This document shows positions 1-64,000 of a stretch of 64,000 bases of DNA, piece after piece. Position 1 is the stretch's first letter. Each line of letters begins with the position of its first letter. Made by a program: the position numbers and the translations under genes. This DNA comes from a bacterium (GTDB lineage Bacteria > Hinthialibacterota > Hinthialibacteria > H5-UNCL2): assembly GCA_015075175.1 (NCBI GenBank), contig JABTUV010000007.1, forward strand, positions 62,001 through 126,000, written 5' to 3'. A model generated the notes under the pieces. It was not told the origin of the DNA and searched no databases. It worked only from the letters and a program-made list of their open reading frames with translations.

Positions 1-45
1 CCCCTGGAAGTCGTCCACGCCCTCCTGGAACACCTGCGCCCGTAG
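1..45 (+). CDS. 3' end of an unidentified gene (partial)
   Basis: Frame 1 from the window edge reads PLEVVHALLEHLRP followed by a TAG stop at 43-45. The codon use looks coding, but the piece is too short to identify. The stop codon is the first TAG of the palindromic repeat that begins at base 42. The E2-like gene at 59 kb ends in the same way in another copy of this repeat, which supports a real gene end here. Confidence 0.4.
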   Translation, partial: PLEVVHALLEHLRP

Positions 46-69
46 TTGCGCAGCGTGCTGCGCAACTAC
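42..69. repeat. Perfect 13-bp palindrome, dispersed repeat family A
   Basis: Two 13-bp arms, GTAGTTGCGCAGC (42-54) and its exact reverse complement (57-69), are separated by GT. Partial copies occur at 28930-28946, upstream of the ribbon-helix-helix regulator, and at 59008-59024, at the 3' end of the E2-like gene. The hairpin could act as a terminator but has no T-tract. Confidence 0.8.
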
Positions 70-130
70 CGACACTGACGGCCCCACCGTGCAACTATCC
101 CGCCGCCTTCGCTTGTGATAACATATACGT

Positions 131-1144
131 ATGATTATCACGCCGCTGGCGGCGGGGGAGCCGCTCACGTGTCTGGCCGGCTACACCGAGGCGCTGCGAC
201 CGCGTCCTTACGATTATCTCGCCCCGCTCACGGGTGAGTTACTGGCGCGCTACCTGCGCGGCGCGCTGGAGAGCCTCTGCGGGCAGGGCGCGCATCTGCT
301 CGTGGCTCGCACCGACAAGGGTCCGGCCGCCGTCCTGGCCTGGCGACGGCTCGGCTTCGACAGCGATCTTTTCGGCTTCCCCGTCGCCCGCCTGGAGCAC
401 TTGGGCGGTCTGGGCGGGCCGCGCACACAGGAGGCGTTGCTCGCTTCCCTCCTGGCCCGCGCGGAGGAAGACTGGCGGACCGCCGGCATCGCGCTCCTCT
501 ACGCCAAGGTGCGCATGGAGCATCTTCCCGCCCAGCGCGCCCTGGCGCGGCACGGATTCTCCCCCGTCGGCGGCTGGATCAACTACGGCCTCTGGCTGGA
601 ACGCTGGGAGTGCCCCCGCCTGACCCATCCCGCCTCGCTGCGACCCGCGACCGCCGAAGACGCCCGCATCCTGGAAAACCTCGCCGCCCAGTCCTTCGCG
701 CTGGACCGCTTTCATTCCGATCCCCGCATCTCGCCCACCCGCGCCGATCAACTGCATCGCTTCTGGATTCGCAACAGCGTGACCGGCAAGGCCGCCCAGG
801 CGGTCCTCGTCGCGGAAAACGATCTCGGCCAGGTCAGCGGCTTTCTCACCTACAACATCCGCGACGAGGCGCCCGAGAAGCTGGACGGACTTCGCCTGGC
901 GCGCGTCATCCTGAACGCCGTGGACGCCCGCGAGCGCGGCCAGGGCGTCTATCCCAAGATGCTGTCCAACGTCATTCTGGAATGTCAGGGGCAGGCCGAC
1001 TTCCTGTCCGCCGAGACGCAGATCAACAACTACGCGGTGCAACGCAGCTGGGCCAAGCTGGGACTGGCGCCGGTCGAGTCGGGCCTCAATTTTCACTACT
1101 GGCTGCAACCCGAAGGCGAGGAGAGCGGCGACCGTGGACGGTGA
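131..1144 (+). CDS. GNAT-family N-acetyltransferase, WecD/RffC-like
   Basis: This 337-residue cytoplasmic protein resembles GNAT acetyltransferases of the dTDP-4-amino-6-deoxysugar type (WecD/RffC). Residues 74-84 read LGFDSDLFGFP, the characteristic W/F-DS-x-FG segment of that family. The C-terminal half carries the RFHSDPRIS segment (about 190-200) and an RERGQGVYPKML stretch (about 270-281) matching the acetyl-CoA loop. The family acetylates amino-sugar nucleotides for surface glycans. The next gene, a LmbE-type deacetylase, overlaps its 3' end by 11 bases, so the two are probably cotranscribed and may act on the same amino sugar or glycan. The exact substrate is unknown. Confidence 0.75.
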   Translation: MIITPLAAGEPLTCLAGYTEALRPRPYDYLAPLTGELLARYLRGALESLCGQGAHLLVARTDKGPAAVLAWRRLGFDSDLFGFPVARLEHLGGLGGPRTQEALLASLLARAEEDWRTAGIALLYAKVRMEHLPAQRALARHGFSPVGGWINYGLWLERWECPRLTHPASLRPATAEDARILENLAAQSFALDRFHSDPRISPTRADQLHRFWIRNSVTGKAAQAVLVAENDLGQVSGFLTYNIRDEAPEKLDGLRLARVILNAVDARERGQGVYPKMLSNVILECQGQADFLSAETQINNYAVQRSWAKLGLAPVESGLNFHYWLQPEGEESGDRGR

Positions 1145-1810
1145 ACGGGTCGTCGTACTGGCGGCGCATCCCGACGACGAGACGCTGGGGGCGGGCGGCG
1201 CCATGCTGGTCCATCGCGCCCACGGCGACCGCGTGCACGTGGTGGTCGCCACCGAGGGCGTCACCGCCCGCCATCCCGAGACGGGCCGTCAGGAGGAATG
1301 CCTGCGCCGCGCCATGGCCCGCCTCGGAGTGGATTCCGTGCGTACCCTGGCCCTGCCCGACCAGCGCCTGGACAGCCTCCCCTGTTGGAGATCATCCAGA
1401 CGCTCGACGACGTGTTGGCGGGCCTGCGTCCCACCGTCCTCTACGTCCACTCGGCGTTTGACGTAAACCAGGACCATCGCGTGCTGCACGCGGCGGCGCT
1501 GGTACTGTCGCGGCCCAAGCCGGGCGCGACCATCCACACCCTGCGCGCCTACGAGACCCCCAGCAGCACGGAATGGACGCCGCCCGGCAGCCTGGGCGCC
1601 TTCCGCCCAACTGCTACGTGGACATTACCGAGCACCTCGAAACCAACTGGCGGCGCTCGCCGTCTATGCTGAAGCGTATGTTGGCGAAGTCCCTGCTTCG
1701 CCGCATCCGCGTTCTCTGGAGTGCGCGCGCTGGCGGCCGCGCGCGCCGAGGAAAGCGGCGCCGGCCGCTATGCCGAAGCCTTCATGACGCTCCGCCGCGT
1801 GCTGCGGTAA
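1134..1810 (+). CDS. PIG-L/LmbE family deacetylase (frameshifted)
   Basis: The gene starts at GTG 1134, inside the preceding acetyltransferase gene. The N-terminus contains AAHPDDETLGAGG, the zinc-binding HPDDE motif of PIG-L/LmbE N-deacetylases. Reading then moves to a second frame near 1378 (segment with VLYVHSAFDVNQDHR, the conserved H-x-DHR region), to a third near 1600 (NCYVDITEHLETNW), and back near 1720 (RAEESGAGRYAEAFMTL), ending at TAA 1808-1810. All family landmarks are present in the right order, so three single-base indels, either assembly errors or recent decay, explain the break. Members remove acetyl groups from GlcNAc-type substrates such as bacillithiol or mycothiol precursors, or glycans. 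Confidence 0.8.
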
Positions 1811-1937
1811 CGCGCCCCATCGCCTCCATCCAGCACCTGCCCCCTTAACAAGGGGCCGCGGGGATGGCACCGCGCGCTTTACCCGCCCCGACAACTCTGT
1901 TAACCTCCTCACCTATCACGACCGGATCGGCAGGCGG

Positions 1938-3161
1938 ATGGCGGAGAAGTATGTCATCATCGGAGCGGGAGCGGCGGGCAGCGCCGCCGCCCGCACCCTG
2001 GCCCGACTGCGGCCGCACGACGAGGTCCACCTCTTCTCCAACGAGGTCCTGCCCACCTACTATCGGCCCGGCCTGCCCGACATGCTCGCCGGCCGGCTCT
2101 CCATTCCCCATCTGAAGATCGCCGACCGCGAGCATTACGCGCGCGTGGGCGTCTTCCTGCACCCGGAGCAGGTTCTCGAACTCGATCCCGAGCGCCAGGT
2201 CGCGAAAATCCGCGGCGGCCGCGAGGAGTCCTACGACCGCCTGCTTCTGGCCACGGGTGCGCGCCCCTTCGTCAATCCCAATTGGGGCGGGCGCCGCCTG
2301 CAGGGCATCTTCGTCCTGCGCAAGCTGGAACATCTGCCTCCCCTGGAGGCCGCGCTGGCGCCCGACAGCAACGTCGTAGTCGTGGGCGGCGGCATCCGCG
2401 CCTTGCAGATCGCCGAGGCCCTCACCGCCTACGACGTGCGAATCCTCCTTCTCGTGCGCGAGAGTTGGATCGGCTACCCTCTCTTCACCAAGCCGCAGGG
2501 CCAATGGTTGCGCGCCCACGCCGAGGCGCTGGGCGTCGAGGTGCGCACCTTGGACGAGGTCAACGAGTTTCTCGGCTACGAAGGCCGCGTCATCGGCATT
2601 CGCACCAAGGCCGGGGGCATGTTGGAGTGTAACACCGTGATCGTGTGCATGCACATGATGGGCGACATGCGCATCGCGCAGCGGCAGTTGGAACACGCGG
2701 ACGGATTCCTCGTGGACGAAGCGTATCGGACGAGCGTTTCCAATATTTACGCGGCGGGCGACGCGGCCGTGGCGCGCGCCGACGCCCAGGCGCCCCGCTG
2801 GCGCGGCTGGGAACGCGCCGCCCAACACGGCGTGCGCGCCGCCTACGCCATGGCCGGTCTGCCCTCGCCCCCGCCGCTGCCCCCGCTCGTCATCGCCGGC
2901 CGCATCTTCGGCGTCTCCTACCTGCACTTGGGCGAGCCGCCTCTGGACGTCCTGCTCTCACACGTGGAAATCGAAAAGAGCGAACTCGGCATCGCCTACG
3001 CGCTCAGATCGGACGGAACCATCCGCGCCGCATCCGTGCTCGGCTTCGCCCACTGCCACCGCGCCATGGCGGAGGCGTTCACGCGCGGCCGCGTCGTCGA
3101 GCCGCCGCTCGCAACCCTCCTGGACGCCAACTTCGACTGGCGCACCGGCCACGCCGTCTAG
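1938..3161 (+). CDS. FAD/NAD(P)-dependent pyridine-nucleotide disulfide-class oxidoreductase
   Basis: A 407-residue flavoprotein. The N-terminal FAD-binding motif GAGAAGSAAA is at about residues 8-17. A second nucleotide-binding fold with VVVGGGIRALQIAE lies near 145-158. The late FAD motif SNIYAAGDAA is near 270. The segment YYRPGLPDMLAGRLS resembles the FAD domain of NirB and NADH:rubredoxin reductases. No redox-active CxxC or CxxxxC is visible, so disulfide reductase activity is unlikely. Reduction of rubredoxin, ferredoxin or a similar carrier by NADH is the best guess. It is a single gene with no obvious operon partner. Confidence 0.8.
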   Translation: MAEKYVIIGAGAAGSAAARTLARLRPHDEVHLFSNEVLPTYYRPGLPDMLAGRLSIPHLKIADREHYARVGVFLHPEQVLELDPERQVAKIRGGREESYDRLLLATGARPFVNPNWGGRRLQGIFVLRKLEHLPPLEAALAPDSNVVVVGGGIRALQIAEALTAYDVRILLLVRESWIGYPLFTKPQGQWLRAHAEALGVEVRTLDEVNEFLGYEGRVIGIRTKAGGMLECNTVIVCMHMMGDMRIAQRQLEHADGFLVDEAYRTSVSNIYAAGDAAVARADAQAPRWRGWERAAQHGVRAAYAMAGLPSPPPLPPLVIAGRIFGVSYLHLGEPPLDVLLSHVEIEKSELGIAYALRSDGTIRAASVLGFAHCHRAMAEAFTRGRVVEPPLATLLDANFDWRTGHAV

Positions 3162-3202
3162 GAGCGCTTTCGAATAAAAAGCCGTCGTACGAATGAGGAA
3201 TC

Positions 3203-3254
3203 CCGAATCCTCGAGGCGTCCCCCGAGTAGCCCAAAGGCCGTATCGAGGGGTAG
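3203..3254 (+). repeat. Degenerate copy of dispersed hairpin element B
   Basis: The copy contains the hallmarks TCCTCGA, GAGTAG and GTATCGAGG seen in the other copies of this element (17.5, 21.0, 24.9, 31.9, 45-46 and 49.5 kb), with more mismatches. It lies between two convergent genes and may serve as a terminator. Confidence 0.55.
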
Positions 3255-3367
3255 CGGCGCGCAGCAGTCCGGCGTACCCAGCTCCCGGTAACTTCGCGCC
3301 GCGTAGCAAGAGGACGGCGGCTGGCCAGCTCGCGGCAGCCAGCTGCCGCACTCCACACGCCGCGCCC

Positions 3368-6352
3368 TCACCGGCCCCGCCTCAACCTGAACACAAGCTC
3401 GATCTCCGGACTCCTGCCCGAGAACACCGTCCCCTCCCGGTGCGGCCAATCCTCCGCGCTGCTGTACACCGTCCGCACCATCTCGCTTCCCCTCCAACTG
3501 TCTACGCCGGCGTCGATCATCAGCGCGATGTCCTTGACCTTGAAGTAATCCCCGGCCGGATTCTCGATCACCAACCGGTTGCGCGCGCCGATCTCCGGCA
3601 GGAGCTCCGCCGGCACGGACAGCGTCACGCTCTGCCAGCTGTCAACCGGCTCCTGGTTGGGCGGCAGCGGGCCGACCAGCTTGCCGTTCAGCAACACCCG
3701 CTTGTCCGCCAGGGAACCGGCGTCGCTGCCGAATACCTGCATGAGAATCCGCGCCGCCCGCGCCCGCCGGAGTACCGCTTCGCCCTCCAGCTCGCTGGCG
3801 CGATACACGCTCTGCGGCAGGGCCGTCTCGGCCACGATGGGCGTCACGTTGCGATGCCCCGGATAGTGAATCACCGGCAGGCGCCGCGCGTCGGCGAGCG
3901 TTTTGATCGCCAGCGAAGGCGTGACAAAGTCCGGAACTCCCGACACCAGCCCCCAAACGCTGAAGCTGCGCGTCCGCCGTTCCGCCACGGTCGCATTCTC
4001 CTCCAACCAGACGCGCGCGTCCGCCTCACCGGGCGCAAGCGGGAAGCACAGCATCTGCCAGCCGGGTCCCGACAGCTCCCGTCCCACCGCAACCGAGGCG
4101 CCGTTGATGCGCGCGTGCACCCGGTACTCACGGCTGGCCCGCTCGCTGCCGGATAGGAGCACCCCCAGCTCCGCCACCTGGGTCAATGGATCCGTTTCCA
4201 CCTTCAACTCCGCCGACACCGAAGTCACCGGCCGGGCGACCACCACCCCACGAGAGCCGACCTGCAGGTACGTTGTCGCCTCCACGGGAACGTCCCAGAA
4301 CGCCGATAGGTCAGCCCGCTCGCGCGCCGTTACGGCGCTTTCGATCTCGACCGCCACCGTCTCCAGCCCGTTGACGGTCAGTCCCACCGACTGGCTGCGG
4401 TTGAGGCGGTCGTGAAGCTTCTGCTGATAGGGATAGGCGACCCACGCCCACAACCGTCCCGGTCCAGAACCAAAGAGCTCTTCCATGGAGATTTCATGCG
4501 CCACGGGATAAAGCGTCGGGTTGCGCAGCACGACCAGGGCTTGGTCGATCCCCGCGACTACAAAGCCGTAGAGTTCCCCGCGGCGCGGATCCCCGCCGTA
4601 CCAGCGCGCCTTTGAGAGGAACTCCCGCTGCACGTCGGCCCACGCCAGCATCCGTCCCAAAACCACCGCCTGCGCCGGCCCCAGCAGGGACGCGTCCACG
4701 GACAGCTCCGTGATGCGGCTGCCCCGTGCCAGGGCCAGTAACACGCAGTCGCTCCAGCGCTCCAGGGCCTCGTCGGTCGCCCCCAGCCCGGAGCGCGCGC
4801 TGGCCACGATCTCGTCGGAAACCACCAGCGGCAGAGTCGTATACATGCGTGTGTTGACGAGGAAATCGTGCAACTCGCCGCCGGCGGCGGTCAGCGCGGC
4901 GTCCCGCGCCAGCACCGCGGGCTGCCGCCAGTCCTGCAACGGCTTGTCCCGCCGCCCCGCGATCCCCACTCCATCCACGATTCGCACCCACCACGGGCTG
5001 TCCCACGCAGGCGCCGCGTACCATTGGTGGCTGGTGCGAGCTCCCCGCATCGCCTCCACCAACTCCGTGAACGCCGTAAAGTTGGAACCGAAACCCTCCG
5101 ACGCGCCGACATTCCGCCCGTCCTCACCCAGCTGGGACGCGAACTGCAAGTCCAGATGCTTGACGAAGATGATATCCTCCGCCCGTCCCATCGCCTCCAA
5201 GCGCGCTTTGACGTCTTCGTGGTAGCGCGGTCCGTTCATCAACAGGTAACGCCCGTTCCGGTCCGCCTCGTATCCCTGTTCGCGCGCCCAGGCCACGTTG
5301 GTGCGCCCCCCCGAAAGCGACAAGCCCAGGCCGAAGTCGTACGCAGTCATTTGCGGCAGCGAACGCACCGACCCCGTCCCGCCGGGAAACCGGCCCAGAT
5401 TGAATCCCAAGAGGGAGTTCCGCTCACCCCAGTCCTCCTCCAGCACCGCTCCCGCGAGGGCCACGCCTGATCCGGACGCGATCGCCGCCGACAGCGCGCG
5501 CAGGCGTCCCGCCACGCTCGCGGGATTGACTTCGGCGCCCGCCAAGTCGTACTTGGTGTTGTAGATGACCAGCGGCGGCGCCGCCGACCTCATGCGCGGG
5601 ACGTAATGCTCTACGAATGTCTCCCGCGCCGCCCCCGCCGGCGCCGCGCCGAATACCACCCGTCCCACCGTCCACGTGAAGTCCCGCTCCCGGTTCACCT
5701 TCTTGTCGTGATACACCGACAGATACACCGATCCGTCCTGCACCACGTTGTACGCCGCCGGACTCTCCGCCCCCACGAACAAGCTGTCGTCGATCCACAG
5801 CGGTTGCCCCATTCCCCCGCCGTCGTGCTTGTCCCCCAGCGGTCCGGCGAACAGGTCCACGCGTTCCACCCAGAACTCCTCCTCCGAGGTCGACGATGAA
5901 ACTTGTACGGTATGCCGGATGAAACGGTCCTCGTGCCCCAGCTCGAACACCAGGTAGAGCTCCATGTCCGCATCCGTGTTGACCAGGCTGAACGCGAACC
6001 CCTTCTGCCGGTCGGTGTAATCCATGCGTTCCTCGCCGATGGAACGCAGAAAGTCCGCCAGCGTGAGCACGCGCCCCCCGCGCAGATGGATGCGGGGCCC
6101 GCAACCGGAAAGGTCGTACTCCCGCCCGGTCTCGCCGCTTACGAGTTGGGTCAGCTCGATGCGCCCCTCCACCTCTCTCAACGTCAGGGAGATATGTTCG
6201 TTGCGCAGCGTGAACGAGTCGGGGGTCCGCAGGATGCTGGCCAGCGCGCCCGCCGACGGCGTCAGCGCGGCCAGCCACGCTACCGCCATTCCGACAGCCA
6301 CTCCGACAGCACAGAGACGTTTCCGCGGGGATGTCGTCTGATCGAGGGCCAT
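3368..6352 (-). CDS. Large exported protein of unknown function
   Basis: The start at 6352 is preferred because GGAGGA sits 5-6 bases upstream and the resulting 994-residue protein begins with a clear signal peptide: basic residues, then VGVAVGMAVAWLAALTPS, with likely cleavage after SAGALA. The mature N-terminus (SFTLRNEHISLTLRE, then IELTQLVSGETGREYDLSG) looks like the beta-sandwich domain that precedes the catalytic barrel in glycoside hydrolases of the GH36/GH97 kind. No catalytic motif could be identified. The C-terminal 250 residues look like further beta-sandwich domains. It is probably a periplasmic or secreted carbohydrate-active or carbohydrate-binding protein. Its gene stands alone between repeat-rich gaps. 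Confidence 0.7.
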   Translation of the reverse strand: MALDQTTSPRKRLCAVGVAVGMAVAWLAALTPSAGALASILRTPDSFTLRNEHISLTLREVEGRIELTQLVSGETGREYDLSGCGPRIHLRGGRVLTLADFLRSIGEERMDYTDRQKGFAFSLVNTDADMELYLVFELGHEDRFIRHTVQVSSSTSEEEFWVERVDLFAGPLGDKHDGGGMGQPLWIDDSLFVGAESPAAYNVVQDGSVYLSVYHDKKVNRERDFTWTVGRVVFGAAPAGAARETFVEHYVPRMRSAAPPLVIYNTKYDLAGAEVNPASVAGRLRALSAAIASGSGVALAGAVLEEDWGERNSLLGFNLGRFPGGTGSVRSLPQMTAYDFGLGLSLSGGRTNVAWAREQGYEADRNGRYLLMNGPRYHEDVKARLEAMGRAEDIIFVKHLDLQFASQLGEDGRNVGASEGFGSNFTAFTELVEAMRGARTSHQWYAAPAWDSPWWVRIVDGVGIAGRRDKPLQDWRQPAVLARDAALTAAGGELHDFLVNTRMYTTLPLVVSDEIVASARSGLGATDEALERWSDCVLLALARGSRITELSVDASLLGPAQAVVLGRMLAWADVQREFLSKARWYGGDPRRGELYGFVVAGIDQALVVLRNPTLYPVAHEISMEELFGSGPGRLWAWVAYPYQQKLHDRLNRSQSVGLTVNGLETVAVEIESAVTARERADLSAFWDVPVEATTYLQVGSRGVVVARPVTSVSAELKVETDPLTQVAELGVLLSGSERASREYRVHARINGASVAVGRELSGPGWQMLCFPLAPGEADARVWLEENATVAERRTRSFSVWGLVSGVPDFVTPSLAIKTLADARRLPVIHYPGHRNVTPIVAETALPQSVYRASELEGEAVLRRARAARILMQVFGSDAGSLADKRVLLNGKLVGPLPPNQEPVDSWQSVTLSVPAELLPEIGARNRLVIENPAGDYFKVKDIALMIDAGVDSWRGSEMVRTVYSSAEDWPHREGTVFSGRSPEIELVFRLRRGR

Positions 6353-6440
6353 ACACTTCCTCCAGGCCGCGCCGGCCGGCGTGTTTAAAGAAAAGCGAGC
6401 GTCTGGACTATAGAGAATCGGGCGCCGCTTGTCAAAAGCC

Positions 6441-6545
6441 CATCCCCTTCTGGACCGCGGCTGCTTGCTGTCGCGTCGCCCAACTCGCGCCAGCAAGCTG
6501 GCGCACTCCACATGTTAACGCGGCGGCAAGCAGCCGCACTGCACA
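6441..6545. repeat. Dispersed palindromic repeat C (two copies)
   Basis: Two copies of a hairpin of type GGCAGC-AA-GCTGCC followed by GCACTCC are present: CCAGCAAGCTGGCGCACTCC near 6490-6509 and GCGGCAAGCAGCCGCACTGC near 6523-6542. Other copies lie near 3335-3354 and, in frame, inside the addA coding region (38.6 and 39.3 kb). Confidence 0.6.
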
Positions 6546-6546
6546 C

Positions 6547-7425
6547 TCACAGCCCCGCCGCGCGCTCCAGGAGCCGCGCCAAGACGCAGTTGTCCATGTC
6601 GAACTCCGGACTCGACTCCAGCGTCGCGTACATCTTCTGCACCACTTCCGTGCACGGCAGAAACACGCGGAGTCCGCGCGCCGCCTCCATCGCCAAGAGC
6701 AGGTCTTTATTGTGCAGCCGGGCGCGGAAGGTGGCACGGTAGTCGCCGGCGGCGATCTTGGGCAGCTTTTGCTCCAGCGACCAGGACGCCGCCGCGCCCC
6801 CGCCGATGGCCGACAGCAACCGCCCCAGGTCGATGCCCGCCTTGCGGGCCAAGACCGCCCCCTCCGCGACCGCCTCGATGGTCACGGCGCAGATGACGTT
6901 GTTGACCAGCTTGGTCATCTGCCCCATGCCGTGCCCACCCATGTAAACCGCCGACTTGCCCAAGGCGGCGAAGATTTCCCGGAATCGCGCAAAGATCGCC
7001 TCCTCCCCGCCCACCATGATCGACAGCGTTCCCTTCTCCGCCCCGACCTGCCCGCCCGAGACCGGCGCGTCCAGCATGTGCACGCCCTTCTCCGCCAACC
7101 GCGCGGCCATGCCACGCGTAGCGTCCGGCGAGATGGTACTCATGTCGATGACGACACTGTCCGGCCGGACGGTCTCGATCACCCCGCCTGGTCCCAGCAC
7201 GACCGCTTCCACGTCGGGAGTATTGGGCAGCATGGTGATCACGACGTCCGTGCCCCGAGCCGCCTCGGCGGGCGAGTCGGCGACCACCGCCCCGTGCTCA
7301 ACCAGGGCCTCCGCCTTGGCGCGCGTGCGATTATGAACCGTGACCGGAAAACCAGCGGCCAACAGGTTGCGGGCCATGGGTTGGCCCATCAGACCCAGGC
7401 CGATGAAGGCGATGTGGGATTTCAA
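6547..7425 (-). CDS. Beta-hydroxyacid dehydrogenase (3-hydroxyisobutyrate / tartronate semialdehyde reductase family)
   Basis: A cytoplasmic NAD(P)-dependent dehydrogenase of about 292 residues. The N-terminal Rossmann motif is GLGLMGQPMA. The substrate-binding DAPVSGG lies near 120, and the catalytic lysine is in TKLVNN near 174. These are the defining motifs of the GarR/MmsB/GlxR family, which reduces 2-hydroxy-3-oxopropionate, succinic semialdehyde, glyoxylate or 3-hydroxyisobutyrate semialdehyde. The start is a TTG at 7425, because AAGGAG lies six bases upstream; the TTG at 7431 would abut the ribosome site. The substrate cannot be settled from the sequence. Confidence 0.88.
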   Translation of the reverse strand: MKSHIAFIGLGLMGQPMARNLLAAGFPVTVHNRTRAKAEALVEHGAVVADSPAEAARGTDVVITMLPNTPDVEAVVLGPGGVIETVRPDSVVIDMSTISPDATRGMAARLAEKGVHMLDAPVSGGQVGAEKGTLSIMVGGEEAIFARFREIFAALGKSAVYMGGHGMGQMTKLVNNVICAVTIEAVAEGAVLARKAGIDLGRLLSAIGGGAAASWSLEQKLPKIAAGDYRATFRARLHNKDLLLAMEAARGLRVFLPCTEVVQKMYATLESSPEFDMDNCVLARLLERAAGL

Positions 7426-7508
7426 GTTCAACTCCTTGGACGGCTGCGTTGGATTCCAAAATCAGACAACCCGCCCGCTGAGTCAACTGCATTCTTCCCG
7501 CAACGACC

Positions 7509-8105
7509 CTACCGCCCGAAGCGCTCTTCCTTCCACGGATCGCCGTCGTTGTGGTAGCCGTAGCGTTCCCAGAGGCCGGGGCGGTCGGTCGCCATGAACT
7601 CCAGCCTCCGGATCCATTTCGCGCTCTTCCAGGCGTAGCGCTTGGGCACGACCAGCCGCAAGGGGCCGCCGTGCTCTTTGGTGAGCGGCTCGCCGTTATG
7701 GCTGTGCGCCAGGAGCACGTCCTCGTCGTCAAGCACCGACAGCGGTAGATTGGTTTCATAACCGCCGTAGCTCTTCGCCATCACGTATTTCGCCTCCGGA
7801 CGCAGTTGGACGCGGCCGAGAATCTCGCGGATGGAGACACCCTTCCACAGGTTGTCCAGCTTGCTCCAGGTCGTCACGCAGTGAAAGTCGCTCCGGATTT
7901 CCACCTGCGGCAGGGCCATGAACTCGGCCCACGTCCACGTCTTCTCCGCTTCGACGAGACCGACGACGCCGAAGCTCCACTTGTCCAGCTCGATGTACGG
8001 CACGCCGCCGTAAGTCAGAATGGGGAAATCGCGCGTGAGAATCTGCCCCGGCGGGATGCGCGCCGCCGGCGCCGGATCGAGAGGTTTGCGCGTGAGAATG
8101 GACAT
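7509..8105 (-). CDS. Sulfite oxidase-like molybdopterin oxidoreductase
   Basis: A 198-residue protein of the stand-alone sulfite-oxidase-like molybdopterin domain family. The molybdenum ligand cysteine is C76 in FHCVTTWSK. Conserved GPLRLVVPKRYAWKSAKW and the terminal WERYGYHNDGDPWKEERFG also match this short family. There is no haem domain and no signal or Tat peptide, so it probably acts in the cytoplasm. The start at 8105 is chosen because GGAAAGG lies eight bases upstream; the open frame continues nine codons further. The physiological substrate is unknown. A strong promoter candidate lies just upstream (8175-8202). Confidence 0.88.
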   Translation of the reverse strand: MSILTRKPLDPAPAARIPPGQILTRDFPILTYGGVPYIELDKWSFGVVGLVEAEKTWTWAEFMALPQVEIRSDFHCVTTWSKLDNLWKGVSIREILGRVQLRPEAKYVMAKSYGGYETNLPLSVLDDEDVLLAHSHNGEPLTKEHGGPLRLVVPKRYAWKSAKWIRRLEFMATDRPGLWERYGYHNDGDPWKEERFGR

Positions 8106-8174
8106 GCCCTTGACCTTTCCGCGTCGTAGCATGGGCGTCCTGCCCGTGCGGCGACGCCCGCCGTTTCGGCGCTC

Positions 8175-8202
8175 ATTATAACCGGGGATGGCGGGAGTTC
8201 AA
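8175..8202 (-). promoter_or_regulatory. Sigma-70-type promoter for the molybdoenzyme gene
   Basis: Reading the minus strand, TTGAAC (8202-8197) is followed after 16 bases by a perfect TATAAT (8180-8175). This implies a leader of about 60 bases before the start at 8105. The box quality is among the best in the window. Confidence 0.55.
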
Positions 8203-8255
8203 GGCGCGCATGGGCAGGATTGCCCACGCCACGATCACCTAGTCGAAAGAAGTCT

Positions 8256-8675
8256 TCAGAGGAAGGCTTCCACCCCCACCTTGAAATATTCACGCAGCTT
8301 GCGGATGTGCGCCTTGCTGAGTTCGCGCCGGCCTGAGAGGATCGCCGCGCCGAGCGTGCGTTGTCCCAAAAGCCGCCCCAAGTCCGAGCCCGACATGCCG
8401 TGCTCCTCCAACAGAAACTTCAGCGTCTGGAGAGGCGTCACGCCCGACGGACAAACGGCGTGCCGTTCCCGCTCGTACTCCTCCATGAGCGTCGCCAGCG
8501 TCCCGAGGTAATCCTCCTGATCCCGCGTGCGTCGATCAAGCACCGCCAGCGCGTCAGCGACCTCCTGAGCGTTGGAAAAGCCGACTTCGTCGCGGATCGG
8601 CCGCAACGACAGGAGCCGGTGCAGCTCGTCAAAGGTGCGCGGAAGCTTGTTGGGCAGCGTCATTAGGCTCGTCAT
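8256..8675 (-). CDS. higA: HigA-type antitoxin (XRE helix-turn-helix)
   Basis: A 139-residue protein whose C-terminal third (LEEHGMSGSDLGRLLG followed by SGRRELSKAHIRKLREYF) is the helix-turn-helix of HigA antitoxins. The long N-terminal part is the toxin-binding and dimer region of the long HigA subfamily. Its ATG overlaps the toxin stop by four bases, so translation is coupled. HigA neutralises HigB and, with it, represses the shared promoter upstream of higB. Confidence 0.85.
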   Translation of the reverse strand: MTSLMTLPNKLPRTFDELHRLLSLRPIRDEVGFSNAQEVADALAVLDRRTRDQEDYLGTLATLMEEYERERHAVCPSGVTPLQTLKFLLEEHGMSGSDLGRLLGQRTLGAAILSGRRELSKAHIRKLREYFKVGVEAFL

Positions 8676-8980
8676 AATTCATCCTTCCATCGACCTCGTT
8701 CATATTCGTCGTGGTGCACAAGGCGCAAGACGAACACCAATTGCGTGTTGTAATGCACGGCCGTTATCAACCGATGTCCGGTCTTGCCCACGTTGAAAAC
8801 TACCACGCTACGTTCGCTCCCGACTGTCACCCGATCCGCGTTGGGAAAAGTAGCCCTCACGTCGTTGAGCGTCGTCCATTGGGCGGCGTTGGTGATACGG
8901 TACCAATGTTTTAGCGGCGCCTCAGTGGCGGCATAAACCTCCCAGTACTCCTTCAGTCGGCGAAGGCTGATAGTTCTCAT
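8672..8980 (-). CDS. higB: HigB-type mRNA interferase toxin
   Basis: A 102-residue RelE-superfamily toxin starting at 8980 (MRTISLRRLKEYW). It has the HigB hallmarks: APLKHWYRIT, the mid-protein VVFNVGKTGHRLITAVHYN and the late LVFVLRLVHHDEYER with the catalytic-region histidines. HigB cleaves ribosome-bound mRNA. The toxin gene comes first, as is usual for higBA. The open frame extends 36 codons upstream of this start, but those codons overlap the promoter and are not expected to be translated. Confidence 0.88.
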   Translation of the reverse strand: MRTISLRRLKEYWEVYAATEAPLKHWYRITNAAQWTTLNDVRATFPNADRVTVGSERSVVVFNVGKTGHRLITAVHYNTQLVFVLRLVHHDEYERGRWKDEL

Positions 8981-8982
8981 CT

Positions 8983-9018
8983 GAATACATATTGTATACG
9001 GACTGCGGCCCTTGTCAA
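8983..9018 (-). promoter_or_regulatory. higBA promoter and palindromic operator
   Basis: On the minus strand, TTGACA (9018-9013) precedes TACAAT (8996-8991) with a 16-base spacer. The -10 box lies in an imperfect palindrome, GTATACAATATGTATTC (8999-8983), directly before the higB start. This is the expected position for HigA autorepression. Confidence 0.65.
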
Positions 9019-9356
9019 GCGGATTCGTCGGTCGCGTTTTCCACCGCTTCCGCCTCGCCGTGAGGGACCGCCGGCACGTGCGCCGCACAAAGCATCAGAT
9101 TGCGCCACGTCTTCAACTCCACGTCGTAAAAGGGGATGACCACCACCGCCGGCTCGCCCTCCACCGCCTGCACCTCGCGGTTTTGCACCACCGCCCCTCG
9201 CAACTGGTAGCCCAACTTGGGGTCCTTGAAATCCAGGAATCCATCCACCACCACCCCCGCCAGCGACCCCTCCTTGTCCCGCTTTCCCCACACATCGGCT
9301 CCGGCCAGGCTCATCTTGCGAATCAACGCCAGTTCCCCCCGGTGGCCCATAAACAT
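9015..9356 (-). CDS. Hypothetical protein
   Basis: An open frame of 113 residues from ATG 9356, with GGGGA nine to ten bases upstream. No family was recognised. The protein is soluble, with mixed beta-type sequence (GVVVDGFLDFKDPKLGYQL and EGEPAVVVIPFYDVELKTW) and an acidic tail. Its 3' end overlaps the -35 box of the higBA promoter. It is transcribed divergently from the operon that starts at 9465. Confidence 0.5.
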   Translation of the reverse strand: MFMGHRGELALIRKMSLAGADVWGKRDKEGSLAGVVVDGFLDFKDPKLGYQLRGAVVQNREVQAVEGEPAVVVIPFYDVELKTWRNLMLCAAHVPAVPHGEAEAVENATDESA

Positions 9357-9357
9357 G

Positions 9358-9386
9358 TTGCATTCCCCTTTCCGCGCCGATAACAT
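9358..9386 (+). promoter_or_regulatory. Candidate promoter of the 9465-13510 operon
   Basis: TTGCAT (9358-9363) and TAACAT (9381-9386) are 17 bases apart in the divergent gap, and the first gene starts about 80 bases downstream. The match is moderate and found by eye only. Confidence 0.35.
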
Positions 9387-9464
9387 AAGCGCCAGCATTT
9401 CGGCCTGTAGGTCCGTTACGCCCGGCGGACCTCTACGTATGGCGATAGAGCGAGTGTACGCTTC

Positions 9465-9992
9465 ATGGTGGAATCACCACAAGTCCTTTTGCAGCGACTG
9501 GCCGCCCTGGAGGAGCGCCTGGGCAGACTGGAGGCCGCCTGCCATCCCCCGGACCTCGTCTGCGCGGGCAGCAAGAAGAGCTTCGGCGGCAAGACCAAGG
9601 ACCTCTCCGAGTCCATGCTGCTCCTGGCCGCCGACGTCAACCTGCAAAGCCCCTCCCGCCTGGTGGTCCTGGCGAGCTTCAACTACCAGGCCGGCTCGCG
9701 CGTCCACTTGCACCTGGGCCAGAACGTCTCCAGCGACGCCATCAAGACGGATTTCGAGTTCCGGCTGGCGCGTGGAGACAAAAGCGAGACCTTCGCGCGC
9801 AGCAGCATCAAGGACAACCTGGTGGCGCAGCGCCCCATTACGCTCTCAGGCGCGACGCTGGTTAAAGAGACGGGACACGCGCGCGTCGAATTGCGCTTCT
9901 CCGTCTCGGAGAGCCACGAGCCTTTCGACCAGTTCGTGCGCATTACCGGCCCGCAATTGTTCGTCTGGCTGGTATCGGAGAACGGCAAGTGA
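9465..9992 (+). CDS. Hypothetical protein, first gene of the DUF6599/DUF362 operon
   Basis: A 175-residue protein that was not recognised. The first 30 residues (LLQRLAALEERLGRLEAAC) look like a short amphipathic coiled coil. The rest is a predicted beta-rich soluble domain. There is no signal peptide. Its TGA overlaps the GTG of the next gene, so it is translated as part of a four-gene unit with a DUF6599 protein, a DUF362 protein and a polyferredoxin. It may be a soluble accessory of that redox system, but nothing in the sequence proves it. Confidence 0.65.
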   Translation: MVESPQVLLQRLAALEERLGRLEAACHPPDLVCAGSKKSFGGKTKDLSESMLLLAADVNLQSPSRLVVLASFNYQAGSRVHLHLGQNVSSDAIKTDFEFRLARGDKSETFARSSIKDNLVAQRPITLSGATLVKETGHARVELRFSVSESHEPFDQFVRITGPQLFVWLVSENGK

Positions 9993-10981
9993 GACTGTTT
10001 GAGAAACGCAAGAATCCACGCCCCCCGTCCCGCCACAGCGGAGTGGCGGCGCTTGTCCTGCTTCTCCTTCTGCCCGCCATTCTGGGCGCGGTCGTCTGGA
10101 AGGGCCGGCGTTTCGACGCCTCGCTCTACTATCACGAAGTCCAGGGCCGCGCCAACGTCATTCCGGGCGACATTCTCGACGGCGTGCCGGAAACCGGCCT
10201 CGTGCCGGAAGGCGAACCCGAGACCTTCACCAAGGTCAATCTCTACGAGAAGATCAACGGCAGCCAGCCCGCTTACGACGCCTACGGCTTCGTCGAGCTG
10301 TTCGTGCGCGCGTTCTTCTACGGCGACGGCCGCGAATCGGGCGAAATCTTCGTCTACGACATGGGCGCCCCCGAGAATGCCTTCGGCATCTACTCGCAGG
10401 AGAAGCCCGCCGAAGCGGAGTTTCTCAAGCTGGGCACGGAAGGCTATCGCGTGGGCGCGTCCGTCATGTTCGCCGCCGACAAGTACTACGTGAAGGTCGT
10501 CTGCGCCGACGAGAGCACCGAGGCGGCGGAGATGAGCCTGGCTGCGGCCCGCGCGGTCCTGGCCAAAATCCCGCAAACCGGCGGCGCGAGCGGCTTCGAC
10601 TTCCCAGAGGAAAACCTCAAACCCGACTCGTTGCAGTACATCAAGGACGACGCCTTCGGATTGTCGTTTCTGTCCGGCGTCAGGGTCGCCGTCTACACCT
10701 TCGGCGACAAGGAGACGACCGCCTACTACACGCGCGACGGCGATCCCATGCAAATCTACGCCGCCTATCTCGCCGGCGCGCGCGAGATGGGCGAAGTCAG
10801 GAGCGAAACTGTGCTGCTCGGCGGCAAGTTGGCCGTCCTCGACATCTTCGGCGCGACTGAGATGATCCTGGCCGCGCCGGGCGTCTTCTGCGGTTTGCAG
10901 TCCGTATCCGACCTCGAACAAGGCAAGGCGTTGCTCGTCTCCCTCGCGGAGCGCGCTGCTCCCAAGGGAGGCAAGGAGTGA
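9989..10981 (+). CDS. DUF6599-family protein, membrane anchored
   Basis: A 330-residue protein starting at GTG 9989 within GTGA. A basic N-terminus is followed by one hydrophobic segment (residues about 18-38, VAALVLLLLLPAILGAVVW), so the rest should lie outside the cytoplasm. The conserved phrase KVNLYEKINGSQPAYDAYGF followed by SGEIFVYDMGAPENAFGIYS matches the DUF6599 family as I recall it, often found beside DUF362 and 4Fe-4S proteins in Planctomycetes-like genomes. Function unknown. It is coupled to both neighbours by GTGA overlaps. Confidence 0.65.
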   Translation: MRLFEKRKNPRPPSRHSGVAALVLLLLLPAILGAVVWKGRRFDASLYYHEVQGRANVIPGDILDGVPETGLVPEGEPETFTKVNLYEKINGSQPAYDAYGFVELFVRAFFYGDGRESGEIFVYDMGAPENAFGIYSQEKPAEAEFLKLGTEGYRVGASVMFAADKYYVKVVCADESTEAAEMSLAAARAVLAKIPQTGGASGFDFPEENLKPDSLQYIKDDAFGLSFLSGVRVAVYTFGDKETTAYYTRDGDPMQIYAAYLAGAREMGEVRSETVLLGGKLAVLDIFGATEMILAAPGVFCGLQSVSDLEQGKALLVSLAERAAPKGGKE

Positions 10982-11952
10982 AAACAACCCACAACCCGGA
11001 TCGTCGCGACGTGCTCCGCCGCCTTGCGGTCGCGGGCGCCATGCTCGGCGGCCTCGGCGTCGCCGGAAAACTTCTGCACAACCGCCCCTCTCTGCCGGAA
11101 GAAGAAGTCGTCACGCTGCCCAAGTTCAACGTCGAGCTTCCCTCCGCCAACCCTCGCATGGTGGTCGCCCGCGGGCAGGACCACGCCGCGCTGGTCAAGG
11201 CCGCCATCGACCGCCTCGGCGGCATCAGCGCCTTCATTTTCCCGGGCGACACCGTCGTGGTCAAGCCCAACGTCGGCTTCGACCGCTCGCCCAAACTGGG
11301 CGCCACCAGCTCCCCCGAAGTCGTCGGCGCCGTCCTCGAACTGTGCCGGCAGGCCCGCGCCGGCAAAATCATCGTCTGCGACAATCCCATCAACAGCCCC
11401 GAGGGCAGCTTCAAAAAAAGCGGCATCGCCCAGGTCGCCGAAAAGTACGGCGCAACCGTCATGCTCCCCCGCCCGCATTACTTCCACACCCTGCGCGTCG
11501 GCGGCGTCGTCCTTAAAGACTGGTCCTTCTTCTGGGCACCCTTCGCCAAGGCCGACAAGGTCATCGGCATTCCCACCGTCAAGGACCACAACCTCTGCAA
11601 GGCCAGCCTCACCATGAAAAACTGGTACGGGCTGCTCGGCGGCGGCCGCAATCGCTTTCATCAGTCCATTCACGAGATCGTCGCCGACCTGGCCATGATG
11701 ATGACGCCCACCCTGGTCGTCATGGACGGCAGCCGCCTGTTGATGAAGAACGGTCCCACCGGCGGCACGCTCGCCGACGTGAAACCCGGCGACACCATCG
11801 TCGCCGGAACCGACCAGGTCGCCATCGACGCCTTCGGCATCCAGCTCATCGACCGCAATCCCGACGACTTCGCCTACATTCAGATGGCCCACGAGCGCGG
11901 TATCGGCAACAAGAACTGGAAGGACCTCGCTCCTCCTGAGATTACGGTGTAA
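10978..11952 (+). CDS. DUF362 domain protein with Tat-like signal
   Basis: A 324-residue protein starting at GTG 10978 (GTGA overlap). The N-terminus DRRDVLRRLAVAGAMLGGLG resembles a twin-arginine signal, although the arginine pair context is not canonical. The body is a DUF362 domain: GDTVVVKPNVGFDRSPKLGATSS, ARAGKIIVCDNP, DKVIGIPTVKDHNLCKASLTMKNWYG and PDDFAYIQMAHERGIG. DUF362 proteins are commonly associated with iron-sulfur redox proteins. The next gene encodes a membrane polyferredoxin. The Tat-like signal suggests export of a folded cofactor protein. Confidence 0.8.
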   Translation: MKTTHNPDRRDVLRRLAVAGAMLGGLGVAGKLLHNRPSLPEEEVVTLPKFNVELPSANPRMVVARGQDHAALVKAAIDRLGGISAFIFPGDTVVVKPNVGFDRSPKLGATSSPEVVGAVLELCRQARAGKIIVCDNPINSPEGSFKKSGIAQVAEKYGATVMLPRPHYFHTLRVGGVVLKDWSFFWAPFAKADKVIGIPTVKDHNLCKASLTMKNWYGLLGGGRNRFHQSIHEIVADLAMMMTPTLVVMDGSRLLMKNGPTGGTLADVKPGDTIVAGTDQVAIDAFGIQLIDRNPDDFAYIQMAHERGIGNKNWKDLAPPEITV

Positions 11953-11955
11953 CCT

Positions 11956-13510
11956 ATGTTGACTCTCACCAAGGTCCGCGTCATCTATCAGATCTTCTTC
12001 ATGGCGCTCTTCATCTTTTTCATGGTCGTCACCAACCTGGCCTTCATGAAGGGCTATCCCGTCTCCTGGTTCCTGGAACTGGACCCGCTGGTCGGTCTGG
12101 CGACCACGATCGCCACCGGCAGCCTCTATAAGGGTTTGGCGTGGGGACTTCTCTTGGTTCTCATCACCACGCTTTTCGGGCGCGTCTTCTGCAACTGGAT
12201 CTGTCCCCTCGGCATTTTGCACCACTTCTTCGGCTGGATTCTGGACGGCCGCAACACCCGGCAGAAGATCGATTCCAACCGCTTCCACCGCTGGTACAAC
12301 CTGAAGTATTACCTTCTCGTGCTCCTGCTCGTGATGGCGGCCTTCCGCACGCTGCAGATCGGCTGGCTCGACCCCATCCCCTTCCTGACCCGCTCGTTCA
12401 CCGCCGCCGTGCTGCCGGCATGGGACCTCCTGGTGGACGGCATGATTCGCATCCTCCCCCCCGCGGAACCCGTCTTGGGGAAACTCCATACCAGCGTCGA
12501 GCCGCGCGTCGCCCACTGGGGTTTTCTGATCGGAGCGATCTTCGTTCTCTTTCTCGTGCTCAATCGCGTGATTCCGCGCTTCTGGTGCCGGGTGCTGTGC
12601 CCGCTGGGAGCGCTTCTCGGGTTTGTCCAAGCTCAGCCTGTGGCAGATCCATCGCGAACCCGGCAAGTGCACCGACTGCGACCTGTGCCTCGTGTCCTGC
12701 CAGGGCGCGTCCGATCCGCACTCGCTCTTGCGCAAGAGCGAGTGCTTTGTTTGCATGAGTTGCGTGGACGACTGCCCCTATGACGCGATTTCCTACAAGT
12801 TCCTGCCCCGGCTTTCCAGCGAGCGGCCGTCCCCCTCGCTCAATCGCCGGCGGCTCCTGGAGTCGGGCGTGTTCGCCGCGCTTTTCATGCTCTTCGCCCG
12901 CAGCGGCGGCCGCGATGAAAACCGGAGCGTCAGAAACATCATCCGGCCGCCCGGCTCGGTCGATGAACCCGAGTTCCTGGAGCGTTGCATCAAGTGCGAC
13001 GAGTGCATCAAGGTCTGTCCCACCAACGTCCTGCAGCCTGCGCTGTTCGAGGCCGGCGTCGAAGGCATCTGGACGCCCATCATGGTCAACAAGGTCGGCT
13101 ACTGCGAACTCAACTGCACGCTCTGCGGCCAAGTCTGTCCCACCGGCGCCATCCAGCGCATCAGCATCGCGCAGAAACTGGGCACGGGCGAGTGGGAAGG
13201 CCGGCCGGTCAAGACGGGCACGGCCTTCTATGATTACGGCCGCTGCCTGCCGTGGTCCATGGACATCCCCTGCGTGGTGTGCGAGGAGGTCTGTCCCACC
13301 TCGCCCAAGGCCATCTATACGAAACCCGTCGAGATCACGCGCCGCGACGGCGGTATCACCACCTTGAACCGTCCCTACGTCGATCCGCAGCTCTGCATCG
13401 GCTGCGGCATCTGCGAGCATGAATGTCCCGTGCACGACCAGCGGGCCATCTATGTCACCAGCGTGGGCGAAACGCGCTCGAAGAGCAACCAACTGCTGCT
13501 CAAAGGCTGA
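11956..13510 (+). CDS. NapH/NosR-like membrane polyferredoxin (one frameshift)
   Basis: The gene begins three bases after the DUF362 stop. The N-terminal half is membrane-embedded, with hydrophobic segments at about 8-28, 50-70, 115-130 and 190-210. It carries two NapH-type motifs, FCNWICPLG and [10 protein letters not shown]. Near 12630 the reading frame shifts, and the continuation holds a series of ferredoxin motifs: [57 protein letters not shown] and [12 protein letters not shown]. This allows about six 4Fe-4S clusters. The protein probably transfers electrons between the quinone pool and an exported partner such as the DUF362 protein. A single indel explains the split. Confidence 0.82.
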
Positions 13511-13660
13511 GCCGCCCCTGGGACAGGCGGCGATTTTGCCCGGCATCGCGCTTTGAGCCGAGAACTTGCGTCAAAATCGGCGCTTGTTCCTTACTTGTTT
13601 CTTATCGAATTTTAACATGGGCTGACCATATTGCCCTATCTTAAAAACCTGGGAACAATT

Positions 13661-14813
13661 ATGCTGCCAACCCTCCAGCGACTCCTTTGCGTTATATTCC
13701 TCTCCGCCGCGGCCGCCGCCCGGCCCTTCGACGCCGGGCCTATGCTCCTGGAACCCGGTCCGACAGGGATGACGGTCGTGGTGTATCACGCCACGCCGGT
13801 CGCGCCGACGCTCACCTATCATCCTGCGGACCGTCCCGACGAGAAGAGTACCTCCGCGCGCGGCGAACGCGGCACGCGTCACGCCTTCGTGCTTACCGGC
13901 CTCGCGCCGGACACCCGCTACCAGTATCGCGTGACCGCCGGCGAGTGGAACAGCGGCCCGTGCACTTTTCACACTCCGCCCGCCGACCCCGAAAAGTACC
14001 TGATGCTGGCCGCCGGCGATCTGCGCACCCAACCCGACCGGTTCCGAGAGGTCGCCGAGGCCATGCGCAAGCATGAACCCCGCGCCCTCTGCTGGATCAC
14101 GACCGGCGACTTCCCCGCCGACGGCCGCGACTATCGCATGTGGTTGCGGCATTTCTTCATCCCCGGCCGTGAACTCTTGTCCACCATCCCCATCTGGCCG
14201 TGCATCGGCAATGCCAGAGCGCACGCGCACCAGCGACGGCGAACGCGATCCCGCCAGCCTCTACTTCGAGTTGTTTCCCTTCGCCGGCGACCGCCGCACT
14301 GACTGGTACCGCTGGGACTACGGCTTCCACACCCTGCTCGTGCTGGACAGTTGTTCTCCCATGCAACCGGGAAGCGAGCAATACGACTGGCTGGCGCAAC
14401 AGTTGCGCTCGCCCAGAAGGAAGTTCACGATTCTTGCATTCCATCACGCCGTCTTCACGTCAGGACCGCACGGGCGATTGGGCGATGACGGCGAGCCGGT
14501 GGAAGAGCCGATCCGCGTGGCGCGGCGCGACTGGCGGCCGCTGTTTGAAAAGTACGGCGTCGACCTGGTGCTGCACGGTCACGACCACTTCTACGAACGC
14601 TCGGCCTACCGGGGCGTGCAGTACGTGGTGACCGGCGGCGCCGGCGCGCCCCTCTACGACTTCGGCCGCGCGCCCAACCCCCATCGCGCCAAGGCGGAGA
14701 AGTCCCACCATTACTGCCGCATCACGATCACGCCCACGCGCCTCTCGCTGGAGGCCGTGCGCCCGGACGGCCGCGTGTTCGACTCGTTCTTCATCCGCAA
14801 ACCGGAAAAATAG
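13661..14813 (+). CDS. Purple-acid-phosphatase-like metallophosphoesterase (one frameshift)
   Basis: The start at ATG 13661 gives a signal peptide (MLPTLQRLLCVIFLSAAAAA). A fibronectin-III-like N-terminal domain (GMTVVVYHA through LAPDTRYQYRVTAGEW) is followed by a calcineurin-type phosphoesterase domain with TTGDFPADGRD, FHHAVFTSG and VLHGHDHFYER. The frame changes near 14213, exactly where the GNHE metal motif is expected; the sequence reads GN followed by an altered PE, so the indel has damaged this site. The two halves otherwise match the family end to end. The stop codon is inside the inverted repeat at 14806-14890. It is probably a periplasmic phosphatase or phosphodiesterase. Confidence 0.8.
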
Positions 14814-14890
14814 GGTCAGCGCCTATTTTTTCAGGAAGTCTGCGCCAGTCCTCAGGTCGATCTGCAAAAATAGGCGCTGACCCTATTTTT
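14806..14890. terminator. Perfect 25-bp inverted repeat between convergent genes
   Basis: Arms at 14806-14830 and 14866-14890 are exact reverse complements, each beginning AAAAATAGG and ending CTATTTTT, with a 35-base spacer. Each arm supplies the last lysine and the TAG stop of one flanking gene (phosphoesterase stop 14811-14813; epimerase stop 14883-14885). A-tracts and T-tracts at both ends suit a bidirectional terminator. Confidence 0.75.
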
Positions 14891-15869
14891 CCACCGCCGC
14901 CACCAGCTCTGGATGCGCCCGATACCACGCCACAAATTTTGGGATGCCTTCGCGGATGGTGGTCGAAGGCCGGTATCCCAGCTTGGCTCGCGCCCGCTCG
15001 ATGTCGGCGTACGTCGTCTCCACGTCGCCCGGCTGCATGGGCAAGAACCGCCTCTCCACCTTCTTGCCGAGGACCTCTTCCAGCACCCCGATCAATTCCA
15101 GCAGCGGCTCGGGACGATGATTGCCCAGGTTGAGAATCTCGTAGTTGGAAAGGCCCTCGGCGAAAAGCGAGGCGACCACGCCCGCCGCGATGTCGTCGAT
15201 GTAGGTGAAATCACGCGACATGTCGCCGTGATTGAACACCGAGATCGGCCGCCCCGCCAGGATGTCGCGCGTAAACAACCACAGCGCCATGTCGGGCCGC
15301 CCCCATGGTCCATACACGGTGAAGAAACGCAACGCGATCGTTTGAAGACCGTAGAGATGCGAATACGTGTGCGCTACCAGCTCGTTGGACTTCTTCGTCG
15401 CCGCATACAGCGAGATGGGCGCATCCACGCGCTGATCCTCCGAGAAGGGCAGCTGCCGGCTGTTGCCGTAAACCGACGACGACGAGGCGTAGACGAAACG
15501 CGATACGGAGAGCTCCTAGGACAGATGCAGAACGTTGAAAAACCCGTCCAGGTTCGACCTTTGATAGGCGAATGGGTTCGTCAGCGAGTAACGCACCCCC
15601 GCCTGCGCCGCCAGGTGGCAGACGAGAGAGGGTCGCGCCTCCTCCATCACCCGCTGGAGCGCCGGCAGGTCGCACAGATCGATCCGATGCCCGGAGTAAT
15701 TCTCGTGCCGCAAAAGCCGCGCGTGCCGCGCCTCCTTCAGCGCGGGCGCGTAATAGTCGTTGAAGTTGTCCACCCCGACCACCGTGTGCCCCTCGGCCAA
15801 CAGCGCCTCCGCCACGTGGTAGCCGATGAACCCGGCCGCGCCGGTCAGAAGAATCCTCTCTTGCGCCAT
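14883..15869 (-). CDS. UDP-glucuronate 4-epimerase-like NAD-dependent epimerase (in-frame TAG)
   Basis: Extended short-chain dehydrogenase of the capsule type. It has GAAGFIGYHVAEALL at the N-terminus, HLAAQAGVRYS, SSSSVYG, the catalytic YAATKK, and RFFTVYGPWGRPDMA, which is typical of UDP-glucuronate 4-epimerases (LspL/CapI). The same frame is interrupted by one TAG at 15516-15518 between HLS and ELSVSRFVYASSSS. Everything before and after fits the family, and total length (328 codons) is normal, so the TAG is a single-base error or a young nonsense mutation. The product would supply galacturonate for surface polysaccharide. Confidence 0.82.
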
Positions 15870-16196
15870 GCCTTGGTCGTAATTCCTTGTCGAACTGGGA
15901 TGACGCCGCCAGCCTTGCACGCAGCCGCCGCCAGGTCAAGCGACGATAAAGGTGATCAACAAAACCGACCGGGCTGACCAGCGGCAAAGACAAAAACCAG
16001 AGGCCCTGAGCGAGGGCCGTAGTCGAAGGGCCGGCTTGCATGCTGAGGACTATCCTGATACGGCCTTGGCTCCATCCTTAACAAGGGGGGTTGGGGGGAA
16101 AACCGTTCGCCCCCACGCACCCGCTTGACGCGCACCCGCCGCTTGTTCAAGATGCCCCCTACGTGCACCCATTCGTGCTTCCCGGAGGTCTTCATC
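15870..16196. other. Intergenic gap between divergent genes
   Basis: About 330 bases between the epimerase and the first M24 gene. It contains a CCTTAACAAGGGGGG element near 16077, of the same kind as those at 1843 and 30128. Both flanking promoters should lie here, but no convincing -35/-10 pair was found by eye. Confidence 0.5.
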
Positions 16197-17450
16197 GTGC
16201 CCCTGTCCGGCCATCCGCCCATCCTGCCCGTGCGCAAGCGGGCGGAAATCGTCAACTCCATCCTGAAAGAGCGTCTGGATACGCTTCTGCCCGCCATCAT
16301 GCGCGAGCACGGCTTGGACATGTGGCTGATGGTTTGCCAGGAGGACAACTACGATCCGGTCATGGAGTCCATGATCCCCTACGAGTGCTGGTTCAAGATT
16401 CTCAACTTTCTCATTTTCTTCGACCGCGGCGGCGACGCGGGAGTGGAGCGGATCGACCTGGGCTTCTCGCGTACCGGCGGTCTCTACGAGAAGCCGTGGC
16501 GCGGAATGCGACACGCCGAGCAATGGGAGCTTCTGCCCAGGCTCGTCGAGGAGCGCGATCCCAAGCGCATCGGCATCAACGTCTCCAGCGTCAACTGGGC
16601 GTCGGACGGCCTCTCCCACGGCCTCTACCTGCAGCTCTGCCGCCATCTGCCGGAGAAATACGTCAACCGATTGGTCTCCGCCGAGGCGGCCGCCGTGCAG
16701 TGGTTGATGACCCACGTCGACCGGCAGCTGCAACTGTACCGCGACACGCTCGGTCCGCTGGCGCACTGGATCATCAAGACGCTGGCCTCGCGCCGCTACG
16801 TCACGCCCGGCCGGACCACCACGGAGGACATGAACTGGGCCTACTGGCAGATGTGCACCGATCTTGGCATCGAGCCGGCCTTCAAGCCGAACTACTACAT
16901 CCGGCGCCGCGGCGTCAATGGCAACCCCGAGGACAACACCGTCCAAGAGGGCGATATGCTCCTGTGCGATGTGGGCATCCAGTATCTCGACCTGCACACC
17001 GACATGACCGAGTGGTCCTATGTTCTCTCTCCGGGCGAGACGGACGTGCCCGACGGCTTCCATGAGCTGATGCGCCAGGCCCATCGCCTTCAGGACATCT
17101 ACATGGCCGAGTTCCGCGAGGGCCTCTCCGGCAACCAGTTGCTGAGAAACATCCTGGCTCGCGCCCATCGCGAAAACGTCCCCAACCCCAAGGTCTACTC
17201 CCACTCCTGCGGCTTGTTCGTGCACGAGCCGGGCCCCCTGATCGGACTGCCGTGGGAGCAGCAGGACACCGGCGGCCGCGGCGAGGTGCCCTGCGCTCAA
17301 TTCCACGTACACCATGGAGCTTCCGTCGAGATGCCTGTCGCCGGCTGGGGCGGCCAGTCGGTGCGATTGGCCTTGGAGCAGGACGTCATATTCACCCGCG
17401 CCGGCGTCGAAGTCATCGACGGCCGCCAGACGCAGTACCATCTCATCTGA
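16197..17450 (+). CDS. M24 family metallopeptidase, paralogue 1
   Basis: A 417-residue cytoplasmic protein of the Xaa-Pro aminopeptidase/creatinase fold. The start GTG 16197 has GGAGG eight bases upstream. The N-terminal creatinase-like domain contains LDMWLMVCQEDNYDPV. The C-terminal pita-bread domain keeps all five metal ligands: D in CDVGIQYL, D in LHTD, H in YSHSCG, E in SVEMPV and E in LEQDVIFT. It ends with VIDGRQTQYHLI, an ending shared by paralogues 2 and 3. It is likely a metal-dependent aminopeptidase or dipeptidase; specificity is unknown. Confidence 0.85.
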   Translation: MPLSGHPPILPVRKRAEIVNSILKERLDTLLPAIMREHGLDMWLMVCQEDNYDPVMESMIPYECWFKILNFLIFFDRGGDAGVERIDLGFSRTGGLYEKPWRGMRHAEQWELLPRLVEERDPKRIGINVSSVNWASDGLSHGLYLQLCRHLPEKYVNRLVSAEAAAVQWLMTHVDRQLQLYRDTLGPLAHWIIKTLASRRYVTPGRTTTEDMNWAYWQMCTDLGIEPAFKPNYYIRRRGVNGNPEDNTVQEGDMLLCDVGIQYLDLHTDMTEWSYVLSPGETDVPDGFHELMRQAHRLQDIYMAEFREGLSGNQLLRNILARAHRENVPNPKVYSHSCGLFVHEPGPLIGLPWEQQDTGGRGEVPCAQFHVHHGASVEMPVAGWGGQSVRLALEQDVIFTRAGVEVIDGRQTQYHLI

Positions 17451-17511
17451 GGTGACCTGGGGCCATTCCCGTCTGGACAAGCGGCGCGTTTTGCGGCAAC
17501 CTAGGCCTGTA

Positions 17512-17625
17512 GTGCCTTTCCAAGGAAAGTGGTTGCCAATAGAGAAAAACCGAGTCCTCCAGTAGCCGGTACTCCGGCGTATCGAGAGGACGGCTCCGGC
17601 GCCACGACTTTTCTTGAAACGGCAC
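17512..17625. mobile_element. MITE-like element carrying hairpin B, copy 1
   Basis: The 114-base element is bounded by GTGCCTTTC (17512-17520) and GAAACGGCAC (17616-17625), which are near-perfect terminal inverted repeats. In the centre is hairpin B: GTCCTC, AGTAG, the inner stem CCGG-TACT-CCGG and CGTATCGAGAGGAC. The same structure with the same ends occurs at 24815-24926. There is no coding capacity, so any movement would need a transposase in trans. Confidence 0.65.
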
Positions 17626-17655
17626 TGGTCCATCATCCTTACGAGGTGCAAAGCC

Positions 17656-18933
17656 ATGACTCTCAGCATCCCCCGCAGCGGAGCCTTCCCGCAGGTCCTG
17701 CCCATGCGCCGGCAGGCTGAAGTGATTTACGAACTCCTGCGCGAGCGCCTGGCGACCGTGCTCCCTCGCGCCATGCGCGAGAACGGCATCGACGCCTGGC
17801 TCATCCTCTGCCAGGAGGACAATCCCGACCCCGTCTTCGCCAGCATGATTCCCATGGACACCTGGACCCCGATTCTCCAGGTCATGGTCTTCTTCGACCG
17901 CGGCGGCGACGAGATCGAGCGCTTCAACATCTCCGGCACGGCGACGCGGGACCTTTTCCAGCGGCCCTATACCGGCCAGGTCGAGGCCGAGCAATGGAAA
18001 CTGCTCCTGCAATTGATCGAGGAGCGCGATCCCAAACAGATCGGCATCAACATCGGCAGCGTCCAGTGGGCCGCCGGCGGCCTGACGTATAATCTTCACA
18101 AGCAGGTGCTGGAGCACCTTCCGAGAAAGTACCACAAGCGTTTGGTCTCCGCCGAACCGGCGTGCACCTTCTGGCTGGAGGCCTTTACCGACAAGGAGTT
18201 GGAGGTCTACCGCAGCGTGGTCGCGCTCGCCCACGCCATCATCGCCGACACGTTTTCCCCCCGCGCCATCGTGCCCGGCGTGACCACCTGCGAGGACCTG
18301 CGCTGGCATTATTGGCAGCTCTGCGCCGACCGCGGCCTGGAGGTCTCCTTCCTGCCCTTCTTCAACATCCGCCGCGGTCCGGAAAACCGCGCCCGCTACG
18401 GGCCGGACGACAAGGTCATCCGCCGCGGCGATCTCGTCCACTGCGACGTCGGCATCCGCTACCTCCGCATGGACAGCGACCATCAGCAATGGGTTTACAT
18501 CCGCCGCCAGGGCGAAACCGAGCCGCCCGAGGGCATCAGGGAACTCCTGCGGCAGAACAACCGTCTGCAGGACGTCTTCATGAGCGAGTTCAAACTGGGA
18601 CGCACCGGCAACCAGATGCTGAAGACCATGCTGGCACGCGCCAAACGCGAAGGCATTCCCGGCCCCAAGATCTACTCGCACTCGCTCGGTCATCTCCTGC
18701 ACGAGCCGGGACCGCTCATCGGCCTGCCCTGGGAGCAGAAGGTCTGCCCCGGCCGCGGCGACGTCAAACTCGTGTACAACAGTTGCTTCACCATGGAGCT
18801 GTCGATCACCTCCACCATCCCCGAATGGAACGACGAGGAGCTCCGCCTGAGCACGGAAGAGGACGTGATGTTCACCAAAGACGGCGGCTGCCAGGTCATC
18901 GACGGCCGCCAGGTCGAATTCTATCTGATTTAG
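17656..18933 (+). CDS. M24 family metallopeptidase, paralogue 2
   Basis: A 425-residue paralogue of the preceding gene. The ATG at 17656 is preferred (GAGGTG seven bases upstream) over the ATG 14 codons earlier, which would begin inside the repeat element. It has IDAWLILCQEDNPDPVF in the creatinase-like domain and all five metal ligands (CDVGIRYLRMDSD, YSHSLGHLLHEPGP, TMELSI, TEEDVMFT). The C-terminus VIDGRQVEFYLI matches the family signature. Tandem placement indicates local duplication followed by divergence, probably giving different peptide specificities. Confidence 0.86.
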   Translation: MTLSIPRSGAFPQVLPMRRQAEVIYELLRERLATVLPRAMRENGIDAWLILCQEDNPDPVFASMIPMDTWTPILQVMVFFDRGGDEIERFNISGTATRDLFQRPYTGQVEAEQWKLLLQLIEERDPKQIGINIGSVQWAAGGLTYNLHKQVLEHLPRKYHKRLVSAEPACTFWLEAFTDKELEVYRSVVALAHAIIADTFSPRAIVPGVTTCEDLRWHYWQLCADRGLEVSFLPFFNIRRGPENRARYGPDDKVIRRGDLVHCDVGIRYLRMDSDHQQWVYIRRQGETEPPEGIRELLRQNNRLQDVFMSEFKLGRTGNQMLKTMLARAKREGIPGPKIYSHSLGHLLHEPGPLIGLPWEQKVCPGRGDVKLVYNSCFTMELSITSTIPEWNDEELRLSTEEDVMFTKDGGCQVIDGRQVEFYLI

Positions 18934-18937
18934 TGCC

Positions 18938-19073
18938 CGGAGTACAAACTTCTATTTGCAAACAGGCTCAAGCCTGTACTCCGGAGTACAAACTTTAGTT
19001 TGCTAATATGACAAGCGCACCGGAGTACAAACTTTAGTTTGTTATTCCAATAAGCTAAAGCTTGTACTCCGGG
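18938..19073. repeat. Dispersed GGAGTACAAACTT repeats (two hairpins)
   Basis: Hairpins begin with CGGAGTACAAACTT and end with AAGCCTGTACTCCG or AAGCTTGTACTCCGG (18938-18982 and 19019-19072). A half copy lies between them, and a related copy is at 55722-55798. The long arms pair almost fully. The array separates an M24 gene from the phosphoesterase lipoprotein gene. Confidence 0.7.
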
Positions 19074-19091
19074 ATAGGACAAGGGGGAACC

Positions 19092-20942
19092 ATGCGCATC
19101 GCCATACTCTGCCTCGCCCTCTGCGCCGCCCTGTGCGGCTGCCAGAGCCGCCAGAGCGTCTGGACGCCCGACCCGGACCTGTTCCGCGGCGGCGTCGTGC
19201 CCTGGACCCACGAGAACTTCCAGAACGATCCCGACGACTTTCAGTTCGCCATCGTCACCGATCGCACCGGCGGCCACCGCCCCGGCGTCTTTTCCAGCGC
19301 CATGCCCAAGCTCAACCTCCTCCAACCCGAGTTCGTCATGAGCGTCGGCGATCAGATCGAGGGTTACACGGAAAACTCGCGCGAAATGACCGAGATGTGG
19401 CGCGAGTTCGACGCCCTCGTCAACTCGCTCTCCATGCCCTACTTCCGCGTCGCCGGCAATCACGACATCAGCAATCCGACCATGGAGGCGTTCTGGAAGC
19501 AGCGCTTCGGCAATCCATACTATCATTTCATCTACAAGAACGTGCTCTTTCTGTGCATCGACACCGAGGATCCGCCCGACACGTCCATCAGTCCGGCGCA
19601 GCGTGAGTATTTCCGCAGGGTTCTGGAGGCGAACCCGAACGTCCGCTGGACGCTGCTCTTCATGCACAAGCCCATGTGGGCGGAAGCAAACGCCAAAGGC
19701 TGGCAGGAGTTCGAGGCCCTCTTGGCGGGCCGCAACTACACCGTCTTCGCCGGCCATACTCACGATTATTTGAAATACGTGCGCAACGACCGCAAGTACA
19801 TCGTTTTGGCCACGACCGGCGGCGGCAGCCAGTTGCGCGGCGACAACTACGGCGAGTTCGACCATCTCGTCTGGGTGACCATGAAGGACGACGGCCCCCG
19901 CCTTGCCAATCTCATGCTGGAGGGCATCCGCGACGAAAACATTCGCACCACGGAGGACGTGGCGCTGCTCAATCCCATATTGAGCGGAAACGCCATCGTG
20001 CACGATCCCGTATATTTGGACGGCGAGCGCTTCGGTTCGGCTCGCACCGCGCTGCGCCTTTCCAACCGCGCCGGCATCCCCATGGTCGTGAAGGGACGCG
20101 CGCGCCCGCATCACGCCCTGCGCGTGGAACCCGATGAGGTCGCCTTCACCGTGCCGCCCGGCGCCGACCGCGAGATTCCCATCGAGTTCGCCGTCCAGCC
20201 GCCCATCCTGCGCACCCAAATGGCGCCGCTCGATTACGCGCTCTCCATCAGCTACGAACGCGAGGGCCGCCCGCCTCTGGTCGTCGAGCGAACCGAGACG
20301 ATCATCGTGGACCGCCTCCATCCCTGCCCGCGCGCGACAGCACCCGTCGCCGTAGACGGCGATCTCGCCGATTGGCCCGAGCTTCCCATCGACGTGACTG
20401 CGCCCGCCCAGATTTACCGCCGCGGAGACTGGAGCGGCCCTGATGACGCCTCCTTGCGCTTCGCCGCGCGTCACGACGACGCGTACCTCTATATCGCCGT
20501 CGCGGTGCACGAGGACCGCGTCATTCGCCGCCGTGGACGGGCGACCTACGAGCAGGACTCCGTCGCCGTCTGGTTGGACGCGCGGCCCGATCCCGCCCGC
20601 TCGCAAAGCCGCTCCGGATGGTACGAGCGCAACCGCGACTTCATTTCCCTGATCGTCGCGCCCAAGGTTGAAGAAACGGATATGCAGATCATGGACCCGG
20701 GCGCGCTGCCCGAGGGCATCCGCTGTGCCTCTGTGAAAACCAGCGACGGGTATGCCTTCGAGGCTGCCATTCCCGCGTCGGTCCTCAACGATCGCCAGGG
20801 CGGACCATGGAAGGCCTTCCGCCTCAACGTCGGCGTCTACGACACGGATGTTCCTGATGGCTCCTACGGCTCCATCTGGTGGCAGCCGCGCTGGGAGACC
20901 GACGCCAACGTCACCGGCTCGGGTACGTTCGTGCGCAAGTGA
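19092..20942 (+). CDS. Metallophosphoesterase lipoprotein with C-terminal CBM9-like domain
   Basis: A 616-residue protein whose ATG at 19092 follows AAGGGGG. The N-terminus is a lipoprotein signal with lipobox LCGC and acylated C17. Residues about 45-260 form a calcineurin-like phosphoesterase domain (FAIVTDRTGG, SVGDQIEG, VAGNHDIS, FMHKPMW, FAGHTHDY). Residues about 435-616 (VDGDLADWPELP, DDAYLYIAVAVHEDRV, QDSVAVWLDARPDP) resemble the CBM9-like carbohydrate-binding domain of secreted enzymes. It is probably a lipid-anchored phosphatase or phosphodiesterase on the cell surface or periplasmic face, acting on a glycan-linked substrate. Confidence 0.85.
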   Translation: MRIAILCLALCAALCGCQSRQSVWTPDPDLFRGGVVPWTHENFQNDPDDFQFAIVTDRTGGHRPGVFSSAMPKLNLLQPEFVMSVGDQIEGYTENSREMTEMWREFDALVNSLSMPYFRVAGNHDISNPTMEAFWKQRFGNPYYHFIYKNVLFLCIDTEDPPDTSISPAQREYFRRVLEANPNVRWTLLFMHKPMWAEANAKGWQEFEALLAGRNYTVFAGHTHDYLKYVRNDRKYIVLATTGGGSQLRGDNYGEFDHLVWVTMKDDGPRLANLMLEGIRDENIRTTEDVALLNPILSGNAIVHDPVYLDGERFGSARTALRLSNRAGIPMVVKGRARPHHALRVEPDEVAFTVPPGADREIPIEFAVQPPILRTQMAPLDYALSISYEREGRPPLVVERTETIIVDRLHPCPRATAPVAVDGDLADWPELPIDVTAPAQIYRRGDWSGPDDASLRFAARHDDAYLYIAVAVHEDRVIRRRGRATYEQDSVAVWLDARPDPARSQSRSGWYERNRDFISLIVAPKVEETDMQIMDPGALPEGIRCASVKTSDGYAFEAAIPASVLNDRQGGPWKAFRLNVGVYDTDVPDGSYGSIWWQPRWETDANVTGSGTFVRK

Positions 20943-20988
20943 ATTTCAGCGATTCTCCAGTGGGGCGCTCGCGAGAAAGCAAACCCGA

Positions 20989-21028
20989 GTCCTCGAGTAG
21001 TCCGCCCCGGCGGACGTATCGAGAGGAC
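20989..21028 (+). repeat. Dispersed hairpin element B
   Basis: GTCCTCGAGTAG (20989-21000), inner stem TCCGCC-CC-GGCGGA (21001-21014) and CGTATCGAGAGGAC (21015-21028). The outer arms pair GTCC with GGAC and TCGA with TCGA. The inner stem differs in sequence from other copies but keeps pairing. This copy lacks the terminal repeats of the 17.5 and 24.8 kb copies. Confidence 0.75.
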
Positions 21029-21078
21029 GACCTGATCCGGAACGCCTTGCCCAAGTGAGCATGGAAGACGAGAAAACT

Positions 21079-22344
21079 ATGATAGCTTCCCCCACTACCT
21101 TTCCGCGCATCCTCTCCATGCGCGAACGCTGCGAGCTTCATAACCGTATTTTGCGCAGGCGCCTGGACGCGCTCCTGCCCGCGGTGATGCGCGAATGCGG
21201 CTTCGACATGTGGCTCGTCATCTGCAACGAGGACAACTGGGACCCCGTCCTGCCTACCCTCCTTCCCATGGACACCTGGACGCCCATCCTGCAGATGTTC
21301 GTCTTCTATGATCGCGGCGAGGGAGGCGTCGAGCGCATTTCGATCTCTCGCACCAACACGTTTGATTACTATGATAAACCTTATACGGTGCATTATCCCT
21401 GGCAGCAGTGGCCGTGGCTGCGCGAAGTCATCGAGGCTCGCGACCCCAAACGCATCGCCATCAACCAGGGCGAGACCATCTGGGCCGCAGACGGCCTTTC
21501 AGCCACGCACAAGGAAAAACTGCTGGCAACGCTCCCGAAGAAGTATGCGCAGCGGCTCTCCTCCGGGGAGGACCTCTGCCGCCGCTGGATGGAGACGCTC
21601 ATCCCCGAGGAGATGGAGCTCTATCCCCACGTGGTGTCCGTCGCCCACGCCCTCCTGCGCGAGATCTTCTCGCGCCGCGTGATCACGCCCGGCGTGACGA
21701 CCCTCGCCGACTTGCGCTGGGCCTATTGGCAGATGTGCAACGACCGCGGGTTGGAGGTCTCCTTCTGTCCGTTTTTCTACCTTGCGCGCAGGGAGAGCGA
21801 AAAGAAGAGCCATCCCGAGGGCGACGCGACCATCCGCCGCGGCGACGTGGTGTACTGTGACGTGGGCATCAAGTATCTCGGTTTAATCACAGATACGAAA
21901 GAATGCGCTTACGTGTTGCGCGAAGGCGAGCATGACGCCCCGGAGGGACTCAGGCGCCTGCTGGCCGAGACCAACCGCCTGCAGGACATCTATTGCCGGC
22001 AGTTTGTCGCGGGACGCACGGGCAACGAGATGCTCCGTTCCGGCCTGGAGGCCGCGCGCGCCGCCGGCGTCAACAACCCCCGCATCTATTCTCACTCTTG
22101 CGGCCATCTCCTGCACGAACCCGGCCCGTTGATCGGCCATCCGCTCAATCAGGAGAATTGGCCCGGCCGCGGCGACGTGCCGCTCAACTATGATACCAGT
22201 TTCGTGTGTGAGATTTCCGCCGACGGCGTCGTGCCCGAGTGGGACGGCCAGAGCCTGCGACTGCCGACGGAAGAGCAGATTCTGTTCACGCGCGAAGGCA
22301 CGAGCTTCATCGACGGCCGCCAGACGGAGTTCTATCTCATCTAG
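21079..22344 (+). CDS. M24 family metallopeptidase, paralogue 3
   Basis: A third paralogue of about 421 residues. Of three in-frame starts (GTG 21055, ATG 21061, ATG 21079), the last aligns best with the ends of paralogues 1 and 2; none has a strong ribosome site. It has the creatinase-like FDMWLVICNEDNWDPV and the metal ligands in CDVGIKYLGLITD, YSHSCGHLLHEPGP, FVCEIS and TEEQILFT. The C-terminus is FIDGRQTEFYLI. The three genes span 6 kb with only a phosphoesterase gene and repeats between. Confidence 0.85.
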   Translation: MIASPTTFPRILSMRERCELHNRILRRRLDALLPAVMRECGFDMWLVICNEDNWDPVLPTLLPMDTWTPILQMFVFYDRGEGGVERISISRTNTFDYYDKPYTVHYPWQQWPWLREVIEARDPKRIAINQGETIWAADGLSATHKEKLLATLPKKYAQRLSSGEDLCRRWMETLIPEEMELYPHVVSVAHALLREIFSRRVITPGVTTLADLRWAYWQMCNDRGLEVSFCPFFYLARRESEKKSHPEGDATIRRGDVVYCDVGIKYLGLITDTKECAYVLREGEHDAPEGLRRLLAETNRLQDIYCRQFVAGRTGNEMLRSGLEAARAAGVNNPRIYSHSCGHLLHEPGPLIGHPLNQENWPGRGDVPLNYDTSFVCEISADGVVPEWDGQSLRLPTEEQILFTREGTSFIDGRQTEFYLI

Positions 22345-22366
22345 CTCGGCATCCCGCTGCGTCCGT

Positions 22367-22416
22367 CATAGGTCCCATAGGTCCCATAAGTCCCATGGGT
22401 CCCATTCGTCCTATGG
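22367..22416. repeat. Short tandem repeat of GGTCCCATA
   Basis: Five imperfect copies of a 9-10 base unit (GGTCCCATA, AGTCCCATG, GGTCCCATT and similar) lie between convergent genes. The TAG stop of the M48 peptidase gene (minus strand, 22413-22411) is inside the last copy. Confidence 0.7.
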
Positions 22417-24096
22417 GCGCTCCCTCTGCCGTCCGCCCTCCGCCTCTCTCGCGGTCTCTGCCAGAATTATCTGCATCGTCTCCAGTTCTCCCCCGTCGCA
22501 CCACAACGCGCGGCACTCGGGATTGCGGCAGCGGTCGACGACCACGCGCGTCAATTGCGTGTGGAAGCTGGCGATCATGATGGATTGGCAGAGCGGGCAG
22601 ACCAGCGAGGCGTCGCCCTCTTTGAGCAGAACGTCGCGCTCTTGCGCGCGCGCGCGCCACAAGCGCGCCGTCTCGATTTCTTCTCGGGAAAATGCGCGGT
22701 CGTCGCGCGTCAATACCCGTTCCAGCACGCCCGCGGGAAGCAGATAGCCGTGGCAGAAGGCGCAGCGGAGCACCGGCGCGCCTTCGTACTTGGCCGCGAC
22801 CAGGGAGACCTTGCAGCGCGGGCAGGCCCGGCCCGCCACGCGCCCGGCTACGCGCTCATGCAGAAGTGGCAAAAGCGTCGGCTCGTCGGCGGCCCGTTTC
22901 ATCTCCTTGTCCGGATTGACGATCCACGCCCGCGGTGACAGCAGGCCCAGCGCCAGCATCTGTGACGGCGTGTAGGGTCCCGCCCATTCTCCGTCCTTCT
23001 TGACGTAATAGTCTCGCGGCTCCGGCGCAGGCGGACCCTCCCGCGCGCGCGCCTCCGACTTCTCCCCCGCCGGCAGCTCCGCCCTTGCCCACGCCAGAAG
23101 CCGCCGGATGCGCTCCGCAATAGGCGGATGCGTGCTGAACACCTCCGCCACCACGCCCGAGTGCTCGTCCAGCCTGAAGATGTCCGGGTTGAGGATGAAG
23201 AGTGAGTTGAAGCTCTGCGGAATATCCAGGGCCCCGCGATGGCGGCGTGAAATCTTGCCCAGCGCCTCGGCCAGGGCCAGCGGATCCTTGCACATCCTGA
23301 CTGCCGCAGCATCCGCCATGTATTCGCGTCCGCGCGACAGCGCCATCGCCAACAGGCGCATCACGAGCACTTGCAGCGAAGCGACCAGCCAGACGAGAAA
23401 CGCGGCCAGCCCAACGCCGCCGCGATGCCGCCCATAGGCCCGCGGCCGATGCTCCAGCGCCGCCTTCATGCTCGCCGCCGTGGCCTCAAACGGCGCCGTC
23501 AGCGAAGCAACCGTCGTCGCCAGCGACGAATCCTCGTGCACGAGATGCGCCGCCTCGTGCGCCACCACCGCCGACAACTCCTGCCGGTCCAGTCTTGAGA
23601 GCAGCCCCTCGGTCGCCCCGATGGCCGCGCGGCCCTCCCCATCCGCCATGGAAAAGGTGTTGCTGCCCGTGCTGGCGAGAACGACGGCTCGAATCGGCCG
23701 GATGCCGGTCGCCGCCTCGGCCTCGTGCACGATATTGATGAAGCGCGCGTGATATTCATCCTTGGGATCAGCCGGCGCGGCCTTTACGATGGAAAGCAAA
23801 GAGTCCAGCTCGCGGCTGCGCGCCATCTGATAGTGCAGGAAGGCCACGAACGCGCCGCACAGCGACAGGAGGCCGTTCAGCGACCAGAAGTGGCGGGCGA
23901 TGTAGCGGCTGACGGCGCCCAAAACCTGCGTGCCGTGGTCCGGCGCTCCCACCGCCAGCGCCAGCGCTGCAACGAACGCGAGCATGTTAAAGAACACCAC
24001 GTAGAGCACGACCAGCAGGAGCAGCAGCCGCCGGCTGGCGCGCCGCGAGCGCTCGCGCGCCTCGTAAACCGTCTCCTTCGGCAGCGGCGCAAGCAC
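22411..24096 (-). CDS. M48 family (HtpX-like) membrane metallopeptidase with GYF and zinc-ribbon domains
   Basis: A 561-residue protein. Two N-terminal membrane segments lie at about 23-50 and 70-90. The M48 zinc motif HEAAH is at 180-184, with the third ligand in SRGREYMADAAAV near 270, and a further hydrophobic hairpin lies at about 220-250. After the protease domain there is a GYF_2-like domain (DGEWAGPYTPSQMLALGLLS) and two zinc ribbons (CPRCKVSLVAAKYEG...CAFC, and CPLCQSIM...CRNPEC). HtpX-type proteases act in membrane protein quality control; the added domains suggest a substrate-recognition role. The lemA-like gene lies 19 bases upstream. Confidence 0.87.
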   Translation of the reverse strand: MLAPLPKETVYEARERSRRASRRLLLLLVVLYVVFFNMLAFVAALALAVGAPDHGTQVLGAVSRYIARHFWSLNGLLSLCGAFVAFLHYQMARSRELDSLLSIVKAAPADPKDEYHARFINIVHEAEAATGIRPIRAVVLASTGSNTFSMADGEGRAAIGATEGLLSRLDRQELSAVVAHEAAHLVHEDSSLATTVASLTAPFEATAASMKAALEHRPRAYGRHRGGVGLAAFLVWLVASLQVLVMRLLAMALSRGREYMADAAAVRMCKDPLALAEALGKISRRHRGALDIPQSFNSLFILNPDIFRLDEHSGVVAEVFSTHPPIAERIRRLLAWARAELPAGEKSEARAREGPPAPEPRDYYVKKDGEWAGPYTPSQMLALGLLSPRAWIVNPDKEMKRAADEPTLLPLLHERVAGRVAGRACPRCKVSLVAAKYEGAPVLRCAFCHGYLLPAGVLERVLTRDDRAFSREEIETARLWRARAQERDVLLKEGDASLVCPLCQSIMIASFHTQLTRVVVDRCRNPECRALWCDGGELETMQIILAETAREAEGGRQRERP

Positions 24097-24115
24097 CGGC
24101 CGGACCTCCGCGCGT

Positions 24116-24676
24116 CTAGAACTTCACCTGCGGCACAGCCTTCTCCGCCTCGGCGATCTGGAAATACGGCCGCACGGAGAAGCCCGTCATTCCCGCCACG
24201 ATGTTGGACGGAAACCGTTGCACCAGCGTGTTGTAGTTCGCCGTCACGTCGTTGTAGTGCCCGCGGCTGTAGGAAATCCGGTTCTCCGTCGACGTCAGCT
24301 CCTCCTGCAGCTGCATGGCGTTCTGGTTCGCCTTCAGGTCGGGATAGTTCTCCCATACCGCCAGCAGGCGCCCGAGCAGTCCCGATATTTCCCCCTCGGC
24401 TTTCATGCGCTCGGGCAGGTTGGTCGCCCCCGTCGCCCGCGCCCGCGCCGCCACGACCGCCTCCAGCGTGCCACGCTCGTGTTGCATGTAGCCCTTCACC
24501 GTCTCCACCAGGTTGGGGATCAGATCGCTGCGCCGTTTCAACTGCACGTCGATCTGGCTCCACGAGTTGTCCACTTCCACGCGATAGCCGACCAGCTTGT
24601 TGTAGACCGCGATCACGTACAGGACAACGACCACCGCGCCGCCGACGAGTACCGCCAGGGTAATGATGAAACCCAT
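24116..24676 (-). CDS. lemA: LemA family protein
   Basis: A 186-residue protein starting at 24676, with GGGAGG eight bases upstream. One N-terminal membrane helix (FIITLAVLVGGAVVVVLYVI) is followed by the helical LemA domain, including YNKLVGYRVEVDNSWSQIDVQLKRR, RRSDLIPNLVETVKGY and NYNTLVQRFPSNIVAG. LemA proteins accompany HtpX-type proteases in many bacteria, as here. The molecular role is not established. The open frame continues 39 codons upstream, but those precede the ribosome site. Confidence 0.92.
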   Translation of the reverse strand: MGFIITLAVLVGGAVVVVLYVIAVYNKLVGYRVEVDNSWSQIDVQLKRRSDLIPNLVETVKGYMQHERGTLEAVVAARARATGATNLPERMKAEGEISGLLGRLLAVWENYPDLKANQNAMQLQEELTSTENRISYSRGHYNDVTANYNTLVQRFPSNIVAGMTGFSVRPYFQIAEAEKAVPQVKF

Positions 24677-24814
24677 CGAGAAACCTCCCGCGCGAAAGAT
24701 TCGGCTCTCAACGAGAAGACGAAGGCAGGATACGTTGGTGAGAAAGAAATCCAAGCGGAAATGGACGCCGACCGCGTTTTCCGGTCCATGCAAAGCGCAA
24801 TACCCGCGATGCTA

Positions 24815-24926
24815 GTGCCGTTTCCCAAAAAACAGTTGCGAGAAAGGAGAAACCGAGTCCGGCAGCAGCGGTACTCCGCGTATCGAGAGGACGACCCAAT
24901 CGCTGCAACTTTTCTTGAAACGGCAC
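24815..24926. mobile_element. MITE-like element carrying hairpin B, copy 2
   Basis: The 112-base element has ends GTGCCGTTTC (24815-24824) and GAAACGGCAC (24917-24926), a perfect 10-bp terminal inverted repeat. A second pair, GTTGC (24835-24839) with GCAAC (24904-24908), lies inside. The core hairpin has the inner stem CGG-TACT-CCG and the standard CGTATCGAGAGGAC. No obvious target duplication is seen. Confidence 0.68.
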
Positions 24927-25037
24927 CAGATCGGCCATTCATTGCCTGACAACGAGACGCCGTACTTGCGCGGCGTACTGTGCCTGCGCCCGTCCACCCA
25001 TGCCGAGTGTTTCATGACCGCCATAGTATTACGCGCG

Positions 25038-25817
25038 TTACCGCAGCCAGCTCTCCTTGTGGCGGAAAACCCACTCGTAGTACTCCCGGCGCTTCAGGCG
25101 ACCGGCGGCTTGGTCGTCCAGGATGGCGATGGCGTCGCGGTGCAATTGCAGCGCGCTGGCCGTCACCTGGCAGGTGATCGGCCCCTCGATGGTGGCCGCC
25201 ACCGCCTCCGCCTTCAAAGACCCGCTGGCCAGAAGCAGACACTGCCGCGCCTCCATGATCGTGCCCACGCCCATCGTCACCGCGTGCCGCGGCACGTCCT
25301 CATCGCGGTCGAAAAAGCGCGCGTTATCTTCCACCGTCTCGCGCGCAAGCGTCTTGATGCGCGTGCGACTGCCCAGCGACGATCCCGGCTCGTTGAAGGC
25401 GATGTGCCCGTCGCGCCCGATTCCCAGCACCTGCAAATCAATCCCGCCCGCGCGCGCGATCTCGCCCTCGTACCACTCACAGTACTCCTCCATGTCGCGC
25501 ACCATTCCGTTCGGGATGTGCACGCGCGACGGACTCACGTTCACCTGCGACAACAGGTTGTCCCACATGTAGCGATGATAGCTCTGCGGGTGGTCGGCGG
25601 GCAGCCCGACGTACTCGTCCAGGTTGAACGTCGTCACCTTGGAAAAGTCCAGTCCCTCCTGGCGATGCAGGCGGATCAACTCGCGGTAGAGTCCCAGCGG
25701 CGTGGCGCCGGTCGCCAGGCCCAGCACGGCGTTCGGCTTCTTGTACAACAGCCGCGCCACGATGCCCGCGGCGTGACGCGATATGGCGTCATAGTCGGGC
25801 GTAATCACGACTTCCAT
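25038..25817 (-). CDS. nagB: Glucosamine-6-phosphate deaminase
   Basis: A 259-residue enzyme that converts glucosamine-6-phosphate to fructose-6-phosphate and ammonia. Catalytic residues are present: D67 in FNLDEYVG, then D136 and H138 in GIGRDGH, and E143 in FNEPG, each offset by five from the E. coli numbering. LGLATGATPLGLY is the phosphate loop. The start at 25817 is supported by AAGGAG seven bases upstream. A second, larger deaminase-related gene lies upstream beyond a repeat array, so amino-sugar turnover is concentrated here. Confidence 0.95.
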   Translation of the reverse strand: MEVVITPDYDAISRHAAGIVARLLYKKPNAVLGLATGATPLGLYRELIRLHRQEGLDFSKVTTFNLDEYVGLPADHPQSYHRYMWDNLLSQVNVSPSRVHIPNGMVRDMEEYCEWYEGEIARAGGIDLQVLGIGRDGHIAFNEPGSSLGSRTRIKTLARETVEDNARFFDRDEDVPRHAVTMGVGTIMEARQCLLLASGSLKAEAVAATIEGPITCQVTASALQLHRDAIAILDDQAAGRLKRREYYEWVFRHKESWLR

Positions 25818-25834
25818 CTACCGACTCCTTCCCG

Positions 25835-25956
25835 GCTCGCGCAGAGCCGCAGAGAACGCAGAGATAATATAGTCGAAGCTCGCGCAGAGCCGCAGAGAAC
25901 GCAGAGATAATATAGTCGAAGCTCGCGCAGAGCCGCAGAGAACGCAGAGATAATAT
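25835..25956. repeat. Three direct 43-bp repeats
   Basis: Three near-identical 43-base units begin at 25835, 25878 and 25921, each containing CGCAGAGCCGCAGAGAACG then ATAATATAGTCGAAG. The third is cut short after TAATAT. They are homologous, in opposite orientation, to the array at 26064-26345. Confidence 0.85.
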
Positions 25957-26063
25957 TTTCATGTCGTGGGCGGATGGGAACAAACAAAGGGATAACATGG
26001 TAGATAATCTCATGGTTTCTGTGAACGGCAAGGTCCCTTTCTGGATCTCATGATATCATCTCC

Positions 26064-26345
26064 GCGCCTCTGCGCGACCTATAACCCTCTATTCCTCTGC
26101 GCCTCTGCGCCTCTGCGCGACCTATAACCCTATTCCTCTGCGCCCTCTGCGCCTCTGCCGACCTATAACCCTCTATTCCCTCCGCGCCCTCTGCGCCTCT
26201 GCGCGCCCTATAACCCTCTATTCCCTCCGCGCCCTCTGCGCCTCTGCGCGAGCCTCGACTATATTCCCTCCGCGCCCTCCGCGCCTCCGCGCGAGCCTCG
26301 ACTATATTCCCTCCGCGCCCTCTGCGCCTCTGCGCGAGCTTCTCC
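26064..26345. repeat. Seven inverted-orientation copies of the 43-bp repeat
   Basis: About seven units read CCCTCCGCGCCCTCTGCGCC then TCTGCGCG, ending in either GAGCCTCGACTATATT or ACCTATAACCCTCTATT. The first ending is the reverse complement of the 25.8 kb unit. Two subtypes in one array suggest stepwise growth. With the upstream array it forms a large potential cruciform between the two deaminase genes. The remainder of the 530-base gap (25957-26063) shows nothing else recognisable. Confidence 0.8.
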
Positions 26346-26347
26346 CC

Positions 26348-28738
26348 TCACAGCTCCTCCGCGATGTGCCTCAGCTCCGCCGAACGCGCGTAGAACTCCT
26401 CCAGCGCCATCTCCCTGAGATACACAATCCCCCGACACGCGCGCAGCCCATGGTCCTCGTTGTGCACGAAAAACTCCTCCCCCAGAAACGTCTTCACCTG
26501 CTCGAACTGCTTGCATTGGATCTTCCGCGCCAGCCGCGAGAAGGGACCGTCATATTCATAGCTCGGAAACGACGCGGTCCGCTGCGTTGCGAAGCACGTG
26601 TCAAAGGCCGCCTCCATGTTGTTGAGGTGCGTCAGCGAGGTCGGCACGTACATGTTGGCCTCGGCGGGATGGAATCGGTACCACACGTTGCGATAACCCA
26701 GCACCCGCACGTCGTCGCGGCCCGACCTCGACTGGAAAATCTTCAGCGCCTCCGCCACCGCCTGAAGCACCTTGTAATGTGTGTCCGGCCCGCTGCCCTC
26801 GGGATCGAACGCGACCGTCACGATGTCCGGATTCACCTCCATCAACAGTTGGACAATCGGGGGAACGTCCCGGTCGATCCGGGGCGTCTCGGTGAAGATG
26901 TCGCCCTTGTAGAAACCCAGCCGCAGATGCCGCACCGCCTCGCCCGTGAAACCAAAATACGCCCACTTCAAGTCCGACTCCCACTCGCGCATGCGGCCCT
27001 TGATCTGCTGCACGATGGCGATGTCCTTCTTGCCCGGGTACTGCGTGCGAAAATAGTTGAGCAGCTCGCTAAGCCGCTCCTCGATATTGTCGATGTTGTC
27101 CTCTTCGTAGAGTTCAAACAGGTTCCGCAGCAGCCGGCGCGCCGTCGCCGCGGCTTTCTTGTCCTCGTGATGCCGCGAGGCGCCCTCCAGATAGAGCGCC
27201 GTATCCAGCCGCTTGGCCTTGTGGTTGGACGGATCGAAATATCCCGCCTCAAAAAGCTCCGAAAACTCGCGCCGCGACAACCGCGCCAGCAAATCCTCGA
27301 CCACCCCGTACATGTAACGGTTGGTGACGGCGTTGAATCCCGAGGTCATGTACGCGAACCAGTGTTGGGTGGTACTGCGCCGCACCAGGTTGGTGAAGTA
27401 GGGCAGATAACCCAGAATGATGTCGTCGTGATGCGGTGCGGTGTGCAGGAATCGCTTGTTCTCGATGATGCGATTGCCCAAAGCCAGCCGCGCAAGCACT
27501 TCCTCGCGCGTGCGGCGCGTCAACTCCTCGGCGGACCTGCCCGTCTTGGCCAACAGTTCCATCCCGAAGCGGCTGGCTCGGAAGTCCGCCTCGCCAAGAT
27601 TCTCGAAGGTCCTGCCGGTCGCAAGCGAGAGGTCCATCACGATGCGCAGCACGTCTTCCTCGGATGGTTCGGGCTTGCGCGAGAAATCCACCAGCGCGTG
27701 ATTGGTCAGTTGCGAGGCGGCCCCGCGCGTCAGGTAGAAGCGCGCGCGCGGCAGAAGGCCCAGAACCGAACCCGGACGCCGGTTGGAGACCGGACTCTCG
27801 AGGGTGCGCGCCACGATCCCCGCCTTGGCCTCGCCCGCCGCGATGATGATCGCCACGGCATCCCGATTGTACGTAATGGTCGACAACCCCAGCGTGATCA
27901 CGTGCTTGTTCCTGGATACCTCGATGCCTCCCAGATCGCCCGCCGCCGCCGCCTTCGTTTCATAGTTCGTCTCCGCCAGCCGCGTGGTGGAAAAAACATC
28001 CGCGCCCTTCACGTTGAACGCGATGTGCCCGTCCGGCCCGATCCCGCCCAGAAAGAACCCGATTCCTCCCATCTCCCGAATCCTGCGTTCGTAGTCGCTG
28101 CAGAACTGGTCCACCGCCTCCAGCACGCCCTGCTGGCGCTTTTCCAGGAGCGACCGCGCCTTGCGTACCCGCAGACTCAAGTCCAACGTCATGTCGGGAA
28201 AGATGTCCGCGAGCGTGTAGCCTTCCGGGATGCCGATCACGTTGGGGTCGATCAGCATGGCCCGCGCCGGGTCCATCCCGAATCCCTTTAGATAATATTT
28301 CTGCACGTAATAGTTGAAGCTGTTATGCTGGCGCGTGTCGATGGGATAGAATTCGTCGATCTGTACGAAACGCAGCCCGGCCGGGTTCGGCTTGCGCTGG
28401 AGCGAAAGTCCCATGCCTTCCAGAAGCGCCCGCGTCTCCTTGCGATCCCACGTGCGCAGATAGTATTGCACGCACTTGATGAAATACTCCGGCGTCTTGC
28501 CCGTCGGCAGCGCCACCACGCCCTCGGGATTCTCCTGCACCCACTCCAGAAACCGCGCCGCCGTCAGCCGACCCAGCGCCGGAAAGTTCTCCACCAAAAT
28601 GCTGGGAATCTTCTCTTCCGGCGGATAAATCAGCGCGTAACCGCTCCGCTCCAGCGCCACCTTTTCCACCGGAGAAAGGTGATAGATTTCGTCGTCGTCT
28701 CCCGCCACAACCTTGGACGCCGTTTGCGGCTTGGCCAT
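26348..28738 (-). CDS. NagB-like isomerase fused to a LmbE-like deacetylase
   Basis: A 796-residue cytoplasmic fusion starting at 28738 (GGAGG ten bases upstream). Residues about 50-390 are a glucosamine-6-phosphate isomerase/deaminase domain: VVALPTGKTPEYFIK, FVQIDEFYPID and GIGPDGHIAFNVKG. Here the E of FNEPG is replaced by V. Residues about 410-790 are PIG-L/LmbE-like, beginning LHTAPHHDDIILGY with the zinc-type HHDD motif. It could couple deacetylation of an N-acetylated sugar phosphate to deamination. The two-domain form occurs in several environmental phyla. The substrate differs at least in part from canonical nagB, given the altered active-site segment. Confidence 0.85.
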   Translation of the reverse strand: MAKPQTASKVVAGDDDEIYHLSPVEKVALERSGYALIYPPEEKIPSILVENFPALGRLTAARFLEWVQENPEGVVALPTGKTPEYFIKCVQYYLRTWDRKETRALLEGMGLSLQRKPNPAGLRFVQIDEFYPIDTRQHNSFNYYVQKYYLKGFGMDPARAMLIDPNVIGIPEGYTLADIFPDMTLDLSLRVRKARSLLEKRQQGVLEAVDQFCSDYERRIREMGGIGFFLGGIGPDGHIAFNVKGADVFSTTRLAETNYETKAAAAGDLGGIEVSRNKHVITLGLSTITYNRDAVAIIIAAGEAKAGIVARTLESPVSNRRPGSVLGLLPRARFYLTRGAASQLTNHALVDFSRKPEPSEEDVLRIVMDLSLATGRTFENLGEADFRASRFGMELLAKTGRSAEELTRRTREEVLARLALGNRIIENKRFLHTAPHHDDIILGYLPYFTNLVRRSTTQHWFAYMTSGFNAVTNRYMYGVVEDLLARLSRREFSELFEAGYFDPSNHKAKRLDTALYLEGASRHHEDKKAAATARRLLRNLFELYEEDNIDNIEERLSELLNYFRTQYPGKKDIAIVQQIKGRMREWESDLKWAYFGFTGEAVRHLRLGFYKGDIFTETPRIDRDVPPIVQLLMEVNPDIVTVAFDPEGSGPDTHYKVLQAVAEALKIFQSRSGRDDVRVLGYRNVWYRFHPAEANMYVPTSLTHLNNMEAAFDTCFATQRTASFPSYEYDGPFSRLARKIQCKQFEQVKTFLGEEFFVHNEDHGLRACRGIVYLREMALEEFYARSAELRHIAEEL

Positions 28739-28893
28739 CGAATCGAGTCCTCCCTGCGTGCTCGTCGTCAACGCAGCAGCATAACGGAGCGCCGGCACAA
28801 TCTCAATACTTCCTTTGTTGACGCCTACCAATGAACTCCTGCGCGCCCTCGTCCGCCGTCTTCCGCGTCCCCTGCCCGGACGCCGAGAATCCC

Positions 28894-28922
28894 TGGACAC
28901 TTTTATTACTTTGTATTACATT
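28894..28922 (+). promoter_or_regulatory. Promoter with direct-repeat operator upstream of the zinc uptake locus
   Basis: TGGACA (28894-28899) and TACATT (28917-28922) have a 17-base spacer. Two TATTAC direct repeats at 28904-28909 and 28914-28919 are spaced exactly 10 bases, one helical turn, and overlap the promoter. Ribbon-helix-helix regulators often bind such in-phase repeats, and the next gene encodes one. Confidence 0.45.
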
Positions 28923-28968
28923 CAACCCCGTAGTTGCGCAGCGTGCCGCGTTTTCGGGGGCCTCCATC

Positions 28969-29250
28969 ATGCCGAGAAAATCCGAAATCATCACCTTCAA
29001 GGCCGACGCTACCCTCCTGTCCGCCATGAAGGGCATCCTCAACCGCTCCGAGTTCATCCGCGCCGCGGTGCTTTCCGCGCTGGAGAACATCTGCCCGCTC
29101 TGCCGCGGCGCCGGGACCCTCACCCCCAAGCAGCGCGAGCACTGGGAGAACTTCGCCCGCTCCCACAGCCTCCATGAGTGCCGCGAGTGCCACGAAGTCC
29201 ATCTGGTATGCGAGAACGGCCCGCGCCCCCGTCGCGCAGCCCACCGCTAG
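28969..29250 (+). CDS. Ribbon-helix-helix (CopG-type) metal-binding regulator
   Basis: A 93-residue protein starting at ATG 28969. The N-terminus (PRKSEIITFKADATLLSAMKGI, then NRSEFIRAAVLSALEN) has the strand and two helices of a CopG/NikR-type DNA-binding domain. It is followed by two CxxC pairs, CPLCRG and CRECHEVHLVC, enough to bind one zinc ion. The gene sits 12 bases before znuA and should be in the same transcript. It is inferred to be a zinc-responsive repressor of the znuACB genes, replacing Zur. A longer frame begins at 28831 but runs through the promoter and repeat A. Confidence 0.78.
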   Translation: MPRKSEIITFKADATLLSAMKGILNRSEFIRAAVLSALENICPLCRGAGTLTPKQREHWENFARSHSLHECRECHEVHLVCENGPRPRRAAHR

Positions 29251-29262
29251 GAGGCCACGCCC

Positions 29263-30189
29263 ATGCCCGGCCTCGTCCGTCTTCTCGTCTTGACGATGCT
29301 CCTTCCGGTCTGGCTGCCGGTCGAGGCGGCTCCCATGAAAGTCGTGGTCGGCATTCTCCCGCTGGCGGATTTCGTCGCTCGCTTGGGTGCATCGCGCCTG
29401 CAAGTCGAAACCCTGGTCCCACCGGGAAGACCACCCGAACTTTTCGAGCCGTCGCCGCAGCAGTTGGCGCGGCTCGCCCAGGCTCGACTGTACGTGCGCG
29501 TCGGCCTTCTCTTCGAAGATCGCGTCCTCGCCGACGCCGCAACTCGCTATCCCAACCTGACCATCCACGACTTGCGCCAGGGCCTCGCCCTCCTGCCCAT
29601 GGACGCGCACGACCACGATCACGCCGGCCATCCCGTCGGCGCCTCCGATCCCCACGTCTGGCTCGATCCCATTCGCATGAAAACCGCCGCCGAGAAGCTC
29701 TCCGCCGCGCTCGTCCGACTCGATCCCGAAGGTGAGAGGGACTACCGGGCCGGTCTCGCCCAGCTTCAAAAGGAGCTTGACGCCATCGACGCCGAAATCC
29801 GCGAACGCCTGTCAGGTTTGTCCAACCGGCGTTTTTATGTCTTTCATCCCGCCTTCGGTTACTTCGCCGACCGTTACGGCCTGGTGCAAAGGGCGGTCGA
29901 AACGGGCGGCAAGGAACCCGGCGCCCGCCAACTGGCCGCGCTGATCGCACAAGCTCGCGCCGACCAGGCGACGACCCTCTTCGTGCAGCCGCAGTTCTCT
30001 CCGCGCAGCCTGACGGCCATCGCAAAAGCGCTGGACGCAAGCGTCGTCATCCTGGATGACCTGCCCGAAGACCTCCTGGCCAACTATCGCGACTTGGCCG
30101 ACAAGCTGGCCGCCGCCTTGGCCTCTCCCCCCTTAACAAGGGAGGCTGGGGGGGATGCTGGCGAGAGGGGGAACGACGCACGGCCATGA
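29263..30189 (+). CDS. znuA: Zinc ABC transporter substrate-binding protein
   Basis: A 308-residue periplasmic protein of the cluster A-I metal-binding family. AGGAGG precedes the ATG, and the signal peptide is MPGLVRLLVLTMLLPVWLPV. A short histidine-rich loop (DAHDHDHAGH) and SDPHVWLDP, then FHPAFGYFADRYGL, supply the metal ligands and family motifs, and point to zinc (manganese is less likely). The last 20 residues (SPPLTREAGG onward) are encoded by a CCCCCCTTAACAAGGG repeat and are probably an accidental tail. The 3' end overlaps znuC by four bases. Confidence 0.9.
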   Translation: MPGLVRLLVLTMLLPVWLPVEAAPMKVVVGILPLADFVARLGASRLQVETLVPPGRPPELFEPSPQQLARLAQARLYVRVGLLFEDRVLADAATRYPNLTIHDLRQGLALLPMDAHDHDHAGHPVGASDPHVWLDPIRMKTAAEKLSAALVRLDPEGERDYRAGLAQLQKELDAIDAEIRERLSGLSNRRFYVFHPAFGYFADRYGLVQRAVETGGKEPGARQLAALIAQARADQATTLFVQPQFSPRSLTAIAKALDASVVILDDLPEDLLANYRDLADKLAAALASPPLTREAGGDAGERGNDARP

Positions 30190-30941
30190 GCGTAATCGAA
30201 GTGCGCCAAGTCTCTTTCTCTTACGGCCCCCATCGCGTGCTGGAGGACGTCAATCTCTCCGTCCCGCAGGGTGACTTCGCCTGCCTGGTCGGGCCTAACG
30301 GCGGGGGCAAAACCACGCTGCTCAAGCTCCTGCTCGGCCTCCTGGAACCGGACGCGGGCAGCATTCGAGTATTGGGTCGATCTCCGCGAGAGGCGCGCCG
30401 GCGCATCGGCTACATGCCCCAGCACGCGCGCCTGGATCCACTCTTCCCCGCAACCGTTCTTGACGTGGTCCTCATGGGGCGTCTCGGCGCCGGGCGGACG
30501 CTGGGCGGTTACAGCCGCCGCGACTACCACCTGGCGCGCGAGGCGCTGCACCAGGTCGCCCTCGCCGATTTGGCGCATCGCTCCTTCGCCGCCCTCTCCG
30601 GCGGCCAGCAGCAGCGCGTCCTCATCGCCCGCGCCCTCGCCGGCCAACCCGACATCCTCATGCTCGACGAACCCACCTCCAGCCTGGACATGAGCGTCGA
30701 GCAGGAACTCTACGATCTCCTGCAGCGCCTCAACCAGCGATTGACCATTCTACTTGTCTCGCACGATCTGGGTTTCGTTTCGCAATTCGTCAAGACCGTG
30801 ATATGCGTCAATCGCAGGGTCGTCGCGCATCCGACCAGCAGCCTCTCCGGAGAGATGATCAATCAACTCTACGGCGCCGCCATGCACATGGTGCGCCACG
30901 ACCACGAACCCGCGGGAGGCGACCTCTCCCACCATGTCTGA
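30186..30941 (+). CDS. znuC: Zinc ABC transporter ATP-binding protein
   Basis: A 251-residue ATPase with Walker [13 protein letters not shown], the Q-loop near YMPQHARLD, signature [15 protein letters not shown], Walker [13 protein letters not shown] and the switch histidine in VSHDLGF. The ATG overlaps the znuA stop (ATGA), and the 3' end overlaps znuB by eight bases, so the three subunits are translationally coupled. It powers uptake of the metal delivered by the binding protein. Confidence 0.95.
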
Positions 30942-31785
30942 GTTCTGGCGGGCGCTCTGGGCGCCTGAAAACGGCTTCCTGCGCCTGGCGCTCCTGGCGG
31001 GGATTCTGGCCGGCGTCGCCGCCAGCGTGGTCGGCAGCTACGTGGTGGTGCGGCGCATCAGCTACATCGCCGGCGGCATCTCGCACTGCGTGCTCGGCGG
31101 CATCGGCGCGGCCCAGTACCTGGCCGTCACACGCGGTTGGACCGGCGTGGATCCGCTCTGGGGCGCGCTCCTCGTGGCTCTCCTGGCCGCCGGCGTCATC
31201 GGCCTCGTCGGTCTTTTCGCCAAAGAACGAGAGGACACCGTCATCGGCGCCCTCTGGGTCGTCGGCATGGCCGCCGGCATCCTCTTCCTCGCCGCGACTC
31301 CCGGCTACAACCCCGACGTCGTGGGCATCCTCTTCGGCAACATCCTGCTCGTCTCCAAGGGCTATCTCTACGCCGTAGCCGCGTTGGACGTGACCGTCGT
31401 GCTGGTGTGCTATCTCTTCCACCGCCAGTTCATGGCCGTCTGCTTCGACGAGGAATTCGCCGCCGTGCGCGGTGTGCGGGCGCCCTTGTTCTATCTGCTT
31501 CTCCTCTTGCTCACTGCCGTGACCGTGGTCGTGCTGGTGCGCGTGGTGGGAGTGGTGCTGGTAATCGCGCTGGTGACGCTGCCGGTCGCCATCGCCGGAC
31601 ACTTTGCGCGTCGGCTGCCGGGCCTGATGGTCGGCGCCTGCGCCGTGTCCATCGTGGCGACCACGCTCGGCTTGGCGGTCAGCTACCAGCCCGACTTGCC
31701 TCCCGGCGCTACCACGGTCCTGCTTCTCGGCCTTGCCTATCTGCTCTTGGCCGTCGCCCGCCGCCTGCCCCTTTTGCGACGGTGA
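30934..31785 (+). CDS. znuB: Zinc ABC transporter permease
   Basis: A 283-residue membrane protein of the ABC-3 permease family with about eight or nine hydrophobic segments. Family features include YVVVRRISYIAGGISHCVLGG near residues 30-50 and the central ALLVALLAAGVIGLVGLF. The C-terminal half has VVLVRVVGVVLVIALVTLPVA, the coupling region typical of metal permeases. It is the last gene of the regulator-znuA-znuC-znuB unit. Confidence 0.93.
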   Translation: MSEFWRALWAPENGFLRLALLAGILAGVAASVVGSYVVVRRISYIAGGISHCVLGGIGAAQYLAVTRGWTGVDPLWGALLVALLAAGVIGLVGLFAKEREDTVIGALWVVGMAAGILFLAATPGYNPDVVGILFGNILLVSKGYLYAVAALDVTVVLVCYLFHRQFMAVCFDEEFAAVRGVRAPLFYLLLLLLTAVTVVVLVRVVGVVLVIALVTLPVAIAGHFARRLPGLMVGACAVSIVATTLGLAVSYQPDLPPGATTVLLLGLAYLLLAVARRLPLLRR

Positions 31786-32222
31786 GTCCGGGACGGCCGA
31801 CGCGCGACAGTCACCGATTCTCATCGTAATCTCAATCGTAATCTAGCACGATTTCATCGTAATCGATTATGATTACGATTCGGGAGAAAAGAAAATCCGA
31901 GTCCTCGAGTAGCGGCGCGCTGGGAAACCTACTTGGGATGCGAGATACAGCTTTGCGCCGCGTATCGAGAGGACGGCATGGACGCGAGCAGGCCGCCTTT
32001 GGAGCGGCTTTGATCGCATCCTCTGCGCGTGAGTCGAAGACTCGAAACGGAGCGTCCCTCCCTTTGCAGGCGCACCATACCACCTCCCCGACCGCCCTGA
32101 GCAGGATGGCCTGAAGCGCGCTCAGCACGAACATTCCAGCTGGAAACCTCCTTCGCTTCAGGCCATCCGTGTGGAAGGGCGACGTGTATTGCGGCGACGC
32201 CCGCCCAAGTCTCCGCCGGAAT
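31786..32222. other. Repeat-filled gap between convergent znuB and cardiolipin synthase genes
   Basis: Three repeat types and no gene. At 31824-31881, CGTAATC occurs repeatedly in direct and inverted form (CGTAATC-GATTAT-GATTACG). At 31901-31974 is hairpin B with the longest inner region: stem CGGCGC (31913-31918) with GCGCCG (31955-31960). At 32104-32118 and 32154-32168 is a perfect 15-bp inverted repeat (GGATGGCCTGAAGCG) around a CCAGCTGG palindrome. Any could terminate transcription. Confidence 0.65.
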
Positions 32223-33638
32223 TCACAGCATGGGCGAAACCAACCGGAAGACGTTCTCCAACAGGCGGCGCCGGCGGCCCCGCCGCCGAAACGCCTCCAG
32301 CACGACCGGCCGCGAGATCTTCAAGTCGCGCGCAAACGCCGCCGCCACCCGCTCGGCGATGTCCCGCCCGAACACGATCAGGTTCACCTCGAAGTTGAGC
32401 CGGAAACTGCGGATGTCCATGTTGGCGCTGCCCACCGTCGCCCACGCTCCATCCACCAGCATCACCTTGGCGTGCAGCGTGCCGTCGGGATACTCGAAGA
32501 TCTTCACCCCCGCGGCCAGCACGTCCTCGTAGTAATAGCGCCCGGCCCATTGCACCACGCGATGGTCGCAGCGCTCGGGCACGAGCAGCGTCACGTCCAC
32601 CCCGCGCCGCGCCGCCGTCATCAGCGCCAGAAGCATCGCCCGGTCGGGCACGAAGTACGGCGTGATGATCCACACGCTCTCCCTGGCCGTGGTGATGGCG
32701 GTGAAAAAAAATTCGTACATGATCTCGACGTCGCGGTCGGGGCCGCTCGCGACCACTTGCACCACGTCCTCGCCCACGGACCCCTGCTCGGGGAAGTACT
32801 CGGACCCCAGCTCCTCCCCGCAGGCGAAATACCAGTCCTCCGCGAACACCCACTGCAACTGCGTGGCCGCCGGCCCGTCTACTTGCATGTGCGCGTCCTG
32901 CCAGGGACCGTAAACCCGCGAGCGGCCCCGATATTCGTCCGCCAGGTTGAGCCCCCCGCAGAAACCGGTCCGCCCGTCGACCACGATGATCTTGCGATGG
33001 TTGCGGAGATTGAAGTTCCAGAAGCGGTTCCACTTGCGAATGGGCAGGAAAAACTCGACCCGCACGCCCGCCTCCCGCAGTCTTCGCACCAGCGCCGAGG
33101 AGAGCCGCAGGCAGCCCACGCCGTCCAAAAGCAGGCGCACCCGCACCCCCTCGCGCGCCTTCCGGCACAACACCTCGGCGAACTCTTGTCCCGTTGCGTC
33201 GGAAGCCAGGATGTAAACTGCATGTGGATATGGTGGGTCGCCCGCCGAGGGCTTCCAACGTGCGCGCGAACGCTCGTCGCTCTCCACGAACAGCGCCGTG
33301 CGGTTGCCCACGGTCAGTCGAAAAAGCACCCGTTGATCGCCAGCGACATGATGGCGCGCTGCTGATCCGTGAGCAGATCCGGCAGCCGCGACCACGGCCG
33401 CGTCTGATCGCCCGGCAGCTCGTGTCCGATCCGTCAGCCACGTACGTTGTTGCTTTCTTCATCGCCCGCCGCTCCACCCGGTTGTGGCCGATGACGAGGT
33501 AGCTCAACGCCCCCACCAGCGGCACGAGATAGAAACGCAGGCGTAGGTCGCCGCCACGTCCTTCTTGCGGAACAAGACCAGCGGGATCGCCGCCAGGTCC
33601 GCCGCGTGCACCACGATCGCCAGTTGATCCAGGTCCAA
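32223..33638 (-). CDS. Cardiolipin synthase (phospholipase D family), frameshifted
   Basis: Membrane phospholipid enzyme with two HKD motifs: NHRKIIVVDG and LHAKVMLVDG. The proposed start is TTG 33638, with GGGAGG 11 bases upstream, giving LDLDQLAIVVHAADLAAI and then FLVPLVGALSYLVIGHNRVERRAMKK, the usual two membrane segments. Between 33560 and 33200 the frame changes at least three times (for example, THHIHMQ and VYILASDATGQEF are in different frames but adjacent). The C-terminal 290 residues from FAEVLCRKAREGVR are intact. It would join two phosphatidylglycerols into cardiolipin. The breaks look like sequencing indels. Confidence 0.82.
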
Positions 33639-33947
33639 GAGTTCTTCTCCCTCCCGGCGACGCTCGGCGTAAGCCGCCTTCCACCGGGTTCCATGATACC
33701 AGGACTCGTCCCCTCTCCCTCGGCGAGTCTGGTCCTCTCCTCGCCGGCGAGTCTGGTCCCTCTCCCTCGGCGAGTCTGGTCCCCTCTCCCTCGGGAGAGG
33801 GTTAGGGTGAGGGGGATCCTGGGGAGAGCGCGCTGCATCGACGCGCCGCGCTGCCGCCCACCTTGCGCGGTTTGACAATCCTCTGAATAAGGGGCACAAT
33901 AAGCCATTGTTGCATTCACGACAAGCGGGCAGTGGGGAGCAGACCGC
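33639..33947. repeat. REP-like CCCTCTCCC repeats in a 309-base gap
   Basis: From about 33712 to 33815 there are four imperfect copies of a unit with CCCTCTCCCTCGGCGAGTC and a final CCCTCTCCCTCGGGAGAGGG hairpin. Related arrays lie at 49792-49918 and 57104-57216. The gap separates the divergent cls and addB genes. No promoter boxes stood out. Confidence 0.65.
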
Positions 33948-36900
33948 ATGGGGACCAGCTTCATCCTGGGTCGGGCGGGCATGGGCAAGACCCGCCGCTG
34001 CCTCCTGGAAATCGGACAGGCGCTGGCGGAGCGGCCGGACGGCCCGGGCCTCTTTCTCCTGGCCCCGGAACAGGCCACCTTCCAATTGGAACGCGCGCTC
34101 CTGCAAGTCTCGGGTGTTTCAGCCAGTTTCCGCGCGCAGGTCGTCAGCTTTCGACGGTTGGCCTATCGCGCCATGAGCGAGCGAGGCGCCGCCGCCTTGG
34201 ACCCCGTGGGCGGCATGGAGCGGATGCTGCTCCTGCGCCGCATTCTGATCACCCACCGGCGACAGCTGGCACGCGACGGCGCGCTCGCTCCTCGGCCCGC
34301 CCTTGCCGCCGAACTGGCCGCCAGCTTCGCCGAACTCTCCCGCCGCGGGCAATCCCCCGAATCGCTCCTGGCCGTCACGGGCGCGCCGGACCTCCCGCCC
34401 CGGCTGGGTGAGAAGCTGGCCGATCTCGCCCTCATCTGGCGCCAGTACCGCGACGCCCTCGCCCAGCGCGGACTCGACCCCGACACCACCCTCGACCGAC
34501 TTACCGACCTCATCAAAAAAAGCGACTGGGCCGCCGGCGCGCGCTTCTGGGTGGACGGCTTTTCCGGCTTCTCCCCGCAGGAGCTGGCCGTGCTGACGGC
34601 GCTCGCCGAGCGCGCCGAATCCGTCCGCGTCAGTCTCTGCCTGGATCCACAACGCTTGCGCGAATTGCCCCGAACCGCGCTCGAGCTGGACCCCACGCGG
34701 CTGTTCTATCCCACCGAGGCCACCTACCTGCAGCTGTCGGCCCTGCCGCGCTCGGGAGACGACCTCCACCTCGCCGCCGATCCCCCTCCCCGCCACGCCG
34801 AGGCCCCCGCACTGGCCCGCTTGGAGCGCGCACTGGCGCACGACGCCCGCGAAACCTTCCCCGCCGACGGGCATATCTTCGTCCACGCCTTCGCCAACCC
34901 GCGCGAGGAGATCGCCGCCGTCGCCGCCCAAATCGCCCGCCTCGTCCACGATCAGGGCTACCACTACCGCGACATCGCCGTCATTACGCGCGGCATGGAG
35001 GATTACGCCTCGCTGGCGCGATGGGTGTTCGAAGAGGCGGGCATCCCGCACTTTCTGGATCAGCGCGTTCCCTTGCGATCCCATCCCCTCATGGCCTGCG
35101 CGGTAGCGGCCCTCGCGCTGGCCACTCGTTCCTCTCGCTCCGCCCTCTCCGACCTCCTCCGAACCGGCCTTTCCGGTCTCTCTACCGCCGACGTGGATAG
35201 GCTCGATAATCACTGCTTTGCCCGCGGCGTGGATGGCTTCAATTACCTCGACAAAACCTGGCCCGCCTGCGCCGCCCGCCTTCTTTCCGATCTGCGCGCT
35301 CTCAAGACCGCCTTGCACGCCCAGCCGGCCTTGACCGGACAAGCCTTCGCCGAGGTGCTGTTCAACTTTCTCTCCTCGCGGCAGGTCCGACAAACGCTGG
35401 AGGCGTGGTGTACGGAGGCGGAGGCCGCGGGACGGCCCGCCGAGGCCGCCATGCACCGCCAGGCCTGGGAGGGTCTCCTGGACCTCCTGGACCCCGTGGC
35501 ATCGGCCCTGGGTGACGAGGCGCTGCCCCCGGACGACTGGGTCGAGCTCTTCTCGCTCGGATTGTCCGATCTCCAATGCGCGTTGGTCCCACCCTCGCTG
35601 GACCAGGTCCTGGTCGGCAGCATCGAGCGCTCGCGCCATCCCGACTTGCGCGCCGCCTTTTTCGTGGGCGCGCTGGAGGGAACGCTGCCCAAACCCCCGG
35701 GTCCGGGCGGCCTCTTCACCTCCTCGGAGCGCCGTCTGTTGGAAACGCTGGTCTGCGACGTCGGCCCGCACGCCGCCCGCCTCCTCGCAGAAGAGAATTA
35801 CCTGGCCTACATCGCCTTCACGCGCCCTTCCGAGCGCCTCTTCCTGACCTATCCCACCCACGACGCCAACGGCCGCGAGCAGGTGCACTCGCGCTGGATC
35901 GACTGGGTCCTGCAGCACGCCCCCGACGCCCAGCGCGTTCCAGACCGCGCCGCACTGGATGTCTTTCCCCGCCAACGGCTGGCCCGTTGCCTCCTCCAGT
36001 TGCGCGCGAGTACCGACCCGGAACGACATCCCGCCCTGCCCCGCCTGCGCGGACTCCTCGCCCATCCCGCCACGCGCGATCTCTCCCTCCGCGCCGTGGC
36101 CGGACTCTGGCATAACGACCAGGCCGCGCTTTCCCCCGCCGTCCTCGCCGAATTGGGACTCTCCAGCGGTCCCCTGGCCATCACTGCGCTGGAGGACTTC
36201 GGCAAATGCCCCTTCCTCCATCACGCGCAGCGGCGACTGCGCCTGGCCGAGCGGCGCCCCTTCCAGGCCGACGCGCTCGAACTGGGTCGCCTCACCCACG
36301 CCCTCCTGGAGCACTACGGCCGTCTTGTCATCGAGCGAGGCGTCGACTGGTCCAAGCGGCCGGCGGCAAGTCAGCCTGACGCTGCTCCTCCTCAGGGACG
36401 CGGCGCGCGGAATCCGACGCCGCCGAGCTCTGGCTCTCCGTCCCGCGCCATCGCTTTCTGCTCCGCCTCACGGCGCATCAGCTGTCGCGCGTGCTCGACT
36501 TCTTCCGCCGCGAGTCGGCCCGCAACGGCTTTCGCACCCGCATGGTCGAGCAGGTCTTCGACGGCGAACTGTCCTTGGAACTGCCGGCCGGCCGGTTGCC
36601 CCTGCGCGGCAAGATCGACCGGCTGGACGTGCTGGACGATCCCGGCAACACCCTGGTCCGAGTGGTGGATTACAAGAGCGGCGCGACCGCTTTTAGTCCC
36701 ATTCTGGCCGAGCGCGGCGTCAGCCTGCAACTGCCCGCCTACCTGCTGGCGGCGGCCGCGCTCGTGCCCGATGCCCGGCCCGCCGGCGCCTTTCTCCTTT
36801 CTCTTTCCCTCTCCCGCGAGAGCCGGTCCGTCCCGCGCAGCGCCGCGCCCGAACCGGGCGCCGGACTCAAACTCCGCGGCTTTCTGGACGCCGAACTGGC

Positions 36901-37231
36901 GCTCGAATTCGACCCCCAACTCGCCTCCAACCGCAAGTCCGACTTCTATCAACTGACTCTCAAGAAGGACAACGACTTAAGCCAGGATTCCGACGGACTC
37001 CTGCCCGGGCAGTTCACCGCGCTCCTCGCTCAGGTCGTGGAAACCATGCGCAAGAAGGCGGAAGAGATGTCTGCGGGGCGCATCGCTCCGGCTCCCGCCA
37101 ATCTCAATCCCAAGGACCGGGGACGTCCCAAGTTCCCCTGCACCTACTGCGCCTACGGCTCCGTCTGCCGCTACGACCGCTTTGACCCCGCCCGTGAAAT
37201 CGAAGAAGTAGAGGAGGACGACGCCGCGTGA
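33948..37231 (+). CDS. addB: AddB-like helicase/nuclease subunit (one frameshift)
   Basis: About 1094 residues. The N-terminus FILGRAGMGKTRRCLLEI is the AddB P-loop. The C-terminal nuclease has LRGKIDRLDVLDD then VVDYKSG, the D-x(n)-D-x-K core. The iron-sulfur staple is present: one cysteine in FGKCPFLHHAQRRL and three in CTYCAYGSVCRYD. A frameshift lies between 36360 and 36410; downstream reading resumes with ESDAAELWLSVPRHRF. The ATG follows GGGGAG. AddB works with AddA in resecting double-strand breaks; the next gene encodes AddA and overlaps by four bases. Confidence 0.87.
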
Positions 37232-40200
37232 GCGCCCTCGCCTGGACGGATGAACAGAGGGCGGCCATCCAGCACGCCGAGGGCGACCTGCTTTTGTCGG
37301 CCGCGGCAGGCTCGGGCAAAACCGCGGTCCTGGCCGAGCGCTGCTTCCGCCTGCTCTCCCATCCCGAGCATCCCTGCGATCCCGCCGCCATGCTGGTCGT
37401 CACCTTCACCGAAGCCGCCGCGGCCGAGATGAAGAAGCGCATCTACCTCCGCGTGCAACGGGAACTCATAGGGGGTGTCACCCTTTTGTACCCAAACGGG
37501 TGCACGCCGGAAGCCCTGCACCGTCTGCGGCTGGAACTGGACCGTGCCCAGATTTCCACCCTTCACTCCTTCTGCCGTCGCATCCTCCTGGAGCATTTCG
37601 AGTCCGCCGGCCTCGACCCAGGCGGCCAAGTGATGGAGGAAGCCGAAGCCCAAACGCTCTACCTGGAAATGCGCAAGGACGCACTGGAAGATCTCTACGC
37701 GCGTGGCGACGCCGATTTCCTGGCCCTGGTCGAAGCCTGCGGAGAATCCAGCGTGCTGGAAGCCGTGGACCGTCTGGCGGCCACGTGGGCGGCTACCCCG
37801 CATCCCGCCGCTTGGCGCCAGGCCGTCTGTGAGGCGTACCAATCCGCCGCCGCCGCGCCCGACGCCCACCCCTGGATGCAATGGCAACGCACCCGCGTCG
37901 AGGAAGCCGTCGCCCGCCTGGGCCGGGAGGGCCGCCGGTTACAGGCTGCTACCCACGGCTTGGAGGAGATCATTGACCGGGACCTCTCCTTCCTCGCCGC
38001 CTTGGGGCGCGCCTGCCACGAAAGACCGTGGCAGGAATTCGTCGGCCTGGTGCGTGACGGCGACAAACCGACTACCTTCAGGGCGCCCAAGGGAGCGGAC
38101 CCGGCGGCCAAGGACCGCGTCCATGCCTGGCACAAGGACATCCTGGCCGCGTTGGGGGCTTGGCGTGCCGGCAACCGCGGCTATCCGCTGTTCACACAGG
38201 AGGAGATGGCCCGCGATGCGGCGGACCTCCTGCCGCGCGTGCACGCGCTGTTTTCCACCACGCTGGCCGTCGAGGAACGCTACACGCGCGAGAAGCGTCG
38301 CCGCCGCCGGCTCGACTTCAACGATCTGGAGCGCCTGGCCTACCGCATTCTCGTGGACGAGTCGGGCGCGCCAACTCCCGTCGCCCTCGAGGACCGACGC
38401 CGGTTCGAACACGTCCTGGTGGACGAATCCCAGGACATCAACCCCCTGCAGGAGGCCATCCTGGCCGCCGTCTCGCGTACCGGCGCGGACGACGGCGCGC
38501 CCAAGCGCTTCATGGTCGGCGACGTCAAGCAGAGCATCTACGGCTTCCGCCAAGCGGACTGCGGCATCTTTCTCTGCAAGCTGCGCGCCTTCACGGCGGC
38601 GGCAAGCAGCCGCACTCCCCAGGATTCGGGTCGCCAGGGGCGGCGCGCCGACCTGTCGCGCAATTTCCGCAGTCGCCCCGAAGTCCTGGCCGCCGTCAAC
38701 GCCGTCTGCGAAGTCTGGATGGGCGAGGCGACCGGCTGCCCGCCCTACGACGAGAGCGCGCGGCTCCACCCGGCGGCGCGTTATCCCGATCCACCCGCGG
38801 GCCTGAAGACTTTCGCGGGCGTTCCCGCCGCCTTGCACTTGTTCGAGACCCGCGTTCCCGAGGACGCCACGCACCCGGCGGAGATCGAGGCCCAATCGGT
38901 GCAACGTGAGGCGGCCGGCGTCGCCGAGCGAATCGCGGAGCTTCTTGCCGCCGGCTGGCACGTGGCCCACGGCGACGGCTACCGGCCTCTCCGGGCGGGC
39001 GACGTGGTCATCCTGCTGCGCACGGCCAAGAACCGCGCGCGCCACTTCATGGAAGCGCTCCTGCGCCGCAATATCCCCGTGCTTGGGCCTGAGGACCCCG
39101 CCGGAGGCTTCGCTTTCGAACTGAGCGACTTTTGCGCTCTGCTCACCATTCTCGACAATCCCCGCCAGGACATTCCGCTGGCGGCGGTCCTGCGCAGTCC
39201 GCTCCTGCGCCTCTCCGACGAGTCGCTCCTGCGCCTGCGCGCCGCCCACCCCTCCGGCGACCTTTGGGACGCCCTCGCCCCCCTTATGGACTGCGGCAGC
39301 TTGCTGCCGCGTGAACGCCTCCCAAGTACCATCGCGCCAGCAAGCAGCCGCACTCCAGAGGCGCAAGAGCGCCGGCGCCTTGCCGAGTTTCTTTCCGACT
39401 TCGCGCGCTGGCGGCAACGGGCGCGCCAGTCGCCCATGAGCGACCTCCTGCTCTTCCTCATGCGGGAAACCGGCTATCTGGAGTACGTGACGGCGACCGA
39501 CGGCGGACGGCATCGCCGCACCAACCTCCTGCGCCTCCTGGAACACGCCCGCCGCTTCGACGATTCCGGCCAGTCCGGCCTCGCGCGCTTTCTGGAGTAC
39601 TTGACGACCGCCGAGGCCGGAGGACAGGCGGTTTCGCTGGAGGACGACGGGCAGTCCCCCGACGCCGTGCGCATCATGACCATCCATCAGAGTAAAGGAC
39701 TGGAATTTCCCGTCGTGATCGTGCCCGACTTGACCAAGAAGATCAACTTCAAGGACGCGCGCCGGCGCATCGTGGCCGGCTCGCAGCCGCTCCTCGGCCT
39801 GCCCGTGAGCCAGGGCGCCGCCGGCGACTTCTTCCCCACGCTGCCCCTGTGCATGGCGCGCAACGCCGTCATGCTCAAGACGCTGGAGGAAGAGCTGCGC
39901 CTCCTCTACGTGGCCATGACGCGCGCCCGCGAGCATCTCATCCTCACCCTGGGCGTCGAGAACCTGTCGGATACGCTGGAAAAGGCCGTCGGTCGTCCGC
40001 TGCCCGCGCGTGAAGTGCTTCTGGGCAGCTGGGAGGCGACACGTGCCATGAGCGACTGGCTCTTGCCCCTCCTCTCGCCGCCTGCCGCAGACTGCGACGC
40101 CTGGCCGGCGCTGGCCGGCGCCTGGCGCGTCGAACGCCGCCGCCGGCCCGTCCGCGTGCTCGTCGGCGCAAGACCGGACCGCAGTCCGGACCACGAGGAG

Positions 40201-40981
40201 GACTTCTGGAAAGCGATACTGGACGGCGGTGCGGGAAAGCAGCCCGGACGCCTCCGTTCCCCCCGTGTTGCCGCAGGCTTCGCCGCTCTCCCGCGTAGCC
40301 GCCAAGATGGGCGTCTCCGAACTCAAACGTCGCATGATGCTGGAAAGCGAAGCGGGCGAATCCCTCCGGTCGCTCCATCCCGCGCGCCTGCGCGAGCGCC
40401 GGCGTTTCTCTCCGGCCCGGAGCTCTCACCTACCAGGCGGGGCACGATCCTCCACGGCGTCTTCCAATACTGGGACCGCCGCGCCGGCCCCGACGACGTG
40501 GAGCGCGAAGCTGCGCCGCCAACTGCAAGCGGGGCTTCTCTCCAGCCACGAGGCGGACGCCATCGACCCTGACATGCTGCGCTGGTTCCTCGCCAGCGAA
40601 TTGGGAAGCGTCTTTCTGGACCCGGACTGGAAAGCTGCTGCGCGAGGTTCCCTTCAGCCTGGCCGTGCCTGTTGGGGAAATCAGAACCGGACGCGCCAGC
40701 CGACGGTGGATTCGTGCTCGTTCAGGGCGTGATCGACGCGCTCCTGCAGGAATCCGGGTAGGACCCTCTTGTACTCAAGAGGGTGCGTCTCGGAGCGAAC
40801 GCACGGTGATCCTGGACTTCAAATCCGACGAGGTAGACGGCAGGCAACTGGAGGAGCGTGGGGAGGCTTACCGCCCCCAGCTCATGTACTACCGCCGCGC
40901 GGTCATCGAAGCGGGCCTGTGCGCCGCCCCCGAGCCTGGATCGCCTTCCTTCACGCCCGCTCCCTCTACCGCCTGTTCTGA
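37228..40981 (+). CDS. addA: AddA-like UvrD-family helicase/exonuclease (3' frameshifts)
   Basis: About 1250 residues from GTG 37228. Helicase motifs are complete: Walker A AAAGSGKT, VVTFTEAAAAEM, VLVDESQDINPLQ, VGDVKQSIYGFR, TIHQSKGLEFP and LLYVAMTRAREH. The nuclease end is broken by at least five frame changes after 40230, but its parts follow in order: VAAKMGVSELKRR, TILHGVFQYWD, GVIDALLQES, ILDFKSDEVD (catalytic D-x-K) and AYRPQLMYYRRAV, ending in AWIAFLHARSLYRLF. Copies of palindromic repeats are embedded in frame near 37468, 38597 and 39290-39355, and one near 40763. AddA provides 3'-5' helicase activity and one nuclease. Confidence 0.88.
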
Positions 40982-40986
40982 GCGAC

Positions 40987-41140
40987 GTAGCGCCGGCGTC
41001 CCGCCGGCTTGCGTGGGGACGCCCCCTCCCCACGCTTCGGGGGCGTAGCATGGATCTGACAGGTGCGACGATCCTGCGCCGGCGCCGCGAAGCGTGTCGG
41101 CAACATGCCGACACGCGAGCCGGCACGATGCCGGCGCTAC
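40987..41140. repeat. Composite palindromic element with 11-bp terminal inverted repeats
   Basis: GTAGCGCCGGC (40987-40997) is repeated inverted as GCCGGCGCTAC (41130-41140). Inside are further hairpins: GCCGGC-type pairs, a GGGGACGCCCCCTCCCC stretch and GTGTCGGCAACATGCCGACAC. The block starts six bases after the addA stop and ends 60 bases before the next gene. It could act as a terminator. Confidence 0.7.
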
Positions 41141-41199
41141 CAGGTACACGCTACATACCCCTTTGCCGCCTGCCCGCGATTCTGTTAGCCTGCCCCACC

Positions 41200-41763
41200 A
41201 TGAAGCGCCTCCCCAACCTCCTGACTGGCGCCCGCCTCGCCTCCGCCCCACTCTTCGCGCTCTTGTTCATGCGCGAGACCTTGTGGAGCTACGCCCTCTG
41301 CGCGGCCCTCCTGGCCTACGCCATCCTCTCCGATTGGTACGACGGCCGCCTGGCTCGCCGCTACCACTGCGTCTCGGTGTTCGGCCAACTTTTTGATCCC
41401 ATCGCCGACTACGTCTTCTTTCTGACCGCGTTTCTGTGCTTCGTGGCCACGGGCTGGATGCCCCTCTGGATGTACGTGATTCTGCTCGTGCGCGAAGTCG
41501 CCATGCACCTGGGCCTCCGGCTCTACCTGGCCCACGTGCACGTGTCCATGCCCGCGCGGCGTTCCGGCAAGCTCAAGACCGCCCTCCAGTGCGTGGTCGC
41601 CGGCGCGGGAATCGTCCTGGTCGCCGCCTACCACCTGGCGCCCGCGGGATGGATGCTCATCGCCGCCTGGTGGATGTTCCTCTCCATCGCGCTCGTCTCG
41701 GCCTTCTCCATGGTAGAATACGGCCTGGCCCTGCGCCGGCTGCTCTCGGGACGCTGCGCGTGA
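41200..41763 (+). CDS. CDP-alcohol phosphatidyltransferase family protein
   Basis: A 187-residue integral membrane enzyme. The complete CDP-alcohol phosphotransferase motif is present: D-x2-DG-x2-AR-x8-G-x3-D-x3-D in [26 protein letters not shown], split here as [17 protein letters not shown] and QLFDPIAD. Four to five hydrophobic segments follow. Members transfer a phospho-alcohol from a CDP-lipid, as in phosphatidylglycerophosphate or phosphatidylinositol synthesis. No strong ribosome site is visible before the ATG at 41200. It overlaps the next glycosyltransferase gene by four bases (GTGA) and heads an envelope-lipid operon. Confidence 0.85.
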
Positions 41764-42461
41764 ACGGCCCCCTTCTGTCCATCGTCATGCCCATTTACAA
41801 CGAGGAGCGCCTCCTGCCCGAGGTGCTGGCGCGCGTCCGCGCCATCAACTACCGGCCCATCCAACTGGTGCTCGTGGACGACGCTTCCCGCGACGGTACC
41901 GCCGCCATTTTGAAGCAAGAGGAGGGCAAGCCCGACACAGTCGTGCTTCGCCACGACGTGAACCAGGGCAAGGGAGCCGCCATTCGCACCGGCCTGCAGC
42001 ACGCGACCGGCGAGATCATCATCATTCAGGATGCCGACCTCGAATACAATCCCGAGGACATTCCGGTCGTCATCAAGCCGATCCTGGAGGGCAAGGCCGA
42101 TGTGGCCTACGGCTCGCGCTTCCTGGGCCGAATCGAGAACATGGCCCTGCCCAACCGCGTCGCCAATTACCTCCTGGCCTGGCTGGTCACGCTCCTCTTC
42201 GGCCAGCGCATCACCGACGAAGCGACCGCCTACAAGGCCTTTCGCCGGAGCGTGTTGGAGGGGTTGGAGCTCACCTGCCGCCGCTTCGAGTTCTGCCCCG
42301 AGTTCACCGGCAAAGTGCTGGTGCGCGGCCATCGCATCGTGGAGACGCCCGTGACGTTCCGGGCGCGCACCTTCGAGCAGGGCAAGAAGATCGGCTGGCG
42401 GGACTTCTTCATCGCGGTCTACACGCTCTTCAGAATCCGGCTGGGGGAGCGGCGGAAGTGA
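41760..42461 (+). CDS. Family 2 glycosyltransferase (DPM1-like)
   Basis: A 233-residue cytoplasmic enzyme starting at GTG 41760. It has the GT-A motifs [49 protein letters not shown] and the metal-binding [13 protein letters not shown], then AYGSRFLG. The C-terminal part ([20 protein letters not shown], then [12 protein letters not shown]) matches polyprenol-phosphate mannosyl- or glucosyltransferases that lack membrane helices. It probably makes a lipid-linked sugar in the same pathway as its operon neighbours. It overlaps the FAD oxidoreductase gene by four bases. Confidence 0.88.
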
Positions 42462-43840
42462 CGCGCACGCTGATCCTGGGCGGCGGAGTGGCAGGCTTGG
42501 CGGCGGCGCTCTCCCACGCCCGCGCCGGAGACGACGTGCTGCTTCTGGAAAAGGAGGACACCGTCGGCGGGCTGTGTCGCACGTTTCACTGGCACGACTG
42601 CTGGCTCGACCTGGGTCCGCACCGGCTCTTCACCCGCTATCCCGAGGTGCAGGCGCTGATCGAGGAGACCTGCGCCGGCCATCTGGTCGAGACGCGGCGC
42701 AAGAGCAGCCTGTGGCTGGGGGGCCGTTTCATCGACTATCCCACGCGCACGCGCCAGGTCGCCGCCGCCGTCGGTTGGCCGCGCGTCTTCCTTCTGGGCG
42801 GCAGCTTTTTCCTGGGCCGAATGTTCCCACGCCGTCGGATCGAGCTCTACCGGGACGTGATCGTCAACCAGTACGGAGCGGAGATGTACGAGTGGTTCTT
42901 CGCGCCTTACGCCCGCAAGACCTGGAGGATCGACCCCGAGTTGCTGTTGCGCGAGATGGCCGAGAAGCGCCTGCCCCCGCAGGGCTTCTGGCAGATGATC
43001 TCGGACCGCGCCACGGGCCGCGCGACCGGATATGTGCGCCACTTCCACTACCCTGACCGGGGGGTCGGACTGCTCTGCGACGGCCTCGCCGAGCGGGCGC
43101 AGGCAGCCGGCGCCCGTATCGTAACCTCAGTCGTTCCAACCCGCCTCCGCTTGGACGGCGCAAATGTTTCACGTGAAACATTTGTGGACCCGCGGGGCCG
43201 GGAGACGGAAACCGACGTGGATCGCGTCGTCTCCAGCATTCCTCTGGACGCCCTCCTGGAGCTTCTCGACCCGCCCGCGCCCGACGAAGTCCGCCAGGCG
43301 GCCCGACAACTGCCCTACTCGGGACTGGTCATCGTGTACGTACTCCTCAAACAGAGGATGCCGGCCGGCGACTGCTGGCTCTACTTTCCCGACCCCGAGC
43401 TGTGCTTCAATCGCGCCTACCTGCCGCAGAACTTCGCCCCCGGCCTGGCGCCGCCCCCCCGGACGGTACTGGTCCTGGAAGTACCCTGCCGGCCTGACGA
43501 GGAACTCTACCAAGCGTCCGACGAGGTCCTGAGGGAGCGCGTGGAGACCGACCTGGCCAAGGTCTGGAACGGCGGACAGGCCGCCGTCGCCGACTTTTGC
43601 GCCATCCGCCTGCCGCGCGTCTATCCGCTCTATACCCGCGACTACTTGCCGCGTTTGCGCGCCGTATTGGAGTACCTTTCCAGCATCGACAATCTCTTCA
43701 GCCTTGGCCGGCACGGGCTTTTCAGTTATAATAACAGCGACTTGGCGATCAAAATGGGCCTGGACGTGGTCGAGTATGCACATGCGCGAGACTGGTACGC
43801 TGGACAGGGGCGATACGATGACTATCGCATCATCGACTAG
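42458..43840 (+). CDS. FAD-dependent oxidoreductase (amine oxidase / UDP-galactopyranose mutase-like)
   Basis: A 460-residue flavoprotein starting at GTG 42458. The FAD-binding motif is [20 protein letters not shown], followed by [13 protein letters not shown] and a [13 protein letters not shown] segment reminiscent of UDP-galactopyranose mutase and protoporphyrinogen-oxidase-like proteins. The C-terminal [21 protein letters not shown] is the second FAD contact. The substrate is unknown; the operon suggests a lipid or lipid-linked sugar. The peptide NVSRETF near residue 238 is encoded by a parS site and looks like an insertion in a surface loop. Confidence 0.85.
43161..43184. other. parS centromere site (ParB-binding palindrome)
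   Basis: The 16-mer TGTTTCACGTGAAACA at 43165-43180 is an exact match to the bacterial parS consensus. It is extended by four more matched bases on each side to a perfect 24-bp palindrome. It lies inside the FAD oxidoreductase coding region in a frame giving NVSRETF, a typical parS-encoded peptide. ParB loads here and spreads to organise chromosome segregation. No parA or parB gene is in the window. Confidence 0.9.
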
Positions 43841-45255
43841 GCTCTTTTCGCGCGTGCTTCTGGTGGTTCCGCCGACGGGGCTGTACATCCGCGAGGACCG
43901 CTGCCAGACGCCGATCGAGAACCTGCACACGGTTTCGGCCCGCCCGCCCATCGACTTGCTTTACTGCGCCGCCATGTTTCAGGCGCAGGGCTGCGAGTGC
44001 CGGGTACGCGACTTCCCCGTCGAGGGCGGCGGATGGGACGCCTACCGCCGGGGGCTGGCGGACTTTCAGCCCGATCTCGTGATGCTCTCGATAACCTCGC
44101 CAGTTTCGCGGAAGACGCCAGAAGGCGGCCTCGGTCGCCAAAGAGGTTCTTCAAGGGTCGCGGTCGCCGCCAAGGCGCGCATTTCCACGCGCGCGACGTT
44201 GAGGCGCTGCAGAAGTATCCCGCGCTGGACTTCGCCCTGCGCGGCGAGTACGAGGAGACCTGCCGCGACCTGGTCTGGATCGCCGACCGTTCGAGCATCG
44301 CCGGGCTTACCTTTCGCAACGGGAGGGCGGGATCGTGCAGAATCCCATGCGCGAGTTCGTCGCCGGAGCTGGACGATCTTCCTTTCCCGCCCGCGACCTG
44401 ATCGACAACCGCCGTTACATTCGTCCTGACCTGGGCGTGCTGCAGACGACGCTCGTCACCGAGCGCGGTTGCCCCTACCAGTGCATCTACTGTCTGGCGC
44501 CGGTCTTCGGCACGCGCGTGCGCAAACGCAGCCGGAAAACGTCATCGCCGAAATCCGGGAGTGCGTGGAGAAGCACGCATCCGCGACTTTCTCTTTCGCT
44601 CCGATCTTTCACCGCCGACCGCGTGGGGTCAAAAACTCTGCGCCGCGCTGGCTGAGGCGAAGCTGGACATCCGCTGGTCCTGCAACAGCCGCGTGGACAA
44701 GATCAAAGAGGACCTGCTCATCACGATGAAGCAGGCCGGTTGCTGGCTGATCGCCTTCGGAGTTGAGAGCGGCAGTCCTGATCTCTTGGAGAAGATGAAG
44801 AAGGCCGCCGACCTGGACGACGCCCGGCGCGCCATGGCCGTGTGCCGCTCGGTGGGCATCAAGTCGAGCATCTATATTCTGATCGGCCTGCCGTGGGAGA
44901 CGGAGGAGACGTTTCGCGCGGGCGTGGATTTCGCCATCGAACTTGACCCGGATTACATCGAGTTCTTTTACGTGTATCCGTTTGCGGGGACGGAATTGCG
45001 GGAGATCGTGGAGCGGGAGGGGCTGCTGGCGCCGGGCGGCGATCCGGTCGCGCGGCCTACGACCGGCCGTCGAATGCGGGACTGTATCTGACGCTGGAGC
45101 GGCTGGAACCTTTGCGGCGGCGGGCGCTGCGGGCCTTCTACCTGCGCCCGCGCTACATTGCGCGCACGCTTCTCTCCAACCCGTCGCCGCGCGTGATGTG
45201 GAACTATCTGCGCTACGGCACGCGGCAACTGGTCGATCTCCTGTCGCACCGGTGA
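43818..45255 (+). CDS. Cobalamin-binding radical SAM protein (several frameshifts)
   Basis: The start ATG at 43818 lies within the end of the preceding gene. The N-terminal B12-binding domain (VLLVVPPTGLYIRED, then RPPIDLLYCAAMFQAQGCECRVRDFP) precedes the radical SAM core TLVTERGCPYQCIYC with the CxxxCxxC cluster motif. The frame changes near 44098, 44330-44380, 44525, 44580-44630 and 45050, but the pieces run in family order: SIYILIGLPWETEETFR, then DYIEFFYVYPFAGTELR, then RFYLRPRYIAR-like at the end. About 479 residues. Related proteins methylate or rearrange lipids and antibiotics. With its neighbours it points to modification of a membrane lipid or glycolipid. Confidence 0.8.
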
Positions 45256-46359
45256 GATCAAGGCGCCCGGGCAATTGCGAGAAAAGGGAATCCGAGTTCT
45301 CGAGTAGCGTCCGAGAAAGAAAAATCCGAGTTCTCGGTAGCGTCCGTAAGGACGCGTATCGAGAGAACGGGCCTAGCAGGGTGCCCCGCGACGACAGGCC
45401 GCCGTGACCTCTCGATACGGCCCCGAAGTTACCTGTCCTTTCTCATGGAGGCGCGGCGGCGGGGCCTACTCGAGGACGCGGCTTGGATTTTCTGCCAGTC
45501 GCACAAGGCAGTGCGGCGGCGGGGCCTACTCGAGGACACGGCTTGATTTTCCTGCCAGTCGCACAAGGCAGTGCGGCGGCGGGGCCTACCTCGAGGACGC
45601 GGCTTGGGTTTTCTGCCAGTCGCACAAAGCAGTGCGGCGGCGGGGCTACCTCGAGGACACGGCTCTGGTTTCGCGGAGAGCATGATCCAGCTTCTGGAGT
45701 CGTCCGTTGAAGTAAGAACTGAGTTCTCGAGTAGCGTCCGAGAAAGAAAACTCCGAGCTTCTCGAGTAGCGTCCGCAAGGACGCGTATCGAGAGAACGGG
45801 CCTAGCAGGGTGCCCCGCGACGACAGGCCGCCGTGACCTCTCGATACGGCCCCGAAGTTACCTGTCCTTTCTCATGGAGGCGCGGCGGCGGGGCCTACTC
45901 GAGGACACGGCTTGGATTTTCTGCCAGTCGCACAAGGCAGTGCGGCGGCAGGGGCCTCTCGAGGACGCGGCTTGGATTTTCTGCCAGTCGCACAAGGCAA
46001 GTGCGGCGGCGGGCCCTCTCGAGGACGCGGCGGGTTTTCTGCCAGTCGCACAAGGCGGTGCGGCGGCGGGGCCTACTCGAGGACGCGGCTTGGTTTTCTG
46101 CCAGTCGCACAAGGCAGTGCGGCGGCGGGGCCCTACTCGAGGACAGAAACCTGGTTTTCGCGGAGAGCATGAATCCAGCTTCTGGAGTCGTCCGTTGAAG
46201 TAAGAATCCGAGTCTCGAGTAGCGTCCGAGAAAGAAAAATCCGAGTTCTCGAGTAGCGTCCGAGAAAGAAAAATCCGAGTTCTCGAGTAGCGTCCGCAAG
46301 GACGCGTATCGAGAAACGGCTTATAGCCGCGATCTTCCCTGAAAAGGCATCGACGCCTC
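45256..46359. repeat. Nested repeat array built from element B
   Basis: Two long blocks, about 45290-45717 and 45718-46205, are copies of each other. Each has element B (GTTCTCGAGTAG, stem CGTCC-GCAA-GGACG, CGTATCGAGAGAAC), a 100-base conserved spacer ending CCTTTCTCATGGAGGCGC, and then tandem 60-base units. The units begin GCGGCGGCGGGGCCTACTCG and contain TTTTCTGCCAGTCGCACAAG. There are four units in the first block and five in the second. A third element B lies at 46279-46318. Open frames crossing the array are by-products of the repeat. No gene is supported. Confidence 0.85.
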
Positions 46360-47375
46360 ATGCGTGAACGTCTCTCTCCCCGCGTATCTGTTCTTCTACC
46401 GGTCCACAATGCATCTGCTACACTATGCGAGGCGCTGGAGAGTCTTTTTGCGCAGACTCTCACGGATTTCGAAATCATCGCGGTAGAGAACGGCTCGCGG
46501 ACGGCTCGGCCGCGATGCTGGAAGACGCGGCGCGGCACGACCGCCGCTTGCGCGTCTTCCACATGCCGGAGGCCGATCTCGTGGCCGCGCTGAATTTTGG
46601 ACTGTCGCAATGTCGGGCTGACTTGATTGCCCGCATGGACGCCGACGACCGCTCCCGTCCCGAGCGGCTGGCGCGACAGGTCGCGCGGATGGACGCGCAA
46701 CCCGCCATCGACGCCTGCGGAACCTGCGTTGCGGTATTCAGAGCAACCGGCCCGCGCGCCGGTTATCGCGCCTATGAGCGCTGGATCAACGGCCTGCTCT
46801 CGCACGAGGCGATGCGCCGCGAGCGCTTCATCGAAAGTCCCATCCCGCATCCCTCGGCCATGTTTCGACGCACCTGGATTACGTCCATGCAGGGCTATCG
46901 CAATTGCGGCTGGGCCGAGGATTACGACCTGTGGTTACGGGGATTTTCCGCCGGCGCGGTGTTCGCCAAGTGCCCGGAAGTACTCCTGGATTGGCGCGAT
47001 CACGAGGGCAGATTGTCGCGGCGTCATGCCAGGTACGCGCAGGAGTCGTTCTTGCGCTGCAAGGCCCATCACTTAGCAATCGCCTTGGGCAAGGAGAGTC
47101 GGCCCATCGCGCTGTGGGGCGCCGGGCCCATCGGCAAGCGGCTGTTGCGTTGCCTGCGGGCGGAAGGCGTGACGCCCGCCGCCGTCGTGGACATCGATCC
47201 GAAGAAGATCGGCCGCACGCGCCAGGGCATTCCCGTAGTCGCGCCCGAAGCTCTGGCCAGTGGTGGATGGTTCGTCCTGACGGCGGCGATTCGGGCCGGC
47301 GCGCGTGGGGAGATCGTCGCCGCGCTGGGCGGGATGGGTTACGCGGAAGAATACGACTTTCTCTGTTGTGCGTAG
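46360..47375 (+). CDS. Family 2 glycosyltransferase with C-terminal nucleotide-binding-like domain (one frameshift)
   Basis: About 338 residues. The GT-A part has RVSVLLPVHNASATLCEALES, DFEIIAVENGS and, after a frameshift near 46495-46505, DGSAAMLEDAARHD, then LIARMDADDRSRPERL with the metal-binding DxD. The last 85 residues (PIALWGAGPIGKRLLRCL, AAVVDIDPKKIGRTRQGIPVV) form a Rossmann-like domain with a glycine-rich loop, resembling domains appended to sugar-modifying enzymes. It probably builds surface polysaccharide. Gene and repeat array abut at the 5' end, and no good ribosome site is seen. Confidence 0.83.
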
Positions 47376-49160
47376 TCAATAGTAGTGCCAGATGCCGGCG
47401 TAATCGTCGGGATTCTCGCCCAGTTCGGCCAGCCGAAGCAGATAGTCCAGGATGGGGACGTCGTCGCCCACGTAGGACTTGCATCGCACCACGTTTTTCT
47501 CCCAGGGATGAAACTCGTAAACGCGCGAGCCGTCGGGGCGGATGGAGATCAACTCGCGGTTCTGGCGCGCGCGAAGATAATGCTTGCCGAGGCCGGGCAG
47601 ATTATAGACGGCCTCGTCGGTGCGACGAGTACCGGGCAGGAGGCGGGCCTCCTCCTGCTGCTCCTGCAGGACGCGCGCAAGCGGGACGCGATAGCGGGCG
47701 GTTTCGGACTTGCCCTTGGGCGCGAAGGTGTAGTAGGGAGCGATGCCGCAGCGCCGCAGGAGCATGCGCAGGGCCGCAACCTCGAATCGGCGCGAGACGT
47801 AAAAGGTGTAGACCAACTGGTTGTACACCTCGATGCCGTGGGCACGCAGGCGGGCGACGGCGGCGACCAGTTCGGGCGTGACTTCGTAAGGGTGCTCGAC
47901 GTGGGTCATGAGGCAGAGTTCGCGCCGGCCTGGGACTCGCAGGCGCGCCAGCTGCGCCGCCAGCGCCTCGGTGATGCGCATGGGCATGGTTACCGGTACG
48001 CGGCTGCCGATGCGGATGAGATCAATGTGTGAAATGGCCGCCAGGCGGTCCAGGATGCGCCCCAGCAATTCGTCGGAGAGCGCCAGGGGATCGCCGCCGG
48101 TCACGAGCACCTCGCGCACGGCGGGATGCGCCTGGAACCAGCGAAAGGCGGTCTCCAGGCGCGCGCGCGAGGCCAGCGCGCCCGGCGCCATCGGCTCCTC
48201 GATCTGCCAGTTGCGCTGGCAGTAGACGCAAATTTGGGGACAGGCGTTGAAGGGCTTGAAAACTGCGATGGCGGGATAGCGGCGGGTGATCAAGTCCACC
48301 GGTGAGGTATCGCGCTCGCGCATAAAGTCCAGCCGACGGGCGCGATCGTCACGCAGGGCGGCCATCTCCGCGACGTAATCGGCGGGCGGCAGAACCTGGG
48401 CGCGGATGGCGCGGTCGCGGCCGGCCTCTGGGTCGTCATCGAACAGCGCAGCGTAGTAGGGAGTCACACCGAAGGGGACGCGATGTTCGACGGCGAGGCG
48501 GGCGGCCTGCAATTCCTGCGCGCGCAGGTTGGCCGCTTGCGCGAGGAGACCGGGATCGAGAAAAATGTGGCGGACGTGCCACTCCCAACTGCTCCAGTCG
48601 GTTTCACAACCGCCCAAGAGGGAGAGCACGCGCGCGCGCCGCGCGGCGCGGCGTTCCACCGCCTCGGGTGAGAGGCCGTCGGGGTAGCGCGCCAAGCGCT
48701 CTTGCACCCATTCCCATAGGCGGTCCATGGCTTCGGAACGCGCGCGGGCGGCCAGTCGGCCGCGCCCGGCGATGTCCACAGGCGACTTACGAAGGCCGCG
48801 CAGGGGAGCCTTGCCTTCCAGACCGCGAACCAGGTAGATCAACTCGGCGTAAAAGGCGGGCGACAGGTCGGGCCGGGGCACGCCGCGCGCCAGGTCCCAG
48901 AGCGCCTGGGGCACGCTGAAGCCGCTGAGCGCGGCGCTGCGGGCCAGCGTCAGGCTACGCAGCGCCCGCGCCGAGTCGCGGATGACGACGCGTCCGCCTA
49001 CTTCACGCGTCACCTGCCGCCCCGCCGCCAGGTGCTTGCGGGTGATGTAGGCGAAGAGTCGGCGGCGCACGGCGCCCAGGTTGGTGCACTGCGAGAGGTG
49101 CGACAGCAGCGGTTCAGCTTCACGCCGGAAGCGCTCGGCGTCGTAGTCGAGATCAAGCAT
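47376..49160 (-). CDS. KamA-family radical SAM protein (lysine 2,3-aminomutase homologue)
   Basis: About 594 residues from the ATG at 49160 (GAGGGGG five bases upstream; earlier starts at 49184 and 49205 are possible). The radical SAM motif is CPQICVYC in VFKPFNACPQICVYCQRNW. Downstream are EVLVTGGDPLALSDELL, RIGSRVPVTMPMRI and LMTHVEHPYEVTPE, all typical of KamA. The PLP-lysine region is hard to confirm: YTFAPKGKSETARYRVPL is a candidate. A 250-residue N-terminal extension distinguishes it from canonical lysine 2,3-aminomutase (about 420 residues). The reaction is unknown. Its stop is adjacent to the end of the convergent glycosyltransferase gene. Confidence 0.82.
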   Translation of the reverse strand: MLDLDYDAERFRREAEPLLSHLSQCTNLGAVRRRLFAYITRKHLAAGRQVTREVGGRVVIRDSARALRSLTLARSAALSGFSVPQALWDLARGVPRPDLSPAFYAELIYLVRGLEGKAPLRGLRKSPVDIAGRGRLAARARSEAMDRLWEWVQERLARYPDGLSPEAVERRAARRARVLSLLGGCETDWSSWEWHVRHIFLDPGLLAQAANLRAQELQAARLAVEHRVPFGVTPYYAALFDDDPEAGRDRAIRAQVLPPADYVAEMAALRDDRARRLDFMRERDTSPVDLITRRYPAIAVFKPFNACPQICVYCQRNWQIEEPMAPGALASRARLETAFRWFQAHPAVREVLVTGGDPLALSDELLGRILDRLAAISHIDLIRIGSRVPVTMPMRITEALAAQLARLRVPGRRELCLMTHVEHPYEVTPELVAAVARLRAHGIEVYNQLVYTFYVSRRFEVAALRMLLRRCGIAPYYTFAPKGKSETARYRVPLARVLQEQQEEARLLPGTRRTDEAVYNLPGLGKHYLRARQNRELISIRPDGSRVYEFHPWEKNVVRCKSYVGDDVPILDYLLRLAELGENPDDYAGIWHYY

Positions 49161-49365
49161 CCGCGCCCCCTCGACGGCCATTTCACTTGACAAGGCAACA
49201 ACCATAGAGAATCTCGCGCCTCGCAATCCGGGCCGCTTTCCGGCCTCGATAACCAGTTTAGTGGCGCGGGGACCTCATGGCAAAGGAAACCGGCGTGGGG
49301 AAAGTCGATTGTGGGCCGGCATAAGCGCAGGTACAGTGCTTGCCGAAAGGATGCTACCGGAAGGT

Positions 49366-49441
49366 TGGCGTCCCCAAGGGGATTTGAACCCCTGTTGCCG
49401 CCGTGAAAGGGCGGTGTCCTAGACCCCTAGACGATGGGGAC
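49366..49441 (-). tRNA. tRNA-Glu (UUC)
   Basis: Cloverleaf read on the minus strand: acceptor GTCCCCA pairs with TGGGGAC; anticodon stem CCGCC/GGCGG encloses loop CTTTCAC with anticodon TTC; the T-arm is CAGGGGTTCAAATCCCCTTG-like. The discriminator G is followed by an encoded CCA (49368-49366). Seventy-six bases including CCA. Confidence 0.95.
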
Positions 49442-49490
49442 GCGGAAATGTGCCTGTACTCGTCGGGAAGCGCCGCATCCAAGCCGCCCG

Positions 49491-49524
49491 GCCTCTCGAT
49501 ACGCGGACTACCGCTACTCGAGGA
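49491..49524 (-). repeat. Hairpin element B between two tRNA genes
   Basis: On the minus strand: GTCCTCGAGTAG, inner stem CGG-TAGT-CCG, then CGTATCGAGAGG. It sits between tRNA-Lys and tRNA-Glu, so a shared transcript would carry the hairpin. Confidence 0.7.
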
Positions 49525-49576
49525 CACGGGCTTGGGTCTTCGCTCGGCAGAGCGTTCCCTCTCCATCGATTCTATC

Positions 49577-49649
49577 TGAGCGGGGAGGGATTCGAACCCT
49601 CGGCCCACGGCTTAAAAGGCCGTTGCTCTACCGGCTGAGCTACCCGCCC
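49577..49649 (-). tRNA. tRNA-Lys (UUU)
   Basis: Cloverleaf on the minus strand: acceptor GGGCGGG pairs with CCCGCTC (one G-T pair); the D-arm region is GCTCAGCCGGTAGAGC; anticodon stem ACGGC/GCCGT encloses loop CTTTTAA with anticodon TTT; the T-arm is GAGGGTTCGAATCCCTC. The CCA is not encoded, unlike the neighbouring tRNA-Glu. Seventy-three bases. Confidence 0.95.
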
Positions 49650-49791
49650 GCCATGCCCTGATTTCTACACGCGCCCAAGCCGCCACGAGGCGTGCCTCCA
49701 CCTCTGCCGGCCGGGAGAGGTCGTGCGTCCGCTGCGGCGGAAGAACGGGTGAGGGGAGGATGCGGTTTTATGCGGGGGCGGAGCATGGCGC

Positions 49792-49918
49792 TACGTCCCC
49801 CTCACCCTAACCCTCTCCCCAAGGGAGAGGGAATGCGGCCCCCTCACCCTGGCCCTCTCCCCGAGGGAGAGGGGATGCGGCCCCCTCACCCTGGCCCTCT
49901 CCGCAAGGGAGAGGGAAT
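49792..49918. repeat. Three REP-like CCCTCACCCTGGCCCTCTCC units
   Basis: Three units of about 43 bases, each with CCCTCACCC followed by a hairpin CCCTCTCCCC-GA/AA-GGGAGAGGG. The unit abuts the purA stop. A similar triple lies at 57104-57216 between hisS and tyrS, and degenerate copies are at 33.7 kb. Confidence 0.8.
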
Positions 49919-51219
49919 TACGAGAACAGCGACTCGGCGCGGATGATCGTCTGGCGGCGGCCTGGACCGACCGAAACCATCTGAATCGGCCGGCCGACCC
50001 AGTCCTCCAGGCGCCGCAAATACTCACGCGCGCCGGACGGGAGGTCCGCCTCGTTGGTGATCCCCGACAGATCCACGCCCCAGGTCGGAATCTCCTCGTA
50101 CTCGGGCTCGACCTGCGATAATAGGGCCGCGTCCGCCGGCGCCACCTCGAGCCGATGACGACCCAATCGGTAGCCGACGCAAACTTTGATTATAGAAACT
50201 TCAGAAAGGATGTCAAGGCGCGTCAAGGCCAGATGGGTGACGCCCGAAGCCATCACGGAACGACGGATCAAGGGCACATCAAACCAGCCGCAGCGCCGCG
50301 GCCGGCCCGTGGTCGCGCCGAACTCGCCGATCGGGCCGGCGTTGCGGATCAGGTCCGCCGTCGCCGGATCGGCCTCGGTCGGAAACGGCCCCTCGCCTAC
50401 GCGAGTCGTGTATGCCTTGGCGATCCCCAAGACCTTCTCGACTTTGGTCGGACCCACCCCCGCGCCCGTACACGCCCCGCCTGCTCCCGTGCTGGAGGAG
50501 GTCACGTAAGGATACGTGCCATACGTGACATCCAGAAGAGCGCCTTGCGCGCCCTCGAACAGGACCCGCTTGCCCGCGTCGATGGCGGCGTTCAACTCCG
50601 GGACCTCGTCGCCCACGAAGGGCGCGAGTTTCTCCCCCATCGGCAGATAGGTCGCCAGCATCTCGTCGTAATTGACGGGGGCGTGCCCGTAGACCTGCGA
50701 GAGCACGCGGTTCTTGTGCTGCAAGACGGGCCGAAGTCGTTCGCGGAACCGATCCGCATCGATGAGGTCGAAAACGCGCAGAGACAACCGGCCCACCTTG
50801 TCCATATAAGCGGGACCTATGCCACGGCGGGTCGTGCCGACTCTGGCTGCACCGCGCGCCTCCTCGTCCAGACCGTCCAGCAGGCGATGATAGGAAAGGA
50901 TGAGCGAGGCGTTGCCTGAAATCATCAGGTTCTCCGGGCTTACCGCCACGCCCCGGGAGCGCAGATGCGTGATTTCCTCCCACAGGACCAACGGGTCAAG
51001 CACCACACCCGCGCCGATGATGCAGCGCCGGCCGGGATACAGAATGCCGGAGGGAATCAAGTGCAAGACGTAGTCCTGGTCGCCGATGCGCAGCGAGTGG
51101 CCGGCGTTGTTGCCGCCCTGGTGGCGGACGATGCAGTCGGCCTCCTGGGCGATGACGTCGATGATCTTACCCTTGCCCTCGTCCCCCCACTGGCATCCGA
51201 CCGTAACAATGGCGCCCAT
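49918..51219 (-). CDS. purA: Adenylosuccinate synthetase
   Basis: A 433-residue cytoplasmic GTP-dependent enzyme that converts IMP and aspartate to adenylosuccinate in AMP synthesis. The start at 51219 (AAAGAGG five bases upstream) gives GCQWGDEGKGKIID, the GTP/IMP loop, at residues 8-21, followed by QGGNNAGHSL and GTTRRGIGPAYMDK. The mid-region FEGAQGALLDVTYGTYPYVTSS and the late GEFGATTGRPRRCGWFD are family hallmarks. Full length and intact. It is a single gene downstream of repeat elements. Confidence 0.97.
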   Translation of the reverse strand: MGAIVTVGCQWGDEGKGKIIDVIAQEADCIVRHQGGNNAGHSLRIGDQDYVLHLIPSGILYPGRRCIIGAGVVLDPLVLWEEITHLRSRGVAVSPENLMISGNASLILSYHRLLDGLDEEARGAARVGTTRRGIGPAYMDKVGRLSLRVFDLIDADRFRERLRPVLQHKNRVLSQVYGHAPVNYDEMLATYLPMGEKLAPFVGDEVPELNAAIDAGKRVLFEGAQGALLDVTYGTYPYVTSSSTGAGGACTGAGVGPTKVEKVLGIAKAYTTRVGEGPFPTEADPATADLIRNAGPIGEFGATTGRPRRCGWFDVPLIRRSVMASGVTHLALTRLDILSEVSIIKVCVGYRLGRHRLEVAPADAALLSQVEPEYEEIPTWGVDLSGITNEADLPSGAREYLRRLEDWVGRPIQMVSVGPGRRQTIIRAESLFS

Positions 51220-51400
51220 GTTTGCCTCTTTCACAAGAAAATCCCGGCGGGAGCGGGTGCGGTCGCTTGCGCCCGAGTCTCGCCCCGCGAATCGCACTCC
51301 GGGGACTCGGCAAAAGCCGGGTTCCGTCGGACTCCTGTTTAAGGTACGCTGGGGCCGGTAGCAATGAACCAGAGGTTGATTTGATGGGAGTCATGCTTGA

Positions 51401-52186
51401 ATGACGGCCAACCGGCGGATGCGGATGTTGTTTTTGGGGCGCAAACCGGGGGCGGCGGCGGCCCTGCAGTATCTTGTGCAGGAGCGGGTCGAGGTCGCGG
51501 CAGTCGTCGCGCCGGAGCATCCGCGTGCCGGGGATGGCCAACCGCACTTGGACGCGGTCGCTCGCGAGCTGGGACTGTCGGTCCTTTCCCCCTCCGGGTT
51601 AGATGAAATTCTGTCAAAAAACCCAAAATCGCTCGGCCCCATCGATCTGGCCGTCTCGTATCTTTATTGGCTGCGAATCAAGCCCCCGTTGCTGACGCTG
51701 CCCAGGTTGGGGGTCATCAACCTGCATCCGGCTCCGCTGCCCGAATATCGCGGCCTGGGGGGATACAATTTCGCCATCCTGGCCGGGGACGCGCAGTTCG
51801 GGGTATCGGCGCATTTCGTCGCCGAGACCATCGACACGGGCGACGTGATCGAAGTGCGACGCTTCCCCATCGACGCGGAGCGCGAGACGGCGCAGAGCCT
51901 GGAGCGGAAGTCGCAGCGGCATCTGCTGGCGCTCTTTCGGGACGTGATCGACCGGCTGCTGCGGGACGGTTGCCTGCCCCGCGCGCCGCAGGGTCCGGGC
52001 CGCTATTACACGCGCCAGGAGATGGAAGACGCCAAGCGCGTTCTACCCGAGGATCCGGCGGAGCTGGTCGAGCGCAAGATCCGCGCCTTCTGGTATCCGC
52101 CGTACGAGGGGGCGTACCTGGAGCGCGAGGGGCGAAGGTACACGCTGGTGAGCGAGGCCATTTTGCGCGGGTTGGCGGGGGAGTGA
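51401..52186 (+). CDS. Formyltransferase-family protein (sugar- or Met-tRNA-type)
   Basis: A 261-residue protein using a 10-formyltetrahydrofolate-type fold. It contains LGVINLHPAPLPEYRGLGGYN (shown here in part: N, HPAPLPEYRG), the catalytic N-H pair, and the conserved aspartate in AETIDTGDVI. It is about 50 residues shorter than methionyl-tRNA formyltransferase and lacks the typical OB-fold C-terminus; AFWYPPYEGAYLEREGRRY at the end matches sugar-amine formyltransferases better. It probably formylates an amino sugar of a surface glycan. An alternative start is at 51419. Confidence 0.78.
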   Translation: MTANRRMRMLFLGRKPGAAAALQYLVQERVEVAAVVAPEHPRAGDGQPHLDAVARELGLSVLSPSGLDEILSKNPKSLGPIDLAVSYLYWLRIKPPLLTLPRLGVINLHPAPLPEYRGLGGYNFAILAGDAQFGVSAHFVAETIDTGDVIEVRRFPIDAERETAQSLERKSQRHLLALFRDVIDRLLRDGCLPRAPQGPGRYYTRQEMEDAKRVLPEDPAELVERKIRAFWYPPYEGAYLEREGRRYTLVSEAILRGLAGE

Positions 52187-52265
52187 CGCGACTTCACCGG
52201 CGCGCACCCAAGGCGCTGTGATAATGCCAGGAGAAAGGAAGCCGGAACGGACTGGCGCGAGCGCA

Positions 52266-52376
52266 TCAGCTTGGATCCAAACGCGTGCCACGCAAAGGCT
52301 TGAACCATTGGCCGGTAGGCTGTGGATCGTCGAGGACCAGCGAATACGGATCCGTGAATCCCATTAGGGCATCCAT
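52266..52376 (-). CDS. Possible small ORF downstream of the radical SAM gene
   Basis: After the TGA at 52395-52397 the same frame stays open for 42 codons. From ATG 52376 it encodes 36 residues beginning MDALMGFTDPYSLVLDD, with TGQWFKPLRGTRLDP at the end. The composition looks coding. It may be a tiny gene, a read-through tail or the end of a longer original frame. No ribosome site is visible. Confidence 0.3.
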   Translation of the reverse strand: MDALMGFTDPYSLVLDDPQPTGQWFKPLRGTRLDPS

Positions 52377-52394
52377 CCGGTCGCCAGCGCGCCC

Positions 52395-53972
52395 TCACGC
52401 CGCTGAGCCCTCTTGGGCCGGGCGGCGGTCCCGCTCCGCGTAATGTCGCAGTTGCGCTTCGATCTCCGCCTTCACCGTGTCGCGATAGACGAGAAAGTGT
52501 TCCACGTGGGCGCACACGGTGAGATAATGGTCCCAGACGCGGGGATTGCGCCACAGAATGCAGGCCAGGCGGTACCAGAAGCGCCCGCGCGTTTTGCGGA
52601 GCACGCCCTGCCGCCAGAGGAGGATGAAGGCGGCGCGCAGGTCCGTCCAGTTGGGCGCCTCCGATTTCAATTCCCGCCTGCGCCGGATGCGCGGGGGTCC
52701 CATGCGGACAAAGCAGCGATACGTGCGCTCCAGGTAGACGAGTGGATCGTACACGCGATGGAAGGCGTCGACGTACTCGCGCGCGATCTCCGGCATCGGT
52801 CGCGTGGGGATGAAGTTCATGAGGTTGGTCTGGTTGAGGCCGGCGCGATGGGGCAGGAGGCGGCCCTCGCGCTCCAAGCGGTCCCATAGGGCGGTGTTGG
52901 GCAGCGCCTGCAACATGCTGAAGGTGGTGACGGGAATGGCGGCCTCCTCGATGAACCGCGCGATGCGCCCGCCGGCGCCCGGCGCTTCGCCGTCGAAGCC
53001 GATGATGAACCCCGCCATCGGCCGCAGTCCCGCGCGCGCGATCCGGTCGACCGCCTCGACCAGCGGGCTGTTGGCGTTCTGGTATTTTTTCGTCGCCTTC
53101 AGACTGGCCGGATCGGGCGTCTCGATGCCCAAAGACCGCGCTGAAACCGCATTCCACCATCAGGTCGAGGGAAACCGTCATCCTGCGCGAGATCGACGGA
53201 GGCCTGCGTGTCAGAAGGAGAAGGGATAGTTGTATTCTTCCTGCCAGGGCCGGAGCTCGCGCAGGAAATCCTTCACGCGGTGCTTGTTGCCGACGAAGTT
53301 GTCGTCCACGACGAAGATGCTGCGCCGCCAGCCGAGATGGTACAGCCGCTGGAGTTCGGCGAGCATCTGCACCGGCGTCTTGGTGCGGGGCACACGGCCG
53401 TAGAGCGTGATGATGTCGCAGAACTCGCAGAGAAAGGGACAGCCGCGCGAATACTGAATGGACATGGAGTCGTAGGCCGGCAGGTCGAGGAGGTCGAAGC
53501 GGGGCGGCGGCGTCTGTGTCACGTCGGGCTTTTTTCCTCCGGCGCGAAAGGTTCCGCGAGGCTCGCCGCGCCGAAGGGCGTCCAGGAACATGGGGATGGT
53601 GATTTCGCCCTCGTCCAGCACGAGGAAGTCCGCGCCCGCCGCTTCGGCGTCCTGGGGCACGGAAGTCGCGTAAGGCCCGCCGACCACGACCGGTTTGCCG
53701 CGGCGCTTGGCCTCCCGTATTTGTTCCGCGAAGTCCTCCTCCTGCACGATCATGGCCGTGAGCATCACCACGTCCGCCCATTCCCATTCGGCGTCCTCGA
53801 CCGGACGAATGTTGCGGTCCACCAGCCTGAAATCCCACTCCGGGGGAAAGAGCGCGGCGACGGTAACCAGGTTGAGCGGCGGCAGGAGGACCTTGCGATC
53901 GACCAGCTTCAGAATATCCTCGTAGGACCACAGCGTCTTCGGAAAACGCGGATAGATGAGCAGCGCCTTCAC
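52395..53972 (-). CDS. Cobalamin-binding radical SAM protein, DUF4070 type (one or more frameshifts)
   Basis: About 525 residues from GTG 53972 (GGGAGGG eight bases upstream). The N-terminus KALLIYPRFPKTLWSYEDIL begins the B12-binding domain. The radical SAM motif is CPFLCEFC in SIQYSRGCPFLCEFCDI, the form seen in the DUF4070 group that includes the hopanoid methylase HpnP. A frame break lies at about 53130-53230 (before VECGFSAVFIGIETPDPASL). The C-terminal DUF4070-like helical region has LTVCAHVEHFLVYRDTVKAEI. The substrate is unknown; a lipid or other methylation reaction is likely. Confidence 0.83.
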
Positions 53973-54085
53973 AATGGTTGCCCTCCCGGCGGGCGACGTG
54001 TCGAGGGAATACAGAGTCCGAATCGGGCCGGAACCCAGCAATCCTACCACTCCCGCGCGGCTCGGCCAAGCGCAAAACAGTGATC

Positions 54086-54113
54086 TTGCATATCGCGGTG
54101 CGGCGTGCATAAT
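54086..54113 (+). promoter_or_regulatory. Candidate lysS/lysK promoter
   Basis: TTGCAT (54086-54091) and CATAAT (54108-54113) are separated by 16 bases in the divergent gap before the class I lysyl-tRNA synthetase gene. The start codon is about 30 bases downstream. Confidence 0.4.
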
Positions 54114-54142
54114 GCCGGCAACGTGGTGCGGGAGCGTGGAAG

Positions 54143-55705
54143 ATGGGCGTCGAGTACAAGGCGTGGCCGTTTCGCGAGGCGCAGGGACTCCTGCCGCGCT
54201 TTCGCCAGCATCCGGCCGCACCGGTCGCGTTCCAGACCGGATTCGGACCCTCGGGCCTGCCCCACATCGGGACGTTCGCCGAAGTGGCGCGCACGACCTG
54301 GGTGCGACGCGCGTTCGAGCATCTAACGCACTACCCCACACGCCAGATCGCGTTTTCCGACGACATGGACGGGCTGCGCAAGGTTCCTCTCAACCTGCCC
54401 AACGCGGAGATGCTGGAAGCGCACTTGGGGCGGCCGCTCTGCAGCATTCCCGATCCCTACGGCTGTTGCGAGAGCTACAGCGCTCATATGAACGGGAAGT
54501 TGCGCGAGTTCTTGTCTCACTATGGATTCAACTATGAGTTTCAGAGTTCCAACGAGGCGTACACGCGGGGCGACTTTGACGCGGGACTCTGCATCCTGCT
54601 GGAGCGCGAGGCCGAGGTGAAGGCCATCGTCCTTCCCACGCTGGGGGAGGAAAGACAGGCGGACTGGTCGCCGTTTTTTCCCATCTGCGAGCGGTGCGGG
54701 CGCGTCTACAGCACGCGGGTACTGGCCTGTCGTCCGGAGGAGCACGCGCTGGACTACGCCTGCGACCGAGCCGACGGCAGAATTCCCTCGTGCGGCCACC
54801 GCGGGACTCTGCCCATCACCGGCGGGCGGGTCAAGGTGGGCTGGAAAGTCGATTGGGCCTTGCGCTGGTACAGCTATGATATCGCCTATGAGATGTACGG
54901 CAAGGACCTGATCGACTCCGCCAAGATTTCCGGACGCATCGTCAAGCTGATGGGCAAGCGCCCGCCCCACGGATTCTATTACGAAATGTTTCTCGACGAA
55001 CAGGGACAGAAGATTTCCAAGAGCGTGGGCAAGGGCGTCACGGTGGACGCGTGGATTCAGTACGCCTCGCTGGAATCGCTGCTTTTCTTTCTTTACCAGA
55101 CGCCGCAGCGGCAGCGGCGCCTGTATTGGGACGTGATTCCGAAATCGGTGGATGATTATCTGGCGGAGCTACGCGCCTACCACGGCGCGCCCGAGGAGGA
55201 GCGGCCCAACCACGCCATCTGGCACATTCACAACATGGGGCGCGAGGTGCCGCGATTTGACACTTCCGTCAACTACTCGCTCATCAACAACTTGATCGTG
55301 GGCATCGGGGCGGACGAACCGGGACTGATCGCCGACTTTCTGGAGCGATACGATCCCTCCAGTCGCAACTACCACGCCACCCTCATGGATCTGGTAGCCA
55401 AGGGACTCAACTACTATCGCGACTTCGTTCTGCCCAACAAGCACTATCGCCGGCCGACGGAGAACGAGAAGCGGATGTTTGGAGAGCTGCGGGAACGTCT
55501 TGCGGCCTATTCGGGCGATGATGAGAAGGAGATGCAGGCGATGCCGTTCGAGGTGGCGCGCGCCAACGGGGTGGAACCGGCGGCGCTGTTCAAGGCGTTT
55601 TACGAAGTCGTGTTCGGGCAGGAGCGCGGCCCGCGCTTCGGGACGTTCGTGAAGCTGGTGGGCAAAGAGCGGGCGATGGAGCTATTGGGGAATGCGGCGT
55701 CGTAG
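54143..55705 (+). CDS. lysK: Lysyl-tRNA synthetase, class I
   Basis: A 520-residue enzyme that charges tRNA-Lys. It belongs to the archaeal-type class I enzyme, not the common class II form. The HIGH equivalent is GPSGLPHIGT near residues 35-44, and the KMSKS equivalent is KISKSVGKG near 293-301. A zinc-binding region includes CERCGRVYSTRV and CDRADGRIPSCGH. The C-terminal helical domain is intact. The class I form is restricted to archaea, spirochaetes, some alphaproteobacteria and scattered others. Confidence 0.95.
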   Translation: MGVEYKAWPFREAQGLLPRFRQHPAAPVAFQTGFGPSGLPHIGTFAEVARTTWVRRAFEHLTHYPTRQIAFSDDMDGLRKVPLNLPNAEMLEAHLGRPLCSIPDPYGCCESYSAHMNGKLREFLSHYGFNYEFQSSNEAYTRGDFDAGLCILLEREAEVKAIVLPTLGEERQADWSPFFPICERCGRVYSTRVLACRPEEHALDYACDRADGRIPSCGHRGTLPITGGRVKVGWKVDWALRWYSYDIAYEMYGKDLIDSAKISGRIVKLMGKRPPHGFYYEMFLDEQGQKISKSVGKGVTVDAWIQYASLESLLFFLYQTPQRQRRLYWDVIPKSVDDYLAELRAYHGAPEEERPNHAIWHIHNMGREVPRFDTSVNYSLINNLIVGIGADEPGLIADFLERYDPSSRNYHATLMDLVAKGLNYYRDFVLPNKHYRRPTENEKRMFGELRERLAAYSGDDEKEMQAMPFEVARANGVEPAALFKAFYEVVFGQERGPRFGTFVKLVGKERAMELLGNAAS

Positions 55706-55721
55706 GGTGCACGGTCGGAGT

Positions 55722-55798
55722 ACAAACTTGAGTTAGTCTGCGAGTGTGCTAACTTGCTCGCCGGCTCGCTAAGACAAACTGAAGTTTGAACTCCCGAT
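55722..55798. repeat. GGAGTACAAACTT-type hairpin
   Basis: Begins CGGAGTACAAACTT and ends AAGTTTGAACTCCCG, with a long internal loop containing CGCCGGCTCG. It is the same family as the 18.9-19.1 kb array and lies between convergent lysK and hisS. Confidence 0.65.
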
Positions 55799-55822
55799 CA
55801 GCGCCGGTGCGCGGTGCGCACC

Positions 55823-57082
55823 CTACAGCGTGTCCAGGGTGGCTTTGCGCAACGGGCCGCCGTGCATGGGCTTGACGACGAACTCTCCGGCCGCCGCTTC
55901 GTCAGGACCGATGTAGACGGCGAAGCGGGCGCCGCACTTATCGGCGCGACTGAAGAAGCGCCTGGGTTACTCGGCCGCCAGCGCCAAGTCGCAGGACTCG
56001 CCCCCGGCGCGGAGGCGCGCGGCGACCTGCATGGCCAGGTTGCGGCTCGGTTCATCCATGTAGCCGACGGCGTACTCGAGGCCGCGAGCGGTCGCGGGAG
56101 CCTTGCCCAGCTGCGCCAGGAGCTCCATGACGACCACGTCGCCGAAACCCAGCCCCACGCACGGCATTCTCTCCCCGCCCAGCGTGGAAAGCAGGTTGTC
56201 ATAGCGGCCACCGCCGAAAATCGCGCGGAAGCGGCCCGCGGTATCGAACGCTTCAAATACGATGCCGGTATAATATCCCAGTCCGCGAATCACAGTTAGA
56301 TCAAAGTCAAGATACTGCCCAAAGCCGAGGTCGCGCGCGTGGTCGAAGAGCGTGTGCAGATCCGCGACGGCCGAGTCCCCGGCCAGTCGGCCGTCCACGT
56401 CCTCCAGCGACCGGAGAGCCAGCATCTCGAACACGCGTCCCGCGTCCGCTTCACCGACGCCCTCCGCGCGGAGGAGTTCCCGCACCTGGTCGTCGCTGAT
56501 CTTGCCGCGCTTGTCCAAGGCCAGACAAAGGGCGGTGAAATGTTCCGGCGCAATGCCGCTGCGGGCGAAAAGACCGGCGAGCACGGCGCGGCTGCCGACA
56601 CGCACGCGGAAGTCTTCATGGGACAAGCCGAGCCGACGCAAAGCGGCGATGGCCGCGCCAAGCACTTCCGCCTCGGCCAGGACGGACTCCTCGCCGACGA
56701 TGTCCAGGTTCCACTGATAGTGCTCGCGCTTACGGCCGCGCGTCATGCGTTCATAGCGAAAGCACTGAGCGATGGCGGACCACTTGAGCGGGAAACTCAG
56801 AGCTCCCTGGCGCGCGATGATCATGCGGGCCAGGCTGGGCGTAAGTTCGGGACGAAGGGCCAATCCGCGTCCGCTCTTATCTTGAAACGCGTAGATTTGT
56901 TCGCTGATTTCCTCGCCGGCCTTGCGTTCCAGAAGGTCGAGGGTCTCGACCACGGGCGCGTCGTACTCCTCAAAGCCCCACAGTCGCGCAGTTTCGCGCC
57001 AGGCGGAGAAGAGAGCGTCGCGGGCGCGAAAGTCCTCGGGATAGAAGTCGCGCATGCCGCGCGGCGGTGCAAAGGTGTGCAT
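55823..57082 (-). CDS. hisS: Histidyl-tRNA synthetase (one frameshift near the 3' end)
   Basis: Class II synthetase of about 419 residues. It has PPRGMRDFYPEDFRARD at the N-terminus, motif 1 and motif 2 regions in LALRPELTPSLARMI and FRYERMTRGRKREHYQWN, then the HisA-like DLTVIRGLGYYTGIVFEA and motif 3 FGGGRYDNL, GLGFGDVVVMELL. A frameshift near 55965 separates this from the anticodon-binding tail KCGARFAVYIGPDEAAAGEF and the end KPMHGGPLRKATLDTL. Because the gene is essential, a sequencing error is likely. The start at 57082 is next to REP repeats and lacks a clear ribosome site. Confidence 0.92.
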
Positions 57083-57103
57083 GGCGCTTGCGTTTAGTTC
57101 CCC

Positions 57104-57216
57104 CTCACCCTGGCCCTCTCCCTGAGGGAGAGGGGAGTTCCCCCTCACCCTGGCCCTCTCCCCGAGGGAGAGGAGAGTTCCCCCTCACCCTGGCCCTCTC
57201 CCCGAGGGAGAGGGGA
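57104..57216. repeat. Three REP-like CCCTCACCCTGGCCCTCTCCC units
   Basis: Three 36-40 base units between hisS and tyrS. The tyrS coding region runs into the last unit and takes its TGA stop and the final residues PSPSGRGPG from it. Confidence 0.8.
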
Positions 57217-58513
57217 TATGCGGACGCGAGCAGGCTGGCGCTTGCCTTACGGCCAGTACCAAGCCGTCGCGGGGATGAAGTCGCGCGTTTTCGTCCCGCT
57301 GGGTCTCGCCATCCACTCGCAGGCCGCCCTGCTTCACCATGCGGCGCAGCGCGCTCCGGCTCATGGGCTGCCCGTTCCGGTCGGGGAACTTTGCGCGGTC
57401 GAAGAGCTCGATCACGCCGATGGCGCCGTCTCGCAACTCGGCGGGAGAAAGGATGACTTCCGGCATCTCGTCAGGAGCCAGGAAGTCGGCGAAGCGATGG
57501 CCGCACTTCTTGCAGACGGCGTTGACGTAAGGGTTGAGCGTCCCGCAGTCCGGACATGCGCGCGTCTCGTGCAGCCGGAACTCCTTCTCGGCGGCAGCCG
57601 CCGCGGACTCGCCGTGATACATGGCGGTGATTACGCGCGCCAGCCTGCGCTTCAGCTCCATGGGCGGCGCGCCGGAGGCCAGCTCGCGCTCCATCGACTC
57701 GATCTCGGACGTGGAAACGGCGGTTGTCAGCGTGAAGTACTTCAGGATCAGGCGGTCGGGGATCGACATGGTCTTGGCGAACATGGTCGCGGGCGGCTCG
57801 TCGATGCCGATGTAGTTGCCCAGGCTCTTGGACATCTTCTGCACGCCGTCGGTTCCCTCCAGCATGGGCAAGGACATGACAACCTGGCGCGGCTGGCCGT
57901 AATACTCCTGCACGGGGCGCGACATGAGCATGTTGAAGGTCTGTTCGGTGGCGCCGATCTCGACGTCTGCCTGGAGCGCCACGGAATCATAGGCGGTGAG
58001 AATGCAGTACAACAGTTCGTGCAGGTGGATGGGCGCCTGCTCCACCATGCGGCGCTGGAATATGTCGCGCTCCAACATGCGCGCCAGCGTGACCTGGCCG
58101 GTGAGTTTGAGGAACTCGGCCAGCCCCATCTTCTCATACCATTCGCTGTTGTAGCGGATTTCCGTCTTTTCCGGATCGAGGACCTTATAGACCTGCTGGA
58201 CGTAGGTGCGGGCGTGCTCGCGCACCTCGTCGCGCGAGAGCGGGGGCCGCGTTTTGACGCGGCCGGTCGGATCGCCGATCATGGCGGTAAAGTCGCCGAT
58301 GAGAAAAATGATCCGGTGGCCGAGGACCTGAAGGTCGGCCAGCTTGCGCAACGGTACGGTGTGGCCGAGATGCAAGTCGGGCGCAGTGGGATCGACGCCC
58401 AACTTGACGCGCAGGGGCCGGCCGAGCTTGAGTTTGTCGACCAGTTCGGCCTCCGTCTCGATGGCGACCACGCCCCGACGGAACACCTCCAACTGCTCGG
58501 CGATGGGTTTCAT
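57185..58513 (-). CDS. tyrS: Tyrosyl-tRNA synthetase with inserted zinc ribbon
   Basis: A 442-residue class I synthetase. HLGH is at residues 48-51, DFTAMIGDPTGR at 74-85, QADVEIGATEQTFNML at 181-196 and KMSKS at 226-230. An S4-like RNA-binding domain is at the C-terminus (MSRSALRRMVKQGGLRVDGE). Between them, residues 320-337 carry C-P-D-C and C-K-K-C pairs spaced ten residues apart, a zinc-ribbon not usual in bacterial TyrRS. The last residues come from a REP repeat. The ATG at 58513 is preferred; six codons of extra frame lie upstream. Confidence 0.93.
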   Translation of the reverse strand: MKPIAEQLEVFRRGVVAIETEAELVDKLKLGRPLRVKLGVDPTAPDLHLGHTVPLRKLADLQVLGHRIIFLIGDFTAMIGDPTGRVKTRPPLSRDEVREHARTYVQQVYKVLDPEKTEIRYNSEWYEKMGLAEFLKLTGQVTLARMLERDIFQRRMVEQAPIHLHELLYCILTAYDSVALQADVEIGATEQTFNMLMSRPVQEYYGQPRQVVMSLPMLEGTDGVQKMSKSLGNYIGIDEPPATMFAKTMSIPDRLILKYFTLTTAVSTSEIESMERELASGAPPMELKRRLARVITAMYHGESAAAAAEKEFRLHETRACPDCGTLNPYVNAVCKKCGHRFADFLAPDEMPEVILSPAELRDGAIGVIELFDRAKFPDRNGQPMSRSALRRMVKQGGLRVDGETQRDENARLHPRDGLVLAVRQAPACSRPHIPSPSGRGPG

Positions 58514-58654
58514 GGTGCTTTCATCCCGCATGATGGCGCCAGTAAATCAGAATCGGGCGCGCAATTCAAGCGCTTGCACGGGCGGCCCATGCGTGCTAGC
58601 GTAACCGCCGCGACGCGAGATGGCGTCCCATTCATTGCACCAAGGCGGCCGGCC

Positions 58655-58918
58655 ATGCAGCACGTCATCCAGCTTCCCACGCTCCGCAAGGCGCTGGCGG
58701 AGGAGTTCAACATCGACGAGTACATCCTGAACTCCAGCGACGACGTGTTCGGCGCCATCCAACTCTTGGTCGAGGCCGAATGGGTGTTCGACAGCCAGCT
58801 GTCCGGGGTGGCCGTGGATTGGAGCGGGGACGTGATCACACTGTCGGTGGACGATGCCCGACAGGACGTGAACCGGAGCCTGAGCGAGCTCCAGGAACAT
58901 CTGGCGCGTTATGCGTGA
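58655..58918 (+). CDS. Hypothetical small protein
   Basis: An 87-residue open frame from ATG 58655 with predicted alternating helices and strands (QHVIQLPTLRKALAEEFNID, DVFGAIQLLVEAEWVF, SGDVITLSVDDARQDVNRSL). It is acidic and soluble. AAGG lies upstream, but at poor spacing. It is divergent from tyrS and convergent with the E2-like gene. No family was recognised. Confidence 0.5.
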   Translation: MQHVIQLPTLRKALAEEFNIDEYILNSSDDVFGAIQLLVEAEWVFDSQLSGVAVDWSGDVITLSVDDARQDVNRSLSELQEHLARYA

Positions 58919-58929
58919 AGGGTTGCCCG

Positions 58930-59030
58930 CCGCTCGCGTCGGCGGCGGGAACGCCGCCGGGACCGGCGACTGAGAGTCGCCGCTACGGCGCGAATGGCGG
59001 CAGGCGCAGCACGCTGCGCAACTACGGCTC
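58930..59030. repeat. Palindromic repeats including repeat A
   Basis: Contains GGCGGCGGGAACGCCGCC (about 58941), GGCGACTGAGAGTCGCC (58965-58981) and repeat A from 59004 (GCGCAGCACGCTGCGC then AACTAC). The TAG stop of the E2-like gene lies in repeat A. Confidence 0.6.
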
Positions 59031-60003
59031 GGGTGGGAACATGAGGGCGACGGGGTTGGCCATGAGGCGTCGGACGGCGCGCAAGTAGTCGCTGGCCAGG
59101 GCCACGGTAATCACGCGGCAATCCAGGGTCAACGTCAGCGTCTGCGTCTTGTCGGCGCGCACGCCGCCCACGCCCAGGCGGGCGACCGTGGGAGGAAGGA
59201 TGGGTGCGGAGAAGCGGCCGATGGCCTCGAAGGGCAGCACCTGCGCCAGCAGGGTCTCATAGCTGCGCTGTTCGGCGGTGAGTTGACCGCGTCGCGCCAG
59301 CGCCTCCAGCGACCGCAGACTTCCCAACAGATCCGGCGCGGACATGCGCGCCACGTCGGCGAGTACCGCCACGATCTCGCGCCCGTCGACATCCACCACG
59401 AATCGAGATTGACCTTCTTCTTCCGCAGGACGCGCCGTCCGTCAGAGCGCGCGTTGAGCTGGGGGATTTTCTCCAAGGCGCACGGCGGCCACCAGGGCGA
59501 TCCGCTCGGCGAAGAGCTTTGCGTTCAGGTTCACGAAAACCGCGGTTGTAGTCGGCGACCACCGCGACGGCTTTTTCCACGTTAATCCGGCAATGCACGA
59601 CCGCCTGTGGAATCTCCCGCCAGGCGCGCGTCATCTCATAGACGCGCGTCAGTTCCTCCTGATCCAAGACGAGCATCTGATCTTCGTCAGTAATGTCGCC
59701 GGTGGGATTGGGGAGGGCGCGCGGCGGCGCGGGGCCGGTTTCTCTCCGCATCGGCGGAGGCTCGAGTTCGACCAGCGCGGCGCCGACGGAGACGTCCGCG
59801 CCCAGGGGGACGAGAAAGCGCCGGATGCGGCCTTCGCGCGGCGACTCGACCTGCATGGCGGCCTTGTCCGTCTGCACCTCAGCCACGAAGTCGCCGCGTC
59901 TGACTTGGGCCCCTTCGCGCACCAGCCAGCGCAGCACCTTGCCCTGCGTCATGCGGTCCGTCAACTTGGGAAGAAGAATCTGATGCGCGGGAGGAGTCGC
60001 CAC
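59022..60003 (-). CDS. Lipoyl/E2-like acyltransferase lacking the HxxxDG motif (frameshifted)
   Basis: About 327 residues from GTG 60003 (GAAGGGGG six bases upstream). Residues 1-80 are a lipoyl domain with the attachment lysine K47 in VQTDKAAMQV. A short linker follows, with no peripheral-subunit-binding domain. The acyltransferase fold continues in pieces (IPQAVVHCRINVEKAVAVV, then PQLNARSDGRRVLRKKKVNL, then REIVAVLADVARMSAPDL, then GRFSAPILPPTVARLGVGG). The site expected to read DHRVVDG reads DCRVITV, so catalytic H and DG are missing. Frames change at least twice between 59545 and 59390. It lies 12 bases after nuoM. Confidence 0.75.
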
Positions 60004-60015
60004 GTCCGACCCCCT

Positions 60016-61545
60016 TCAGTCCTGCACGTCGCGTTCGTCGGCGACCGCCCAGAGCGCGCGGCCCTCAATCATCGAGGTTCCCGAAGGAAGCGCGGTACTC
60101 ATAGTTTTCTCAATCTTCGCCGCCTCCCGCTCAACCACGGAAAGAACCGGCTTCGGATAGATGCCGATCCAGAATGCGGGTATCACAAGCAACATCAGCG
60201 CAAGACTCTCGCGCAATCCGATGTCCCGCAATTTTGCATATTCGCTCTTGGCCGGTTTGCCAAGCATCCCGGCCTGAAACATCTTGAGCAGGTAAATCGC
60301 GCCCAGGACGACGCCGGTAGCGGCGAAAACGGTCAGCCACACGCTGTTCTTCCAGCTGCCCAACAGCACCAGGAACTCGCCCACGAAACCATTCAGAAAG
60401 GGCAGGCCCGCAGACGAAAGCATCATGATGGCGAAGAAGCCGGTCAGTCTCCCCAGCGGGTCGGCGAGGCCGCCGAGTTCCTTCATTTGGCGCGTGTGGG
60501 TGCGATCGTAAATCAGACCGGCGCAAAGAAAGAGACCGCTCGTGGAAATGCCGTGATTGATGATCTGCATGATGCCGCCTGAAATGGCGGGGACGTTCCA
60601 GGTAAAGCAACCCAAAATCACAAAACCCATGTGCGAGACGGAGGAGTACGCAATCAGGCGCTTGAGGTCCTTTTGCGCAAAGGCGAGGAGCGCGCCGTAG
60701 ATGATGGCGATTACGGCCAGCGTGTTGATGAATCCGGCCGCCTCGGCGGCTGCCGCGGGGAAGAAGGGGATGCAAAAACGCAGGATGCCGTAGGCGCCGG
60801 TTTTAAGCAGTACGCCGGCGAGCATGATGGAACCGGCGGTAGGCGCCTGCGTATGCGCGTCGGGCAACCAGGTATGCAACGGAAACAGCGGAACCTTGAT
60901 GGCGAAGGCGACGAAAAAGCCCCAGAAAAGCCACTTCTGCGTGACGGGATCCAGTCGTGGGGCGAGCGCGGCGAGTGCGGCCACGTCGAAAGTCCCCGTC
61001 TGATTATACAGCACGATGATGGCAAGCAGCATGAAAATCGAACCGGCCAGCGTGAAAAGGAAGAACTTGACGGCGGCGTAGATGCGCTGCTCCGAGCCCC
61101 AGATGCCGATGATGAAATAAAGGGGGATCAGCATCATTTCCCAGAAAACGTAAAACACGAAAAGGTCGCCGGCCAGAAACGTTCCGACGATTCCGGCCTC
61201 CAGCAAAAAAAGACAAAAGTAATAGGCCGGTTCGCTCTTGCGAATCACGCCCACGGAGTAAAGAACACAGTTGAAATTAAGAATCGTCGTCAAAAGAATC
61301 AGGGGCGTGGAAAGACCGTCGGCGACCAAACTGAAGTTGACCGACCAGCTCCAGGCGGAGAACCACGGAATGGAGTAGTCCACCCTGGCGCCGCTGAGCG
61401 GCAACCCAAGGGACCAGAGCGCGATCAAGCCGGAGGCGACGAGCGCGACCATGCGCACGAGGTTGGGAGAGGTCGAGCGCGGCGCGAGGAGCAGGAGCAC
61501 CGCGACCAAAAGTGGGACAAAAACGAGTATCGGCAGTAAATACAT
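60016..61545 (-). CDS. nuoM: NADH-quinone oxidoreductase subunit M
   Basis: A 509-residue membrane protein of complex I with about 14 hydrophobic segments, a proton-pumping antiporter-like subunit. FVFYVFWEMMLIPLYFIIG contains the conserved glutamate, and FWGFFVAFAIKVPLFPLHTWLPDAHTQAPT has the lysine and the signature HTWLPDAHT. KDLKRLIAYSSVSHMGFVILG follows. Intact. The ATG is eight bases after the nuoL stop. Confidence 0.95.
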   Translation of the reverse strand: MYLLPILVFVPLLVAVLLLLAPRSTSPNLVRMVALVASGLIALWSLGLPLSGARVDYSIPWFSAWSWSVNFSLVADGLSTPLILLTTILNFNCVLYSVGVIRKSEPAYYFCLFLLEAGIVGTFLAGDLFVFYVFWEMMLIPLYFIIGIWGSEQRIYAAVKFFLFTLAGSIFMLLAIIVLYNQTGTFDVAALAALAPRLDPVTQKWLFWGFFVAFAIKVPLFPLHTWLPDAHTQAPTAGSIMLAGVLLKTGAYGILRFCIPFFPAAAAEAAGFINTLAVIAIIYGALLAFAQKDLKRLIAYSSVSHMGFVILGCFTWNVPAISGGIMQIINHGISTSGLFLCAGLIYDRTHTRQMKELGGLADPLGRLTGFFAIMMLSSAGLPFLNGFVGEFLVLLGSWKNSVWLTVFAATGVVLGAIYLLKMFQAGMLGKPAKSEYAKLRDIGLRESLALMLLVIPAFWIGIYPKPVLSVVEREAAKIEKTMSTALPSGTSMIEGRALWAVADERDVQD

Positions 61546-61553
61546 GGTTCCCT

Positions 61554-63469
61554 CTAGGCGCTCAACCAGACGACGGCGAGAATGATCACGGCGCCGATGA
61601 ACATGCCGAGCACGTAGCTCTGCGCCTGGCCTGACTGAAGGGCGCGCAGCTTGCGTCCGGTCGCTTGCACCAGGGCAGCGAGGCCGTGGACGACGCCATC
61701 GATGCCCATCGCGTCAAACACGCTCGCCAGCCACGCCGCGGTCAACAGGCGCTTGACGAACACGCGGTCGTAAAATTCATCCACGCCCAGCTTGTTCTGC
61801 GACGCGCGATAGAGAAACTGGAGATTGCGGGCCATGGACTCCAGCCAGCCGCCGGACGGCGACGTAGAGGAAGGGCGGCGAAGGCCACGCCGCAAAGGGC
61901 AAGCACCCACATCATGCCGGTGAGGAGCCACTCCTGCCAGGTCGCCAGTTCATGCGCCTCGCCTGCGCCGACGGCAGCGACGGTCATCAACCCGGCGGTC
62001 TTGGCCTCGAGGAATTCCGAGAAGGCCGTATGGCCGCCGAAGAGATGGGGCCAGTTGAAGGCGCCTGCAATCACGGCGAAGAAGGCGAGTACCACCAACG
62101 GCAGGGTCATCACGCGCGGCGACTCATTCACATGATGCCAGGCCTCGTCGCCGCCGCGAAACCGACCGAAGAAGGTCATGAAGACGGCGCGGAAGGTGTA
62201 AAACGCCGTCAGAACCGCCGTGACGACTGAACCGAACCAGAGCAAATAGTTCCCGCGCGTGAAGGCGCTCTCGATGATGGCGTCCTTGGAAATGGAACCG
62301 GAAAGCAATGGAACGCCCGCCAGGGCCGCACCGGAGAGGACGAAGGTGAGGAACGTGACGGGCATCTTCTTTCTCAACCCGCCCATTTTGCGCATGTCCT
62401 GCTCGTGGTGCAACGCGCAGATCACGCTACCCGCGCCGAGAAAGAGGCAGCCCTTGAAGAAGGCGTGGGTGAACAGATGAAAGATCGCCGCGGTAAAGGC
62501 GCCCGTGCCCAGTGCGAGGAACATATATCCAAGTTGACTCACAGTTGAGTAGGCGAGGACCTTCTTGATGTCGTTCTGAGTCAGTGCGATGAATCCGGCG
62601 ACCATGGCGGTGCTGGTCCCGATGACGGCGACCACGGTCATGGTATATCCGCCGAGGACAAAGAGAGGCGCGAGCCGGGCCACCATGTACACTCCGGCGG
62701 TGACCATGGTCGCGGCGTGGATGAGAGCGGAGACGGGCGTGGGGCCGGCCATGGCGTCGGGAAGCCAGACGTAGAGGGGAATCTGCGCCGACTTGCCCGT
62801 CGCGCCGACGAAAAGAAGCAAAGTCGCCAGCGGAAGAATGGCGGCGATGGCCTCGCGGCGATTAATCAGCTCTGAAATCTCCAGCGTTCCCGCGCTCCAG
62901 AAAAGCACGAACATGCCCAGAAGAAAGCCAAAGTCGCCGATGCGATTGACGATGAAGGCCTTGCGGCCGGCGTCGTTGCACCAGTCCTCTTCGCGATAAT
63001 AACCGATCAGAAGATACGAGCAGAGTCCCACGCCTTCCCAGCCCACGAAAAGCAGAGGCAGGTTGTCGGCCAAGACCAAAATGTACATGGCGCAGGCGAA
63101 CATGGAGAAGTAACAGAAGAACAGATGAATGCGTGGATGGCCGGCCATGTAACCGTTGGCGTAAAGAAAGATCCAAAAGCCGACGAAGCTGACGACCATG
63201 AGCATGACGGTGGTCAAGGCATCGACGTGGAAACTAAGATTGACGCTCAGACCTCCGGCGGTAATCCAGGGAACGGAACTGCGCACGCTCAATGGCCCGT
63301 CGGGGGCGCCCAGGACCCTGACCAGGAGGTAGGAAGACAGGATGAGCGTGACGAACATGGCGGCGGTAGCCACGGGGCCGCAGAAGCGCTTGGCGCGCGA
63401 GCCGAGGACTCCGCAGAAGAGGGAGGCGAGGGCCATGATGATCGGGATTGCGTAAACCGCGTAGTCCAT
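61554..63469 (-). CDS. nuoL: NADH-quinone oxidoreductase subunit L (one frameshift)
   Basis: About 638 residues, the largest antiporter-like subunit. It contains LLFVGWEGVGLCSYLLIGYY with the conserved glutamate, GKSAQIPLYVWLPDAMAGPTPVSALIHAATMVTAG (in parts), and QNDIKKVLAYSTVSQLGYM. The HL helix and last transmembrane helix follow in another frame after an indel near 61865 (FLYRASQNKLGVDEFYDRVFV to the end AVIILAVVWLSA). The start at 63469 has AGGAAGAG upstream, overlapping the nuoN stop region. Confidence 0.93.
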
Positions 63470-63478
63470 CGTCTCTTC

Positions 63479-64000
63479 CTACCAGATGCGCGCCGCCAGC
63501 GCCCCGATCCAGGAGAGGAGCGACTGCGGGAGGATTCCAAAACCGACGACCGACAGGGCCGTGACCACGAGCGCCAGACGAATGCGGTAGCCATAGGACT
63601 GCGGCAGGAGAACCATGCCCATCTCAGGCCGCATGTACATGTAGACCAGAAGTTTGATGTAATAGTACGCCGCAATCACGGAGGTCAACAGCGCGATGAG
63701 GACGAGGCCAAGGTAATCGCGCGCGGCCGTCACAAAAACGGCATACTTGCCTATGAAACCCAACGGTGAGAGGAATGCCCGTCATGGAAAGCAGGGCGAG
63801 CAGGTGAATGATGGCAGGCCAGGCTGGCGTTCGAAGAGGCCGGTGTATTGGGCCATATCGCGGTCGCCCTGGCGTCCCAGCGCGACCAAGACGGGAAAAG
63901 CGGCCAGGGTCATCATGCAATAGGCGGCGATATACGAGGGCGGCGCGGGCGCCGTCGCCGCCCGCCCCGCCAGCACGACGGTGGCGGCGACGCATGTAAC
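63479..64000 (-). CDS. nuoN: NADH-quinone oxidoreductase subunit N (partial, frameshifted)
   Basis: The C-terminal third of a complex I antiporter-like subunit runs off the right edge. Pieces in order are SYIAAYCMMTLAAFPVLVAL, then (second frame) IIHLLALLSMTGIPLTVG, then GFIGKYAVFVTAARDYLGL with SVIAAYYYIKLLVYMYMR, typical of NuoN. Two frame changes lie near 63830 and 63765. It precedes nuoL, which is unusual because nuoN normally follows nuoM. Confidence 0.8.

Follow-up and report, generated by a model that had tools for sequence, protein, structure and literature searches.

Several hairpins recur along the 64-kb window, the whole stretch of DNA analysed here. The question is whether they form one family and in which form, RNA or single-stranded DNA, they are propagated. 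An earlier note had described copies with a common frame around an inner stem that changes from copy to copy and still pairs. All of these copies were located at their places by sequence inspection and with a covariance model. They belong to a real and abundant family of REP-like hairpins in which the frame is fixed and the stem is free; the family is apparently undescribed, and its mobility at the DNA level is well supported.

Common fold and compensated stem changes

The hairpins are imperfect and share one fold. From the outside inwards, it runs through an outer arm, a short helix that carries a 2-nt bulge (CTC.GA), the GTA/GTA internal loop, and a G-C pair to the inner stem and its loop. 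The fixed frame is CTCGA.GTA.G ... C.GTA.TCGAG, and the internal loop contains a GTAG. The position of this GTAG should be noted. It lies immediately 5′ of the inner stem, as in GT[AG]G located 0–2 nt from a hairpin foot, and is not an unpaired terminal tag: the GTA is in the internal loop, beyond which GA/TC and the outer arm are paired. The 3′ side of the hairpin is CGTA, not C[TC]AC. The strict conservation of GTAG is partly by construction, as the copies were gathered with GTAG-containing patterns, yet the 14-mer GAGTYCTCGAGTAG has 177 exact matches across the genome and its backward control has none. Its 3′ counterpart, CGTATCGAGAGRAC, has 171 exact matches, again with none for the backward control.

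The inner stems of the short class include CCGG-TACT-CCGG, CGG-TACT-CCG, and GCCG-TCTG-CGGC, with TCCGC-NNNN-GCGGA, CGTCC-GCAA-GGACG, and CGCC-GAA-GGCG as further inner stems. Those of the long class include CGGCGCG..CGCGCCG, CGGCCCG..CGGGCCG, and GCCCCG..CGGGGC. The change is frequently wholesale, both arms being replaced, rather than base by base. Among 26 distinct copies from this genome, 99.7% of cells are paired, compared with a shuffled mean of 91.8% and with 25–57% in slid versions. Both-side changes occur at six pairs, the outer helix (helix 1) is paired in 100% of cells, and pairing drops to 44% when the structure string is shifted by one column, which acts as a negative control. Pairing of the 20 distinct inner ends is 0.80 versus 0.41 ± 0.06 for shuffled ends. 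The earlier claim that the inner stems differ and still pair, which was to be abandoned if they paired no better than shuffled controls, stands because their pairing exceeds both the shuffled and the slid controls. The outer arms also covary, as had been proposed: GTC/GAC is found 71 times and GTT/AAC 20 times, along with further compensated variants (GCCGTG(T)C/GCACGGC, i.e. GCCGTG/CACGGC; GCCGCG/CGCGGC; and (T)T/A types). G-T and A-C mispairs are rare, with numbers too low to tell the folding strand.

Copies in the window

A covariance model (R2) constructed from the copies of this genome, a search that the earlier note had recommended, detects 11 copies in the window at E < 1e-4. The list in the note was correct for the sites it gave, though two long copies on the minus strand at 45.4 and 45.8 kb had been overlooked. 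The copy at 3.2 kb is present but is actually a second hairpin inserted in an older long-class copy. This nested class E element (3216..3251, plus strand; GCGTCC-CCCGAGTAG-CCCAAAGGC-CGTATCGAGGG-G) is inserted at the internal loop of its host, next to TAG, and splits the host into approximately 3206–3215 and 3252–3316. The model match at this site spans 3243–3320 on the plus strand.

Four further hairpins on the plus strand are dispersed. The copy at 17.55 kb, confirmed with the qualification that it carries CTCCAGTAG, is a core hairpin (17549..17596; inner CCGG-TACT-CCGG, outer GTC/GAC) in a class A1 palindrome about 120 bp long (17509–17628). The core hairpin at 20984..21033 has the inner stem TCCGC-CCCG-GCGGA and outer GTC/GAC. 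The copy listed at 24.86 kb (24852..24897; inner CGG-TACT-CCG) is also present, though its 5′ arm is degenerate (CGGCAGCAG); it lies inside a class A1 unit (24812–24929) that has a CTAG-type left end and the inverted ends TAGTGCCGTTTC/GAAACGGCACC. The long-class hairpin at 31896..31979 (CGGCGC..long loop..GCGCCG, outer GTC/GAC) scores 92.5 bits with the covariance model.

The cluster at 45.3–46.3 kb holds the copies reported there and extra 5′ halves as well. It begins on the plus strand with an iterated 5′ half that lacks a 3′ half (45279..45312; A-rich leader, outer arm, CTCGAGTAG, and CGTCC), followed by a core hairpin (45325..45373; inner CGTCC-GTAA-GGACG, outer GTT/AAC). The latter forms a head-to-head pair with a long-class hairpin on the minus strand (45399..45482; GCCCCG..CGGGGC, with an outer arm of the GCCG(C/T)GTC type), beyond which tandem long-class 5′ halves in units of about 60 bp, without 3′ halves, occupy 45486..45665 (minus strand). 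The arrangement recurs at 45706..45802 (plus strand; model match 45718–45802), where one 5′ half precedes a core hairpin, CGTCC-GCAA-GGACG, whose head-to-head partner is the long-class hairpin at 45828..45911 (minus strand). Tandem long-class 5′ halves in 58–60-bp units follow at 45915..46150 (minus strand). Two 5′ halves and then a core hairpin (46274–46322; CGTCC-GCAA-GGACG) are found at 46207..46322 on the plus strand. Outside the cluster, the core hairpin at 49485..49530 (minus strand; inner CGG-TAGT-CCG) is flanked by two tRNA genes.

Abundance and genomic placement

In the 4.98-Mb assembly (84% complete), the frame CTCGAGTAG-(stem-loop)-CGTATCGAG has 102 matches with an interior of 2–32 nt, while the reversed-pattern control has none. 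Model R2 is dominated by the long class, whose interior is 46–48 nt, and gave 148 matches among the 150 candidates scored. Nearly all the listed model matches are about 80 nt long and overlap little with the 102 short-interior copies, and the total is therefore about 250. Thirteen further genomes of the same class yielded no convincing copies. The genome of the window has no close relative. The earlier note could name no repeat family for these copies. The hairpins matched none of the curated covariance models in Rfam, and a literature search with the motif sequences found no description of them.

Genes were predicted with a simple codon-bias method, and 178 of 179 copies fall outside them. 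The intergenic regions with copies comprise 36 convergent, 55 co-directional, and 11 divergent ones; the copies avoid divergent promoters. In the co-directional gaps, the two orientations with respect to transcription are about equally frequent (45 versus 39). Head-to-head pairs, commonly of one short and one long element, have a spacer of 44–47 nt in 19 of 24 cases, and such pairs are also present in Sphingomonas and a planctomycete bin. Some copies only are at the centre of a class A1 unit, a palindrome of 116–120 bp with CTAG-type ends; six of the 13 A1 units start exactly at the TAG stop of the upstream gene.

The same frame in other bacteria

An exact frame scan of named genomes provided carriers among the matches listed, 23 of which were followed up. 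The groups with the frame among these matches are Alphaproteobacteria, Actinomycetota, Gemmatimonadota, Flavobacteriia, and a planctomycete bin. Multiple copies, again among the matches listed, are found in a Naasia bin (67, an upper figure, in which overlapping readings count some copies more than once), Sphingomonas (up to 31), Zimmermannella alba (21), a Gemmatimonadetes bin (20), Chryseobacterium aahli (16), Gulosibacter (7), and a Planctomycetaceae bin (6). The backward control has no match in 22 of the 23 carriers. Sixteen frame positions are common across phyla while the interior varies, and the composition of the stem tracks the bases of the host, as in ATTTTTGAAAAAAAT in Chryseobacterium (AT-only stems) and CGCGAAGCG in Zimmermannella. 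For 39 distinct stem ends from the other genomes, pairing is 0.795 versus 0.322 when shuffled (z = 11.4), and 18 cross-phylum 27-mers are 96.3% paired, compared with 80.4% for shuffled and 21–44% for slid versions. Unrelated paired stems within one frame, in this genome and in several phyla, support the earlier reasoning that the covariation points to a folded form that is selected or through which the element propagates.

Of 385 other genomes sampled broadly, one has six copies (with AT-rich paired stems) and the rest have at most a single, chance-level match. The family is sporadic, since only one sampled genome has more than one match. Spread by viruses was considered and rejected: nine IMG/VR stretches match the frame, and these are regarded as chance matches because they fall in three groups only and have unpaired interiors. 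Spread by plasmids was also rejected, one Sphingobium replicon carrying the Sphingomonas form.

Signs of movement

Orthologous sites were compared in Sphingomonas. An entire head-to-head pair found in one species is missing from another (L094/L121; L078 versus L127 and L124), which could also be due to loss instead of gain. At L069/L104, the flanks are conserved around stems that have been exchanged for different paired ones.

Class E is a 36-nt sub-family with CCC/GGG arms. In a sample of loci picked mainly for other copies, all 18 class E elements are located within another hairpin repeat, one of them with the 5′ arm of the host alone left. Insertions lie in the internal loop, beside TAG on its 5′ side or in GTA on its 3′ side; an apical loop and the loop of a GTAG repeat, GTAGTTGCGCAGCG^TGCTGCGC, are also used. 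This GTAG repeat occurs as five filled and 29 empty copies in the same genome and the same sample, and comparison of the two states therefore gives the inserted block a length of about 36 nt. Several class E composites have prefixes in common and may be duplicates of one composite, not independent insertions. Head-to-tail iteration affects 5′ halves 36 times and 3′ halves three times, with the breaks near the hairpin tip.

Proposed mode of propagation

These short hairpins are likely to be non-coding, non-autonomous elements of an undescribed REP/BIME-like family, in which the frame is read in single-stranded DNA and the apical stem is free. Single-stranded DNA is favoured over RNA because the copies have no orientation bias relative to transcription and class E inserts at loop positions. 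An enzyme would recognise and join the element in its folded single-stranded form, probably at replication. This candidate enzyme would act in trans and respond to the frame and to whether a stem is there, irrespective of the stem sequence; such blindness would explain why the stems drift or are swapped wholesale yet stay paired. The tandem 5′ halves may be slippage products of a copying strand halting near the hairpin tip. We suggest more tentatively that the hairpins are mobile across phyla, that only the frame of 16–20 nt is recognised, and that an enzyme other than RAYT/Y1 inserts them into the loops of other folded single strands.

Relation to GTAG REPs and other known systems

By comparison with the literature, the family appears closest to GTAG REPs. 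Like the REP, BIME, and REPIN repeats and the REPtrons (PMC3733652, PMC8266576, PMC6006769), it is made up of short hairpins that lie outside genes and number in the hundreds; GTAG adjoins a covarying stem, and the elements form head-to-head dimers, avoid divergent promoters, and are occasionally nested in palindromes. The copies might accordingly be canonical GTAG REPs mobilised by RAYT (TnpA_REP), with the GTAG of the frame as the guide tetranucleotide and the RAYT acting in trans or lost. The GTAG directly 5′ of the inner stem agrees with this explanation, as do the extragenic sites, head-to-head dimers, and stem covariation known for GTAG REPs (PMC3733652). Moreover, the genome has a second, more canonical GTAG repeat and two RAYT-like (Y1-transposase) genes, and REPtrons can be lost (PMC3733652).

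Contrarily, the two genes, at 70 and 74 bits, do not reach the curated RAYT threshold of 80 bits, and the association with a RAYT gene, for which the earlier note had advised looking, was not borne out. No copy lies within 1.5 kb of either gene (about 5 kb in L184/L185), a negative from an 84% complete assembly in which a REPtron may be missing. The Y1 genes of other carriers likewise have no copies nearby, and none of the 19 Y1 hits inspected is flanked by copies. No Y1 match was obtained in 12 of 18 carrier genomes, including Sphingomonas AX6 (31 copies) and Zimmermannella (21), in a search where known hosts such as E. coli were positive as controls; the presence of a RAYT in these Y1-negative carriers thus seems unlikely. 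The GTAG is enclosed within the internal loop of a longer hairpin and not at an unpaired end, a second fixed arm, CGTATCGAG, is on the 3′ side, and the same frame is found across phyla, whereas the sequence of REPs is described as not conserved between species. We therefore consider mobilisation by a RAYT rather unlikely.

The 'double foot' REPs of TnpA_REP subclass 2.4 also have conserved tetranucleotides flanking the hairpin on both sides (PMC6006769). However, their 3′ foot, C[TC]AC, is the reverse complement of the 5′ foot, GT[AG]G (PMC6006769), while the 3′ foot here, CGTA, is not complementary to GTAG. The class A1 unit resembles MITEs with terminal inverted repeats, but most core copies lack the A1 ends, which are confined to the 116–120-bp units. 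A target duplication is indistinguishable here from the palindromic CTAG, and no autonomous element or parental transposon with class A1 ends was seen.

Independent origins and action as RNA

The frame could have arisen independently in other phyla, for example through different enzymes favouring the same folded motif, and would then not mark one family. The flanks indeed differ by group, being an A-rich leader in this genome, CCGTTCG in Sphingomonas, and GTCACTT in Flavobacteriia. Such convergence is improbable in light of the 16 shared positions around a free interior, the multiple copies per genome, the nearly clean backward control, and the chance-level single matches in the 385-genome sample, bar the six-copy genome. 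Action at the RNA level, as 3′ UTR stabilisers, terminators, or protein-binding RNA, is very improbable: the predicted RNA hairpins are stable (approximately −19 to −32 kcal/mol) and often downstream of genes, and some A1 units begin at a stop codon as noted above, but the orientation is even, the window copies are followed by no T-run, the distribution over phyla is sporadic, an Rfam match is absent, and the nested insertion is hard to account for.

Implications of a fixed frame with a replaceable stem

According to existing descriptions, the sequence of REPs varies from species to species, and REPs are linked to RAYTs; a frame that is identical across phyla, with a freely replaced stem, contrasts with this description. 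The combination of a fixed frame and a replaceable stem separates what is recognised from what must merely fold, and the nested copies with their empty counterparts delimit the insertion unit to within one or two bases. The Y1-negative carriers make RAYT-free spread of REP-like repeats testable in cultured Sphingomonas or Actinomycetota, and the conservation of the frame provides a handle for finding the protein that recognises it.

Other repeats in the window and at sampled loci

Hairpin copies in the window separate three related genes at 16125-17450, 17656-18933, and 21055-22344 (repeat families D1, D8, D9, D14, and D19), which are probably paralogues. At 14804-14892, a near-perfect 31-bp inverted repeat, GGAAAAATAGG..CCTATTTTTCC (family I11), encloses a spacer of 27 nt; it may represent the terminal repeats of a tyrosine-transposase element.

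The large inverted cluster at 25835-26342 (families I1/D10/D18) is composed of CTCTGCGCCTCTGCG-rich tandem units of 43-45 bp. The dispersed hairpin repeats CCCCCTCACCCT..CCCTCTCCC.GAGGGAGAGGG at 49773-49918, 57076-57217, and 33788-33837 (families D4/I8/I16) are arranged as tandem units of 40-42 bp in the window. Class A2 copies are part of a larger multi-hairpin unit (loci L145, L167, L172, L173, and others); the ends of this unit resemble GGGACAGTC/GACTGTCCC, and its stems are GAAAATCGG. A frame-like hairpin array is present in another genome (G195, 2.5 Mb; about 1380-1720 of locus L217), where the outer arms are GTCATCGAGTAG / GTCACCGAGTAG and the hairpin orientation alternates.

A second GTAG repeat, GTAGTTGCGCAGCGTGCTGCGC, is more canonical than the frame hairpin. 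It was found 29 times in approximately 410 kb of sampled DNA, in which the samples partly overlap, and its window copies lie at 42-63 (+), 28930-28951 (+), and about 59004-59025 (−). This GTAG repeat is targeted by insertions of class E, the nested 36-nt sub-family.
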